64,000 nucleotides of DNA from Rhynchopus sp. YZ270_cl-10 (taxonomy: Eukaryota > Euglenozoa > Diplonemea > Diplonemida > Diplonemidae). The translations under genes were made by a program, and so were the position numbers. The notes beneath the pieces were generated by a model. The model saw only the letters and a program-made list of their open reading frames with translations. It ran no database searches and was not told the DNA's origin. The stretch covers positions 124,001 through 188,000 of the forward strand of contig OZ037874.1 of NCBI GenBank assembly GCA_964035575.1, written 5' to 3'. Shown piece by piece: positions 1-64,000 of this stretch. Numbering within the stretch: position 1 is the first letter of the stretch; the number at the start of each line of letters is the position of its first letter.

Positions 1-253
1 TTAGCCCCCGGGGACTCTGTGTACGTACCACTTCCCGCCCCGCCACCACCACCTCGACCGTGTCCCCTGCACACAGGTCCACATCGCACAGTGCTGTCCC
101 CTCTGCAAGGCACGTCCCCTTCACCTGCAGTGCAGCCAAGCGGTCTGTGGGGTGGGCGGACTCAAGGCGAGCACGGAAGGAATGTACCGTGTCATCCTCG
201 TGGACGATTGCCACGTGCTCGTCACCGCTGGGCAACAGAACACGCACCTCCAT
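1..253 (-). CDS. Ubiquitin-like/Rab-like protein, copy A (5' part only)
   Basis: The gene starts with ATG at 253 and runs off the left edge of the window, so only about the first 84 codons are seen. These encode the ubiquitin-like domain (MEVRVLLPSG start) and are nearly identical to the complete copy at 2982-3923, with one fewer Val codon in the acidic GDTVEVVV stretch and a few substitutions. Identity with the other copy continues upstream to about 395, so promoter or 5' UTR sequence was duplicated too. The GTPase-like part must lie to the left, outside the window. Whether this copy is intact cannot be judged. Confidence 0.7.
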   Translation of the reverse strand, partial: MEVRVLLPSGDEHVAIVHEDDTVHSFRARLESAHPTDRLAALQVKGTCLAEGTALCDVDLCAGDTVEVVVAGREVVRTQSPRGL

Positions 254-427
254 GTGTATGTGGTGGGGTGTGGTCCCGACACTACTACGAAGCAAGTGTT
301 TGTGGGGAAGGTTGGGATGTGTATGTGCCCTATTGGGTATTGATGTGGGACAGTGGATGAAGGGAGGTGTGTGCCGTTGGCGTGGTTTTTGTGTTTTCTG
401 AAAATATTTTTACCATTCTTTTTATAG

Positions 428-528
428 GGAACTGGAAACTCCAAGAAAATGGAGTCGGCGGGCTAAAGAGAAAGTTGCCTTCCTAAACGTGTACACAACT
501 GGCAACTGGTGTTTTCTTTTTGGGGGTT
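428..528 (+). repeat. Dispersed repeat R4
   Basis: R4 reads GGAACTGGAAACTCCAAGAA, then GGAGTCGGCGGGCTAAAGAG and a CTAAACGTGTACACAACTGG block. Other copies are at 6408-6508, 32222-32405, 44752-44872 and 58066-58250; the longer ones continue into a block ending near ACCATTGTTTACCAAAATGG. This copy lies directly against a displaced piece of the ITFG1 gene. Confidence 0.7.
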
Positions 529-532
529 CTTT

Positions 533-779
533 TTATGCGTGACACCAGGCATGTTGTATGGCCTGGGCGAAGGTGACTTCGGCGACGTCGAACATCCACT
601 GGGGCAACGTCCGTTCAGCCCCAATGCGTTGAAGAAGAGACGGTTGCTCAGATGCAGCTCATTCGCAAACGCCTTCAGCGCTGTGGTGTTCGCATTGTCC
701 TTCACCACCATGACCAAGAGGTCTGCTGTGCCTTCTCCGCTCATGTCGTAGAAGAACGCCTTCTGCACAGTGTACCCTG
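533..779 (-). pseudogene. Displaced fragment of the ITFG1-like gene
   Basis: This segment matches 9827-10079, inside exon 3 of the ITFG1-like gene, almost base for base; it lacks 6 bp and has very few substitutions. It encodes the stretch from YTVQKAFFYDM to MPGVTHK and has no start codon or splice context of its own. It begins at the same base (ATGCGTGACACC on the plus strand) as the shorter scrap at 4434-4503, so one copying event probably predates the segmental duplication. High identity suggests it is recent. Confidence 0.85.
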
Positions 780-1109
780 AAAAAAACATGTAAGGCGAGG
801 AGCGGAAACCCATACAAGCCCATTTTCGGGGTGCTAAAAACTACTCCACACCTCAGGCGAAATGAGTCAAATGCGAGGTTGTGATATACTGCTAACGAGA
901 TTTTGGCTTGCTTATTTTTGCTTCTGCGCTTCTCTGCTTATTTGTGCTTATTCAGTCAAGTTAAATGGCTGGGACGAGAAATATAAAGCGCTCGTACTAT
1001 CTACCACGACGCTGGACACAGTGGCCTGAGGTGGCGTCAGTGCACTGAGCTTCAAGTCTGCTCAGGTGCTGTACAGATCGTGAAGTGACGGCTGCTACCG
1101 TGGACGACG

Positions 1110-2715
1110 CTACCTCTGTGTTCTGTTCTTCTTTCCCTTGGCAGTTACTTGCTTTTTCCCCCCTGCACCGTGCTTGAGGAGAACGCGCACCACACCTGCA
1201 TGTTGTTCCTGCCTCGCATAGTGCAACGCAGTGCGGCCCAATATATTTCTGTGTCTCACATCCACCTCCCGCAAGCCAACAAGATAGCGCACAGTCTCGG
1301 TGTGCCCATTCTGCGCCGCTATGCTGAGACATGTGCGACCCTGGTCGTCTACCTCACACACGTCCGCACCTGCTTCCACCAACATCTGCACAATTTCGTG
1401 TGCCCCACCCTGACAAGCACAGTGAAGGGGTGTGCTTCCTATGATGTTCCTCGCCTCGATGTCTGCCCCTGCATCAATGAGCACCTGCGCAACGTCAGAG
1501 CGGTTAGCGAACGCGGTGCAGTGCAGTGAAGTGAAGCCCTGGTGACTTGGCTGATTCACGTCCACCTCAGGTACGCACAGAAGAGTACGCACAGTCTCGG
1601 TGTGTCCATCTAAAGCCGCAAGGGTAATACATGCGCGTCCTTTGTTGTCTGCGACACACACTCCCGCACCTGCTTTGAGCAACAGCTCCACAGACCTCAG
1701 GTTCCCATGCCAGCTCGCCACGAGGAGTGGCGACATTCCGTTGTTGTTCGTTGCCTCGATATCTGCCCCTGCATCAATGAGCACCTCCAGCACATCTGCA
1801 TGCCTTTCAGCTGCCACGAACATCGCAGCGGGTTTGCAGATGTGACTCATGTCGACCCGTCAAGCCCACAAGATAACGCACAGTCTCAGTGTGTCCACAG
1901 CCTGTAGCATAAGTAAGACATGTCTGCCCTTTTTTGTCTGCGGCACGTACTCTCGCACCTGCTTCCACCAACATCTTCACAATCGTAAGTTCCCCAGTGC
2001 AACAAGAAAACATTAGAGGTGTACGGAAGTCTTTGTCCCTTGTCTCGATGTCTGCCCCTGCATCAATGAGCACCCCCACCACATCTGCATGATTATGAAG
2101 TACTGCGTAATGCAATGCAGAGAGGTGGTCATCACTTTTGTGATGCATTAGGTTCAACGCAGTGTGACCCGTAATATTTCTGTGGTTCACATCCACAAGA
2201 TAGCGCACAGTCTCGGTGTGTCCATGATACGCCGCCAGGATAAGACATGTGGCTCCTTTGTCGTTTGTAGCACACACTGCCGCACCTGCTTCCACCAACA
2301 TCTTCACAGTTGCGAACTTGCCTGACAGGCTTGCCCTGAGCAGAGGCGTACATTCGCCCCTATCCTTTATCTCGATGTCTGCCCCTGCATCAATGAGCAC
2401 CTGACACACTGCAGGGTCCGCCCACATCGCTGGACAGAAACCAGGTGTGTCACTGACTTCCTTGTACCCGTGAGGGACAAACGCGACCTTGCTGCAGACT
2501 GACTTCCAATGCTGCAAGAGGACCTTCGTGCACGCAGTGTGGCCTGCGTGGACACACTCACTCAGCAAGATCCCAAAGCCCACCTGCGTTGTCTCAACAA
2601 ACGGAAGACACTGTGCGAGGCTTTTGTGGTGGTTCCCTCTGCATGCCTCGTGTGCAGCATCGAAGAACTTCGACGCCTTCTTGTCAGGTGCGCTGCCTGC
2701 GTGTCTCTTTGGCAT
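1110..2715 (-). pseudogene. Ankyrin-repeat gene, copy A (frameshifted)
   Basis: Reading starts at ATG 2715 (MPKRHAGSAPDKKASKFF) and stays open to about 1807; a second frame, open from 1850 to the stop at 1110, continues the same repeats. Compared with the intact copy at 4511-6139, the DNA just left of 1870 lacks 2 bp and then 12 bp, which shifts the frame inside an ankyrin repeat. Ankyrin consensus blocks (DAGADIEA, TPLLxA, GHTETVRYL) are clear on both sides. Ankyrin repeats are protein-binding scaffolds. It is a recent pseudogene, or possibly two shorter products; an intron across so small a difference is unlikely. Confidence 0.75.
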
Positions 2716-2981
2716 GGTTTTTGAAGCTGTTGATATTCAATGTTGTGTCTTGCATGCTGTTTCTTTTTGTGGAGTTATGTGGTGAGTGGTGGGTGTCCCT
2801 GAACTGCCTCCCCCCTGGCAAGCACAACCACAGCCACAAACTGCTGGTGTGAAGTTTCCTTCCTGAGAGTAGCGGTTGCTCTTGCCCCGTATTTGTATTA
2901 TTTTTTCGATGATCAGTTTGGCTTAGTGTAGTTGCCATTCAGACAGTCTTCACTATCTAAGAAAACTTTGCACCGTTGCTG

Positions 2982-3923
2982 TCAGCACACACAGCACCGA
3001 TGGAGGAACGACTTCACGCGTCTGGGTGGGTCATCCTCGAATGGTTGAATAGGTTCTTTGAACAGCTGTCTCGAGACCGCAAGCTCTATTCCCTGCAGAA
3101 AAGAAGAATGGTTTAAACAAAAGAAGAGTTTGTAAGATGGACCTAAGCCTCTCGTGCTTAGTCACCTAAAAATGGTGGATGTTAAACTAACAAAGGGTCT
3201 TAAGAGGAGGAGGCGTTGGTGCCATACCATAAGAAAGGCCTCGTCTATGAACTGCCCTGTGCCAGAGTCGACCTCGATGTGCAGCATGCCGTGCCTCTCT
3301 GCTGCCTCCGCCCCCGCTGCACGCGACAGCATACGTGCGGGGCTGTGCATGTTGTCGCCCACCAGGACAGCTACACACGGCTGCGCACGGGCTGCGACCA
3401 TGAGGGCCTCTATTTGCGCAAGACTCTCCACACTGGTGACGGCGTACGTACAGATGAGCACACCCACATCCTGCAGGATCGCTTTTATCGTGGAACCATG
3501 TGCTCTGGGCAGAGCCCACAGGTCCAGCGTCAGCGCCACACCACCTACGTCAACGTGCATAAGGTGAAAATTGAACCCCGGCAGCAAATGCTCCTTGCGG
3601 ATAAAGCTGGCGTACACCTCACAGCCTCCTCCGGCATGCGCCATGGTGACAATCTTCAGCTGCTTCGTTAGCCCCCGGGGACTCTGTGTGCGCACCACCT
3701 CCCGCCCTGCCACCACCACCACCTCGACCGTGTCCCCTGCACACAGGTCCACATCGCACAGTGCTGTCCCCTCTGCAAGGCACGTCCCCTTCACCTGCAG
3801 TGCAGCGAAACGGTCTGTGGGGTGGGCGGACTCAAGGCGAGCACGGAAGGAATGTACCGTGTCATCCTCGTGGACGATTGCCACGTGCTCGTCACCGCTG
3901 GGCAACAGAACACGCACCTCCAT
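2982..3923 (-). CDS. Ubiquitin-like domain fused to a degenerate Rab-like GTPase, copy B
   Basis: Two exons: 3923-3228 and 3092-2982, joined by GTATGG...CTGCAG, giving 268 residues. Residues 1-72 look like a ubiquitin-like beta-grasp domain. Residues 87-245 follow the Ras/Rab fold order: a beta strand QLKIV, an LDLW strand, a VSSVESL-like helix start (VTSVESLAQIEAL), LVGDN, and EVDSGTGQFIDEAF. The guanine-binding motifs are broken: the P-loop (MAHAGGGCEVY) lacks GKS/T, DxxG is LPRAHG and NKxD is GDNM. The protein ends HRCCVC, a double-cysteine tail like Rab geranylgeranylation sites. I infer a membrane-anchored pseudo-GTPase. The intron carries repeat R1. A second copy begins at 253. Confidence 0.8.
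3128..3170 (+). repeat. Dispersed repeat R1 (in intron)
   Basis: R1 consensus: GTTTATAAGATGA, then CCTAAGCCTCTCTGTGCTTA, then GTCACCTT. Further copies lie at 30994-31036, 32494-32540, 36533-36576 (reverse) and 45233-45272. Confidence 0.7.
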
Positions 3924-4510
3924 GTGTATGTGGTGGGGTGTGGTCCCGGCACTACTACGAAGCAAGTGTTTGTGGGGAAGGTTGGGATGTGTGTGTGCCC
4001 TGTTGGGTATGTGGGACAGTGGAATGAAGGAAGGTGTGCCGTTGGGTTCTCGGTGTTCTCCACAAAAATCTCCATACAGCATCCTTCGCGAGGTCGTTAG
4101 CGCCTCCGTGGGCTAACGACTTTTTGGTAATTTTGAGTTCTGGGGGGGATGGGGTACAACCAACTTAGTTGGGTGGGTACAGCCTTCACAGGTGCGTCCC
4201 AACATTAGCAATACAAATCAATAGTTGGTGTGAACATATGAAGCAGCATCGTATACACGGGCTGCAATTGGTGCACGGTGGACTCTTTTTGAAAGGGCAA
4301 CTTAAAAAGAGGTCCAACGAGAGGGAGCTCCGACTCCCCCTTTAGTACCGTAAACCATAAACCTGAGGATCTCGACTCCCCCGTTCACTCCCGAAAGGGG
4401 GAGTTGATACTCTCCCTTTTTGGGGAGTTCTTTTTATGCGTGACACCAGGCATGTTGCCGCCGTATGGCCTGGGTGAAGGAGACTTCGGCGACGTCGAAC
4501 ATGAACGACG
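3924..4510. other. Gene-free stretch with duplicated upstream sequence
   Basis: To about 4060 it matches the region upstream of copy A. After that come GACTCCCCC-type inverted bits (4325-4425) and the ITFG1 scrap. Confidence 0.6.
4434..4503 (-). pseudogene. Short ITFG1-like gene scrap joined to ankyrin gene B 3' end
   Basis: Seventy bases match the ITFG1-like gene from 9827 and break off at GTCGAACAT, where sequence equivalent to the 3' end of ankyrin gene A follows at once. Compared with 533-1109, a deletion of about 0.5 kb has joined the scrap to the ankyrin gene. Confidence 0.8.
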
Positions 4511-6139
4511 CTACCTCTGTGTTCTGTTCTTCTTTCCCTTTGCAGTTACTTGCTTTTTTCCCCCTGCACCGTGCTTGAGGAGAACGCGCACCACACCTGC
4601 ATGTTGTTCCTGCCTCGCATAGTGCAACGCAGTGCGGCCCCGTAGATTTCTGTGTCTCACATCCACCTCCCGCAAGCCTACAAGATAGCGCACAGTCTCG
4701 GTGTGACCATAGTACGCCGCTATGCTGAGACATGTGCGACCCTGGTCGTCTACGTCACGCACGTTCGCACCTGCTTCCACCAACATCTGCGAATTTTCGA
4801 GTGCCCCACCCTGACAAGCACAGTGAAGGGGTGTGCTTCCTCTCCTAGTCCTTGCCTCGATGTCTGCCCCTGCATCAATGAGCACCTGCGCAACGTCAGA
4901 GTGGTTAGTGAACGCGGTGCAGTGCAGTGGAGTGAAGCCCTGGTGATTTGACTGATTCACGTCCACCTCAGGCATGCACAGAAGAGTACGCACAGTCTCG
5001 GTGTGTCCCCCTAAAGCCGCAATGGTAAAACACGTGTCTCCTTTGTTGTCTGCGACACACACTCCCGCACCTGCTTTGAGCAACAGTTCCACAGACCTCA
5101 GGTTCCCATGCTCGCTCGCCACGAGGAGTGGCGACATTCCGATGTTGTTTGTTGCCTCGATATCTGCCCCTGCATCAATGAGCACCTCCAGCACATCTGC
5201 ATGCTTTTCAGCTGCCACGAACACCGCAGTGTAGCCAAAATCGGTGTGAGCCATGTGACTCATGTCGACCGCCGGCAAGCCCACAAGATAGCGCACAGTC
5301 TCGGTGTGTCCGTAGGCTGTAGCATAAATAAGAGATGTGTGTCCTTTTTTGTCTGCGGCACGTACTCTCGCACCTGCTTCCACCAACATCTTCACAATCG
5401 TAAGTTCCCCAGTGCAACAAGAAAACATTAGAGGTGTACGGAAGTCTTTGTCCCTTGCCTCGATGTCTGCCCCAGCATCAATGAGCACCCCCACCACATC
5501 TGCATGATTTAGATCTACTGCGTAATGCAATGCAGAGAGGTGGTCATCACTTTTGTGATGCAGTAGGTTCAACGCAGTGTGACCCCAATATTTCGCAATA
5601 TTTCTGTGGTTCACATCCACAAGATAGCGCACAGTCTCGGTGTGTCCATGATACGCCGCCAGGATAAGACATGTGGCTCCTTTGTCGTTTGTAGCACACA
5701 CTGCCGCACCTGCTTCCACCAACATCTTCATAATCGTGAGTTTCCCATACGAGCAAGCATAGAGGAGAGGTGTACAAGAGCCCTTGTCCCTTGTCTCGAT
5801 GTCTGTCCCTGCATCAATGAGCACCTGACACACTGCAGGGTCCGCCCACATAGCTGGGCAGGGAAGAGGTGCCTGACTGTCTACCTGGTGCTCGTATGGG
5901 ACAAACGCGACCTTGCTGCAGACTGACTTCCAATGCTGCAAGAGGACCTCCGTGCACGCAGAGTGGCCTGCGTGGACACACTCACTCAGCAAGATTCCAA
6001 AGCCCCTCTGCGTTGTCTCAAAACGCGGAAGATGCCGTGCGAGGCTTTTGTGGTGGTTCGTTCTGCATGCCTCGTGTGCAGCATCGAAGAACTTCGACGC
6101 CTTCTTGTCAGGTGTACTGCCTGCGTGTCTCTTTGGCAT
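4511..6139 (-). CDS. Ankyrin-repeat protein, copy B (intact)
   Basis: One uninterrupted frame of 542 codons from ATG 6139 to the stop at 4511. The first ~110 residues (MPKRHAGSTPDKKASKFF) have no recognised domain; the rest is a run of ankyrin repeats with near-identical units ending HTETVRYLVGL or VLIDAGADIEARD. The tail KKQVTAKGKKNRTQR is basic. No signal peptide or membrane segment is visible, so a soluble scaffold is likely; the partner is unknown. A likely splice acceptor (TATCAACAG) lies 11 bases before the ATG. It is the undamaged twin of the gene at 1110-2715. Confidence 0.85.
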   Translation of the reverse strand: MPKRHAGSTPDKKASKFFDAAHEACRTNHHKSLARHLPRFETTQRGFGILLSECVHAGHSACTEVLLQHWKSVCSKVAFVPYEHQVDSQAPLPCPAMWADPAVCQVLIDAGTDIETRDKGSCTPLLYACSYGKLTIMKMLVEAGAAVCATNDKGATCLILAAYHGHTETVRYLVDVNHRNIAKYWGHTALNLLHHKSDDHLSALHYAVDLNHADVVGVLIDAGADIEARDKDFRTPLMFSCCTGELTIVKMLVEAGARVRAADKKGHTSLIYATAYGHTETVRYLVGLPAVDMSHMAHTDFGYTAVFVAAEKHADVLEVLIDAGADIEATNNIGMSPLLVASEHGNLRSVELLLKAGAGVCVADNKGDTCFTIAALGGHTETVRTLLCMPEVDVNQSNHQGFTPLHCTAFTNHSDVAQVLIDAGADIEARTRRGSTPLHCACQGGALENSQMLVEAGANVRDVDDQGRTCLSIAAYYGHTETVRYLVGLREVDVRHRNLRGRTALHYARQEQHAGVVRVLLKHGAGGKKQVTAKGKKNRTQR

Positions 6140-6651
6140 GGTTTTTGACGCTGTTGATATTCAATGATGTGTATGTTATGCTGTTTCTTTTTGTGGATGT
6201 TGTGAGGTGAGTGGTGGGTGTCCCGAACTGACTCCCCCCTGGCAAGCACAACCACAGCCACAAACTGCTGGTGTGAAGTTTCCTTCCTGAGAGTAGCGGT
6301 ACTCTGCCTGAAGACAAGGAGATGAGGGGACAAATACAAAAGGCATCAGACTTCTGTCTGTGCGAGAATGGGGTATATGCATTGTTTCCCCCATTTGAAG
6401 TAGGTAATAGGAAACTGGAAGCTCCAAGAAAATGGAGTCGGCGGGCTAAAGAGGAAGCTGCCTTCCTAAACCTAAACGTGTACACAACTGGCAACTGGCG
6501 TTTTCTTTTTGGGGGTTCTTTTTCGTTTTTTTTTTTTTTTCCCGAGGCCATCAGGCCCTCTGCGCGCTCCGTCCACAACGACACGCACTACTAACAACAA
6601 TACACCACATTGCACACAGCACCTTCAAAACGTCACCAAAGGTCGCCACAC
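6140..6651. other. Gene-free stretch
   Basis: It starts with ~80 bp shared with 2795-2880 (upstream of ankyrin A), followed by an R4 copy and a poly-T tract. Confidence 0.6.
6408..6508 (+). repeat. Dispersed repeat R4
   Basis: Close copy of 428-528, up to the GGGGGTTCTTTTT end. Confidence 0.7.
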
Positions 6652-7223
6652 TCACTTTTTTTGTTGCGAACCCAAATGCCCCAATTCTTTTGCCCCTAAT
6701 GCGAATAATCTGATATATTTGTTCGCGCAGTGATCGATGCAGGTGATCTGTGTATGATGTATATGAATATGTATGGGGTGTATGACAACAAAGGAGATGA
6801 TGACGAACACGAGACGAACGTTCTCCCCCATAAAGTAGAAGTAGTCTAGCAAAGGCAGATCCGCAAACCCTCCGTGGGAAGCATTACCTTATCACGTACA
6901 CCGACAGTGAAGTAAATGACTAGACATGGTTTTACTGGTACCACCGTGGTAAGCCAACAGTGAAAAACCACAAAAGTACAGACCACAAGTAAAGTCTTTC
7001 ACTCCACAGTGTATACTATAGAGAAGTAAGAAGCTTCTACGGTGGCCAGCATAAGGTGGCTGTACCACTCTGGGTCCACAGTGTGCAACAGAAGGCATAC
7101 CTCGTCCCCAGTCAGGTCTTTCTGCGAGCCCGGTGTCTTCACGCACTGCGCGAAGCATGTCTCCTGCATGTGTACGCTTAACGCCTCCACGTATTCACTC
7201 TCCATTTTCATCCCCAACTCCAT
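6652..7223 (-). CDS. Small Tim chaperone (Tim8/9/10/13 family)
   Basis: Two exons, 7223-7101 and 6747-6652, joined by GTATGC...ACAG, give 72 residues. The protein has the twin CX3C motif that defines small Tims: CFAQC at 23-27 and CIDHC at 44-48, 16 residues apart, with the typical VKTPGS turn after the first. Known small Tims form hexamers in the mitochondrial intermembrane space and escort membrane proteins between the TOM and TIM complexes; the cysteines form two disulfides through the Mia40-type pathway. The intron falls between the two motifs, so unspliced reading gives a protein lacking the second CX3C. Subtype cannot be decided. A pyrimidine/CA tract ending CACAG precedes the ATG. Confidence 0.88.
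6905..7008. repeat. Foldback repeat R6 (in small Tim intron)
   Basis: R6 copies have inverted ends near GTGAAGGAAATGACTT and an inner TGTGGTTTTA / AAAACCACA hairpin. Other copies: 9366-9488, 30360-30452 and 57705-57829. This copy is diverged. Confidence 0.6.
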
Positions 7224-9097
7224 TGTAAGGGTTTTGTGCTGTGTGTGTGTGTGTGTTCTGGTTGTGGTGGTGTTGTGTTGTTGTTGTCGTGGTTATCCAG
7301 GTGGGTTCTGACTCGAAAAAAAAGGAGCAAAAATAAAATGTCACCCCCAAAAGGGCGTGTGCTTTGTTTTTTTTGAAAACTTGGAAAAATCACGTGTCGC
7401 AACAGAATATATCCACGCCACGCCTTTTTTTCTTTGTGGGCTAGGGAACAAAACCTTTCGGGGGCAAAATTTCATGGAAAACACACAAAACACACAAAAA
7501 AACAAAAGAGAAGAAAGAAAAAATCAAGAGTATTTCGAGAAAGCCCACCTACGGCGCTGCCACCACCTGATACGTGTCAATGTGCGTTTCCAACCACCAC
7601 CACCTCCTCCTCCCCCCACCCCGTTGTGCAGCCAGCATTTCGTACACGCACACTGGTGAGAAATGTGTCTGGCTTTTTGCAAAAAAAAAAAACAAAAAAA
7701 AACAAAAAACAAACAAACAAACCAGAAAAGCTTATAAGATGACCCATTCGCCACTCCCTCTTGGACACCTTAAAATAGAAAATCAGGTATAAAACACACG
7801 CTTAGTAGATCTCTTGCATACCACGTGGAACTTTGACGGCCGAACATACTTTTTTTTTTGTAAGATGAACGGAAGCCTTTGTTGTGCTTTAGCTTTTGGG
7901 AAAAGAGAAGTCAACACAACCAATGCGAATTACAATAGTATTGAAGTGAATCAGGTAGAGACTGTGCACAAACCTTGCTTAGGGTCTGAGGTTCGCGTGA
8001 GTCACCTTAAAATCAGATTGCAAATGAAAATATTGGGCAGACCTGCGGCAGGGGGAGGGTCGGGGAAATCACTCTCAGGATACCCAAACAAAAAGTTGAG
8101 TTGAAAAACAAAAACCCTCTCGTGGACAGTGTACCTTTTGGTATGACCGGCTGTACTGGGGGGTGGACACCCAAACCATGCAGTCCTACATCCATTTCGT
8201 GGTTTACAACATCTCCAAAAAAAAATACTGAATCCAGGCAGAAAATGGAAACAAAACACATCAAGCATTATTCGCTCTAAGGGCGAAGCCAACCCCCATA
8301 ACTGCTGTCAAACACACACAACACACAATATCTTTGCAGAAAGCATAGCCCACCTGATACCCACCTAACGAAAGGGGGCGCAAAAAAAGATTGAAAAAAA
8401 GCACGGATGGGAACTAATAACAGAAATGTGCGTCGTGTATAAGCTGAGGGCAATATTGGAATAACTGTCTCAGATGCACCCACACAACAAAAAAATGCAT
8501 CATATGTGAGTAAAGAAACACATCAGATGTTGTGGTTTTATTGGTGGGGATCGAGAGCAGGGAACAATGTAGCTTTGTTAGCAAGGAAGAAGAACTCTTG
8601 GTAGTGAATCACGACAAAGTTGCGAAACTAAATAAAAAAGGGTGAGTTGTAAATCGATGGTGGTTCTTTTCTGAGGTACTTTCGCGCTTCACTGTAGGTG
8701 AATGAGGCCTCACTGTCGTATGGTCCTGAAAAACAAAATAAAAAAACAAAAAATAAAAACACAAAAGATCACTCTGCGTGTTTGTTGAGTCACCTCATAA
8801 GATCCCCTCTCCCCACCCCCAACCCCAAAAACCCACATAATACGAAGCATCTTTGCACAGATTGCACAAAATTGTTTGTTACTATTTTTTTTCTTTTTGC
8901 TTTTTTGGTTTTTTTCTGTCGACACTCACCTGAGTACCCACCTTTTGTGGGATAATTTTATTTTTTCTTTTTTGTATCAGAAACAGGGGGTTTTCCCCAT
9001 CTTTTTTGAATACGCACACGAGGCAATGAATGTTCTTCTTTAAGGAACGACTCGCCTCTGCTTGGAAGCATATCCACACTGCGTACCCCTCCTCACT
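7224..9097. other. Gene-free stretch
   Basis: A/T homopolymer runs, a CA/GT tract near 7240 and an R2 copy. No reading frame here shows family features or splice context. Confidence 0.6.
8104..8215 (+). repeat. Dispersed repeat R2
   Basis: R2 contains GACAGTGTACCTTTTGGTAT, a GGGGTGGACACCCAAACCAT hairpin, and an end near TTTACATCTGATAA. Other copies: 19500-19592, 40206-40320, 46815-46920, 59755-59835; partial ones at 25262-25330, 42268-42312 and 56868-56930. Confidence 0.7.
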
Positions 9098-12000
9098 CTA
9101 CAGAGGCATCATGGGACGCTCCTTCTGCCTGTCCACGGCATCCTCTCGCAGTTCCCTGCACCGTAGGAAGAAGACGGGAATCGAAAGCGCGATGCAAGCA
9201 AGACCAGTCTGTGTGTGTGTGTGTGTTGTTTGATATCAGATGTGGGTTATACAGGCCCTAGCAATTCGGAATAATAGCCCAATGTGTGTATGGAAAAAAA
9301 AATGGATAAAAATCCTTCACTCCCATGCCCTGCATTCATTTTTTTGGAGGCAAACAACATCACCTGCACGATAGTGAAGGAAATGACTTTGACATGTGGT
9401 TTTACTTTTGTTCGCCGTTGGAAGCCCAACAGCGAAAAACCACAAAAAAAAAACCCCCCCACGAGGCAAAGGCGTTTCCTTCACTGTCGTATGGCATCAT
9501 GATGAGAACATACCGTCAAAGCGATCCACTTCGTGTACTTGGAGGGGTTCACGACCTGCTCGATCTTCCACTTGCTGGGGCTGTCCATTGGGTAGTCTAT
9601 CACAACCACCTGGCTGTTTGGCAGCAGCGCGGGCCAGCTTTTGTACGGGCTCTTCACGCCTTCGATGTGAGCCCCGCAAAAGTATATTTCGATGTAGCTG
9701 TTGATGGCACCCAGCCCCCATGAGGCATATGGGCGCTGCAGTGCAAGCTGCGTACTGGTTGTGAGCTGTGTTGCAATGAGATACACATTCTTGCTCTTCA
9801 TGTGGTCCGGAACCTTGAAGAACAACTTATGCGTGACACCAGGCATGTTGACCCCGTATGGCCTGGGCGAAGGTGACTTCGGCGACGTCGAACATCCACT
9901 GGGGCAACGTCCGTTCAGCCCCAATGCGTTGAAGAAGAGACGGTTGCTCAGATGCAGCTCATTCGCAAACGCCTTCAGCGCTGTGGTGTTCGCATTGTCC
10001 TTCACCACCATGACCAAGAGGTCTGCTGTGCCTTCTTCGCTCATGTCGTAGAAGAACGCCTTCTGCACAGTGTACCCTGTACCAGAGTTGATGCTCATGA
10101 GTTCCGAAACTGCGCTCCCAGAGTCTTCGAGGAAGTGCATTGTGCTGCCGTCACCTTTTAACAGCAGAGACGATGATGCAGCAGGGGATGCGTCTTGTGG
10201 GATCATGACGTTCATCACAATGTCCACGGCACGGTCGTTGTTGTAGTCAGCCATGTTCACCGTAGGGGGGTAGATCCACTCCCCTCCGAAGTCCAATGCT
10301 CCCCACGTCCCTGCTGCAGCGTACATCCCGGCAGCTAGCAGGGTGAGCTGCGCGCCGGAGGAGCGCACCGCGTCAGCGGTGGAGATGTCCGGGTAGCTGT
10401 AGTCCTGCGTGAAGCAGCAGTGGTAATCACTGCAGGCGGACTTCGGCTGTGTGTTGGGGGCGACCATGATGCTGTTGTACCGAGGCTGGTGTGTGGTCGG
10501 GTCGATGCACGTAAACCCGCCCTGCGTGGTGTCACAGAACAACGCCACCATGTCCATATCCCCGTCAGAGTCGACGTCGCGGAAGGTCACAAAACCAACC
10601 TCAGCGGCAACCGTCCACACCTTGGTGCGAACGAAGGGGGGTGACCCGATCTGCACAGTGTCCCACACTGCGAAGGTGCGGTTTTGCGGTGAAGTGGCCG
10701 AGGCCAGACGTTGTTCCGCGGTCTGGTGGGAGACGACAATGTCGCCACGGCAGTTTCCGTCAAGGTCAGCCGTCGCAGAGTCACCCAAGAAGGAGAAGAC
10801 ATCAATCTCCTCAAGAATCGCAAGGTGCTGCACATCCCTGCACCCGGGGATATCCAAAGTCAGTGGCCACGCCACACCGACCTTGCAATCAAACACAGGT
10901 GTGCAGCCCTGTGGCACCTTCTCCTCGGGGCATCCAACGTTCTGCACAAGCATAGCTGTCATTTCGCTGCCATGCTTCTGTGGTTGTGTATGAGGGGTAG
11001 AAAGGTAGAGGGGGAGGGTGTGGCAGGTCATACGAAAGTCCCTACGAGGTCGATGTGCATCTTGCCCCAGAGGTTCGCGGCAAGCAGGTGGTCCACGGTC
11101 GGAGGGAGCTGTGGTGTGGGGGTGTGTGGGAGGGTGTGGATTGAGGTGATAGTTCAAAAAATGGATGAGAATTGCGCAAATGAATTTTAGATACTTTCAG
11201 GGGGGAAACAAACAGAAAAAGCACAGAATCAGAGTTGCTTGACACAAACCCCGCAGACACAGACACAAACTGCGCCTTGCAGAAGAACCTCCCCAGACAG
11301 CCGCCACCCCGGCTTCGCAGGCAAACCGCTCACGGTTCGGGCATTGTCACAAACCGTAAAGGTGCATCAGGAGGTGCTGATGCAACTTTCGGCTGCTTCG
11401 AGAAATGACGACATTTAAGCAATATGCCGTCTTCAAAAAAACAATACTCTATTGAACAGCTTCAATGTTGCGCTGCATGCCAGCGTGCAACGCAATGATG
11501 TGATGAAGCACTTTGCGACACCATGTCCCGCCTACCTGGATGGACAGTCACGGAAGATGGCACTAGACGGAACGTCAAACGCGGTGTTTTGAACCTCAAC
11601 TTTTGGAGAACCGTGCGTCAGCTTCATCCCTGAGCAAAGGGACCTTGCCCGAGAACTTGGGAATGGCACTGTCATCAAGCCATGGGCGAATAATTGCTGT
11701 TTCGTATTGATGAACAAAGCCTTCCTCGAGGACGACAGCCACATACGCGATGCAACATAAACTTAGGCAAGACCCAGAGGGGTTTGCTGGCGCAATTATA
11801 CTCGCTGTCAGATGAACTTAAGGGCCACGCTCTGGATTTACTCCTCAAGCCCCTGCAAACCCGACTTTCCGGAATTTTTCAAAATCGGGACAATCCCTCA
11901 TCCACCTTTGATATTAAATAAACACACATACCTGAATCGCATCCGTCACACTGCCGTCTGGGTTCTGCAGGAACAGAACGTTTTGCAGCACGATTGCACC

Positions 12001-12348
12001 TGGCGGGTCCTTCTCGTCTGCATACATATATTGCACGACAATGTCAAGGAGGCCGTCCCAGTTTAAGTCCCCAGCGATGACGTTTGTTGCGACACACTGT
12101 GTGGTACACGCGAGGTAGAAGGTCGCAAGCACCTCACCATCGTGGCGCCCGTTGTGGACGGTCACGACCCCTGCAGAGACGCTGATGGTGTCTGTGTAGT
12201 GGTCTGAGTTGTAGTCGCCCATCGCTGCCACCGCACCTACGACCTTACTGTACAAATCCTCCTCCGTCACATCCTCAAACGACCCTCCGTCCACATGCAC
12301 ACAAGACACCAGCACCACCGCCACAGCGAATCGAAGGGAAATCCCCAT
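9098..12348 (-). CDS. ITFG1: ITFG1/TIP (LINKIN) homologue, FG-GAP membrane protein
   Basis: Four exons: 12348-11932, 11108-11034, 10977-9514 and 9208-9098 (donors GTATG, acceptors CAG/ACAG), 688 residues. An N-terminal signal peptide (MGISLRFAVAVVLVSC) is followed by FG-GAP/VCBS-type repeats (GDYNSDHYTD, GDLNWDGLLD, ADLDGNCRGD, DSDGDMD, ADYNNDRAVD). The C-terminal region matches animal TIP: GRCPSGC...FGVNMPG, then QLALQRPYASWGLG, LPNSQVVVIDYP. The last exon supplies one membrane helix (GLACIALSIPVFFL) and a short charged tail. The family is a type I surface protein linked to cell adhesion. Length is close to the human protein (about 612). Exon 2 is only 75 bp and was chosen because it restores a DFNGD-like blade. 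Confidence 0.9.
9366..9488. repeat. Foldback repeat R6 (in last ITFG1 intron)
   Basis: Inverted ends around AGTGAAGGAAATGACTTTGA and GGCGTTTCCTTCACT, with inner TGTGGTTTTA and AAAAACCACA arms. Confidence 0.65.
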
Positions 12349-14101
12349 ACAGAGGGGTCCCCACCTTGTCTTTTTTTTCTCTGGTTTTTTGGTATTGAAA
12401 AAGATTTTGTAGGTGTAGAATGTGAAAGTGGAATATCAGTTATGATTTTTGCATAACAAACTGTTGATGCAGGCACCCCTCCGACCCACTGTACGATGCC
12501 AGCCATCCGGATGAAAGCGCAATCCTGCGGCCTAACAAAAAAAAAAGTGTGGGGTCAAAATAATACCGAATTTTTCTGGGGAAAAGTGTCTCTTAATTTT
12601 TTCCAGCGAACATAAAGGGAAAGGGAGAACAAAGAGGGCAAACATGACATCAACTGGGAGGGGACCGGGGTATGTGTTTTGGGGTAGGCTTTGTTATTGA
12701 CAGAGCAACAAAACAACCTCCCTGTTTTTCCGTACCCCCCTCGTTGACGTAGTCGGGGGAGGGGGTTTTTCTGTTTTTCGATGAAATCTTTGTATCAGAG
12801 TAAACCATATAAGAAGAAGTACTCCAAGGACTGCAACGAAAAGAGTATATTTTTTTTGAAAATTGGTGTGATCACCCAAACGGTTTCTCCGTGGTTCTCC
12901 CGAAGGTGCTCCGCAAATATTAAAAAAGTCCGAAACAGTTCACCGTGGTTCCCCGTGGTTCTTCCGTGGGTTGTCCGTACCCCCTGAATCACACCAAAAT
13001 ATTGTTTTTGTTGGTAAAAAAAGCAACACATCTGAACTCAGCGGTGTTGCCCCTCTATGGGGGAGGAGGAGCTAAATGAAAATAGGAAAAGAAAAAAATG
13101 TCAGAAAAAAATAAAAAATAAAAAATCAGGGGGATTCGGAGTCCCGCATTTGCAGCGTTCAGGGGTCTGATAGAGTGAATGGAGGAAACACAACACTTCT
13201 CTTGACTACCCCAAGAAAGAGGATGCATCCTTGCTCATGTGGTCCCCTTCACGGAAAGGGAAGACACAAAGGAGAGAAAGAATGCAAAAAAAGGGGGGGC
13301 AGCAACAGTATCGGTCCTTTTCGTACTACCAGCCACGCGTTCTCGTGCAATTGAATATGCGGAGTGTGGGGGAGGGTGGGAGGTGAGAGGTGCAGTGCAA
13401 GCACACTAGGATGCTTCGTACTGTATTTTTTTTGTGATAATGTTTGAAACCCTTTTTGGGGTTTTTTTTGCAAAAAAAATCCTCAAAAAAGAGGGGGAAA
13501 AAATGCAAAAAAAAAAAATGTGTTTCATGAAGCACATCTTCAAAGGGAGTGGGGCGAAAAAAAAAAGGGAGGGACAGATCCTACTCTAAAATGCTGGTAA
13601 AAAAAAAAAAAATCCAAAAAATAACAACTCCTCCCTTCATCGAGGATGTGAACTTTTGGGCCAACAGAGTAGAGTTTTTCTTTTGAAAGAAAGAAAGAAA
13701 GCAAGGGAGGGTTTTTTACAAAAACCTAAAACATGGTGACGGTGTGTGGTCACCCACACAGGGGGGGGAAACAGTCAGCCACATTCTTCCTTTTTCCTTG
13801 TAGTGTTCGACACCATTTTTGAGGTAAAAATAAGGGGGAAAGGGGACAAGTGTTTCAGAAGGTGGGAAAATGTCTGAGAGGACGTAGTTTTGTTTTGGGC
13901 GGCTTCTTTTTTTTGTGGTTCGTTCTTGTACACGCTTACGTGGGTTTTGTTGGGTATACAAAAATAACGACGTCTGTGGGTCACGATATTCATCATGTCT
14001 CACAAAACAAAAATAAAATAAAATGGCAAAGTACTAGCCAACGCTAAGTGCTCTGTTGAGTATCACATAAAAGAAGCCCGGGGTTTTTTGTGACGTTGCG
14101 T
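12349..14101. other. Gene-free stretch
   Basis: A/T-rich with long A and T runs. At 12869-12996 ends resembling GGTGTGAT/ATCACACC enclose several CCGTGGTTC units. No gene recognised. Confidence 0.55.
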
Positions 14102-15835
14102 CTACTCGTCGTCGTTGCAGTCCTTCTTCTTGATCTTGCGGCAGGCAATCTTCTGGCAGCACAGCTCCTCGATGTAGCACTTGTCGGTGTTCTTGGAGGC
14201 GCACTTGGCGTGCTTCTTCTGCTCGTAGCCCTTCTTGCACTCAGGGACGGCAAGGCAGCACGGCACAGGGTCCTCGTCACGCACGCAGCAGCTGCCACAG
14301 CGGTCGGTCTCAGCGCCAGTGCAGGTGGGGTCAACAGTGCAGGTGTAGCCGGGCTTGCATGCGTCGAAGCCCTTGCCGCAGGTGGGTCCCTTGTCTGCGC
14401 AGAAGGCCGGGGGCGGTGTGGGCTTCACGCATGTACCGGGTGCGTCGCAGGTGGGCTCGGAGCACTCGCATGTGAGCCCCGCCTCGCACTGCTCGCGGAA
14501 GCACGGGAGGGTGAACCCACCACACTTGGAGCCCTCCGGGACGTACGCAACGCACTCCTTGCCCACAAGGCAGCCCTGGCCAGAGGCGGTGTCGTGCACT
14601 GCACGGCACCACGTGCCCTCGGGGCAGGTCTCGTCCGTCTCGCACTTGTTCGACACAGGCGCATCAAGCACGCAGCAGCTGGAGCAACGGTCAGTTGCGA
14701 TCTCATCAGGAGTGCATGTGGGGTCGAAAGTGCATGTGTATCCCTTCTTGCACTCGTCGAATCCTCTGCCACAGAACGGTCCCTTGTCCGCGCAGAAGGC
14801 GGGCTCGTCAAGCACACAGCAGCTGGAGCAACGGTCAGTTGCGATCTCATCATCAGTGCAGGTAGGGTCAACAGTGCAGGTGTAGCCAGTCTTGCATGCG
14901 TCGAAGCCCCTGCCGCAGAAGGGGCCGTGTGCGTCGCAGTAGGCAGGCTCAGGCACAACCTCCTCGACACAGCATCCCTGGCAGTCGGCACCGCCCGTGG
15001 CAGGGTCGCATGAGTCCGAGGGGTCGTCCATGCAGACGTAGCCCTTCTGCTCACACTCGAAGCCCTGCTTGCCACCGCACTTCACCTTTGCGTCACAGAA
15101 GGCAGGCTGCGTGGGCACCTTCACACAGCAGCCCCCGCAGTCGGCACCCCCCGCCGCCTCGCACGTCGGGTCGATGAAGCAGTCGAAGCCCTTCTCGCAC
15201 TGAAGCCCAGCGATGCCCGCGCACTGGTCCCAGTTGCAGGCAGGTGTGGGCGGTGTCGACGCAGGCACACAGCACCCAGCGCAGTCAGGCTGGCCGTCGC
15301 AGTCCGACTCGCACACCTGGCCCTCCTCACACTTCAGCGCACCAATGCCACCACAGGTCTTGCATGAAGGCACGGGCACAGGCGCAGAGTCCAGGTTGTA
15401 CGCACACTTGCCGGCGTCACACTTGAATCCAAACGAAGCAGGGCAGTCGCAGGTGGAGGTGAAGCTGCCGCCGCACTGCTCGTACAGGCCCTTCATCGAG
15501 TAGAATCCGTCGAGCATCTCCTTGCTCATGTCCGCACGGCCCACCAGGTTGCGGGTGCAGCCACAGCTCGTTCCGATCAGGGGTGTACCGCACTGGTCGG
15601 CCGTGGTGCAGGACTGGAGGTCCGTCAGGAAGGTCTCAAAGGCCTCTGTCACCAGCGTGCAGTCGATGCAGCATCCGGCGCAGTCTGCCGTCGTGAGCGG
15701 GTCGCAGCCCATAGGCGCGCAGGCGAAGCCCTTCTCGCACTGAAGCCCGGCAATGCCTCCGCACATCGCCTGATCGGCGTCGCACTGCGCTGCAGCCCCT
15801 ACTGCCATCACCAACACTGCTGCCACACGCATCAT
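14102..15835 (-). CDS. Secreted cysteine-rich repeat protein
   Basis: Single exon of 577 codons from ATG 15835 (MMRVAAVLVMAVGAAAQ, a clear signal peptide) to TAG at 14102. An in-frame upstream ATG at 15961 would bury the signal peptide and was not used. The mature protein is built from modules of roughly 45 residues with about 8-10 cysteines each, ending in CxxCC (DCAGCC, DCGGCC, DCQGCC, RCSSCC twice, RCGSCC). Two adjacent modules with CGRGFD...CKTGYTCTVDPTC are nearly identical, so the gene has grown by internal duplication. A middle section (ETDETCPEGTWCRA) and a basic C-terminal end (CRKIKKKDCNDDE) differ. Disulfide-rich and extracellular or lumenal by inference; function unknown. TTTACAG about 35 bases upstream could be a splice acceptor. 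Confidence 0.85.
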   Translation of the reverse strand: MMRVAAVLVMAVGAAAQCDADQAMCGGIAGLQCEKGFACAPMGCDPLTTADCAGCCIDCTLVTEAFETFLTDLQSCTTADQCGTPLIGTSCGCTRNLVGRADMSKEMLDGFYSMKGLYEQCGGSFTSTCDCPASFGFKCDAGKCAYNLDSAPVPVPSCKTCGGIGALKCEEGQVCESDCDGQPDCAGCCVPASTPPTPACNWDQCAGIAGLQCEKGFDCFIDPTCEAAGGADCGGCCVKVPTQPAFCDAKVKCGGKQGFECEQKGYVCMDDPSDSCDPATGGADCQGCCVEEVVPEPAYCDAHGPFCGRGFDACKTGYTCTVDPTCTDDEIATDRCSSCCVLDEPAFCADKGPFCGRGFDECKKGYTCTFDPTCTPDEIATDRCSSCCVLDAPVSNKCETDETCPEGTWCRAVHDTASGQGCLVGKECVAYVPEGSKCGGFTLPCFREQCEAGLTCECSEPTCDAPGTCVKPTPPPAFCADKGPTCGKGFDACKPGYTCTVDPTCTGAETDRCGSCCVRDEDPVPCCLAVPECKKGYEQKKHAKCASKNTDKCYIEELCCQKIACRKIKKKDCNDDE

Positions 15836-17242
15836 GTTTATTCTTATGGTTTTCTTAATTTTCTGTAAAGTGTGTACATTGTTGCATCTCGCTACGATTG
15901 TAGCCATTATCCATGATTCGTCACCGAGCTCGCGCTCAAAGACTACCCCAAAAAGGAGCAAAGAGACCCAGTGAAGAGGGGGGGGTTAGGGGGAAAAGGG
16001 AGTATATAGGGGAGGTATTCTGTTGTGCAGCACCCATCAGAGTGTTGGGAAGGGGGGGCATGTTCCTCATTGTTTTCTTTTGAAAATCTGTTGTTGTATT
16101 AGTGTAGACACCCGATGGTGAGCTCCACTATTTTTTTTTTTTCCCTTCTTCGTTTTGCTTTCTATCTTAGTTGACGTGAGCAGTGTTCGATACAGAGACA
16201 CACAATTTATTTTATTTTTTTGAACACTCTCTTTCACGTTGCATATTTGGGGTCACCCTTGTTGTGGTTTTTTTTGTTTTTGTTTTCGCTCCAAAGAAGA
16301 AAAGAATGAAAACATCCATTTCGACGTTAATTACCCTCCCTCTCACGCTGTTGCAGTACTCCATCCCACGTTGACCCCCTTTTCGATACCCTTTTTTGCA
16401 GGGCGTTCGCTATCGCCATCGTTTTTTCCTGATCGTGGCGAAATGCCAAAAACCCCGAAATTTTCGTTTTTTTACTAGTGCTTAAAATAGGTCAAAAAAA
16501 ATTTTCCCGCCGGAGAGAAGTTAGTTCGTGGGGTGAATCCCTGGTACTGAATGGTCAAAAAAAATTTGCTATTTGCGCGTGATCCCTTCCCCAGCACAAG
16601 TGATATTACAGCTGAACTTTCCTGATACTAAAACCAGCAAAACGATGGAGAATTTCATCAATCCCCCCTCACTGAGGGTCTCTTTGTGTTGTTTAATCAA
16701 ACAGATGTACAAGAGAGGCATCTGTCATATGAGACTTCATCCTTATTTTGATTATTTTCAACTCTCTGCCGTTGAAAGTAGAGTTGACACGGGCAGTGAC
16801 ACCTTCTATAACAGGGGGTACGGTACACCTTCAGCAGACTGCAGGATTGAGGAGCGAGCGGGAGTGCTGGGGAAACTTCCTCTCACGGCAGGCGGGTTTG
16901 CGGATGATTTTGAGTACAGTGGACATGCACCCCTCTGCGACCCCCCCTCCGGGGGGGTCTACAGGGTGGTGGGGAGAAATCTCTCTCTCTCTTTTTTTTT
17001 TTTTTTCCCCCTTTTTTTATTTATTTATTTATTTATTTATACAGGGTTTCGCCCCGGTGGGGCGAAGCCCTGGGGCGAAATAAAATGTCATTTTTTCAGG
17101 AAAAGATTTTTTTAACGAAAAAAAATATTTTTCGCCCCGGGGCGAACGCCCTGCTTTTTTGATCTAAAAAAAAAGAGAAGACGTGAAGGAATACACCCTC
17201 ACTGTGCATACACTTGCACTGCAAATGAACATAAGCTCCTTC
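15836..17242. other. Gene-free stretch
   Basis: T-rich tracts, an R3 copy at 16090 and, at 17041-17155, inverted GGGTTTCGCCCC/GGGGCGAACGCCC hairpins. No gene recognised. Confidence 0.55.
16090..16131 (+). repeat. Dispersed repeat R3
   Basis: R3 reads TTGGTTGTATTAGTGTAGAC, then ACCC.AGGGTG..CTCCACTAT followed by poly-T. Others: 18058-18096 (reverse), 43331-43347 plus 44430-44473 (split by an insertion), 47216-47262, 58262-58312. Confidence 0.7.
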
Positions 17243-19338
17243 TCATGCATCCGCCGCTAGGGCTTGGTTGCTGACACGTGTCTCCTCCAGTTCTTCTTCG
17301 ATGACAGCGCGTTTAGAACGGACCCTTTCTACGCGTGTTCTTTCGAAGCGCATGGCCTGGTAATTTTCCCTGTGGATGTGCGAGGTTGCCAGGAAGCGTT
17401 TGACTCGCGCGGAGTGGAATTTTTGGAGGAGGTCGTCGATAGCCTCTCGGTCCCCGCTCAGCTCGCTTTCTCCGCAGCCTGCGACGGTCACGCGGCTGAG
17501 GAAGTACGGAAACGGCTGCCTCGGCAGTGCTGCAACCTTTTCCACCACTCCATGCCCCTTGATGACCATCCCCCAGCAGGAGTAGTCGCCTGTCACCGCC
17601 GCACGACCTTCGTTCAGGCTGATGAAGAAGTTGCTGTCGTTCATGCCAGACGCCTGGTAGGTGAACGCTCCGTTCGCATAGCACCCGAAGGGGAAGGAGA
17701 AGTTGTTGTGCTGTGTTGTGAGGGTACAGGGGAGGAAAGTGGTCATTTCTTTTTTTTTGATAAGGGTACTCTCACTTTTTCTTTTGTTTCTTGTCCCCGC
17801 CCGCTCGGATTTTTCAGGGAGGAAAAAAAAAAAAAGTGGGCAAAAAAAAAAAAGTGTGCAGGGTTTCCACCAAGGTGGGACCATGCCCACCCCATTATTT
17901 TTTCCAGAAAAATCCGGATTTTCACAGGGTTCGGGGGGTACATGGTGACCCCCGAGAAAAATGGGCTTTGGAGGTTGTAGATGACTCCGCATGACCCCCC
18001 GTGGTCATGCGACCAGAGCATTTGGCACGTTGTAGCCGGGCAAGTAGTGGAGTTCATCCTCGGGTGTCTACACTAATACAACCAAGTTTTCAAAAAAGAA
18101 AAAAAAGTAGCGTACCGTGCGCCTGCGGCGCTGTGTTGCTGACTACTGCACGCTCCAATCTGAGCCCCACGGTGGAGAGCAATCGGCTCGTGCAATCAAA
18201 AGAAAATGGCACGAGGAAAAAAAGTTGGTAACGTGCGCCTGCGGCGCTGCCTGTTTTCTACCAGTTCTACAGGCAAACACTTGGCCCCCCTTTACCTTAC
18301 ACTGACGGGTTTTGACCAAAACCAAAAACTTGTCCATTTTGGCAAATTGACCCCACCACACAACGGACGGATTCCGGAAATGCAAATATGCCGGTGTTTT
18401 CGGGCACTTTCGTGTTTTCAGACGTCAGGATCAGGGAGAGAAAATCTGGTTTTGGGATTCCCTACATGGATTTTGACCAAAACCAAGGATTTGGCCATTT
18501 CGGTAAAGTGACCCCACCCTGGCCACCACAGCGCGGACGGGTTCCGGAAATGCCAACCGTGGTACGTTTTGGGGCTGAAAACCCACTTTATTCAGGGGAA
18601 AAAATTGCTTTCCAAATGTCGGAATTTTCCGAATTTTCCGGAAAATTTCCAGAATTAGACTGACTCATATTTTGCGAAAATTTAAGTCACTGAAATTTTG
18701 TCCATTTTTCCGTATATCCCCCACCACAAGCCGGGATTGGCTCGGAACTGCAACAAAACGCCCTCTTGGGCGGAAAAAATACCGCACAGGTTTTTTTTTT
18801 CCCCCTTCACTTTTTTTTCCTCCACTTTTTTTTTTTGCTTCACTTTTTTTTTCCCGCCCGCCCGCTCGGATTTTTGGGAAGCCCAAGGACAAGAAACAAA
18901 AAGAAAAAGTGTGAGTACCCTAAATTGATAAATTGATGACGTGTAGACACCTCGCTTTGTTTTCTCGTGTGAACTCCACGCAGCCGTTCCTCGCCTATCT
19001 CTCGTTTCGTGGAGACCGCTACTACGTCCTTTTTCTCTGTTTTGCTTGCGCCATTGGGGGAGAGAGGAGGGGATGCATACGCGGTCCTCAGCAAGTCTGG
19101 TCCCTTCCGCGATGATGCCGTCCTTGCCGGTGCCCTTAGTGTCGCCGCCGTAGAGTCCGCTGCCTGTGGCTTTCCAGAAAATGGTTTCCTTGAGTGTGCG
19201 TCTGCCTTCGTTGTTCCCGGTGGCCAGGCGGTGGATGTTTTCGCAGAAGCGTGGGCAGTCGCGATGGAAGAGCCCAATGTGGATAGTGCCCACAGGGGCA
19301 CCGTCAATCGCCACATCTAAATATATGACTTTGTCGAT
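17243..19338 (-). CDS. Divergent cyclophilin-type peptidyl-prolyl isomerase (first exon not found)
   Basis: Two exons are clear: 19338-19081 (86 codons, starts after CTGCAG, donor GTATGC) and 17710-17243 (after AACACAG, stop TGA). The first matches the cyclophilin N-terminal half (VIYLDVAIDGAPVGTIHIGLF, then CPRFCENIHRLATG); the second matches the core SNFFI strand and WGMVIKGHGVVEKV. The family isomerises proline peptide bonds. Several catalytic positions differ from human cyclophilin A: the FxxQGGD segment reads SGLYGGD and the MANxGPNTNGSQFF segment reads TYQASGMNDSNFF, so activity is doubtful. A charged C-terminal tail (RFERTRVERVRSKRAVIEEEL) may form a coiled coil. No in-frame ATG occurs before the first exon. 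Its intron contains the TIR element at 17764. Confidence 0.75.
18058..18096 (-). repeat. Dispersed repeat R3
   Basis: Reverse-orientation copy of the unit at 16090, including the AAAACTTGGTTG lead. Confidence 0.7.
18300..18560 (+). repeat. Two R5 units
   Basis: Units at 18300-18395 and 18465-18560 share TTTTGACCAAAACCAA, TTGGCAAATTGACCCCACCA and GGACGGATTCCGGAAATG. A third lies at 50455-50520, next to the microsatellite arrays. Confidence 0.65.
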
Positions 19339-19679
19339 CTGCAGTGAGCTGTCGTGTAAAAAAAATAAAATAAAATAGTAGTGTTAGTGTGGCCGACGAC
19401 CCCCAAAATAGCAGAAAATAGCAGAAAATAGCACCCCCTTTCAGCCACACCAGTTGAAACGTGCTAAAAACGCATAGTATAAAAAAAAAAAAAAAAACAT
19501 TGCCTTGAAATGCAAAAGCCCTCCTTTTGGTGGGTCCGGTGTGAACCGTTCCGAACCATTAATCCATTTTTGTTACATCTGATATGCCATATTCCCCCCC
19601 TTCTGCTCATCGGTCAGATGAATGAACGGATCCTGAGCCGCAGGATCAGTCTGCATGATAGGGCCCGCATTCTTCTGTG
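19339..19679. other. Short gene-free stretch with R2 copy
   Basis: It holds a diverged R2 (19500-19592), three TATTTTGGG/GCAGAAAATA-type bits and a poly-A run. The missing first exon of the cyclophilin gene may lie here or further upstream. Confidence 0.5.
19500..19592 (+). repeat. Dispersed repeat R2 (diverged)
   Basis: Shares TTGCCTTGAAATGCAAAAGC and the TTACATCTGATATGCC end with the other copies. Confidence 0.55.
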
Positions 19680-20787
19680 TTAGAACCTCATGGCATACCT
19701 TTTGTGTGCCTGCATGGAGTACGGCCCCAACGGGATCTGCATGGTGTCGGAACTTCGCCACCCTACGTTGTAGAGATAAAAGACTACACCACCCATGATG
19801 GAGACGATAGCCGCGATCACCTTCCTTCCGGTGCTGTGAAGGGGTGTGGGTGTGTGGGTGTGTTTGATACAGATTTAGAGTTTGGGTAACGCCTGAAAAG
19901 ATTTCGGGGTAGCATTTTCTTTCCTTCAAAAACTCTTATTTTTAAAAAAGATGAAAAAGCAGAGAGTTAAAAAAAAGGAGGAAGAACAGCAAAAAAAACG
20001 GTGTGTGAAAAAAGTTTTTTTTTCTGTCAAGTGTTTTTTGTGCGTTAGCGGAGAAGAAAAACAGTTTCCGATAAAAAGGCTCCTGCATCGGTTTTCTCTT
20101 TCACATAAAAGGAAAGCGTCATACCTTGCGAATTGACCCAGAGACTTCTTTTGTACACGCTTCTGCGTCGGCGTTTCATTGTCGGCAATGCGTGGATAGA
20201 ACGGACTCACGGGGTACTGTGTTTTTGGGTTTGTTTTGTTTCTTTTTTCCCGTGATTGTACACAAAACGAACCTCCTCACCCAATCAGACCGGCGGGGGT
20301 AGAAGCATCTCAATTAGGAAGAAAATGGGGGAAATTTGATATACGCTTCCTCGTTTTTTTTTTTATCCCATACCGGGTGTTCTGTTGTCTGCCCTGTTGG
20401 CCCTCTGATCTCTTCGTAAACACTTCTACCGCTCATATTTTCTTTTGATTCTTCCGCAGACCGTCTGACACCGTGGGACATGGAAGACGTCTCGCGTTTG
20501 TTGACCCTGCGGTAGGAGTCTTCTGCAGCAGACTCGCGGTCTTGCATTGTGATACGCGATTTGCCCTTCTTGTGCACACCCGGCGCTGAGTTGCCGAAGA
20601 AGCTGCCCTTAGGCGCCTGCTTGCGCTCGGATGACCCTGACCCCGTTCCCTTATCGCCAAACCATCGTCGCTGTGGGCAAGCAAAAGGCCCTCTAGGTGC
20701 CGTACATCGCAACAGCAGTACCGTGCTGGTGCTGACCCCCGCTGCGCACCGTGGCTGTGCCTGCTGAACCAGCGCTCGTAACAACAT
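19680..20787 (-). CDS. Mitochondrial single-pass membrane protein, unknown function
   Basis: Three exons: 20787-20374, 20216-20125 and 19833-19680 (donors GTATGG and GTATGA, acceptors ACAG), 219 residues with all phases matching. The first ~45 residues are an arginine-rich, acid-free leader (MLLRALVQQAQPRCAAG...CPQRRWFG) typical of mitochondrial targeting, with a likely cleavage around RRW. A charged, Ser-rich middle follows, then FYPRIADNETPTQKR, and near the C-terminus one membrane helix (VIAAIVSIMGGVVFYLYNVGW). The end is SMQAHKRYAMRF. The layout suits an inner-membrane accessory subunit of a respiratory complex, but I do not recognise the family. Confidence 0.75.
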
Positions 20788-21069
20788 TGTGTGTTGGGTG
20801 GGGTGGGTGCTAGCAGAGGGGTGGTGTGTGTGTGGTGTGTGTGCCCGTGGTGGTCTACCCCCCGCCTGTAAATGGGGGGGGTTAGAAAGTGCGACAATAA
20901 CAAACAAAACAAAACTGGGAGCAAAGTTGCGAGGAACAATATAATTTCGGTTCAACCTTCTTTTTTGAACACGGAAGTAATGGCGTTTTTTACGACAAAT
21001 TTGCAAGCAAAAAAAGAGGGGCTACTACACATAATTGCTGTGACGGAAGCCACGCACATCCCCCCCAAT

Positions 21070-22953
21070 TTATTTCCGACTCAATCCATTGTAGATGTCA
21101 CCACGAGCCTCCCACTCCGATTTTGGCGGGCGACGTAGGAAGGTGCACTCCTCCGCTACTTTGGGAGGACGGGGTGTGATCCCAGCACGCCGCTCAGCCG
21201 CCCCCACTTCAGCAGCAACCTCACTGTCAAGCCCTACGATGGGGTCGACAGCCTTTTTTGCACGCCTGACTGCACAACCTCCACCACCACCTCCTCCTCC
21301 TCCTCCACGCACAGCTTTCTCCGGGTACACACAGTGGTCCTCCTGTTGCGCACAGTTCTTTACAAATGTCTTTGTCTCGGTGCGCCATACATCAAATACT
21401 TCAGGAACATCTTCAGGCGGCACCACCGTCTTCTTTGTCTCCAATCGTACTGGAACTGCCGCAGACGCAACGTCTTGCGGGCGTGGTGCGGACCCTACAG
21501 CATGCCCCGCCACCCGCCACGGCAGCACCCACAGCATCCCCATTGCTTCTCCAACTACTACTGCCCGCTGATTCCTCAACGACTCTGCTTTGCATTGGTT
21601 TCCAAACCGCACTACCACCCCCATCTTCAGCCCTGCAGCATACCGTGAGACGACCGCTTCAGACACATCAAACGTTAATAAAACTGTTTTTGGTGGTCCT
21701 TCTGCTGTTTCAATTCCTTTTTGTGTATCATAAAAAAACTGCGGTTTTTCCTGAACCACCTCCGGGAGCGGGTCTGGAGGAGGTGGCGGCGGGGAGGGAT
21801 AACCCAAAGACGCGCAGACCGCATGGAGAACCGAATACTCCACATACTGTTTGAATTCAGAGTGAAGTCGATAGAGGGGCTTGCCTTGGCGAAACCTGCG
21901 TAACAATCTGTGTAGACGCGACGGACGCGACAATTCTGCATATTGTTGACACGAAGACGACGGTGGGTTTTCTGTACGACCTTTGAAATGTACCTGCTTT
22001 AACCGCACTTCATCGTATTGGTGACTCCCATAGAACACACAATGTGACGCATATTTAAATGGACATCTCGTATGCAGTTTGGTAGAACCGATTGGTTCCA
22101 AATCCTCATCTCCCTCCTCCCCTTCCCCTTCCCCCGGCTTCTCAGGAGGTTTTTCTATGGGGTATATTTCTTCTTCTTCTTCGTCTATCAGACCCATCTC
22201 ACGGTATAAGTCGGGGAGTAGATCTTGGACACATTGTGTTTCTTCTGGTTGGGTAGGGAGGGTGCGCCAATCAGCTGCTTCGACGGTGCATATGATGGGT
22301 GGTGGGGTGGTGGGGCGAGGGGGAGGGGGGAAGGTGGAGGACTCAGTGGTGAAGGTGCTGCGGAGTGCGTCGCGCTCTTGAGATTCGAAGACGATGATGT
22401 CGGCGCGGTAGGTGTGCTGGAGGATCCGAAGCTTTTCGCGGTTTTTCACCCACATATGCCCCAGCGTCGCTGCCAGGTATATGTCCAACAACGCTGCCCC
22501 ATTCTTCTTATCAACCTTCCCCCGCATGACCCCCTCCTCCTCCACCACCGCGCCACCAGCCCCGCACATATAGTACAATGAAAACAGCAGCTGCTCGCAC
22601 CGCTGAAGCACGTCCTCCCGCTTGCGTTCTTCCTTCAGGAAGAGAGGTGCCATCTGCTCTGCAAGGGGCAGACCCTCTCGTCCTCCATCGGGGGTCATTG
22701 GTGTCTCCGGAGGTGTGTCTTCCTGCTGTGCTGAAGATGGTGGTTGTGGTGTTGGGTTTTGTTGTTGCGGCTCGGGTGGTGGTGGTGGTGGTGGTGTCGG
22801 GTCTAGTTGGGTTTCAGGTGGGTCCGGTGGAGGGGAAGTTGCTGGTGGTGGTGGTGGTGGTGTAGGTGTAGGTGGTGACGGTTCGACAGTCTTCACATAC
22901 TCCCCACCATCGTCGATATCAGCAAAGGACTGCTCCCGGTTGGGGGAGAGCAT
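21070..22953 (-). CDS. Proline-rich protein of unknown function
   Basis: Single frame of 627 codons from ATG 22953. The first ~85 residues are very rich in proline (runs of six or more), then a helical, charged region (KEERKREDVLQRCEQLLFSL), an acidic stretch (EEEEEIYPIEKPPEKPGEGEGEEGDEDLEP), a second proline run and a globular-looking part (KTVLLTFDVSEAVVSRYAAGLKMG). Near residue 560 is a run of ten glycines. No known domain, signal peptide or membrane segment found. ACAAAATG gives a good start context. The C-terminal LRRPPKSEWEARGDIYNGLSRK is the least biased piece and best for a homology search. Confidence 0.7.
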   Translation of the reverse strand: MLSPNREQSFADIDDGGEYVKTVEPSPPTPTPPPPPPATSPPPDPPETQLDPTPPPPPPPEPQQQNPTPQPPSSAQQEDTPPETPMTPDGGREGLPLAEQMAPLFLKEERKREDVLQRCEQLLFSLYYMCGAGGAVVEEEGVMRGKVDKKNGAALLDIYLAATLGHMWVKNREKLRILQHTYRADIIVFESQERDALRSTFTTESSTFPPPPRPTTPPPIICTVEAADWRTLPTQPEETQCVQDLLPDLYREMGLIDEEEEEIYPIEKPPEKPGEGEGEEGDEDLEPIGSTKLHTRCPFKYASHCVFYGSHQYDEVRLKQVHFKGRTENPPSSSCQQYAELSRPSRLHRLLRRFRQGKPLYRLHSEFKQYVEYSVLHAVCASLGYPSPPPPPPDPLPEVVQEKPQFFYDTQKGIETAEGPPKTVLLTFDVSEAVVSRYAAGLKMGVVVRFGNQCKAESLRNQRAVVVGEAMGMLWVLPWRVAGHAVGSAPRPQDVASAAVPVRLETKKTVVPPEDVPEVFDVWRTETKTFVKNCAQQEDHCVYPEKAVRGGGGGGGGGGCAVRRAKKAVDPIVGLDSEVAAEVGAAERRAGITPRPPKVAEECTFLRRPPKSEWEARGDIYNGLSRK

Positions 22954-23711
22954 TTTGTGGGGCGCGTCTTTGTGTGGGTTACCCCCCCCTATCCCCCCCT
23001 CCTTTTCACTGATTGTGGTGGGTTTGTTGTATGAGGGGAAAAAATAAAGTTGACATTACCAGAAAAGTTGAATGTGCCTGGTTTGCATACACATCCAATA
23101 CAAAAGGCAAACGGTCACCACTTCTGTTTGTCTGTATTGACTATTCTTTGCCAAGAATTTGACAAAGAAAAAACGGGGACATATTATGCAATCTGTTGAA
23201 GGCAAAGGGAAAACGGGGGCTCAAGAATAATTATCGGCGCTTTTTTTTAGATCTCAGTGGGAGACCAACTTTCCACAGTTATTGTCTAAGCTTTTGTAAA
23301 GCCACTGGTGGTCCACAAGACAGAGTGGGGCCACCTTTCGCACCAGCAGCCCTCAGTCCGTTTAATAAGAAGAAACGGCAGTCGTTTACACCCCAAAAGG
23401 TTTCCTGGCGAAAGCTACGCAACATTTCTAATTGGTAGCTGCATCAAATGCAACACACTGCTGTCTCCAGGAGATGTCATACCATACACTGTCCAACACC
23501 AACACACACGATCACCATACCCGAGTAAACGTACTATTTAATTATTTTCCTCCAAAAGGTAACAACAATCATTTTGCTAAGCATGTTTCCGGGGGGTGAC
23601 CGTGCAGACCCCCCTTTTACCCACCCTCAGTAGGCTAGCTAGGATGAGGACCCTCAAATGTTCAGCAATTCGATCAATACATTGCTTTTCACACCACTCC
23701 TCTCGACCCCT
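22954..23711. other. Gene-free stretch
   Basis: Nothing recognised. The segment near 23395-23460 (CAAAAGG.TTCCTGGCGAAAG) weakly resembles 42700-42790. Confidence 0.5.
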
Positions 23712-24194
23712 TCAAAGCTCTGGCCTGCAGGTATGAAAATCCGGCAGCGACCCAGCAAGATATGCGCGAAGCTTGGGAAGATAGTCAGGCCGGATGTCGA
23801 CGGTGTGCCCCTGCGCAGTGCTGTTGTCTGCAAGGACTTCGCCGCATGCGACGGACTTCCGTGCTGTCAGAATCGCACCGTCGCCCACCTTCGCGCCCAC
23901 AAGCACGCTTGCTCCTGTGTGTAGTATGTTGTTACTCCCGACCTCCTGTGCATACACCGTGGTTCGCGTGCCAAAGTGGTTGTTGTCCCCGATATACATA
24001 GTTTGGGGCGACCCGTCCGCAGCAGGCGGCAGCACATTGCGCACCTCCACCATGCACTCAAAGACGTTCCCGCTGCCGATCACGATGGGGCCAGACACGG
24101 CACGGATTTTTACTACAGGGCCAAAGACGTTGTCGGTGCCGACGGTGACAGGGTGGCTTTTGTCAACGTCGACACTGCTGCATATTGTGTTCAT
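23712..24194 (-). CDS. DCTN6: Dynactin subunit 6 (p27)
   Basis: Single exon of 160 codons. It shows the left-handed beta-helix hexapeptide pattern and matches DCTN6 along its length: SGPIVIGSGNVFE, MYIGDNNHFG, VGSNNILHTGASVLVGAKVGDGAILTA and the HTVDIRPDYLPKLRAYLAGSLPDFH tail, where the family has a leucine/histidine-rich C-terminal helix. In other eukaryotes p27 sits at the pointed end of the dynactin complex with p25 and helps dynein bind cargo. The N-terminus (MNTICSSVDVDKSHPV) is shorter than the ~190-residue animal protein by roughly one coil, so a missing upstream exon is possible but not required. Confidence 0.85.
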   Translation of the reverse strand: MNTICSSVDVDKSHPVTVGTDNVFGPVVKIRAVSGPIVIGSGNVFECMVEVRNVLPPAADGSPQTMYIGDNNHFGTRTTVYAQEVGSNNILHTGASVLVGAKVGDGAILTARKSVACGEVLADNSTAQGHTVDIRPDYLPKLRAYLAGSLPDFHTCRPEL

Positions 24195-24230
24195 AAGAAG
24201 GGGGTGCCTAGGGTAGTGTTAAAAAAAATG

Positions 24231-24970
24231 TTAAATCGCTAAAACTCTCGAAAACACCAGTGGAGAGTCTCCGAGACTCCAGGGGATTTCAATGTATGAA
24301 AGTTTTCTTTAAAAAACTGATTCTTTAAAAAAAAAATGCCGTTTTTTTAGTTCACTGTCCTAGGGGAGGAGAGGAGGGGGCTGTGTGGAGGTGGTTGGAA
24401 AGGGGAAAAAAACTGTAGCGGTTGGCCCCACCGTTGAAGCGTACTTCAAAACATAGGATGACACATCGCTCAGAGGGGGTTTTTTTTTATTTGGTATTCA
24501 CTCTCGCCACTTTTGCGCTGATGAAGCAGTGTGGCCGGGAGTTTTTTGTTATTTTTTGTGATTTTTATTTTCTTCTTTTTTAAATGGCTAAAACTCTCGA
24601 AAACACCAGTGGAGAATCTCCGAGACTCCAGGGGATTTCAATGTATGAAAGTTTTCTTTAAAAAACGGATTCTTTAAAAAATGCCGTTTTTTTAGTCCAC
24701 TGTCCTAGGCATACCTAGAAAGCGAATATGATATTCGCCCTATATTCGGATCCGAATATAGGCCGAATATCATATTCGCTTTCTAGGTATGCCTAGGGGG
24801 GGAGAGGAGGGGGCTGTGTGAGGGGAAAAACTGTAGCGGTTGGCCCCACCGTTGAAGCGTACTTCAAAACATAGGACGACACATCGCTCAGAGGGGGGTT
24901 TTTTTTATTTGGTATTCACTCTCGCCACTTTTGCGCTGATGAAGCAGTGTGGCCGGGAGTTTTGTTTTTT
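24231..24970. repeat. Tandem duplication of ~330 bp upstream of DCTN6
   Basis: Unit 1 (24231-24560) and unit 2 (24582-24970) both run from GCTAAAACTCTCGAAAACAC through GTAGCGGTTGGCCCCACCGT to GAAGCAGTGTGGCCGGGAGT. They differ by few bases apart from the palindrome inserted at 24710 in unit 2. The position just upstream of a gene start suggests duplicated promoter or 5' UTR DNA. Confidence 0.85.
24710..24791. mobile_element. 82-bp near-perfect palindrome, filled site with 6-bp duplication
   Basis: The insert starts CATACCTAGAAAGCGAATAT and is its own reverse complement with one mismatch over 41-bp arms. CCTAGG stands on both sides (24704-24709, 24792-24797), while the sister unit has a single CCTAGG at 24359-24364. 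This is a direct empty-site/filled-site pair. Confidence 0.9.
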
Positions 24971-25019
24971 TTGTTTTTTTTGCTCTTTTTTGCTCATGAG
25001 CGGGAAGGGGCGGAGGGGG

Positions 25020-25221
25020 CAGCGTTCTAAAATACGCACCGATTCATATTAATACGTACGCGTATTAATACGTATACGTGGGGGGGATTAGGGGGTCCGA
25101 CTCTTAAGGAATTCCTTAAGGAATTTTGTCCGTTTTTCATTTTTTTCAACATTGGGCCATTTCCCTGGCACCCACTGGGGGGGATGGTGGGGGGGGGTAG
25201 ATCACGTATTTTAGAACACTG
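25020..25221. mobile_element. 202-bp MITE with 9-bp target duplication
   Basis: Ends CAGCGTTCTAAAATACG and, reversed, CAGTGTTCTAAAATACG; CGGAGGGGG repeats at 25011-25019 and 25222-25230. The interior has smaller palindromes (TATTAATACGTACGCGTA; TTAAGGAATTCCTTAAGG). Nine bases fit Mutator-like elements, though CAG...CTG ends also recall hAT. Confidence 0.75.
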
Positions 25222-25230
25222 CGGAGGGGG

Positions 25231-26831
25231 AGGGGAAATATTTTCAAGAAACATGACAGTAAAATGTGACCACCGTGGGGTGGACGCCAACTAATGCAGT
25301 CCTGCAATCCCTTTCGTGATATGAATCTGAATAGGGTAGCTCTGCTGTATGCTATGTTTAAGGGGTTCGATTTTTGGGGTTCAAAATCGTTCCCTTAGGG
25401 AGGGAAGTGCAGGTGAAGGATTCAGATACAAATGAAATAAGATGGACAGAACGTTGCTTTTTCCTGCAAAATAAGAAAGGGGAAACGACAATGACTGTGA
25501 CTGTGACAACGACAATGTGGACTCTAAATGTGTGAATCATTGAAGTAAATTGAATTGAACACCGTACCCCACCTCCCTTCCTTTTCCTATTCTGGGGCGG
25601 GTTGAGTAGACCCACACAAAAAAGGAAAAGTAGGAGTGCGGTTTCAATGTTCACACGCAAAAATACTTTGTTGGTTACATGACTGCAAAATCGGGTGAAA
25701 TAACACCGATTATATAACACTGATTTCTGGTTCAGGCACTTCAAGAAGTCTTCGAGAAGTGCGGACCATCAGTGAGTGAGGGACCATAGTACCATAGTAC
25801 CAGTGAAACCACCACTAAAAAAAGCAAAAAAAAGCGAAATCGTGTTGTCATCGTGCGTCATCGTGCACAATCATGTGTCATCGCCCCGTACCTGCAGCCC
25901 AGGAAACGCTGCATATCACCCCTTTTAAAAATAGATTCGTCTTCAATTCAGAGAAACCACTTGTCAGTGTTGCATACGCTTTCTCCACAATACAAGATCC
26001 AAGAGAATAACAAAAAGGTGAAGGAATGGGGAAGAAACGCTTTTTTTTTCCTCCCCCCCGAATCTACACAAAAAATACGAGCACGTTAGATACAAAAAAG
26101 CACACGTTGTTGCAGTGCAACAAAAAAACGCTGCAAACGAACAGTTTGTAAGATGATGGGGTCCTCGAAGCCTCGCCCAACCACCTGGTTGATTATTCGG
26201 TCCTTTATTCCTTTGATTCTCACACCAAACCATCTCTCTTAATAAGAGGGTTTAGCTAATTGAAAGAATTGCACCCTGAAATGGGTGGTGGACGAAGAAA
26301 CGGAAACGATAAGCTAGCTAAAAAAAATCTAAGCTAACCAAAACGAGACATAACAAATGTAAAAACAGCGTTGGGTGATACAACGAGCACTGTTTCAAAC
26401 GAAGCAGGGAAAACGCGCAAAACGCTTGAGAGACTCGTGCATCACAGCATAGGTGAGCCAGCCTGACCCAGCATATATATATCCTGCCAGGTGCCAGGGT
26501 GAACTTGCAGAAAAGAGGGCAGGGGCGTTCAGCACCCTGAGGACTAGGGGAAGTCCCGCATACCCCAACAGAAAGACAAAGGCTATGCACTGGTGATAAA
26601 GGAGAGGCAGGGTTGCTGAAAAAACAAAAAGACCCTGAAGGCACAAAAAACGCCCCGCATACCCCTCCTCGCCTCCTGTTTTGTAATCTCTCAGGTAGGA
26701 GACATCGATTCGGGCGGTCAACACCTTCATAGAGTTTCTGGAGGAACGGACCCCCGGATGCAATTTAAGGTCCAGCCCAGGACCAAAAAGACAAAAAGAA
26801 AATGAAGTTCGCGTGCACACTCGTTCAATTA
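25231..26831. other. Gene-free stretch
   Basis: A partial R2 (25262-25330) and unassigned sequence. A 146-codon frame at 26395-26835 has no family features. Confidence 0.5.
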
Positions 26832-29537
26832 TCACAGATAGATGAAGTCATGGGGGTTCAATAGCCTTTCATCCTCTAGGGCAAGTTGTGTGTCTGCAGC
26901 AGTGCGTCTGCTCTCTGCGATCTCTGCAGCTTGGGCAGACACAATACGTTTGTACTCGTCGACGATATCGTTGTGCTTGTCTACGATACCCTTGTAATTG
27001 TCAACGATAGCCTTGTGCTTGTCAACGACACCCTTGTGCTTGTCGACGATATCCTTGTACTTGTCGACTTCGGCACGAGCCTCGCAGAGGAGTGCCATGA
27101 GGTCTTCTTGCATGGGTGGTGGTTCCGGGTGTGCGAAGGACACAGCATGTGGGTCTGGTGGCACCCTGTTAACCTTCGTCTTCCGGTCGACCTCTGCATA
27201 CCACCGCTCCCGGCAGTACAGCCAGATGTCCAGAAGGAACTTCAGCACAGCCACATTCCCCACCCACTCGCCGATATTCTCCCCCGCATCGATCAGCGCC
27301 TCGTTCTCCTGCGACACCCCCAGAAACGCAACCACAGCAAACGCAAACTCAAGCAGCCCAAGCAGCACCTCCACCCAGTTCTCCACCCACCGTGAGAACG
27401 GCTTGTCTTTCAGCACGGTGGCAGTCCAGATCAGCGGCATGCAGGTAATAAGCCCCGCCCGGCCTGCACAGTTCACAAGCGTCTGTGGGTTCCACCCAAA
27501 GAGAACGCCGATGGAGCCCGTGAAGATGAGCTGTATGGCGAAGTACTCGCTGTGCTCAAAGCGGTACCCGTCGAAGACACAGACAGACGCACGCAGCGCA
27601 TGTGTCGGTGTCTGTTCACGCCACTCCCACCGTGCGGCGACGTACCGATCCAGCCAGCGCGTCGGCGGCACAGCAGCAGTGATGTATGTCTTCCGAGCAC
27701 AATTTGCCAGCCACAGCAGCCATGCAATCACCCCTGCAGACAGCAGCAGAATGCTGATGCCCACACCCAGATCGGCGTGGCTTCCGTGAAGCACCAGCGC
27801 AGTGGCGCCTTGCATGATAGGCGTCCACAGCAGCTCCAACACAAGGCACACCACCGGGACAGGCATGGCATGGAGCGAGGCCAGCACACCTGGCGTGCCG
27901 TACACACTGCTGTGCACCAAGGCTCCGAGGCACGTCGTCAGGATGAGCATGGTGATGATCACGGTGTTCCCAACGGCAGCACCACGTTCCTCGCGGAGTG
28001 TGTCTCTGCCGATTCTGAGCTGCGAGGGGCTCAGGACAAACGGCATCGGTGTTGCCGTGTTGCGTGGGCACTCCAGCATGCGGAGGTACATCTGTGCACG
28101 CGCCACACGCGACAGGCCGTGCGACGTCATGGTGAACGACCCACCCGTCACCACCGTCGTCGCCAAGGCACCACCAGTCACCCCTGAAGCCGTTGCGGTT
28201 GTGGTCCACTCTGTGTACTCCTCCAACACTGTGCTCCCATCATCGGGCTGGCTCAGCAGCGGCTGCGGTGTGAGTGTTGTCAGTGTCGGTGCCGGTGTGT
28301 CCGGTGGAGCTGTCTGCAGCGGGGTCGTGGTGGGCGCAGTTGTAGGAGCAGCCGTCTTTGGGGCAGGTGTGGCCGGAGGGCGCGTGTGCCCCGGTGTGAG
28401 TGTAGAAGGCACAGCAGTGTCTGGTGCAGGTGTCTGTGGGGGAAGCGTCTCAGGGATGGCTGTGTCGGGTGCTGGCGTGGGTGGGGGCTGGGTGCTTCCT
28501 GGTGTGAGTGTAGATGGCAACGCAGTTTCTGGAGCTTCGGTTTTTGGCGCCTCTGTTGCAGGTGGGTCAGTTGCAGGTGGATCTGTATCGGGTGCGACTG
28601 TCCTCGGCATGGTGCTCCACACACGCACCGAGTAGTCCCACGATGAACTAGCAATGAAGCGGCCATCCTTCGAGAACCGGACACTGTTGACCAGAGATTC
28701 GTGACCTGCCATGTCAAGGATGAGGGATAGCGAGCTGTCTGGCACCCACATCTTCACGTTCGTATCCACGGCTGCGGACACTATGTACTCACCGTTGGGC
28801 GAGTACGCAATGGAGTTCACGGCCGATGTATGCCCAAGGAAGGTGGCCTCTGCCTTCCGCGTGGCGAGGTCCCAGATGATGACTTTCTTGTCCGCACCGC
28901 CGCTTGCAACCTTTTTCCCATCTGGAGAGTAGGCCACGGTCCGAACAGTGTCTGTGTGCCCTGTCAGTGTGAACTCCACGGACTTGCTTGCCACGTTCCA
29001 CACGATGACGTCTGTACCACCACCGGACACTATACGGGTGTCGTCTGGAGAGAACTCTGTACTCATCACCGTGCTGCCATGACCAGAGAGCACGTAGGCC
29101 ACCTCACCAGAGGAAGTCCACACACGCACAGCGTTCCCCACATCCCCGGTCACAATCTGCGTACCCCCACTCGAGAACGCGACACTATACACAAAGTACC
29201 CAACATCGACGGTCTGCTGCACGGTACCGTCACTGGCACGCCATATCTTCAAGTTTCCATCAGAATCACCACTTGCCACTGTTGCCCCATCCGGTGAGTA
29301 CCGCACAGCCTGCACCACAGCCGCAGAGTCTGTATACCGTGTAACCTGCCCAGTCGAGGTGTCACATTTATTCATCCAGGGCGAGCTTCCAAGTATGAGC
29401 GTCCCAGAAGGGGAATAGTCGATGGCTTTGACATCGAAACCTTTGATCATTCCGACGCAGTTCGCGTGGTCATCTGTATCGCAGGCAGGGAGGACGTGGA
29501 GGTGTAACGACACTGTCCACAAAGCGAGGATCTGCAT
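26832..29537 (-). CDS. Membrane protein: WD40 ectodomain, Thr/Pro linker, multi-pass domain, coiled coil
   Basis: Single exon, 901 codons. The first ~18 residues (MQILALWTVSLHLHVLPA) look like a signal peptide. Seven or so WD40 blades follow (GHTDTVRTVAYSPDGKKVASGGADKKVIIWD is typical) to about residue 315, then a ~120-residue mucin-like linker of TDPPATEAPKT-type repeats. After a cysteine-poor stretch come about six hydrophobic segments (TVIITMLILTTCLGALVHSS; PVVCLVLELLW; ISILLLSAGVIAWLLWL; FAIQLIFTGSIGVLFGW; LITCMPLIWTATVL; VEVLLGLLEFAFAVVAFLGV). The C-terminus has a perfect heptad run (DKYKDIV, DKHKGVV, DKHKAIV, DNYKGIV, DKHNDIV, DEYKRIV), a coiled coil. If the signal peptide is right, the WD40 propeller is outside the cell, which is unusual. 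Sensor or adhesin is a guess. Confidence 0.85.
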   Translation of the reverse strand: MQILALWTVSLHLHVLPACDTDDHANCVGMIKGFDVKAIDYSPSGTLILGSSPWMNKCDTSTGQVTRYTDSAAVVQAVRYSPDGATVASGDSDGNLKIWRASDGTVQQTVDVGYFVYSVAFSSGGTQIVTGDVGNAVRVWTSSGEVAYVLSGHGSTVMSTEFSPDDTRIVSGGGTDVIVWNVASKSVEFTLTGHTDTVRTVAYSPDGKKVASGGADKKVIIWDLATRKAEATFLGHTSAVNSIAYSPNGEYIVSAAVDTNVKMWVPDSSLSLILDMAGHESLVNSVRFSKDGRFIASSSWDYSVRVWSTMPRTVAPDTDPPATDPPATEAPKTEAPETALPSTLTPGSTQPPPTPAPDTAIPETLPPQTPAPDTAVPSTLTPGHTRPPATPAPKTAAPTTAPTTTPLQTAPPDTPAPTLTTLTPQPLLSQPDDGSTVLEEYTEWTTTATASGVTGGALATTVVTGGSFTMTSHGLSRVARAQMYLRMLECPRNTATPMPFVLSPSQLRIGRDTLREERGAAVGNTVIITMLILTTCLGALVHSSVYGTPGVLASLHAMPVPVVCLVLELLWTPIMQGATALVLHGSHADLGVGISILLLSAGVIAWLLWLANCARKTYITAAVPPTRWLDRYVAARWEWREQTPTHALRASVCVFDGYRFEHSEYFAIQLIFTGSIGVLFGWNPQTLVNCAGRAGLITCMPLIWTATVLKDKPFSRWVENWVEVLLGLLEFAFAVVAFLGVSQENEALIDAGENIGEWVGNVAVLKFLLDIWLYCRERWYAEVDRKTKVNRVPPDPHAVSFAHPEPPPMQEDLMALLCEARAEVDKYKDIVDKHKGVVDKHKAIVDNYKGIVDKHNDIVDEYKRIVSAQAAEIAESRRTAADTQLALEDERLLNPHDFIYL

Positions 29538-30214
29538 AAAAGAGTAGTTGACAACGTGCTAAAACACGTCTGAGTCGAGCTCATGCAAAGGATGTGTACG
29601 TGAGTGGTATATAAAAGGGCACCCCTACTCCCGCATCTCCTGAACAGTGTGGTGTTTTGTTTTGGGGGTGTTAAGGAGGCAGGAGGGAAATGCATGGAGG
29701 ATGTATCACCAGCAGTCTTTAAGCCAGAAAGAGAAAGGTTGAAAGTGTAAACGCCTCACTGTTCATCGGACGCAGGGCACTCACCCAGTAACGTGCAGTT
29801 GGGTTTCATGACTAAAAAGGTTTGAAGTCTTTACATAGGGGGGAACTAAAGGGATCGTGTGAAACGCCATTTTTTTTTTTTCTTCAAATATGCTTTGTTT
29901 GCGCAACCCATATAGGAGGTTTTGTGCTTTTCACTAATGTTTTTTTTTTTTTTTCTAAAAAAGATGGGAGGGAAGAGATGAGGGAGTGGGGAAGTGTGTG
30001 GGATACAGAATCGAATTTAGACAACTCCCTTTTGTGGGTGTAGGCTAAAAACGCACGCCTTGGGCGTGATGGAGAAGGTGGGGGCTTTTTGTTTGCGCAA
30101 AAAAAGGTGAAAAAAAGCGCCAAAATATAGAAAATCTTGCCATGGACGGAGCTACGCGCAGTGCTGAGCCACCTTTTATTAAAGAGGGAAACGTTGAACG
30201 CGGCAAAGAAAAAT

Positions 30215-30275
30215 ATATCCGTTTTGCTTGATCAGATCTCGACCGTTTGTTGCATTGCACCGCTTCCACTTTTTA
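30215..30275 (+). repeat. Dispersed repeat R7
   Basis: GATCAGATCTCGACCGTTTG, then TTGCATTGCACCGCTTCCAC. It recurs in reverse orientation at 56695-56750. Confidence 0.7.
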
Positions 30276-30359
30276 AAGAGAACGTTGAACGCGGAAAAGA
30301 AGAAAAAAAACAATGGTCCAAAAAAAAAAGCAGATGCTATGAGAAAAAGCAGATGGACG

Positions 30360-30452
30360 ACGTTACTGAATAAAACTAACACAAAGTTTCGCCGTTGGCT
30401 TATAACGGTGGCATCAGTAGAACCACACTTCAAGTCATTTCCTTCACCATAG
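30360..30452. repeat. Foldback repeat R6
   Basis: TTTCGCCGTTGGCTTATAAC centre and the AAGTCATTTCCTTCACCATA end. Confidence 0.6.
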
Positions 30453-30993
30453 TAAGTAGCCTAGAGCAGTTCTTATATTATTTTATTTGATAAATTGTTG
30501 GAGTAGTGTAGTTGCCTCGGTTGTGTTGCCACAGTTGTGCAATCTCTACTGTTTGTTGATATTTTTTTTTTTGAAATCTTGGTTTATTACATCGTGTGTA
30601 CCCCCAAATTATGTTATTTCCACGTTCGTTTCGATGTTTTTTCTTTCCTCATCTTAGGTCTACAGTCACCAAGAGCAGTTCTCCACTCAATGGCAAATGT
30701 GAAAAAACATTTTCATATACTTTCAAATCAAAGAGAAAAAAAGTACAAATGACACTTTCTATGACTCAAAAAAAAAAAACAGAATAAGATGAATTCTACT
30801 ATGCCTTGACGATGTGAGCGTCGACAATAATATTGCCAAAAGAGTTGACTGTCTTCCCTTTACCACGTCTTTAAAAGCCGAGCCTGAGTTTTTTGCGTAC
30901 TGCGCATATGTGTTGTGTGCTCCCCCCTCCGTTTTCGCTCTGTCATTCCTTCCTTTGGGGGTGCAGGAGAGAAAGAGAGAGAAATTAAAGAAA

Positions 30994-31036
30994 AGTTTAT
31001 AAGATGATCCTAAGCCTCTCTGTGCTTAGTCGCCTT
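30994..31036 (+). repeat. Dispersed repeat R1
   Basis: AGTTTATAAGATGATCCTAA, then GCCTCTCTGTGCTTAGTCGC; a long poly-A run follows. Confidence 0.75.
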
Positions 31037-31830
31037 CTTCAAAAAAAAAAAAAAAAAAAAAAAAATGAGTGGTGAACTCTTCTTGTTGACCGCAGGTCCA
31101 TATCGGAAACCGCCAGCAGGTTCTACGAGAGAGGAACAAATTGACCTTATGGATGCAGGCACCCCTCCGACTGACACACTGTACGATGCCAGCCCCCGGA
31201 TGCAAACATAAGTTTCCTGCAGCCAACAAGAAAAGGAGTAGAAGCAAAAAGAAAAGGGGGTGGGGTGGGGGAGGAGGGGGAGAAGAAGGCACAACTCACA
31301 AGACGCAGAACAGATCAAGGCAATCTTTGCTTTTCGGTGACGGCCCACAAATGGTGTGTGCATGGTGTTGACGGGAAGAATAGTGGATAACATCATTGAT
31401 TGAATACACACGAGGAACAACCAGAAAAAGCTTCAAAAAAAAATAGGAATGACCAAAAATAGTGCCCTTTTTTTGCAACAGCATTTGTGTTTGTTTGTTT
31501 TTGTTTTGGTGGTCTGACGGTGGAGCCACCTCGATGATTCTTTTAGATTAAGTGTAGCTGCAATCCTCTTTTCATTACTGAGGGGTCAAATACTAGACCC
31601 CGTTTCCAGTATTCAGCGAACGGATGGATATAGTTCTTTTTATACTGGGTTGAAAGACCACCACACAGGTGGTCAAAAGCGCCAAGTTTTGGTTTTAACA
31701 GCCTCTAATCGTCGAAATGAGCCCAAAATAGAGGGTCAAAAAAAAATTTGTACCGTAAGAGAGCGGAGGCAGTTCACAACCGCTTATCACGCAACCTCTT
31801 TAGACCAGCTTAAAGAACAAAATAGAACGC

Positions 31831-31864
<34 letters not shown>

Positions 31865-32221
31865 TTGATCTGACTGACAATGTATTTATATACAGTGAAA
31901 GACGCACTTGGAGGAAATATTTTATCGCACATGCCAAAAAAAAAAACAAAAAACACAAAAAAAAGAAAAAACGAAACAAAAAAAGACAGTTACACTGGGA
32001 GCGATAACCTGACCGTCTCAAGAAGAAAGGCGGTTCGCCGACTACGGCACGTCACCTTCTCCTCATTGACCCCTTATGGCTTGCCTCCAGGAGGTGTTGC
32101 CCATGTTGGGCCATTTGCGGCAGCAATTTCGCACCCCTTACAACCTTTCTCTCTTTGGGAGAAAAAAAAGAAAAAAAAGGAAAAAAAGAAAAAAAAGAAA
32201 AAAAAAAGAAATCCCATTCCT

Positions 32222-32405
32222 CTGTAGGGAACGGAGCATGTACAAGTCCTTCGAAAGGTCCAAGAAAAGGGAGTCGGCAGACTAAAGAGGAAGTTGCCTT
32301 TTCCTAAACGTACACACACAACTGGCAAAAAAAAAGGGGAGGTGTCGTCACTCACCTATATCATTGAAATACCATTTGTTTACCAAAATGGTATACTTTA
32401 ATATT
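32222..32405 (+). repeat. Dispersed repeat R4 (long form)
   Basis: Includes the AACGTACACACACAACTGGC block and the ATATCATTGAAATACCATTT end with an inverted ACCAAAATGGT. Confidence 0.75.
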
Positions 32406-32493
32406 GCTGCCCCTGTATTTTTTTTGATACATAATGATTCAGTGGTGCTGTGGTAAAAAAAAACCCGCTATATAGTTCCTAGAAAAGCAGAAG

Positions 32494-32540
32494 AAGTTTG
32501 TAAGATGAACTGTAAGCCTCTTGTGCTTGGTCAACTTTAA
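32494..32540 (+). repeat. Dispersed repeat R1
   Basis: GTTTGTAAGATGAACTGTAA, then GCCTCTTGTGCTTGGTCAAC. Confidence 0.7.
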
Positions 32541-33140
32541 AAAATGAATTCATGTGCACAATGCTCAAAGGAGAGGACAGATGGCAGAGAATTAACTCAT
32601 ATACATTCTTTTCTTAGCGAAACAAAAAAGAATGCAAAGAGGGGTGCAAAAAATGTACCCTTTAGGCAGAGAAGAAGGAGAGGAAAGGCAATATATTCTG
32701 AAAGAACGAAGAGATCTGGCACACACTTTCCCCCTCTTCCGCTAGCAATAGCAGTGGTTCTTTTGGATGAAACAGGTCAAACCGAGCCATGATACTATTT
32801 AGCTGCTGGGTGGGACATAACGTGGCCATTTTTTTTGGCGGCGAACGTATCCCACAACGTCGTTCATTCTTCCTACTACTCGTTCTAACTACCGTAACCG
32901 TAAAATATGTGGACCGTAAAAAATGTTCTAGTTTTCCAAAATTCTTCTACACGGCGTAGAATTTCTCCCCCGGGGGGTGGGGTTACTTTTGTCGGTGAAA
33001 CCAAAACCCGCTAAGAACTCTGCAGGTAAAAAAAAAACACATCTGGATTTGTAAAAATGTTACTACTCTCGGAAAAAGCGGGGGGAAAAAAGTTCCAGAA
33101 TTTTTACGGTCTATGTATTTTACGGTTGCGGTGCATACAA

Positions 33141-34493
33141 TATACATAGCGCTCCAATTAGAGTGTTAGGGTATAATTAGAGTCTGGGATTTTGGGTCAA
33201 GTCAGTTAGAGTCCAGTTAGAGTATAATTAGAGTCGCTTTTCTTCAATTAGACTATAATTAGAGCGCAGTTAGAGCATAATTAGACTCTAACTACACTCT
33301 AATTATAGTCTAATTAGAGTAAAACAACAGGCTTCTTGTAGGTGCAAACGCCTTAAGGAACTGGTTCCCCTAAGGTTCCTCTGTAGGACCCAGGTGTCCA
33401 GGTGCCCACATAGCTGAGAATAAGACTTGGGGACCCGGGACCCGGTTATTCTCAGCCGGACTGGGACACAACTATGTGAAGGCGCTGTGGGTCCGCCTGA
33501 AAGCGGGTCGGGGACCCGGTCGCGGGAGGGTGGGGGCCTAGTCCAAGTCCTACTGTACCTAGTACCCGGGACTCGGGACCCGGCTTATTCTCAGCTATGG
33601 GTACCCGGACCCGCAGTGGCACATGCCCTCAAGTGTGAGTGACCCACACATGAGGGAATGCGACACCGCAAAAACTCTTCGTGCACCTTCGGGTGCAATG
33701 CCGCAGACAGGCCAAACAGCGTTGGACTCAGAGGAATTCCTGCTGTGCAGGTAACAAACATGAGAACCAACTCCCAGTAACAAGGGGCGCCTTTTGGCGG
33801 GCGTTATTGAGGATGTTTGGGGTGCAAAGTTTTCCACAATTTTGATGCGCGGGTACAGAAGTGTTGTCTTGTTCTTTCATCTCTAGGAATGTAAATGTCA
33901 ATCGAGTTTAACTACCACTAAGGGGTCGAAGGGGATAATCCCAGTATCAAAGGTTGTGTCGACGGGAAATCTATGAGTATACGTTCATTTCATCCGCAGA
34001 AATAACTACTTATGAACCCAGGAGAGATCCAAGCCTCGCGCTAAACCACCACCCGCGATTGACTTAGATGTTATAACAAAGAGAATTCATAACAAACAAC
34101 ACCCTACCCCATGCACACTAAAGTGCCATGCTTCAAGTGATCATGCCCTGGGCCAAAATTCCTGTGCTAAAAAGGCAACAAGACCAGTGTGAATTGTGCA
34201 CTGGTTTTCTGGGGGAACAAACAATATTTTCTTGTATCTAGTCCTCTGCAAGCAGAAAACAGACGTTCTGGATTACAAAATCGAATTTCTTGCACTGGCT
34301 ATGCTCCCTGGGTTTATGGCTATAGCATTGGTTGATGTGCCCCTCTTATTGACCCTATTATAAGACTCTAATTAGAGTCTAATTAGAGTCCAGTTAGAGT
34401 ATTAGAGTTCAGTTAGAGTTTTAAAGACTCTAATTATACTCTAACTGCCGACTCTAATTATCTAGTTGGAGTCTAATTAGAGCGCTATGTATA
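33141..34493. mobile_element. 1.35-kb TIR element, CTAATTAG type, with 6-bp target duplication
   Basis: The ends are inverted: TATACATAGCGCTCCAATTA on the left, TATACATAGCGCTCTAATTA reversed on the right. ATACAA flanks both sides (33135-33140, 34494-34499). Inside each end (33150-33325, 34360-34485) is an irregular cluster of TAATTAGAGT units in both orientations. The core (about 33598-34350) is shared with copies at 51488, 58600 and 63366. No protein of recognisable family is encoded. Confidence 0.88.
33598..34350 (+). repeat. Shared core, copy 1
   Basis: Conserved blocks include AGACAGGCCAAACAGCGTTG, ATGAGAACCAACTCCCA, TCCTCTGCAAGCAGAAAACA and TCGAATTTCTTGCACTGGCT. The same block order holds in the other three copies. 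Confidence 0.85.
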
Positions 34494-35791
34494 ATACAAG
34501 GTTTTTTTGTAAAATTTGACACTAACTTTGGGGGAGGGAGAAAGAAAGAGAAATGGTAAAAAAGAAGCTGTAACAAAATAGACAAAAGAGAAACATACAT
34601 TTGTTTTCAACAAATTTTTGTTTTTTTCACTGGCGCAAACAGCGAAGGCCCAGTGTATTGACACCCGACACATTGTGCATCATCCCCTCCCCCCCCATAC
34701 CCCACACTATCAGTCAGCAAAATGACAACCCAAATATGTCATATGACAATCCTCGTAGAACGACAACCTAACAACCTGACATATGCCACTGACCACCTTA
34801 TTTGCCTACGAAATGCCTTTTGCGGCAGTAATTTTTTTGGGGTTGTTAATCATGACAACCTCAGGAGTTGCCACAATTATGATATGTCCTTTGCGTTGTC
34901 ATTCAGGGTTGTCATTTTTTTTTCCACCACCGTGCAACCAGGGTCCTCAGCCTGCACCCCTCTCTGGGAATTTTGGGGGTGCAAAAATTTTTCTGTACAA
35001 AACCCTTCAGAAAAGTCTATTCCGAGCTTTCTCCCCACACAAGCGGTCGTCACGCGCGCTTCGCGCGCGCTCCTCCCTGACAAAGTTGGAAGAGGTGTGA
35101 AAATTCACGGGAAAATGGGGAAACCAGGGCCTGACGCTATTTTTTTGGGTTTTTGTGAAATCGTGGGAGGCTCAAAAAAATTTTCCTGCGCCCGTTTTTT
35201 TATTTCACATTGGGGTGTCTTTCCGCGAGCGAAGCGAGCGGAAAAAAATTTTAAGGTGTACCTCCGCGAGCGCAGCGAGCGGAAAATTACACTCAGTACC
35301 CATGCATAAAACGAAATACACTTCCACATAATCACTTCGCTTGCTTTCCTGGACTGCTAAAGGTGGCGACAATCGCAGGGAGCATCCCTGGCACCACTTT
35401 CACACATTGTGAGTGCGACAGCCACCTAGTGGTGCTTGGCTGTGTCTGTTGTGGTGCTGACGAAAAGCCAGAGAATCCCTGCTGAAGCCTGAAATCCCCC
35501 CTCAAAAATTTTTTTCGCCCCAAAAAAACTTTTTTTTTTTTTTGGGGGGGTGCAAAAATATTTTTTGCACCCCCCGACTTTTCTTTTTTTTTTTTTTTGG
35601 GTGCAAAAAAATTTTTTTGCACCCCCTTGAGGACCCTGCGTGCAACCCCCCTCACCTATCATACCCTGAGAAATACACCCCCACCCCCTTATCCCCCCCC
35701 CCTCCGAGACGTTGTGAACGTCCAAAAAAATCCTCACCGTTCCAAAGGCGTATGAGAAGAACCCCATGGTCTCACCATTCAAAACGCACCG
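34494..35791. other. Gene-free stretch
   Basis: A possible ~200-bp MITE (34722-34917; ATGACAACCC at one end, GGGTTGTCAT at the other), hairpins of the type GCGAGCGAAGCGAGCG (35226, 35265) and T/A runs with GGGTGCAAAAA units (35540-35625). Confidence 0.5.
34722..34917. mobile_element. Possible short MITE
   Basis: Ten-base inverted ends ATGACAACCC/GGGTTGTCAT and further inverted GTCATATGAC and TTGTCATT bits inside. No target duplication found. Confidence 0.4.
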
Positions 35792-38615
35792 TTAGATTTC
35801 TTGAAAGCACTGCTGCATATCAAAGGGGACCGCACTGTTATATGCACTGTAACTACTGTAGCGTTGTGGCGACCCTGGGCTGGACCGGGGGCTGAGGGAT
35901 GGGAGGGAAGGGGAGGCTCCGCGGCGGTGGAGCGCTGCCTGGCGTTCGTGCTGGCGGGCAGCGGCTTGGGCTGCTGGGGGGAGTGTGGCGTGGTAGCTTC
36001 GCCGTGGGCCTCGTTGGTACACATCCCTCATATGTGGCGATTCGTAATAGCTGTGCGTGGGGCGGGGTGGGGTGGCAGGGGCGGCGGCAGGGGCAGGGGC
36101 AGCGTGTGTGTGGTGTGCTGCTGCTGCAGTCGCTGCAGCTGCTGCTGCCGCGTGGCTCGCAGTCGTGGACACAGCGGAGGCAGAGGTGTGCCGCCGTACC
36201 GTGCCCTGCCACGCCCGCACCACATCGTTCCACTCTGCCAGCGTCGGCCGCAACGCCGTGCTGTCCCCATCCCTCTGCACTGCCAGCTCGCCCCCCGCAA
36301 ACCTATGCCCGCATAGGAACGTCCAGAACGCATCCCCGGCCTTGAACTGAATGTCACTCACATTGTTCCGCAGACGAACGTGGTGTGGGTGTGCGGTATG
36401 CCAGGCGTCGACGAAGGCGCCGAGCCACTCCTCTGAAACAGAGATCTCGTCCTGCTTCAGGGCGAGGGTGACCTGTGGAAGGGTGGATTGGTGGTGGAGA
36501 CGGATTAAAAGTGGGGTGATTCATTGTGATCAAGGTGGCTAAGCACAGAGAGGCTTAGGGTCATCTTATAAACTTTTCTTTGTTTTGTATGATGCAGGAT
36601 CTATGTACTATTGTAGTCCTATTCCAAGGTGGGAAATCCTTTTAAGGATGTAGAGCAGTGTTGTTATGTGATTTGAGTGAAGTGAGGTGGAGCAGGGTGA
36701 AATCAGAAGGGGGAGGGGAAAGAGGGAGGAGGGAGAGAGAGGCAAAGACAAAACACACCATATTACCAACCCGTGCGTCGCTGTTCGCGGCCACCTCAAT
36801 CATGAGGTTGCGCCAGAACCCCTCGTCGCCAGGGATCGCGTACGACTCCTTCTTGGGTGCATTGCGTGCACGCTCACGACTCACCTCCTGAAGGGGGGAT
36901 GGGATGGGGGGTTGTTTGTTGAAGTTAGCGTTTTTTCTTTTTGCAAAATTCTTAATATAGACACGGTGGCCTGTACGAACCTAGGGTACGTACCCCCCCA
37001 AACCCGCGGGGTACCCCAAATAGGGTTCATCATGCCACCGTGGACACTATCAAAATAATCCTGAAATGGTCACCGCTCTCTGACATACCAGCATGTGTCT
37101 GTGCACTGAGTTCGTGGACGGCGAGAAGAACTCCATCGAAGGGAGAAGCGTGTTGATCTCCAATGCGGCTGTGCTTTGGCGTGATGACACCTGCGACGGA
37201 GGGTCTGACGGGGCAGGCGGCGGTGGGCTGTGCTGCTTGCCGTCCTGTGTGGAGGCATGCTGCGGGGGGTTGGGGGCGGCCGTGTCGGGGTTGGCTGCCC
37301 ACCCACCATCGGGCACTTCAGGCGCGTCGTCGCTGATGACCAGGTACAGATCTGCGGGGTGCGATTGACGTGCCTCTGCGACAGCTCGGCGGAGGTCTTG
37401 CACGCTGAAGATCTGCAGAGGAAACGTTAAAGAAAAGGTGTGGTAAGAAGTCTTTTTTAGACAACATAACGTCGCCAGTTTTATAATGAGTTGCTTTTGC
37501 GGTGAGCAAAACAATTTCTCCATAGGAGTATAGCAAGGACGTCTTGCAACTATCTTCTCCCCTCAGGCAGGACAGAGAGCGTTGGCGACTTCCTTTTGCT
37601 CTGTTACGTCGAGGAAGCAGAGGGGGGTGAAGAGCTGTCGTCCAGCACTCAAGGATGTCACCGGCCTTGTTTGTCCAATGGCAAGCCCATGCGGCATGAC
37701 GACAACGTCCCGTATAGCAGGCGTCAAGGTGCAACGTCGGGTCGCTCGCTACTGGCCAGCTAGGAAATATTTTGACCCCAGTGATAAAGTCGTGGGTGAT
37801 CACGCAGGGGGAAGAGTTTTTGGACTACACTGTCAGCAGCAGACAGAAGAAAGCGGACGACAAGAAGCTTTTGGTTTGTACAGTGTCCGCCGGGCAGTTG
37901 GAAAAAACACTCACTACCTTCATTTGCGGATTAAAGCTGCGCAGGTTCCTAACCGGCAAGATAAAGGGCTGCCTTGAACACAGAGGAGGTTTTAGCACAG
38001 AAGAAAAAAGTTGGACCTCCTTCTTCAGAGAGGGAGGCCTACCGTGTCTTCTGTGTTGAAGTTCCAAGAAAAAGTGCCTGATTCCTGTCCCGACACTGTA
38101 TCTTTCGCAGGTTAGGGAAGCAGCCGAATTGTTGGCTGAAGTGCTCACCAAACAGTGAGATACCGTCCGCAGCATGTGGGAATATCTGCAAAAGTGGCTG
38201 GAGCTGCACCACCTTCTTGACGCAGAGCAGCTACTTGAGGCTGTGAAGGGGGTACTGTGGAGGTTGAGGCTAACACTCGTGGACCTTTGCAGGGCTGCAA
38301 CTCGTCAGAGGGTGTGGGCAATCCTTGCAGCTGTCAGGACATTATACGGGCACCCCCATGTGTCTGAACACCTCCCATCCCAGACTTTTGGTTTGTAAAA
38401 AAGGAGGCAGAAGTGTCACATACCTCGACAGCGTTGATGCGGACGAGATACCCCGGCGCCACCTCTGCACGCGCAGCAGTGCTGTTCGCCTCGCTCCCAC
38501 GGATGTAGATCGCCCCGCCACGCACCTCTGAGTACTGCAGACCCACGTTCTCCGACGCCTTGTCCACGCGCAGGCGGTACTCACGCTCGCGTGAGGGCGC
38601 TGCACCGTCGCCCAT
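35792..38615 (-). CDS. PDZ-domain protein
   Basis: Four exons: 38615-38424, 37412-37089, 36887-36771 and 36472-35792, 437 residues. Residues ~12-95, split over exons 1 and 2, fit a PDZ domain: YRLRVDKASENVGLQY, a short loop, AEVAPGYLVRINAVEIFSVQDLRRAV. PDZ domains bind C-terminal peptides of membrane proteins. Then a Pro/Ser/His-rich linker, a folded-looking piece (FWRNLMIEVAANSDARVTLALKQDEISVSEEWLGAFVDAW, then DAFWTFLCGHRF), and an Ala/His/Pro-rich, likely disordered tail. Three introns: two GTATGT donors; the third is unclear (GTTGGT keeps the frame, GTAATA does not). Intron 1 is 1 kb and GC-rich. Confidence 0.75.
36533..36576 (-). repeat. Dispersed repeat R1 (PDZ gene intron)
   Basis: Reverse copy: AGTTTATAAGATGACCCTAA, then GCCTCTCTGTGCTTAGCCAC. 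Confidence 0.75.
37550..38335. other. GC-rich intronic insert, possibly decayed coding DNA
   Basis: This part of PDZ intron 1 is less A/T-rich than other introns and has overlapping open stretches on both strands. A minus-strand piece (37560-37803) includes DPTLHLDACYTGRCRHAAW. I do not recognise it with confidence; a fossil of a mobile-element gene is possible. Confidence 0.35.
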
Positions 38616-39440
38616 TGTGTTTGTTGTGTGTTTGTGAGGCCTTGGGCTGTGCGGGGACAACGCCCACAGATGCCCTTCCCTCTGGTAGTGATGGTGATTG
38701 TGGACAGAAAAATTGAAAACAGCACTGAGAGTCACGTCTGTGAGTGGCAAAAAGGGGGCTGGTATGGAGAGACGTGGATTAGACATGTGGACTGCAAATT
38801 AATTTCATTTACTTTCAAATTAAAGGGAAAGTACCAGAACGGCATTGGGCGGCATTAATTACAAAAAAAACATGTACGCAAAGTAAGCAAGGAAGAGAGA
38901 GAAAGAGAGAGTGAGTGATCATTTACTTTCAATATTTTAGGTGGGTGCCTTAAACGGCTCTTAAAAAAAATGTTAAAAACACAAAAACTGAGAATAAAAA
39001 AAAAGCTGCACGGGGGCAAATAAGGCAAACAGGGAACTCTAAAAAAAAACAAAAAAGCGAAGAGGGGAAAGCAGAGGCACACCGGGTGGGCTAACGTGGA
39101 AACGCTGCCCTTTATCCGCAGACATCCCCCCCCTTTCCCCCTCTTTTAAGGTGCCAAGAAGCAGGGATTCAAGTCTTTACATGCCACTCACTTTTTATTT
39201 TACCACAATAACTGCAATTCCTCCTCTCGCGCGACAGTGATCCTCTACACCCCATGCACCAAAAAAATGGCAATTATTACAACAGCCCCTCTTATCACAG
39301 TCCTACCTGAGCACACCCCTAACCATTGCAGTCCTGCCATTTTCGAGACATCTGATAAAAATTGACAGCCATCCGGATGAATGCACGAAGTGGCCAACAC
39401 GAAGGTGTAAAAACAAAACAAAAGTAACCCAACTGAGAGC
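38616..39440. other. Gene-free stretch
   Basis: GA-rich tract (38888-38915) and A runs; nothing recognised. It contains a degenerate CATCCGGATGAATGC motif also seen near 12505 and 31195. Confidence 0.5.
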
Positions 39441-40053
39441 TCAACGGCCCTGCTTTTCTTTGGACGTAGCGTTGAAGGTAACCTCCTCTCTGTGTCGCGG
39501 CGACCGCAACAGGAGAGGGCAGTCAGACTCATGAGGGTGGAAGTCGTAGAAGATAACACACTCGGCCTCCTGCTCCTTGTCTTCGTCGTCAGCAGAGTCC
39601 TCTAGGCGGAACTCCTGCGCAAGTGTCCGTGAGAAGTCCTTCAGTACATTACGCGGATGAACCTGGAAAAAAAAAGGGGGATTATTTTTTGAGCAAAAAG
39701 TGAAGTCTTTGCAAAGTCGTTGGGAAAGTTGCAAAGCCGCTCGCTGTGGACGCTGCTGGATTTGGAGAGGGGGAAAAATGTACCTGACTTTTCCAGAGCT
39801 GGAGCTTTGTGATGGACCCGCAGTGCTGTTCTTTGATGCGTTGTTCGATGATAAAGAGGTTAGTAGACGAGGGGACACGGATGCAGAAGTTGAGGTACGT
39901 CCACGTGACGAGCTTCAGGTCCACGCTGACCCACCGGTCGCTTATACGTCGTACTTCGGCATTGGTGATGGGCGGTCGGTCGTGCGACATCAAGGACGTG
40001 ACAGCCTTGTCACCACCACCAGCAGTCTTCTTCGCTCCTTTCCTCCCGGGCAT
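39441..40053 (-). CDS. Small conserved-looking protein of unknown function
   Basis: Two exons, 40053-39784 and 39662-39441 (GTACAT...CCAG), 163 residues. The first 20 residues are basic and Gly-rich. The middle (SVDLKLVTWTYLNFCIRVPSSTNLFIIEQRIKEQHCGSITKLQLWK) has the strand-helix spacing of a beta-grasp-like fold; the second exon is acidic (EDSADDEDKEQEAE) and then reads VIFYDFHPHESDCPLLL. No signal peptide or membrane segment. I cannot name the family; a ciliary or scaffold role would be a guess. Start context GACACAATG. Confidence 0.7.
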
Positions 40054-40722
40054 TGTGTCTTGTTCCTGCCTGTTTTTTTTTTTTTTTTTTTGAGAGAAAA
40101 CAAAGCTTGCCTTTGCTTAGTCAAAACACTGTGTAGGGATTTTCCTTTTTCCTTTTGCGCTGAGAGAAAGTGTTGGGGTAGTGAAAAAAGGGGGAGGGAA
40201 AAAGTTGACTTGAAATACAAAAGCCCTCTCTTGAACAGTGTACATTTGGTATGGCCGGCTGTACCGGGGGGGTGGACACCCAAACCATGCAGTATCCATT
40301 TCGTTTTACATCTGATAAGTATTTTCATCATATGCAATCAATAAATTGATAGTATATGGTGAGGGATCAACAAAAATGGTCCCATCTTTCTCTTTATGGT
40401 GTGTGTTTTGCAAAACGTAGAAAAGAAAAGTAAAATGCTTCGTGCACAAGTTGAAACTTCAGTAGATTGGTTTCTGATATTAACCCTGTTTCAGTCCTAA
40501 GAATCATACAGTTGTATTCAAAAGGGTGGACATCTTCAGTGATTTCCCTTTAAATGGTGGGTGAATATTGAAACCGATGTTCGTGTGAACATTTGGTACC
40601 TTCTACTTCAGTTTTTTGTTTCGGGAATACACAAAATACAAAAGTTTTTTTTTTTTATTTTTTCTTATTCCTTTCTCTGTCCTTACTGGATGTAATGTCT
40701 GATCACCAGGAGGAAGAGTAAC
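40054..40722. other. Gene-free stretch with R2
   Basis: Poly-T, an R2 copy (40206-40320) and TTGAAACTTCAGTAGATTGG at 40449, which recurs as a near-identical block at 57627. Confidence 0.55.
40206..40320 (+). repeat. Dispersed repeat R2
   Basis: Full-length: GAACAGTGTACATTTGGTAT, CGGGGGGGTGGACACCCAAA, TTTTACATCTGATAAG. Confidence 0.75.
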
Positions 40723-41746
40723 CTAAAGAGTCTTGGTCTTGATGGCTGCCGTGTATACGTAAAGTATTCCGTGCATTAATTGCTACCAATCCAAACAAAT
40801 ACCAGCACATCCTGTATGTGTATCAGATAGAAAACCTCAGCAAACACACAAGAAAGAGAAATAAAATAAAAGTAAAAATAGAAAAGTGCAAAACATACTG
40901 AATTTTCTGGACTTAGTAGTTCGCCGTCCAAGCAATGATTAAAACCTGATAAAAAAAAAACGAGGGGGTAAATGGTTTTTTTTTCTCCCGCTATGCCCTC
41001 TCCCGTTTTTTTTTGAGCCCTGTCTTACCAATGATGACCAGCGCAGCCAAGAGCAGAAGCTTCTCGTCTGCGCTGAGACCTGGCTTGCGGGTGTCGCTTA
41101 TCTCCATCTCACAGAACCCCCCTGACGCTTTGATCACACGCGTCGCACCACGCGATGCAAGCTGCCCTGTGGTGTTCAACTCAAAATCCGTCGACCCCAG
41201 CACATCCCCACGCAGGGTTTTGTACGTCACATCGCGCCTGCAGCACGGCGCGTATATCACGGTCCCCACCTGACGCCTGACGCTCTGCACTGTGTCTGTC
41301 TCGTACACATAGAGCCCTGGGGGCAGGCAGCAGCAGTGTGAGGGTATGTCAAATTCCGCGATTCTGTGTCCAGGCGACTCTACGGTGTGCAGCTGGAACT
41401 GCATCCCTGGCACACAGCACACCACGCAATGCAGGCACAGCGCGCAGCAGGAGACCGCACCTTGCCGGACTTCGAGCGACGCATCCGACGCTCCATCCGT
41501 CCGCACCCGGTAGTTCACCAGACCTGCCTCGGTGTGCTGCATATGAGTCTCCATACGCAGAGAAGAGAACTGTGCCAGATCCCCTGCACTTCTAACGCTC
41601 TTCCCCATCACCTCCACTGCAGGAGCTGCCGCAGCGACGGGGACATAGATCACAGTTGCAGTAGGAAGCGTGCTGGTGTTGTTGTTGTTCATATGCGAAG
41701 CAGGAAGGTCTGCTTGCGCCACTTCAACATGGCTTCCGACAATCAT
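40723..41746 (-). CDS. Phospholipid scramblase-like protein
   Basis: Exon 1 is 41746-41029 (239 codons plus one base, donor GTAAGA); exons 2 (40946-40899) and 3 (40745-40723) are less certain but keep frame to a TAG, 262 residues in all. After a low-complexity N-terminus the order matches scramblases: a cysteine cluster (CCALCLHCVVCC), FQLHTVESPGHRIAEFDIPSHCCCLPPGLYVYE, a middle CCRRDVTYK, then FELNTTGQLASRGATRVIK and the final hydrophobic helix KLLLLAALVII. Family members are single-pass membrane proteins, often palmitoylated at the cysteine cluster and linked to calcium-dependent lipid movement. ATG 41746 or 41692 (MNNNNT) could be the start. Confidence 0.72.
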
Positions 41747-43341
41747 CCCCTTTTGTTATGGGGGGGGAAAAAAAAAGATTTTTTCTTCTCCGTTGAATCG
41801 TGGCTGTAATGCGAACACAACTGTCGAGATCAAAAAGCGGTTTTTTGGGGCTCAGAAAAGCCCCCACGGAAAATATTTCTTCACCGAGGTATGTAGAAGG
41901 GGGAGAGAGGGGGTAAAATGGGGGTTGAAAGGGAATAACTGAGGAAAAGGGGGAAACGAAAACCAAAAAAAAAAGTTGTGAAAAAGAGGTCGGAACGAAA
42001 AAAAGTGTTGTTGAGTAAAGTAAGGAAGAGTTGCTCAGGTTGGTTTTTTGTTTTTTGATAAATTGTTGGAGTTGTCTCTGGTTGTGTTGCCACAGTTGTG
42101 CAAATCTCCACTTTTTTTTTTTGGTTGATCAATTTACCTGGAGGGGGTTGTTCGTGGAAACCAAGGCTATAGATACCTTGTGTGTGTGTAAGTGGTTTGT
42201 GTGTTTCCTGATGTGTTGTGTGTTTTTTAAAAATCAATCTGATAGAGCATAAATATGTGTGCCTCAGTCCGTGTTTCACCCTGCATCCAGTTCGTGATTT
42301 TACATCTGATAAGAGAAAGGGGAGTTTGAAAATGTTTTTTGTTTGTTTTGAAAGTGCTTTTGTGCTGTGTTTAATTTTGCTTGAAAGTTTTGTAGACTGA
42401 TAAGATAAGGGGGAGGAAAGATACCTTTTTTTTTTCTTTTTTGAATAAAGGGAAACGCTGTGTACATGAAATATGTGTTATTTTTTCGTTTTTTTTTTTT
42501 TTTTTGAAAACTTGGTTCAGGGTTTTATATAGGAATTTTTTCCTGAACAAACAGGGGCAAAAACTGAGGATTCATTTTTTCTCACCCACCCACCCAAAAT
42601 CAAAGTTGTTTTTTCGGCTGGGGCCAGTTGTGGTGTGCCTTGAACCCCCTTGGCTGTAAACCCAATTGATAGCAATTCGTGCACCAGGCGCACGTGGTCC
42701 ACGAATTGTAAGTAGCAAGTACATTTATAACAAAGAAACGGCGTCCATGGCACCCAAAGGTTCCTAGCGAAGCCACGGTACGCAACATTTCAAAAAATTG
42801 CGCTCATAATCGCACATTTTTACAGCCAAACTATGTCAGGGAAGGGTGGGTTGCAATCTTGCGCCGCAGGCGCACGGTACGCTACTTTTATAATTTCGCC
42901 ATGATGCATGCTTCCTTTTCCTTCGGCGTTTGATCAATTGAGTCGCGTTCTGGCTGTGACGGGGACCCTTGAGTATAGACGTGTGTGTTTTCTTTACTGA
43001 CTTCGTTGTTTTCTGTCAACAGAGCTTCGTTTCGGCGACTGACTACCCGGGCTGCACCCTGAGGCTACACCCCCCGTAGTGGGGTGGGGCAACCCACCCC
43101 AGAAAAGTTAAAACCCGGGCTTCGAACCCGGGCTTGCTCTGCGCAAAATTAATTAAGCCCGGGTTTTCCCGGGCTTACTGCCCAAGATTTTCACCGCTGG
43201 TCACGAGTCGTGTTCTAAGCCAGTAAAACACCAAAAAAAAAAATTTTTTTTTTAGGTCCGAAAAGGGGAATTTTTTTTTTTTTTTCAATAACTGAGGATT
43301 GCCCTCAGTTCTGACCCCCTATATAAAAGTCTGACTTGGTT
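41747..43341. other. Gene-free stretch
   Basis: Partial R2 (42268-42312), T runs, and at 43060-43190 GC-rich palindromes (CCCGGGCTTCGAACCCGGGC; GGGTGGGGCAACCCACCCC). Confidence 0.55.
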
Positions 43342-43347
43342 GTATTA

Positions 43348-44429
43348 CATACAATGCAACGAGGCCGGGTACGCCTGAAAATACTCGTATCTGGAAAATA
43401 TATCTGAGGCGTGCCTGAGGCGTACTCGGGATTAGTTACGTTTAAGTACGCCTCAGGCACGCCTGAGTATATATCAACGCATACTTGCGTTTCAGGCGCC
43501 TGGTGTGTATTTCCCCCCCGCAAAAAGGGCCTCTGATGCATTTCCGGAGCGATCTGAAAAAATTCCGGGGTCGGACAATTTTTTTAGCAAAAAATGCGTG
43601 ACTTTAAGTTTGTACCAAAACCAGGGGAAAGTATACCCGATTTCATATTTCTGCTGATATATAAAATTATTACGCACAGGTCATCACGTTTCTAAGGCAT
43701 GCCATGTATTTCCTCCGCCCCCTGAAATGTGCTGAAATCAACTTTCGGTGTCCTGCTGAGAAAATTGCGGGGTCGCAAGATATTTTTAGTGGAAAAATAT
43801 CATGGTTACTGCTTACAGTAAACTGCCTCCTAAAAAGAGGCTTCGCAGAAGATGAGTCATACCTCGGGTATAAAAAAGTATAAAAAAGTCCTTTGGCCAC
43901 CCCATAGTTGTACTAAAAATAGAGCTGTGGTCTGTGGATCAAGGAGGCCTGTGTAAAATTCTGGGATCTCGATGGGATCTCTCTAGTGTTAGAGGGTCCA
44001 GCCTTGTATGAGCCTCTTCCGTCTTGCATCAAGTTGGGCCCCGAAGGGACCCAGTCGAAAAGCACCCCCGAGATTTGTTTACAATGATTCTTGAATCAAT
44101 GAAATACCCGAAGGTACCACCAAAATATATATCATCAGCACCAAAGCTTAGCGAACCCTTTTCATTTTTTCGACTCGCTCGGCCCAGAGGCACATTTTTC
44201 ATCGTGCGACCCCGCATTTGAAAGATTTTGCTACGTCTGAATCGAAAGCCACAAAATTTGGGGGTAAATACTTTTTTGTTCATGACCAAAATGCTGGTAA
44301 GAAATATAAATATACCCAGGCGTGCCTGAGGCGTACTTAAACGTAACTAATCCCGAGTACGCCTCAGGCACGCCTGAGTATTTATTTTCAGGCCTTGGCG
44401 AGGCCGACTCGGCCTCGTTGCATTGTATG
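43348..44429. mobile_element. 1.08-kb TIR element inserted in repeat R3, 6-bp target duplication
   Basis: Ends CATACAATGCAACGAGGCC / GGCCTCGTTGCATTGTATG. GTATTA is repeated at 43342-43347 and 44430-44435 and is part of R3, whose two halves flank the element. Behind the ends, over 100 bp, lies inverted sequence rich in GCGTGCCTGAGGCGTACT and TAAGTACGCCTCAGGCACGC. The interior has two related segments (ATTCCGGGGTCGGACAAT at 43562; ATTGCGGGGTCGCAAGAT at 43764) but no recognised protein. Confidence 0.9.
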
Positions 44430-44751
44430 GTATTAGTGTAGCCACCCTAGAGTGTGTTCCACTATTTTTTTTTAAAATTCGCCCGAAATATATTTCGGGC
44501 GGTCCAAGTATGCAGTAAGACAACAAACACCGGAGGGGTAAAAACCAAGGTGGATTTTGGATCCCAAAACTCTAAGGAGGGTTATTACCCCACCGATGTT
44601 TGTTGCCTCACTGTAAAATAAAAATAAACTTGAAATTTGATTTGTCGACCATTTTTCAGTCCAATACTTTACATCATACGTTCCTGCACACTACACCACA
44701 AGAAGGTACATGCATCGGATAATTGGTCATAGTGCCAGCGACGGATGTCAC

Positions 44752-44872
44752 AAAAAAAGAGGAAAGTTGCCTTTCCTAAACGTGCACACACACAACTGGC
44801 AAAAAAAAGGGGGAGGTGTCGTCACTCACCTATATCATTGAAATACCATTGTTTACCAATGGTCGACGTCAT
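44752..44872 (+). repeat. Dispersed repeat R4
   Basis: From AAGAGGAAAGTTGCCTTTCC to ATACCATTGTTTACCAATGG. Confidence 0.75.
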
Positions 44873-45232
44873 ACTGTTGCCTCGTTTCCCTTCCCCTTTT
44901 CTTTTTCAAAAGGTAATTTTTTGAAAAATAGCAAACCTCCCTGTGTGTGGGGAAAAAAAAATAAAAGGGGTGACATGGTTACCCTTTCTTTACTGAACCT
45001 CCGGGGGAGAGCGAGAAGATAAAGACTGGAAAGATGTCATACACAAAAGCAAAGGGAACGTGCATAAAGACTCTAAGCTTGGGGCACCCCCCTTACCAAA
45101 TGAGCTTCGCCTTACAACCCACCCTGCCTGGGCCTCGACGCGCCTCCCCACAGGTAACACCTCAGGCAAGAGAAAGTGCAAAAAAACGCCTCACTTACAT
45201 TGCCTGATATAGGCACTAAATAAAAAGAGAAT

Positions 45233-45272
45233 AGTTTATGAGATGACCCTAAGCCTCTCAGTCACCTTATAA
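45233..45272 (+). repeat. Dispersed repeat R1
   Basis: AGTTTATGAGATGACCCTAA, then GCCTCTCAGTCACCTTATAA; lacks the GTGCTTA block. Confidence 0.65.
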
Positions 45273-45494
45273 AAAGGGGGATGTGAGACGGACGAACATA
45301 ACAACAATGATGGAGGGGGGAATACGCACATCTACAGATGATATGACCCTAAAAACACCCCCTTTTTTTGCACTTCGCGGGCTGCTGGAAAGCATCCGTC
45401 TCTAGAGCAAATCCATGCATGCTTCGATCCCTGCCCCATCCCCTATCCCCCAGCACGCCCCCATAAGTATACTACCCTGCCCACGACACACAGT

Positions 45495-48400
45495 TCACCA
45501 GAATTTGATTATGAAGAGGTTCCCCTGCTCGTCTCCACAGCAGACCTTGTCTTGGGTGTGCAAGGAGCCTATACTGCAGACCTGTGTGGGGTGTTCGATA
45601 GTTTGTTTTGTTTTTGCTTTTTGCTTTTTAATTTTTTGTTACCGACCCTCGTGAAATTGTCCCAAAAACACCGGTATTTTGCCGCCAGGGACAATTTCAA
45701 GGGAGTCGCGGGGGACAACCTTTGCTCTCCCTTCTTCACACCAAAAACGGCAAACCGAAATGAATTATAACTCCAAAAAGTGCCCAAAAAGAATTTTCCC
45801 CTTGAAAGCGGTCGATCGCGCGCTTCACGCGACACCCACTTTTCAAGGGGAGAATCTGTCGAAGGTCTTACGAGGGCGTGGGAAGTTCTAACTGTGTTCG
45901 GACATACCGGGTATTTGCTGGGCAGCTTCAGAAGCAAAGATTGGTCTGTGATATTGACGAACACGATCAGGTCGTTCGACACCTGTATTGTGGAGGTTCA
46001 AAGCCGGAAAACAAAAAAAAATTGTGTTAAACTGAAGTACGGTTGTTGTGGTTAATTGAGTACTCAAAGAAACAAGCGAGCTTCTGTCTTTTTTTTCCAA
46101 TCTGTTTTGTTTGCCCGCGCTGCCTCCAATCTTTTTAGAATTGACAACAAGTTGTTTTATCAAGAAAAGGGCAGAAAAATTACTGAAAAGAGAGAGAATT
46201 TTCCGTCCTGAGAGAGCTCAGCAGCAGAAGAAGAGACTAGAAGCCCCTTCCCCAAGACGCCTGCATACCCCTACAACGATGTGCGAGAAGAGCTCCGATG
46301 CGAAGGTCGCTGTCGTCCAGACGCTGTCCTCTGAGTCCCCTACGGCATCGCGTATGTCGAGCGTCATCATGGTCTCCTTGGTGAGAGGGTTCCAGACCTG
46401 TGTGTGGCATGAGAGTGGTGAAGTGGTATGAAGTGGTTGATATCAGTTTCCCGAAGGTAATTCGTGCTAATCAAATCAAGGCGGCACTTACAAAGTTTAT
46501 TATTGGGAAATTACACTCGGTGTAATTTCCCCCGGATGCTATTTAACGTCCAGCCCAGGACGGGTGTGAAGTGGTGTCATGTTGATGCCTAATGAGGGTA
46601 ATTCTTGCGCAGAACATAGCCCTTAGCAGTGTGGTGGTTGATCATTTGATCATTCAGAGTGGGTAAGGTCTGAACGATCTATCCCTCTAGTGTGGTGTGT
46701 TGTGGTGTTGATGTCTAATGAGGGTAATTCTTGCGCAGAATATCCCTAAGAGTAGGCGAAGTGTGAAGGCAAAGTATGGTTACTTCTTCACATTTGTGGT
46801 GTGGTTGAAACTATTTTTTTTGCCTTGAAGTACAACCCTTTACTGATTCATGACCAATGCGTGGGTGGACCCACCAACCATGCAGGCCTACACTCCACGT
46901 GGTTTACATCTGATATGCTCTACTCTCGCTACTCAGTCGGACGGTGTTAAAGCAATGCAAGAAAGAATCAGTAGAACCCAAGAAGACGGAAGGTGAGGCG
47001 AGACATACCTTGATAAGCTTGTCGCAGTGCGAGAGGAGCTGCGTGCCGTCGTACGAGTACTGGCTCCCCCACACAGTGGTTCTGTGGCCTCGGAGTGTGT
47101 GGAGCTGGTTGAACGACGCTGCGCTGAGGATGCGAACGTAGTGTTCATGTGTCCTGTGTGGGGTCGTGGGGTGCAGCAGTGTTTAATACGTCTTTTTTTT
47201 TTTGTTTTTTTTTGAAAACTTGGTTGTTTTAGTGTAGACACCCGAAGATGAACACCATTATAGTTTTTTTTTTTGCTTTTGTTTCTTTAAAATTATGCCA
47301 CAAAAATATCATTTGCGCAAACCTAAAGCAGAATCTCAGATTGGGTTTCTGACCCAATAAAAGTTAATTTTTTGAAAACACTTCCATACCGTGACACAGC
47401 AATGGTGCTGCCCGCTTCTATCTTGTGGCACGACAGTGAGACTATGACGCCGGTTTTACTGTTCGGGAGCTTCTCGCTCTTCTTCAGAAGTTTCCCCCGC
47501 GAGACTTGGAAGTATCGCACCGCGTTGTCCTGTTCGGGGTTTAATAATAAAGGTGACAAAAAGGGGGGAAAAATGGTCCTGCCGGGGAAGTGATTATAGT
47601 AAGTAGCAAGCGCCCCACCTAACAAAAGGGCAGATCTGAAGTCGATGCACAAAAATCCTGGCAAAGTTACCATTCGGTTTATTCTCTCACTTTAATGAAA
47701 CATACCTGGCATGCTGTGAGTATCGCCTTCCCACCTACCGGGAAGGTACAACAGGTCACTGCGCCTACGTGGTCGAGCTCCTGCATGACACAGCCCACCG
47801 TCATATCTGAGACAGTCAGGGTCGACTCACGACCTGAGACGGCGAAGGCCTTTTTGTCCATGGACATCTCGATTGCACCGTCGCTTTGCCCTTGGACCAT
47901 GCGGACGAGCTTGGGTGTGGGTCCTTGAATGTCGTAGAGGCTGATGAGGGAAGACTCGAAGTCTGCTGTCGCCAGGAGGGGGCGGTTCCGGGAGCAGCAG
48001 ACACTGCGCACGCCGGTGGGGAGTGACTCCACGTGTTGGAGGGAGTAGCCTTTGATGGGGCGCTTGCCGAAGGCGTAGTCCTTGCGGAGGGAGGGGGCTT
48101 CACCCTCGCTGCGTTTGTGGGCGAATTGTTTGAGAGCGGTTTCGTTTGCGTTGGCAGTGCTGTCCGCGTCGTCCCCGTCATTGTCGTCGTCGCACGGCTT
48201 CAAGTCTTGCACCAAATTCCTAAAAAAGCTGCTAAACTCATTCCAATTCAGATGCCCATCATTGTCAGTATCGCAAAGCCCAAACATAACGTCCACCTCC
48301 TGCTGCGATTTGTTGAAGCTCATCTTCTCAAAGCCGTCCCGCAGGTCTGATACGCGCACTTTGTGTTCGGTCCCGTTTTCTTCGCTTTTGGCGAATTTCT

Positions 48401-48536
48401 TGAAGACCAGCATGAGCTTGTCCTCTTCGCTCATGTCTTCATCGAACTGCGAATCATCGCTGTCCAAAAGCTGCTTGATGGACGTCTCGAAGGAGCGCAC
48501 CATGCTCACACGACGGTTCTGGAAGGAACGTCTCAT
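45495..48536 (-). CDS. EF-hand plus WD40 repeat protein
   Basis: Six exons: 48536-47706, 47529-47390, 47153-47009, 46397-46269, 45982-45908 and 45581-45495; all phases agree, 468 residues. Residues 89-100 (DTDNDGHLNWNE) form a complete calcium-binding EF-hand loop with D1, D3, D5 and E12; a weaker EF-like helix pair precedes it. From ~150 on, WD40-like blades run to the end (VRSVCCSRNRPLLATADFESSLISLYD; LHTLRGHRTTVWGSQYSYDGTQLLSHCDKLIKVW; GDEQGNLFIIKFW). EF-hand/WD40 fusions occur in flagellate and ciliary proteins; a calcium-responsive scaffold is inferred. ATG 48536 is the first Met after the acceptor ACACAG at 48561. An in-frame upstream exon (48783-48721, ISNRRSIAGLGT...) is possible. Confidence 0.85.
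46815..46920 (+). repeat. Dispersed repeat R2 (intron)
   Basis: TTGCCTTGAAGTACAACCCT, GTGGGTGGACCCACCAACCA, GTTTACATCTGATATG. Confidence 0.65.
47216..47262 (+). repeat. Dispersed repeat R3 (intron)
   Basis: AACTTGGTTGTTTTAGTGTA, then GACACCCGAAGATGAACACC. Confidence 0.7.
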
Positions 48537-49047
48537 CTTCTGCTGCCCGCCGGAGTCGATCTGTGTTGTGTTGTGTTGGATAGGGGTAATAGACAGCATG
48601 CGTGCCACGTCAAAACAAAGAATAGGAAATCTCTATCAAAGATCTCCCAACTCGCAGCGAAGGTGCTCCGCTAAAGCGGGTTGAGAGGGGAAGGAGGAGA
48701 AGAAGCACAGCTGACATACGTTCAAAAGCCCCCGCGATCCTGTAGCAGTGCCTAGCCCTGCGATGGAACGTCGATTGCTGATCTGTTGTTTTGCGGTGTG
48801 TGTGTGTGTGTGTGCGCTTTTTTTTGTATCAACCATCATTTTTACACCTACTGTAAAGGTCTGTACTCAAATGTTGGCCGAAACCTTTGTTCTGCGAAGG
48901 GTATAGACGTCATTCGTCCTGAACCTTTTTGCCACCTGATTTGCAAAAAACGGCAAACCCTCCCAACGCCTCCCAACGCCCTCCCAACACCTCCCAACAC
49001 CCCTCCAATTTAGCCCGAATTTTGGGAATTTTTTTTTTTTGAGGGTG
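48537..49047. other. Gene-free stretch, possible upstream exon
   Basis: GT tract (48798-48815) and a short CTCCCAACRC array (48958-49003) that is also present at 50582-50680. An in-frame exon of the EF-hand/WD40 gene may lie at 48721-48783. Confidence 0.5.
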
Positions 49048-49054
49048 TTCTGTA

Positions 49055-49593
49055 CATAGGTTTCGAACGCGCGTTCGCGTTTTTAGGGCGTTTTCGAGTG
49101 CGCGTTTGAAAAACGAAAAAAAAAAACGCGCGTTCGGAAAAAACGAGAAAAAAAACGCGCGTTCGGGAAAAGCGAAAAAAAAACGCGCGTTCGGAAAAAA
49201 CGAAAAAAAAAACGCGCGTTTGAAAAACGAAAAAAAACGCGCGTTCGGAAAAAACGAGAAAAAAAACGCGCGTTTGAAAAACGGAAAAAAAAAACGGGCG
49301 TTCGAAAAAGTGGAAGCCTCATGTTTACGTGGGGAGGTTTTTCGAACGCGCGTTCGAAAAGTGGTTTTTTCGAACGCGCGTCCAGTTTTTCAAACGCGTG
49401 TTCGAAAAAACCACTTTTTCGAACGCGCGTTTGAAAAAAAAAAAAAAAACGCCCTTTTTTTTTTACGCGCGTCCAGCTTTTCGAACGCGCGTTTTTTTTT
49501 TTTTTGCGCGTTTTTTTTTTTTTTTTCATGTGCGCGTTTTCCGATTTTGGATTTGCGCGTTTTCGATTTTCGAACGCGCGTTCGAAACCTATG
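49055..49593. mobile_element. 539-bp element made almost wholly of GAACGCGCGTTC palindromes, 7-bp target duplication
   Basis: Ends CATAGGTTTCGAACGCGCG, inverted at the right as CGCGTTCGAAACCTATG. TTCTGTA flanks both sides (49048-49054, 49594-49600). The body is some 20 units of (G/T)AACGCGCGTT separated by A or T runs; the A runs fill the left half and T runs the right, so the whole can fold back. Confidence 0.88.
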
Positions 49594-49733
49594 TTCTGTA
49601 CCCCCTTCTGGAGGGGGTTCCAGGGTGGGGTCCCGGTTCCAAAGTCAAACAAAAAAATAGTGGTGGAAATTTGGGAAAAATGTATTAATTTAGATGCCCC
49701 CAAGGGAAAATCCCGACCTCTGGTGCTGTACTG

Positions 49734-49839
49734 CTACTGTGTACTGTGTACTGTGTACTGTGTACTGTGTACTGTGTACTGTGTACTGTGTACTGTGTAC
49801 TGTGTACTGTGTACTGTGTACTGTGTACTGTGTACTGTG
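49734..49839 (+). repeat. Tandem array, TACTGTG x ~15
   Basis: Perfect 7-bp repeats. Confidence 0.95.
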
Positions 49840-49862
49840 CCGAAATTGACCAAAAACGAGAA

Positions 49863-50225
49863 CTGTACTGTACTGTACTGTACTGTACTGTACTGTACTG
49901 TACTGTACTGTACTGTACTGTACTGTACTGTACTGTACTGTACTGTACTGTACTGTACTGTACTGTACTGTACTGTACTGTACTGTACTGTACTGTACTG
50001 TACTGTACTGTACTGTACTGTACTGTACTGTACTGTACTGTACTGTACTGTACTGTACTGTACTGTACTGTACTGTACTGTACTGTACCGTACTGTACTG
50101 TACTGTACTGTACTGTACTGTACTGTACTGTACTGTACTGTACTGTACTGTACTGTACTGTACTGTACTGTACTGTACTGTACTGTACTGTACTGTACTG
50201 TACTGTACTGTACTGTACTGTACTG
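49863..50225 (+). repeat. Tandem array, TACTG x ~72
   Basis: Perfect 5-bp repeats apart from one TACCG near 50087. Frames read through it on both strands are artefacts. Confidence 0.97.
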
Positions 50226-50239
50226 AACTCCCAATCCCC

Positions 50240-50425
50240 TGTGTATACTGTGTATACTGTGTATACTGTGTATACTGTGTATACTGTGTATACTGTGTAT
50301 ACTGTGTATACTGTGTATACTGTGTATACTGTGTATACTGTGTATACTGTGTATACTGTGTATACTGTGTATACTGTGTATACTGTGTATACTGTGTCTA
50401 CTGTGTATACTGTGTATACTGTGCA
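50240..50425 (+). repeat. Tandem array, TGTGTATAC x ~20
   Basis: Nine-bp unit with one C substitution near 50398. Confidence 0.95.
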
Positions 50426-50454
50426 GTGTAAGAAAATTGATCACGTATGTACTC

Positions 50455-50520
50455 AGAACTTGTCCATTTCGGCAAATTGACCCCACCACAGCGAGGACGG
50501 ATTCCGGAAATGACAATGCA
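50455..50520 (+). repeat. R5 unit
   Basis: TTGTCCATTTCGGCAAATTG, then GGACGGATTCCGGAAATGAC; same order as 18300-18395. Confidence 0.7.
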
Positions 50521-50734
50521 GGTGTTTAAAAACTTCACCAACGAGAAAAAGGCTCACGCCGGTGGGAAAAAAAGTGTCTCACCTCCCAACGCCCGCCAAC
50601 GCCCCCCAACGCCTCCCAACACCTCCCAACGCCTCCCAACACCTCCCAACACCTCCCAACACCTCCCAACACCCAGCTAATTCAGGTGGTTTTGTTTTCC
50701 ACACGGTGCAGTCTGTCCTGGAAATGTCGGACCC

Positions 50735-50872
50735 TTTTGTCGGAGTCCGAGGGGGTCCGACAGTCGGACCCCCTGAGTCCGACAGTCGGACTCAGGGGTC
50801 CGACTGTCGGACTCACAGTCGGACCCCTGAGTCCGACTGCCGGACCCTGGGGTCCGACAGGCACACCCAGGT
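50735..50872. repeat. GTCCGAC/GTCGGAC palindrome cluster (left of core copy 2)
   Basis: About ten GTCCGAC or GTCGGAC motifs arranged head to head, with CCCCTGAGTCCGACAGTCGG shared in reverse with the cluster at 55798-55930. Confidence 0.8.
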
Positions 50873-51072
50873 GCCCAGGTACCCAGGTACCCAGGTACCC
50901 AGGTACCCAGGTACCCAGGTACCCAGGTACCCAGGTACCCAGGTACCCAGGTACCCAGGTACCCAGGTACCCAGGTACCCAGGTACCCAGGTACCCAGGT
51001 ACCCAGGTACCCAGGTACCCAGGTACCCAGGTACCCAGGTACCCAGGTACCCAGGTACCCAGGTACCCAGGT
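50873..51072 (+). repeat. Tandem array, AGGTACCC x ~24
   Basis: Eight-bp repeats containing the palindrome GGTACC, ending in AGGTCCAGG variants. Confidence 0.95.
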
Positions 51073-51487
51073 CCAGGTCCAGGAACAGGTACCCAGGAAC
51101 AGGAAAAAAGTCGTGAAAGAGCAACCACAGCTCCACATGACAAACACAAAAGTGTCCAGTCACGTGGGGCATTCATGCACTGAGGAGATAATGATCCAAC
51201 AATTTACAAGAAAGATTACTTAACCTACTGCTGGAAATTGCCAGGTCGTAGTAACACACAAAGTGTGCCTCCGTTCGGGAAGACCGGATATTCTAGAGAC
51301 CAGAAAGGCCTCAAGAATATCTTCCGGTAGTCAAGGTAGAACCGAGTGAACGGCCCAAGACCCCCGTGGAGAAGTTAAATGTTGTAATGCTATCAGGTAG
51401 AAACTGCGAACACTGTCTTACCCTCCTCAATGCATGGTGGTTGATGTCTTCCACAACAAATTTCCTGTACCCAGGTACCCAAATTCC

Positions 51488-52300
51488 CAGACCCACGCAG
51501 TGGCACATGACCGCCAAGTGTGAGTGACCCACACATGAGGGAATGCGACACTACGCAAAATTTACCACCAGACCCTGTCTTCGTGCACCTGAAGTACAAC
51601 GCCGCAGACAGGCCAAACATGCGTTGGACTCAGAGGAATGCCCGCTGTGCAGGTATCAAACATGAGAACCAACTCCCAGCAACAAGGGGCGCCTTTTGGC
51701 GGGCGTTGTTGAGGGTGTTTGGGGTGCAAAGTTTTCCACAATTTTGATGCGCGGGTACAGAAGTGTTGTCTTGTTCTTTCATCTCTAGGAATGTAAATGT
51801 CAATCGCGTTTAACTACCACGAGGGCTTGTTTAGTGAACCCACGAGGGGTCGAAGGGGGTTGGTTATCCCGTATCTATCAAAGGTTGTGTCGACCAGGCG
51901 AATCCACTATGTTACGCTGTACGTTGTTAAATCCGAAGAAATAACGCTTTAGCAGCCGCAGGAAGTTTGTTAAAAAGAGTGCCTCACGCTACACAAACCA
52001 CCACCCGCGATTGACTTAGATGTTATAACAAAGAGAATTCAGAACAAAACAACACCCTGCCCCATACACACTAAATTGTCATGCTTCAAGAGCATGCCTG
52101 GGCCAAAATTACTGTGACAAAAAGGCAACAAGACCACCCACAAGGAGTGTGAAATGTGCACTGGTTTTCTGGGGGAACGCAATATTTTCTTGTGCCTCGT
52201 CCTCCGCAAGCAGAGGACAGACTTTCCGGAAGGTTTCCAAAGTCGAATTTCTTGCACTAGCTATGCTCCCTGGGTTAAATGGCAATAGCAGTGACTGACA
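51488..52300 (+). repeat. Shared core, copy 2
   Basis: Over 700 bp align with 33598-34350, including AGTGTGAGTGACCCACACAT, AGACAGGCCAAACATGCGTT and GCAAGCAGAGGACAGACTTT. Flanked on the left by the AGGTACCC array and GTCCGAC cluster; the right boundary is unresolved. Confidence 0.82.
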
Positions 52301-53063
52301 AAGTGTACCCATCCCCCTTCCACCCCAGATCTTAGTCCGCAAACTCAGAATGGATTGATGCGGGTGATACTCTTTGGATTTTGAGTTGCTGAATGTCGGA
52401 GACGCGGCGAGGCTTCTCATCACAATCGCAGATGCAGTTCAGATTTCACGATCCTGTGATGAGTGTAAATGTGGAGTGTGATTAATGAATGAAATGTATG
52501 GTGTAGAAACGCAGTTATCGGGAAAGGTGGGTTAATGTGGTAAAAAAAGTGGATAAAACTCGTGTAGTTTTGTGAATTCCCACAAAGGTGGGTGATAATG
52601 TGCCCTTTTGTCACTCAATTGTAACCGAGAATGTATGGGAGAATGAAATTTTATTTCCCAACCCAACAACAACGATAAAGCGTGAAGACAATAAATGAAA
52701 TCAAAGCGGAATAAATTTGAGGTTTTGTGAGGCACTCAACGAGTGTGCCGGCTCTGTGGCGTCACGGAGCCACCAACACTCCCCAGTCATTTTTCCTGCG
52801 CTTCCAGGAAAACTCGCGTTTGCGACCAGGCCGAAACGAAAAAATTTAATTCACAGCAAACAGGTGTGAGGGAGAAGAAAAGAAAGTGAACAAAAACGAA
52901 AAAACAATGTTTTTCTGAAATGTGATGTTGTTGGGGTGGGGAGAATAAAACAGTTCCAGAAAAGCTCCTGCGTCGGTTTTCTTTTGGTTAAAAAAATCAC
53001 TCAGTAAAAAAAAGAACTTTTTCATCACTCCCCTCAAACACTGCCAAAACGAAGAAGGACAGG
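52301..53063. other. Gene-free stretch
   Basis: Unassigned. A minus-strand frame around 52430-52310 (MRSLAASPTFSNSKSKEYHP) is open but unsupported. Confidence 0.45.
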
Positions 53064-53222
53064 ATGTATGACACTTACGGATACCAAGTCTCAGCGGGTA
53101 TGAGAAGCAAGGAGGTGTACAAGAAGAAATGGGACGAGTTCTTGCGGTTTTCAAACCTCGAGCGACTTGGTCCGCTTTGTATTGACACGGACCTCGACAC
53201 CCCGACATGTACTGGCTTTTGA
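53064..53222 (+). CDS. Small ORF, recombinase-like N-terminal motif
   Basis: Fifty-two codons with EVYKKKWDEFLRFSNL, which resembles the motif VQYRKTWDDFLRFNRL in the convergent frame at 53724-53951. Such Y-x5-W-x-F-L-x-F patterns occur in the N-terminal domain of tyrosine recombinases, but no catalytic domain is present. It may be a remnant of a mobile element gene. Only the mutual similarity supports it. Confidence 0.35.
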   Translation: MYDTYGYQVSAGMRSKEVYKKKWDEFLRFSNLERLGPLCIDTDLDTPTCTGF

Positions 53223-53448
53223 GAAAGGCAGTCGGTTCCTCGGTAGATTGCGTGCAAGTGAGGGAATATCCATCTGCTTGGAAGACGTCAAAACACCAAA
53301 CATAGTATTTCGCGACATAAAGGGCAGATCAAATACTCACTGCCTTACATTCTCGGTTACAATTGAGTGACACAAAGGGCATATAATCTGCAAAATTACA
53401 CGAGTTTTATTTCACTGAGTTAGATAATTATTATCTCATGAAATAAAG

Positions 53449-53635
53449 TGAACATTATTTCACGAGGTGGTGGGTGACTCAAACTGGGGCTCAACTTCAC
53501 GAAGCGAGTGGAGTTCAGCATTTTGATTTCATGAGTGAAGTGAGTGTAATCATAAAAGTGATGTCACGAGCGATAGCGAGTGGGTATCACGTATTCCAGT
53601 TTGTGAATCACCCATCAGTTAAATAATGTTCACTT
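53449..53635. mobile_element. Foldback MITE, GTGAACATTATTT ends
   Basis: GTGAACATTATTTCACGAGG on the left and, reversed, GTGAACATTATTTAACTGAT on the right, followed by GGGTGAYTCAMAAMTGG. Inner GAAGCGAGTGG and ATTTCATGAG hairpins. Confidence 0.65.
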
Positions 53636-53723
53636 TAGTTTTCGATACGTAATTTTATACCACGCGTGAAAAACGTAAACAGGTGAAAAAGTGAGTGAAA
53701 TAAGATTCGTTTTATTTCACGTT

Positions 53724-53951
53724 TTATTTCACGCAAATCGTGAAGGATTGGGTGGGGGAGTGAAATAAAAGATCACGGAGTGATCTGAAGGACACGACGT
53801 GTTCTTCCCTGGGCTCGTTCGCTCCTGAAAGTCTGTTGAAACGGAGGAAATCGTCCCATGTTTTCCTGTACTGCACACCACTGTTCATGTCGTCGAACAA
53901 GTTGTCATATGCATCCTCCATCTCCGCAAACTTGCGCGTGGGTTTAGGCAT
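53724..53951 (-). CDS. Small ORF, recombinase-like N-terminal motif
   Basis: Seventy-five codons from ATG 53951 (MPKPTRKFAEMEDAYDNLFDD). The centre, GVQYRKTWDDFLRFNRLSG, is similar to the ORF at 53064. It ends among TTATTTCAC repeats. It is either the start of a broken mobile-element gene or a small independent gene; no family assignment is safe. Confidence 0.35.
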   Translation of the reverse strand: MPKPTRKFAEMEDAYDNLFDDMNSGVQYRKTWDDFLRFNRLSGANEPREEHVVSFRSLRDLLFHSPTQSFTICVK

Positions 53952-54108
53952 GTGTGTAAGAGGCAATAAATAATCTGTAATTTGAAGTGTGGTGGTGTGA
54001 GGGGTGGAGCGTGGGCTCAACGTTCCACTGTTTACACCTATAAATACGTTTTTCACTTGTGGAATAAAATTACATATTGAGTGAAATAAGAACATTTTCT
54101 TGCACTTG

Positions 54109-54196
54109 CCACTAAAAAGGCACCCTCGTGACTCTCACTCTTATTCCCCTCGCTTCGCTCGGGAAATAACGCACTCGGGCACCTTTTTAGTGGCGC
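54109..54196. mobile_element. Short palindromic element
   Basis: GCCACTAAAAAGGCACC on the left, inverted as GGCACCTTTTTAGTGGC on the right, around a GCTTCGCTCGGG centre. Confidence 0.6.
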
Positions 54197-54229
54197 GTGA
54201 AATAAAATAGTTCTTATTTCACTCGAATA

Positions 54230-54542
54230 AATAGTTATTATCTCACGGGCAATAATGTTGTGCTGCGTTTTCGAAATTCCTACAGTATATTTGACAAATG
54301 ATGTATGACCACCTAGTACGGGGCGTCAAGGTTGGGTATGGTGAACAGTTCCTCGAAGTCCTATGACTGCAACCCTTTTGGTTGCATGCGCAGATCTCCT
54401 CCATATTGCTTTTGCGCCTACTCTCGGCATGGGTTTTGTTTTGTTCTTTGTGTGCGGAGATAATGTCTACTGTATTTTGTGTAATCTCCAGGAAGGAATT
54501 TCGAAAACGCGGCTAAACATTATTACACAAGTGAGATAAAAA
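54230..54542. mobile_element. MITE with ~45-bp inverted ends
   Basis: Left TTATTATCTCACGGGCAATA and TGCGTTTTCGAAATTCCT; right, reversed, TTTTATCTCACTTGTGTAAT and CGCGTTTTCGAAATTCCT. No coding potential. Exact edges are uncertain because the surroundings are full of similar TTATTTCAC motifs. Confidence 0.65.
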
Positions 54543-54593
54543 ATTGTTGGCTCTCTCTCTGTTGTTTTGGCTTTTGTTTTTTTGTCTATTTGT

Positions 54594-54768
54594 GACGAGG
54601 CCTGGAACACCTGAACATAGGCATATCTGGAAAATCTATCTGAGGTGTGGCAAATTAAATATATTCAAGCGTGTGGTTGAGGCGCACCTAAACATAAGTA
54701 AGTGCCAAGTCTGAACATTTATTTTCAGAGGCCTTAGTGAGGCTGTTTCGGCCTCGTTGCATTGTATC
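54594..54768. mobile_element. Decayed short relative of the 43348 element
   Basis: The right end GGCCTCGTTGCATTGTAT and the inner AAACATAAGTAAGTGCC/TGAGGCGCACCT echo the 43348-44429 element; the left end is reduced to GACGAGGCCTGGAACACCTG. Confidence 0.6.
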
Positions 54769-54896
54769 ATGATGTAATAAGGTTCACATACTTTCGATTC
54801 AAAGAAGAGAAAGCACACAAGAAAATAAAATGCTGCAAACCACTGGGTGTGTTGTTTGCATCTACACAAGTAACTGAAAGTTAAACATTTACATAC

Positions 54897-56208
54897 CTTG
54901 TCTTCCCCGTAGCCTCCGCCTTCGCTGCTGTCAAGCTGCCTTCTCTTGGTACCCAGTACCCAGTACCCAGTACCCAGTACCCAGTACCCAGTACCCAGTA
55001 CCCAGTACCCAGTACCCAGTACCCAGTACCCAGTACCCAGTACCCAGTACCCAGTACCCAGTACCCAGTACCCAGTACCCAGTACCCAGTACCCAGTACC
55101 CAGTACCCAGTACCCAGTACCCAGTACCCAGTACCCAGTACCCAGTACCCAGTACCCAGTACCCAGTACCCAGTACCCAGTACCCAGTACCCAGTACCCA
55201 GTACCCAGTACCCAGTACCCAGTACCCAGTACCCAGTACCCAGTACCCAGTACCCAGTACCCAGTACCCAGTACCCAGTACCCAGTACCCAGTACCCAGT
55301 ACCCAGTACCCAGTACCCAGTACCCAGTACCCAGTACCCAGTACCCAGTACCCAGTACCCAGTACCCAGTACCCAGTACCCAGTACCCAGTACCCAGTAC
55401 CCAAATTGGTCGCCCCCTGGTTGGTCGAGAACCTAAAAATGCAAAAAAACGCAAAATTCATGTGTTTTGACCATGTCTGGGTACACCAAATACACACCTC
55501 TGAACAAGCCTATACCCAGTAGTAGGCAACAAGCGCTATTTTTTGACCAAGAAAAAAAAAATCCCCCAAAAATTGGGTGTAGTAGGTCACAAAATGGCCC
55601 AAAAAATTCAAAGAAAACCTCAGATTGACCAAACAATGAAAAAAATTTTCAAGTCAAATTTTCAGCCAAAATACGGCTATTTTGGTAAAACCATGTGTAC
55701 TGTAGTGGCTATACAAGGCGATTTTCGGCCAAAAAAATTTTTTTGGCCAAAAAAAAAAATTTTTTTTTCGGCCCAAAAAAAAAAAAATTTTTTTTTTTGG
55801 GTCCGACTGTCGGACCCCAGAGTCCGACAGTCGGACTCCAGAGTCCGTCTGTCGGACTCCAGAGTCCGACAGACGGACCCCTGAGTCCGTCTGTCGGACT
55901 CAGGGGGTCCGACTGTCGGACTCAGGGGGTAAGTCCGTTATTTACACACTCCAAGCACGACAGACCGCACCGTGCAAAAAAACAAAAAAAAAAAAAAAAA
56001 ACGCCCAAAATACCTCTACCAGGCGGATTTCTGATTTGGACCGCTGCCGTCGCTGTTGCAACTCCTCAGTGGAAACCATGAACGGGTCCTGTTTGCATTC
56101 TGCGCTTGCCGTGTTGACGTGCGGCTCAGTGGTCTTCTTCACAGGCTTCTCCGGGCGCCCCTCCGCAGCGGGCACATCCTTGCTGTGCACGCTGCTGCCG
56201 CACCCCAT
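54897..56208 (-). CDS. Lipid-anchored MGCGSS protein (3' end unresolved)
   Basis: Exon 1 (56208-56014, 65 codons, donor GTATTT) begins MGCGSSVHSK: Gly2 with Ser6 fits N-myristoylation and Cys3 fits palmitoylation, a pair often found on flagellar or plasma-membrane proteins. The rest is charged (TEELQQRRQRSKSEIRLVE). Exon 2 (54935-54897, 13 codons, LDSSEGGGYGEDK, donor GTATGT) is in phase. Further exons to the left were not found, so the CDS is incomplete. The intron contains a GTCCGAC cluster and a 450-bp AGTACCC array that ends 14 bases from the 3' splice site. The next upstream in-frame start would be GTG at 56241, so ATG 56208 was chosen. Confidence 0.6.
54951..55404 (+). repeat. Tandem array, AGTACCC x ~65 (in intron)
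   Basis: Perfect 7-bp repeats abutting the acceptor of exon 2 of the MGCGSS gene. On the gene's strand the unit is GGGTACT. Confidence 0.97.
55798..55930. repeat. GTCCGAC/GTCGGAC palindrome cluster
   Basis: Nine or so GTCCGACTGTCGGAC-type units, including GTCCGTCTGTCGGAC variants; same motif as 50735-50872. Confidence 0.85.
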
Positions 56209-56694
56209 CCCCTCAGTCGCACTGCTAGTTCCGTTACCCACGTTAGCGAGAAATCCTTCTTGTATTTAAGGGGGGGGAAGGGGGGGGAGAAAGGGGAAGG
56301 AAACAGAGGTACTATATGTGTTGTAGAAGGGCAAATGGGAGTCTCTGTGTGAAACACCCAACAGCTAGATGGACATGAAGAGTTTCCTTGCGAAAAGCTC
56401 CCGCAAAATAAAAATAAAGGTGTTAAAAGGGGGGATAGGGGAAGGGGGTGGTAAAGAAAATCGTGTATGTGTATATCGGTTGGTCTGTTTAGAGAGTTGG
56501 GGAGGCTTTTTTTATACTTTGCGTGTTGTAGCATATGATTTACCGCAAAATCGCTATATCGCAAATCGGGGAGCCAGTTTTGCAACAGATACTCGGTTCC
56601 CTAATAGTGCTCGCGGAATCTATATATGTCCGGCATTGGACAGAATTCGTAGGTGGGGTGGAACCCGCAAACCCGCAAACGGGTTTCCGGGTTT

Positions 56695-56750
56695 GTGGAA
56701 GCGGTGCAATGCAACAAACGGTCGAGATCTGATCACGCGAAACGGATATA
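56695..56750 (-). repeat. Dispersed repeat R7
   Basis: GTGGAAGCGGTGCAATGCAA, then CGGTCGAGATCTGATCA; reverse of 30215-30275. Confidence 0.7.
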
Positions 56751-57704
56751 TTTTACTTTGCGTATTGCGTATGATTTAGGGCATTGGACAGAATTCGTAG
56801 GTGGGGGTGGAGGGGAAGTGATCGGAGGAACGAAACTTCCTTCTCATCATACAACAACCCCCTCTGCGTGAACAGTGTACCTTTTGGTACCATGCCCGGG
56901 GGGGGTGTGTACCGAGACCCCCCAAACAATTATAGGCATTGTAATGCCATATTTAACAGACAGTATTCAAAAAGTTGGATACCTTTTGACAAAGGTAGCA
57001 AATCATGGGCAAAGCAGCAGCCAGAAACTCGAGATACATCTCGTTCCAAGAGAAGATGGTGCATATGGCGACAGCTGCGCAGGCATGAAGACAATGTGTT
57101 CATGATGTCGCAGCTGGATGCACTGCAAAGTGCTCTGGACGCTGGTTTCATATCCTACGATACTAACGCCGTCAGGGAACTGTGGTGCTCAAACTTTGTG
57201 TGGGGCGAAGGTGGAGCGAGGATAGCCAGCCACGATTTTTCACCCGGATCCTTAAAAAGAGAGCAAATAGAAGGAGTACGCTTTGCAGTAGGAGGTGGTA
57301 GAAAGCAAACAAAAATAAGCCTTTTTTTTTGTTGTAAACTTTTTTGGCAAGCGCGTTTCCAAACAAAAAAAACATTTTAGCTTCACACAACGTAACCGAG
57401 GAAAGCCAAGGCACGATTATGTTCCATCAACGATAAACTTAAGGAAACGCCCAAAAAGTAACGTTTCTCGTTCCTTAACTTTGTCGTTAATTTGTCGTTT
57501 TTACGGTACCTTCAAAACCAAAGCAAATGAAGTACAAAAGGACGTTCTGTTCAGATACGTCCAATCGTGTTTTTATATTTGTTGCAAATGTGAAAAGAAA
57601 GGAGAAGAAAAAAATTGTTTCCGTAAATTGAAACTTTCGGTAGATTGGTTTCTAACAGTTAACCTTTCTCAGTAGGGGGGGTGCGGGAGGGCAGCAACAC
57701 GGCG

Positions 57705-57829
57705 GTGAAGTGAATGTCTTTGATTTGCGGTTTTATTTTTGTGTGGTTTCACCGTTGGCTTGCAACGGTGTAAAAACCACACAGAAAACAAAACCACAAG
57801 TCAAGTGGTTTACCTTCACCGTAGTGAAG
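57705..57829. repeat. Foldback repeat R6
   Basis: Best hairpin: CACCGTTGGCTTGCAACGGT centre and TGTGTGGTTT/AAACCACACA arms; ends GTGAAGTGAATGTCTTTGAT and CTTCACCGTAGTGAAG. Confidence 0.7.
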
Positions 57830-58065
57830 GGAGGAGTTTGTCAGGTTTAAAGGTTTAAAATACATTTTTTTTTTTATGTGGTTTGTTTGCATTTTCCCCA
57901 CAATATAACGCAAGAAGAGAAGGGGAAGGAAAAAGGGGGAAAGCAAAACAGCAGAGCTCAGAGTATGTGGACGTGGCAGTGGTAGCTGGTCAAGTGTAGA
58001 GGGGGGGCTGATTAGGGTTTTTGTTTTGCTTTTTTTTTTTTTTGAAAAACTTTGTTACCATTCCT

Positions 58066-58312
58066 TTTTTAGGGAACGGAGCATGTGTACGGTTCCTGGA
58101 AGCTCCAAGAAAAGGGAGTCGGCGGGCTTCATGGGAAGTTGCCTTTCCTAAACGTACACACAACTGGCAAAAAAAGGGGAGGTGTCGTCACCCACCTATA
58201 TCATTGAAATACCATTGTTTACCAAAATGGTATACTAATACTGTTGCCCCTGTATTTTTGTTTTTGAAAACTTGGTTGTATTAGTGTAGCCACCCTAGAG
58301 TGTGCTCCACTA
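58066..58312 (+). repeat. R4 copy followed by R3 copy
   Basis: R4 at 58066-58250 (GGAAGCTCCAAGAAAAGGGA to ACCAAAATGGTATACT) and R3 at 58262-58312 (ACTTGGTTGTATTAGTGTAG, intact at the site split in 43342). Confidence 0.75.
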
Positions 58313-58507
58313 TACTTGTTTATACATGTTTTTTTTTTGTTTGGCTCGCAAAGATATGGGTCGATTTCAAAACCCCCCCCCCCCCCCCCCCCCCCCTACA
58401 CGACGGACTAGTTATGACCATGACAGGTGATTTTACTAGTAAAATGACAGGTGAAAATTTTTGACAGGTGGTACCTGTCATTTTGACAGGTACCACCTGT
58501 CAAAATA

Positions 58508-58600
58508 CAGGCACCAGGTACCCAGGTACCCAGGTACCCAGGTACCCAGGTACCCAGGTACCCAGGTACCCAGGTACCCAGGTACCCAGGTACCCCCAAT
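58508..58600 (+). repeat. Tandem array, AGGTACCC x ~11
   Basis: Same unit as 50873-51072. Confidence 0.95.
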
Positions 58601-59537
58601 GACATAACGAAGTATCGCTTGAAAGTACCGTTCAATAACCTTTCTTGGGTGTGCATGAAGTAGGACACAAGGTATATCAAACGATAAATCAATCAGATAA
58701 ACGTTACATCATCGGAAAATTGTTGGCACCGCCGCCCTGTCTTCGTATTTATTACGTCGACAGGCCAAACAGCGTTGGGCTCAGAAGAAGCAGTGCAAAA
58801 CACTGGGGATCAACATGAGAACCAACTCCCAACAACACAGGCTACCGAAGTAGCAGGTGGGGTGTTGCGGGTGTTTGGGGTGAAAGAAAATCGATTTTGG
58901 TAAGTTACAGCAGAAAATTCTTAAGTTTGCACTAGTCGAGAGAGGCTTACCCGCTGCAGTGAAGCAGTGCACCCATTTAAGGATGGAGAAGCGTGACACG
59001 CACATACAAGTATGTACGTTACTTCAACAAAGGCTGAATTCTGGTAATTCTAAGGGATGTGAATTCAGCCACCACGCAGGTAGTGTTTTAAGGTTCCTAG
59101 CTTTGTTCTGCACAGCGGACTTATGACACAAAGGAGTTGCCCCCGCTCTCTTTCGCGCAAACTTAAGAAAATTCTGAAGTAACTACAACCTGGCGTGCGG
59201 GTACAGATGCATTGCTTTGTTCTTTCCTCAAAGTCATGTGTGATCTCTCGGGTCTGTACTAAAGTCAGTGTTTAGATAAGCATCCACTTGACTCGTTCTA
59301 ACAACCGTTGAAATCTAGAACAAAACAATACACTGCCCCTTCTCACACCAAGCCGCCATGCTTCAAGAGCATGCCCTGGGCAAAAATTACTGTGACAAAA
59401 ACTGGTTTCTGGGGAACGCAATATTTTCTTGTGTCTAGTCCTCCGCAAGCAGAGGACAGACTTTCCGGATCCCGAAGTCGAATTTCTTGCACTAGCTATG
59501 CTCCCTGGGTTAATGGCTATAGCAGTGACTGACTAAG
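58600..59537 (+). repeat. Shared core, copy 3
   Basis: Its first ~330 bp (CAATGACATAACGAAGTATC to TTACAGCAGAAAATTCTTAA) are nearly identical to copy 4; the rest aligns with copies 1 and 2 (CAAGCAGAGGACAGACTTTC). Confidence 0.85.
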
Positions 59538-59609
59538 AGTTTCATAATAATTAGGGTGGTCTATGGGGTGGGTTAATGGAAAAGTTGGTTTATAAACCCG
59601 ACTTTTTCA

Positions 59610-60043
59610 TTAGGGTGGTCTCGGTCGCCACCTGATTTTGAAATATTTGCACCAGCTCGTCGGCACTGCTTCGCTGTCACAATGAAGGGTCGTCGGTTCG
59701 GGTACCTGTTAAGAGAAATTGAGGACAAAAGTGACATTTAGAACAAAAAGAAAAAGTTGACTTGAAATACAAAACCCTCTCGTGAACAGTGTACCTTGGT
59801 ACATGACCGGCTGTACCGGGGTGGACACCCAACAAGAGATAGATAGAGGAGCACAAATCCTGAGTCGCTAATTTGGGCGGGAAAAAATAGCCTCAATTTA
59901 CATCCGGAGGCGAGACGTACATCCAGAGCGGGACAATGTCGAAAAGGGGGAGCGGGGGTGGTGAATACCGGGGGTTAAAAACATACCTCGCACTCGGTCC
60001 ACTCTCCAGGTACGAGAACATCATTGGACATACAAACCCACCA
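59610..60043 (-). CDS. Possible 3' exons of an unidentified gene inside the TIR element
   Basis: An exon-like piece 60043-59987 (WWVCMSNDVLVPGEWTECE, acceptor GACGCAG, donor GTATGT) joins in phase to 59705-59610 (acceptor TTAACAG; VPEPTTLHCDSEAVPTSWCKYF, stop TAA). The splice signals are of the host type. Cys/Trp spacing hints at a small zinc-binding fold, but no family is recognised. The S/A-rich stretch at 60960-60630 may hold further exons; two minus frames are open there and I cannot choose. It could be captured host sequence. Confidence 0.3.
59755..59835 (+). repeat. Dispersed repeat R2
   Basis: TTGACTTGAAATACAAAACC, GAACAGTGTACCTTGGTACA, CGGGGTGGACACCCAAC. Confidence 0.65.
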
Positions 60044-61530
60044 CTGCGTCAGTAAATAGCTATTTCCCTCCCTCCCGCCAGGTTCGAGGGAGCACTTGAG
60101 GGAGGACAAAAAATGCCTATGGTTCGCGCAGGTGGTTTTCTTACGGGAAAAATCTGGGGGGCCGGGGCCGTGTTGCTGAGAATAACTCGCACTCTGCCCG
60201 GTGTGAACAAGCCCACACCAAAGCAATGGCTGTACAAGTCGATTTTTGCAGGGGTGGGCGGGCACCCGGGCTTTTTCCATTTTTTTGGATCGGAAAAAAA
60301 TTAGGGTACATTGTAAAAAATGCAGCGGGATTTTTGATGAAGAATAGTGATTTTGTGCATAAAAGGTAAATACGTCCCGAGCCCGGCGCGCGTAGCGCGC
60401 CGGAAGTTCTGGGCCTCCGGCGGAGAAACTAGAATTCCTGGCCTAAAAAGGGTCCGAGCTTTCGCACGGTGGTGGGTGGGGTGGATCTTTATGATAATAT
60501 TATTCAAAGAGATGCAGAATCTCTGCGGACACCTCCTCACTGAGGTACCCTCGGGATGGTTCTTGGCATGCAAAAGTGCAGCAAGGGGTTCGTCGACAAC
60601 TTGTGAGCGGAGACGTGTCTTCACCAACTTCAATCACGAAAATGCCCGCTCATCTTCGCAAGACGAAACAGGGGGTCAGAAGGCGAGTCGCACAAACTCG
60701 CATTATCCCGTACTCCTTCTTCAGTTGCGTCTTCATCTCCTCTCTGCTTGTCCCCGGCTTCACCGGATCCACCAGGAGCTTCTCCCCACTCCTTGTCATC
60801 TCCGAGGTCGGGTTGCAACGGAAGGAAATAGTCGGCAGATGGCTCGGGCGAGGAGGCTGGGAGGAAGATGAAAGAGGTGGGCGACCCTTCGGGCCCCAGC
60901 CCACCTCTTCAATTTTTTTATTTGTACCTTTTTTTTTTTTTGAAGAATTCTTCATCGGATTCTTCAGCGCGGAAAAACTGATTATGGCTTAGTACCGCAC
61001 TCCCGTGTATTTGGTGCACCCAGATTAAAACACCCGATTTTTGCGTTTTTTTGCATTTTTTCGCCCAGTATTGAGGACATGTGGGGGTGAGGACCACCGA
61101 GGGCAATTTTGTGAATTTTTTTGGGGTCAAAAATTGACTTGTCTTTCGTAAATCCCACGAAAAATCGTGGTGCGCAAAATCGCGTTTTAGACCCCCATAG
61201 ATGCTCAAAAGTGTCAAATTTTGCTTTTAATGGCCTCAAATCGTCGAAATTCGCCCTAAAAGGGGGCAAAAAAAAAAATTCGAGAGTCCCTTTCCCTGGG
61301 AGGCAATAGCCACCGGCAAAAACACCTGTCATATGACAGGTGGTACCTGTCATTTTGACAGGTACCACCTGTCATTTGACAGGTGCACCTGTCAAAATGA
61401 CAGGTGCACCTGTCATTTTACAGGTACCACCTGTCATATGACTAGTAATATTCAATTATCACCTGTCATATTTATAACTAGTAACACCACCTGTCATATC
61501 ACCTGTCATGGCCATAACTAGTCCGTCGTG

Positions 61531-62449
61531 TAGGCATAGGTGCCCGGCGAGTTAAAACAACTCGGCAACTCGCCCAAATTCGGCCAACAACTCGCCCATT
61601 TTTTTTGGGCGAGTTGTTTTTTTTTGGGATTTTTTATGGCTACAAAAACACAGGTACACAGGTACACAGGTACACAGGTACACAGGTACACAGGTACACA
61701 GGTACACAGGTACACAGGTACACAGGTACACAGGTACACAGGTACACAGGTACACAGGTACACAGGTACACAGGTACACAGGTACACCACATCACGTTTT
61801 ATCTTGTGCATCCCACGCTTCACAGCTGGTCTGTGAATGTGCGCTTTGTGTGGTTTTGTGTATCCCAAAGGAAGTCGTCGCCCAAAGCATTTTGACTAAA
61901 CGTGTGAACGTTGTGAACCTGGAATCGATAGCAGACAGGAAAAGAGGATGGGCAGGCAGCGCCTGCCCGACCTGTGGGAAGTGAATCAGTGATTGCCTGA
62001 CAGATGTCTGGGGAACCGTGTGTTCTGTGTGGGTATCCATGTACGGAGTATATCCCATTCCCCCCAGCAATTACCAAAAACCGTGAGTGTGCACGGTGGC
62101 CCATGGACCACCACGACCTAGTTACCACCTATGACTAGTCATATGACAAGGTGCATGTAATGAGTGGCGTTTGGCCTTAGCCCTGGTTGTTTTTCTTGAG
62201 ATTATGTGTTGTACCAACGTTACATGTGTGTAACCTTACAACGTCACCTCCCATCCCTGTATGTTTTTGCCTGTAAAAATGGGCGAGTTGTGGCCGAGTT
62301 GTGGCCGAGTTGTGCCGAGTATAGGGCGAGTTGTGCCGAGTATAGGGCGAGTTGTGGCCGAGTTGTCCGAGTTTTTGGGCGAGTTGTTAGGTGAAATCGT
62401 AAAGTTCCGACAACTCGCCCAAAAACGACTCGGCGGGCACCTATGCCTA
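61531..62449. mobile_element. 0.92-kb TIR element, GGCGAGTTG type
   Basis: Ends TAGGCATAGGTGCCCG, inverted at the right (CGGGCACCTATGCCTA). GGCGAGTTG/CAACTCGCC units cluster inside both ends (61550-61620; 62280-62430), and an AGGTACAC array (61652-61786) follows the left cluster. The ends overlap the right end of the 3.1-kb element by TAGG. Unlike that element it lacks the shared core; its interior (61790-62260) is unassigned. Confidence 0.8.
61652..61786 (+). repeat. Tandem array, AGGTACAC x ~17
   Basis: Eight-bp repeats, a one-base variant of the AGGTACCC unit. Confidence 0.95.
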
Positions 62450-63185
62450 GGGGGGTCCGTCCGGCCGTTTTTGCTGTCCAAAACCGCTTTTTTTGAAGAA
62501 AACCCCCGAAAAAACACTCAAAACCACCCAAAACCCCCCCGAAACCACCCGAAAACCACCCAAAATTACGAAAAATGCACTTCTGAGCACCAATTTTTAT
62601 TTTTTTCTGACTTTTTGGGCTTTAGAGTGCGAAAATGTCAAAAAGGGGGGTATACGGGTAGTTTAAGCGTTGCAGACAATCCCCAAAAATACACCCAAGG
62701 ACCCCAAAAAGCTGCAAAAACCACACATTTCCACCTCGGGACCCCAGCGGAGGTGGGCTGAGGTGGTTTTTGGGTGTTTTGAATTTACATCAGTTTTTTT
62801 TGATGAAAAAATCGTGTTTTCTAACCGTTTTTAGCCGGGAGTAAGTGTTGCAAAGTGTTGCATAGCCGGCTCATACCCGTTGCATGCCATTTCATGGCCC
62901 AAAAAAGCCCGAGTGTCCCAAATGCTATTTTTCACCCCACATGAGGTCTGGGAGTCATTTCCTGGGGTATTTTGACACTATGACGACTGTCATATTACTT
63001 TTTTTGGGGTTTTCAGGACGGGCTATGTTTGAAGGAGGGGCTATGTTTAAGCTTTCGAGGCACACACGCACACTGAAAAATGCATCTGGGACCCACACAG
63101 GACCCCCAAAAAGCTGTAAAACTATATATTACCACCTCGGGAACCCAGAGGAGGTGGACCGAGGTGTTTTTCGGGTCTTTACACG
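62450..63185. other. Gene-free stretch
   Basis: Two related blocks (62690-62775 and 63100-63182) share CCCCAAAAAGCTG, CCACCTCGGG and GAGGTGG. Otherwise unassigned. Confidence 0.55.
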
Positions 63186-63187
63186 GA

Positions 63188-63355
63188 TGCTGCCAGATCT
63201 GGCCAGATCTCCAGATCTGGGCCGCCCAGATCTGGCCAGATCTGGGAAAATTTTTTTTTTTTTTGAAAAAAAAATTTTTCCCAGACGTCCCAGATCTGGC
63301 CAGATCTGGCCAGATCTGGCCACATCTGGGAGATCTGGGACGTCTGGGAAAATTT
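63188..63355. repeat. CCAGATCTGG palindrome cluster (left of core copy 4)
   Basis: About ten AGATCTGG/CCAGATCT units with CCAGACGTCC/GGACGTCTGG variants and A/T runs that form a long hairpin (63245-63290). Confidence 0.85.
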
Positions 63356-63365
63356 TTTTTTCCAG

Positions 63366-64000
63366 GTACCCCCAATGACATAACGAAGTATCGCTTGAAG
63401 TACCGTTCAATATACGTTGCTCGTGTGTGCAAATTACGAAGTAGGACACACAAGGTATATCAAACGATAAATCAATCAGATAAACGTTACATCATTGGAA
63501 AATTGTTGGCACCGCCGCCCTGTCTTCGTATTTATTACGTCGACAGGCCAAACAGCGTTGGGCTCAGAAGAAGCAGTGCAAAACACTGGGGATCAACATG
63601 AGAACCAACTCCCAACAACACAGGCTACCGAAGTAGCAGGTGGGGTGTTGCGGGTGTTTGGGGTGAAAGAAAATCGATTTTGGTAAGTTACAGCAGAAAA
63701 TTCTTAAGTTTGCACAATTGAGAAGGGTGTTACCACTGCCTAATATTATTCGTACATGTGAACCGGTAAGGTCGAGAAGGGTGGACACGGCATACAAGTA
63801 CAAGTACAAGTAAGACGTACCTTCTACAAAGGCTGAATTCGCAATTCTTAAGGGATTGAATTCAGCCCCCACGTGGTGTTTTTGAGAAAATCATTCCATG
63901 GTATACAACTATGGTTCCCGAAGAATGATTCGCCCCTCCTCGTTCATGCAAACTTAAGAAAATTCTGAAGTAACTACAACCTGGCGTGCGGGTACAGATG
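63366..64000 (+). repeat. Shared core, copy 4 (runs off the window)
   Basis: Nearly identical to 58590-58920 at the start; diverges after 63720, then rejoins at AACTTAAGAAAATTCTGAAG. A single CCAGGTACCC precedes it, a relic of the array seen in copies 2 and 3. Confidence 0.85.

What the first reader, a model, noticed from the sequence alone, without database searches (positions are those of the whole stretch)
33141..64000. Element family with a common core but a different palindromic end motif in every copy
Four copies of an ~0.6-0.9 kb core (33598, 51488, 58600, 63366) are each bordered by clusters of a short self-complementary motif, and the motif differs each time: CTAATTAG(AGT), GTCCGAC/GTCGGAC, GACAGGT/ACCTGTC, CCAGATCTGG. 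In copies 2 and 3 a GGTACC-type array stands between cluster and core; copy 4 has a one-unit relic and copy 1 a degenerate form. Copies 1 and 3 have matching inverted ends. Conserved inside with swapped palindromic ends is not a standard transposon pattern; it may mean end-motif replacement, each motif being a binding site of a different protein.
Basis: partly seen in the sequence, partly recalled or inferred. Interest (0 to 1): 0.87.

Follow-up and report, generated by a model that had tools for sequence, protein, structure and literature searches.

The report
Jumping genes sharing one swappable core
In the genome of a single-celled organism, probably a marine diplonemid, families of jumping DNA carry the same conserved non-coding core between completely different ends that insert into DNA in at least two different ways, so the core appears to have been passed from one kind of jumping gene to another.

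Summary
A core 18-mer occurs 1,185 times exactly in the 152-Mb host genome (reversed control 0). The four window copies belong to different families of terminal-inverted-repeat DNA transposons. Ends are constant within a family: both ends in 30 of 30 fetched family-1 copies, left ends in 30 of 30 of family 2. Between families, 13 end sequences gave no cross-family BLAST hit, while cores are 82-97% identical over their alignable parts. Eight further copies, picked for diversity, added six end motifs.

The ends also integrate differently: 6-bp target duplications in family 1 (29 of 30) and 2-bp in families 2 and 3 (17 of 18; 8 of 11). Family 3 has 8.4-8.8-kb members with an intact transposase-like ORF (C2H2 fingers; weak RAG1-like fold in two low-confidence models); the core lies beside it in both copies that could be checked.

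Most cassettes begin at GGTACC-unit arrays, which suggests exchange by recombination there (inferred). The core is non-coding and its first domain can fold well, but transcription, strand and function are untested. I call it a new variant of TIR transposon with a shuffled cassette.

The parts
33141..34493 (+). Element 1 (family 1), 1353 bp: TIR TATACATAGCGCTC/GAGCGCTATGTATA, CTAATTAG-type clusters at both ends, core subfamily A
   Evidence: 30 of 30 fetched copies (this one included) have the same ends; 29 of 30 flanked by an exact 6-bp duplication; TIR 180+/179- in the genome, control 0
33604..34327 (+). core of element 1
   Evidence: BLAST to element 2 core, 80.9% over 812 columns
50702..55974 (+). 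Element 2 (family 2), 5273 bp: TIR CACGGTGCAGTCTGTC/GACAGACCGCACCGTG, core subfamily B
   Evidence: 30 of 30 left ends (this one included) identical with different flanks; 2-bp duplication in 17 of 18 other copies; TIR 94+/97-, control 0
50730..50864 (.). left GTCCGAC/GTCGGAC cluster of element 2
   Evidence: 10 matches against a shuffle maximum of 3
50865..51097 (+). (CCCAGGTA)n array, left border of the cassette
   Evidence: TRF, 29.9 copies
51098..52340 (+). subfamily B cassette: about 380-bp 5' piece and core (51486-52290)
   Evidence: L063 97.8% over 1,288 bp; L067 98.9% over 638 bp and 95.8% over 782 bp; both have other ends
54949..55403 (+). (GTACCCA)n array, right border of the B cassette
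   Evidence: TRF, 65 copies; L067 similarity stops at its first units; L063 matches into it until the fetched DNA ends
55801..55924 (.). right GTCCGAC cluster of element 2
   Evidence: 12 matches against a shuffle maximum of 3
58399..61530 (+). Element 3 (family 3, probable deletion derivative), 3132 bp: TIR CACGACGGACTAG, core subfamily C
   Evidence: 18 long matches at 95-100%, this one included and two of them starting at position 120, among the 40 candidates scored; 2-bp duplication in 8 of 11 including this one
58420..58512 (.). left GACAGGT/ACCTGTC cluster
   Evidence: 6 matches against a shuffle maximum of 1
58514..58595 (+). (CCAGGTAC)n array
   Evidence: TRF, 10.2 copies
58586..59543 (+). 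core of element 3
61323..61520 (.). right GACAGGT/ACCTGTC cluster
   Evidence: 13 matches against a shuffle maximum of 1
63182..64000 (+). Element 4, left part only: CACGGATG start (inferred), CCAGATCTGG cluster 63192-63350, one GGTACC unit, core (C) from 63362
   Evidence: 25 motif matches against a shuffle maximum of 3; same start and cluster in L066
51575..51726 (.). core domain 1, three-way junction that can fold on either strand
   Evidence: A4: 98.5% of cells paired against 30-45% when slid

Best explanation
The features are DNA transposons, mostly non-autonomous, with terminal inverted repeats. Each family has its own terminal repeat and its own subterminal cluster of a short palindrome, most likely the binding array of that family's transposase or accessory protein. 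The families share a conserved non-coding cassette (core 0.7-0.95 kb, longer with flanks in subfamily B), bordered on the left, and in subfamily B also on the right, by arrays of GGTACC-containing units. The cassette has been reassorted among end types; recombination or template switching inside the GGTACC arrays is the simplest route. One end type (family 3) belongs to an 8.4-8.8-kb autonomous element that encodes a DDE-like transposase with C2H2 fingers and carries the cassette next to its left end. Shown: shared cassette, unrelated ends, family-constant ends, target duplications of 2 and 6 bp, an intact ORF between family-3 ends, most junctions at the arrays. Inferred: that the ORF is a DDE transposase, exchange by recombination in the arrays, protein binding to the clusters, and that the cassette is kept because it works as a structured RNA (or structured DNA) element for whatever transposon carries it.
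For: 1,185 exact core 18-mers, control 0. Family-constant ends: 30 of 30 and 30 of 30 left ends. 6-bp duplications 29 of 30, mismatched-pair control 0 of 870; 2-bp duplications 17 of 18 (control 57 of 306) and 8 of 11 (control 15 of 110). No BLAST hit at E<=0.01 between ends of different families, with cores at 82-97% over 230-950 aligned bases. B cassettes: L063/e2 97.8% over 1,288 bp, L067/e2 98.9% and 95.8% over 638 and 782 bp, under different ends; similarity starts inside the left array, and L067/e2 stops at the first units of the right array. L061 joins a C-type core to a B-type right flank. ORF inside 6 of 6 family-3 end pairs of 8.4-8.8 kb among the listed places; core in 2 of 2 that could be checked. 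Domain 1: 98.5% of cells paired against 30-45% slid; cells with a change on both sides 13, against 5.8 in shuffles.
Against: No recombination event was caught in the act; junctions at arrays fit other routes too, and L061 has no array unit. 24 of 34 pairs of domain 1 never vary; the number of pairs with a change on both sides (3) and of further pair types is not above the shuffles (302 and 499 of 500), and the variation lies mostly between two core lineages. A consensus fold of the whole core is weak (about 0.3 of the single-sequence energy on either strand). The strand is undecided (3 G-U against 4 C-A cells). No transcript data. The cluster-binding protein is unidentified and family 1's transposase was not found. 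The second transposase subfamily (45-46% identity) has no core 18-mer within 25 kb in 3 of the 4 copies that could be checked, and in the fourth the nearest core belongs to a neighbouring family-3 element, so the core is not needed by every relative.
Confidence: 0.5

Rival explanations
1. No exchange: all families descend from one element, and the end motifs changed fast by concerted evolution together with the zinc-finger transposase, while the inside stayed conserved.
For: Families 2 and 3 and several other left ends share a CAC start, and families 2 and 3 a 2-bp duplication; the family-3 protein has C2H2 fingers, a domain class with evolvable specificity (general knowledge). L062 and element 3 share 140 bp beside different right clusters (93.6%).
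Against: Family 1 has another terminal repeat and 6-bp duplications. L067 ends in GGGGAAACG while its cassette is 98.9% and 95.8% identical to element 2's. L061 is a mosaic.
Confidence: 0.2
2. The cassette is itself a mobile element (for example a retroposon with a GGTACC-repeat tail) that inserts into GGTACC arrays of other transposons.
For: Same borders at GGTACC units on both sides in element 2 and L067; a neighbouring element at 61533-62455 has a GGTAC array but no recognisable core.
Against: In the loci read it lies in the same orientation next to the left cluster, and it is a fixed part of the 30 fetched copies each of families 1 and 2. No tRNA-like or Rfam-known part was found. No copy was seen outside a transposon, but only 12 diverse loci and two families of the 1,185 were read.
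Confidence: 0.2
3. The core is a functionless internal remnant of the autonomous element that deletion derivatives happen to keep, as Ds elements keep parts of Ac.
For: The autonomous family-3 element has the core near its left end, and the 3.1-kb copies look like deletion derivatives of it.
Against: Three diverged core subfamilies keep the same invariant blocks and pairing, and the same core lies under ends with a different cutting geometry.
Confidence: 0.15
4. Clusters and cores are chance neighbours or nested insertions.
For: Nesting does occur: L112 holds a LINE-type ORF in a family-2 copy and L114 is a composite.
Against: Target duplications directly outside the inverted repeats in 29 of 30 and 17 of 18 copies; 26 of 30 family-1 copies are exactly 1353 bp long, the other four 1351-1357.
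Confidence: 0.02

Closest known systems
CACTA (EnSpm / CMC) transposons
   Same: 5'-CAC ends, short target duplication, subterminal regions of closely spaced direct and inverted short repeats, a transposase plus a second ORF of unknown function (passage read in PMC8978399)
   Different: 2-bp instead of the 3-bp duplication given there; no Transposase_21 match found (uninformative: controls silent too); a non-coding cassette shared with families of other end types
Transib / RAG / Chapaev transposases
   Same: CAC start; in two low-confidence models of two relatives the best VIA-align rows are RAG1 chains (rows 1-17, seven of the first eight)
   Different: 2-bp duplications instead of the 5 bp given as typical of Transibs (PMC4411706, passages); C-terminal C2H2 fingers; RAG1 is not among the rows shown by the PDB sequence searches
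MITEs and Ds-like deletion derivatives
   Same: short, high-copy, nearly identical, non-coding, own inverted repeats and target duplications
   Different: MITE families are as a rule unrelated inside when their ends are unrelated (general knowledge); here the inside is conserved and the ends are not
IS3EU-like elements with 6-bp target duplications (recalled, from no call)
   Same: family 1 has 6-bp duplications and a 5'-TAT start
   Different: no transposase of family 1 was found, so this is a lead only

Membership tests
CACTA/CMC (families 2 and 3) | terminal inverted repeats starting CAC | tested here: met
   CACGGTGC, CACGACGG
CACTA/CMC (families 2 and 3) | 2-3 bp target duplication | tested here: met
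   2 bp in 17 of 18 and 8 of 11; the paper read gives 3 bp for CACTA; 2 bp for some CMC groups is recalled
CACTA/CMC (families 2 and 3) | subterminal arrays of a short motif in both orientations | tested here: met
CACTA/CMC (families 2 and 3) | CMC-type transposase domain | tested here: inconclusive
   PF02992 gave no hit, but nothing rang in 14 controls either; Pfam finds only zinc fingers and weak unrelated rows in the family-3 ORF and its relatives
Transib/RAG | 5-bp target duplication | tested here: not met
   2 bp; 5 bp typical per PMC4411706
Transib/RAG | RAG1-like catalytic core | tested here: inconclusive
CACTA/CMC (family 1) | CAC ends and 2-3 bp duplication | tested here: not met
   TATACATAG ends and 6 bp in 29 of 30
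SINE/retroposon (the cassette) | tRNA, 5S or other known RNA head, known tail | tested here: inconclusive
   ARAGORN 0, Rfam gathering 0, relaxed Rfam on two cores only array and weak matches

The most novel reading that the evidence does not exclude
The core is a structured RNA module that serves DNA transposons of mechanistically different kinds (2-bp and 6-bp cutters). It has become a selfish, exchangeable part that recombines between families through GGTACC arrays and has reached more than a thousand copies. That would be a parasite-like RNA cassette living on DNA transposons, or an RNA component that helps their transposition or expression.
Probability: 0.22. Interest if true: 0.9.

Novelty: new variant of a known kind. 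Interest (0 to 1): 0.62.

Why it matters
DNA transposons are normally classified by their ends and transposase on the assumption that ends and inside descend together. Here a conserved inside travels under ten different end motifs (in 12 loci; only the left end was read in five of the eight sampled ones) and two cutting geometries, so class II elements can be modular in a way that confuses classification and points to lateral exchange of a useful or selfish part. A conserved structured module in cut-and-paste elements has no obvious job, and its high copy number in a protist genome makes it testable. The 621-residue protein with a tentative RAG1-like fold may also place that lineage in Euglenozoa.

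Tried and rejected
Rfam at gathering on the window and at relaxed thresholds on two cores: no family; the relaxed hits lie mostly on the GGTACC array or are weak. tRNA-derived SINE: ARAGORN 0 in the window. Viral origin: two IMG/VR contigs hold the 18-mer, but inside one and the same stretch of degenerate repeats with no longer similarity to the cores, so chance. Coding core: open frames of 60-90 codons do overlap domain 1 on both strands, and some peptides look alike because the DNA is conserved; but no frame shows an excess of synonymous changes between the main subfamilies (for example e1/e2 best frame 4 synonymous to 5 nonsynonymous, e1/e3 5 to 19; in e2/L068 two frames reach 5 to 3 and 5 to 4, each with a stop), so I read it as non-coding. 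The large family-1 copy as an autonomous element: L114 is a composite of core pieces without a recognisable transposase. The long family-2 copy on C47: the extra DNA holds a reverse-transcriptase ORF (PF00078), a nested insertion. hAT origin of element 3 from a short dimerisation-like fragment: Pfam finds nothing and 8-bp duplications are absent (0 of 11). Strand of the RNA: undecided; both strands fold, domain 3 slightly better in reverse. PF02992 search is uninformative.

Selection effects: L001-L060 are the best-scoring matches and so are biased to one family each; L002 and L031 are the window's own copies. L061-L068 are 8 places that I picked for diverse spacing from the first 100 listed of 1,185, not a random sample. 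The right end was not read in L061 and L063-L066. In one search, domain 3 used 8 of 12 sequences because the others were cut or failed the trimming pattern. One search counted 10 distinct rows of 12. End sequences for one search were cut by eye.

Full report
WHAT IS THERE. The window is G000:C42:124001-188000 of an unnamed 152-Mb, 126-contig genome. A protein at 9481-11157 (-) has as its only informatively named relative one of Diplonema papillatum (39%); an unnamed ENA protein is at 49%. I therefore take the host as a euglenozoan, probably a diplonemid, on one protein only. The four cores and their clusters are real, and the clusters exceed all shuffles.

FAMILIES, NOT ONE ELEMENT. Searches of the genome with the core of copy 2 and with the whole of copy 1 scored 40 places each out of more than 2,000 candidates; all 40 match the query over nearly its full length at an identity shown as 100%. 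In family 1, 30 of 30 fetched copies end in TATACATAGCGCTC, and 29 of 30 have an exact 6-bp duplication (mismatched-pair control 0 of 870). In family 2, 30 of 30 left ends begin CACGGTGCAGTCTGTC with different flanks; right flanks of 18 copies give a 2-bp duplication in 17 (control 57 of 306), and the window copy fits too (CA/CA). In family 3, 8 of 11 copies including the window's show 2 bp (control 15 of 110). Genome counts of the exact terminal motifs are 180+/179-, 94+/97- and 64+/68-, with controls of 0, so roughly 180, 95 and 66 elements. Together these are under a third of the 1,185 exact core 18-mers; the rest must have diverged ends or belong to other families.

MORE END TYPES. Eight further copies, picked for diversity from the first 100 listed places, carried six new motifs: ACGATCGT with TTTTACG (L061), CGTAATTACG/CGTCATGACG (L062), AGGGCAAGTCTGA (L063), GGGGTACCCC with CATG (L064), TACGTGTTATCGC (L065) and CGACAATGTGGATT (L067). 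L066 repeats copy 4's left end and L068 copy 1's ends. Both ends were read in L062, L067 and L068, only the left end in the other five. Thirteen end sequences from ten loci gave no cross-family hit at E<=0.01 with word size 7. The cores of the same loci were 81.7-97.1% identical, over 230-950 aligned bases; between C and the other subfamilies only about a third aligns.

WHAT THE CASSETTE IS. Cores fall into A (element 1, L068), B (element 2, L063, L067) and C (elements 3, 4, L061, L062, L064-L066). In B, L063 matches element 2 at 97.8% over 1,288 bp, and L067 matches it at 98.9% over 638 and 95.8% over 782 bp, although the ends are unrelated and L067 ends in GGGGAAACG. Similarity begins inside the (CCCAGGTA)n array. 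On the right, L067 and element 2 agree up to the first units of the (GTACCCA)n array; L063 matches into that array until its fetched DNA ends. In C, similarity to element 3 starts inside the array (L062), within 7 bp of its left edge (L064, L065) or at the last unit (L066); L061 has no unit. Right borders in C vary. L061 joins a C core to a B right flank (86.9% over 313 columns); L062 and element 3 share 140 bp (93.6%) beside different right clusters. This points to exchange at the arrays; the event itself is inferred.

STRUCTURE. Open frames of 60-90 codons overlap the core, but no frame has a consistent excess of synonymous changes. Domain 1 (about 150 nt, 12 sequences, 10 distinct) fits a three-way junction with 98.5% of cells paired, against 30-45% when slid. 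24 of 34 pairs never vary. Three pairs change on both sides, which as a count is not above the shuffles (302 of 500), nor are further pair types (499 of 500), while cells changed on both sides (13 against 5.8) and the covariation score exceed all 500. So the fold is plausible, the covariation modest, and the strand open (3 G-U against 4 C-A cells; domain 3 slightly better in reverse). A consensus fold of the whole core is weak. Rfam knows nothing like it.

COMPARISON. Families 2 and 3 work like CACTA elements; passages of PMC8978399 read give ends named for the CACTA motif, subterminal repeats and a 3-bp duplication. They fail the 5-bp duplication of Transib (PMC4411706, passages). Family 1 is of another kind. 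For the Diplonema genome, passages of PMC10161547 mention TATE-, MULE- and Helitron-like ORFs and dispersed repeats without obvious origin. PMC12621601 suggests MITE-like elements as a source of diplonemid introns (passages). PMC8101967 reports the first DNA transposons of kinetoplastids (listing and passages). Searches for a shared cassette or structured RNA in such elements (listings only, apart from PMC8978399) and for transposases in Diplonema (no paper) listed nothing that describes this; subscription papers are not covered.

VERDICT. Its most likely meaning is modular DNA transposons that exchange a conserved non-coding cassette. Shown: sharing, unrelated ends, two integration geometries, an intact ORF in an autonomous-size partner. 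Inferred: the exchange route, the enzyme type, what binds the clusters, and what the cassette does.

Noticed in passing
window 49054-49594: Another inverted-repeat element (24-bp perfect inverted ends, ACATAGGTTTCGAACGCGCGTTCG) packed with the palindrome CGAACGCGCGTTCG and without a recognisable core.
   Followed up: partly
window 61533-62455: Element with TAGGCATAGGTGCCC ends, CGAGTTG clusters and an (ACACAGGT)17 array but no recognisable core; abuts element 3. Two of ten other family-3 copies also have a TAGGCATA sequence close to their right end.
   Followed up: partly
L113:1938-2455 vs 2691-3182 and 4048-4446 vs 5716-6114: In the autonomous-size family-3 element parts of both ORFs are repeated in inverted orientation (about 95% and 99.7%), so transcripts could form long hairpins.
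   Followed up: partly
L112: A 761-codon reverse-transcriptase ORF (PF00078) inserted in a family-2 copy on C47.
   Followed up: partly
window 60540-60680 (-): Short stretch that resembles a hAT C-terminal dimerisation segment by eye, with a stop; Pfam does not confirm it.
   Followed up: partly
window 53083-53220 (+) and 53830-53950 (-): Two similar coding-like fragments (...W-D-E/D-F-L-R-F...) inside element 2, next to an inverted pair at 52594-53388.
   Followed up: no
G000:C50:1118202-1152213: Three family-3 end pairs follow each other with only tens of bases between them.
   Followed up: no
G000:C1:899432, C20:1044370, C37:1216065: Very short family-2 end pairs (about 120-145 bp), both ends of the left type.
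   Followed up: no
family-2 insertion sites: Many of the 18 family-2 copies compared lie close to long T or A runs, suggesting a target preference; no control was made.
   Followed up: no
window 1101-6300: Two stretches with ankyrin-like ORFs in direct duplication at about 91% identity.
   Followed up: no
window 49727-50423: Three adjacent microsatellites (TGTACTG, ACTGT, CTGTGTATA; the middle one 74 units) just left of element 2; related arrays recur in composite L114.
   Followed up: no
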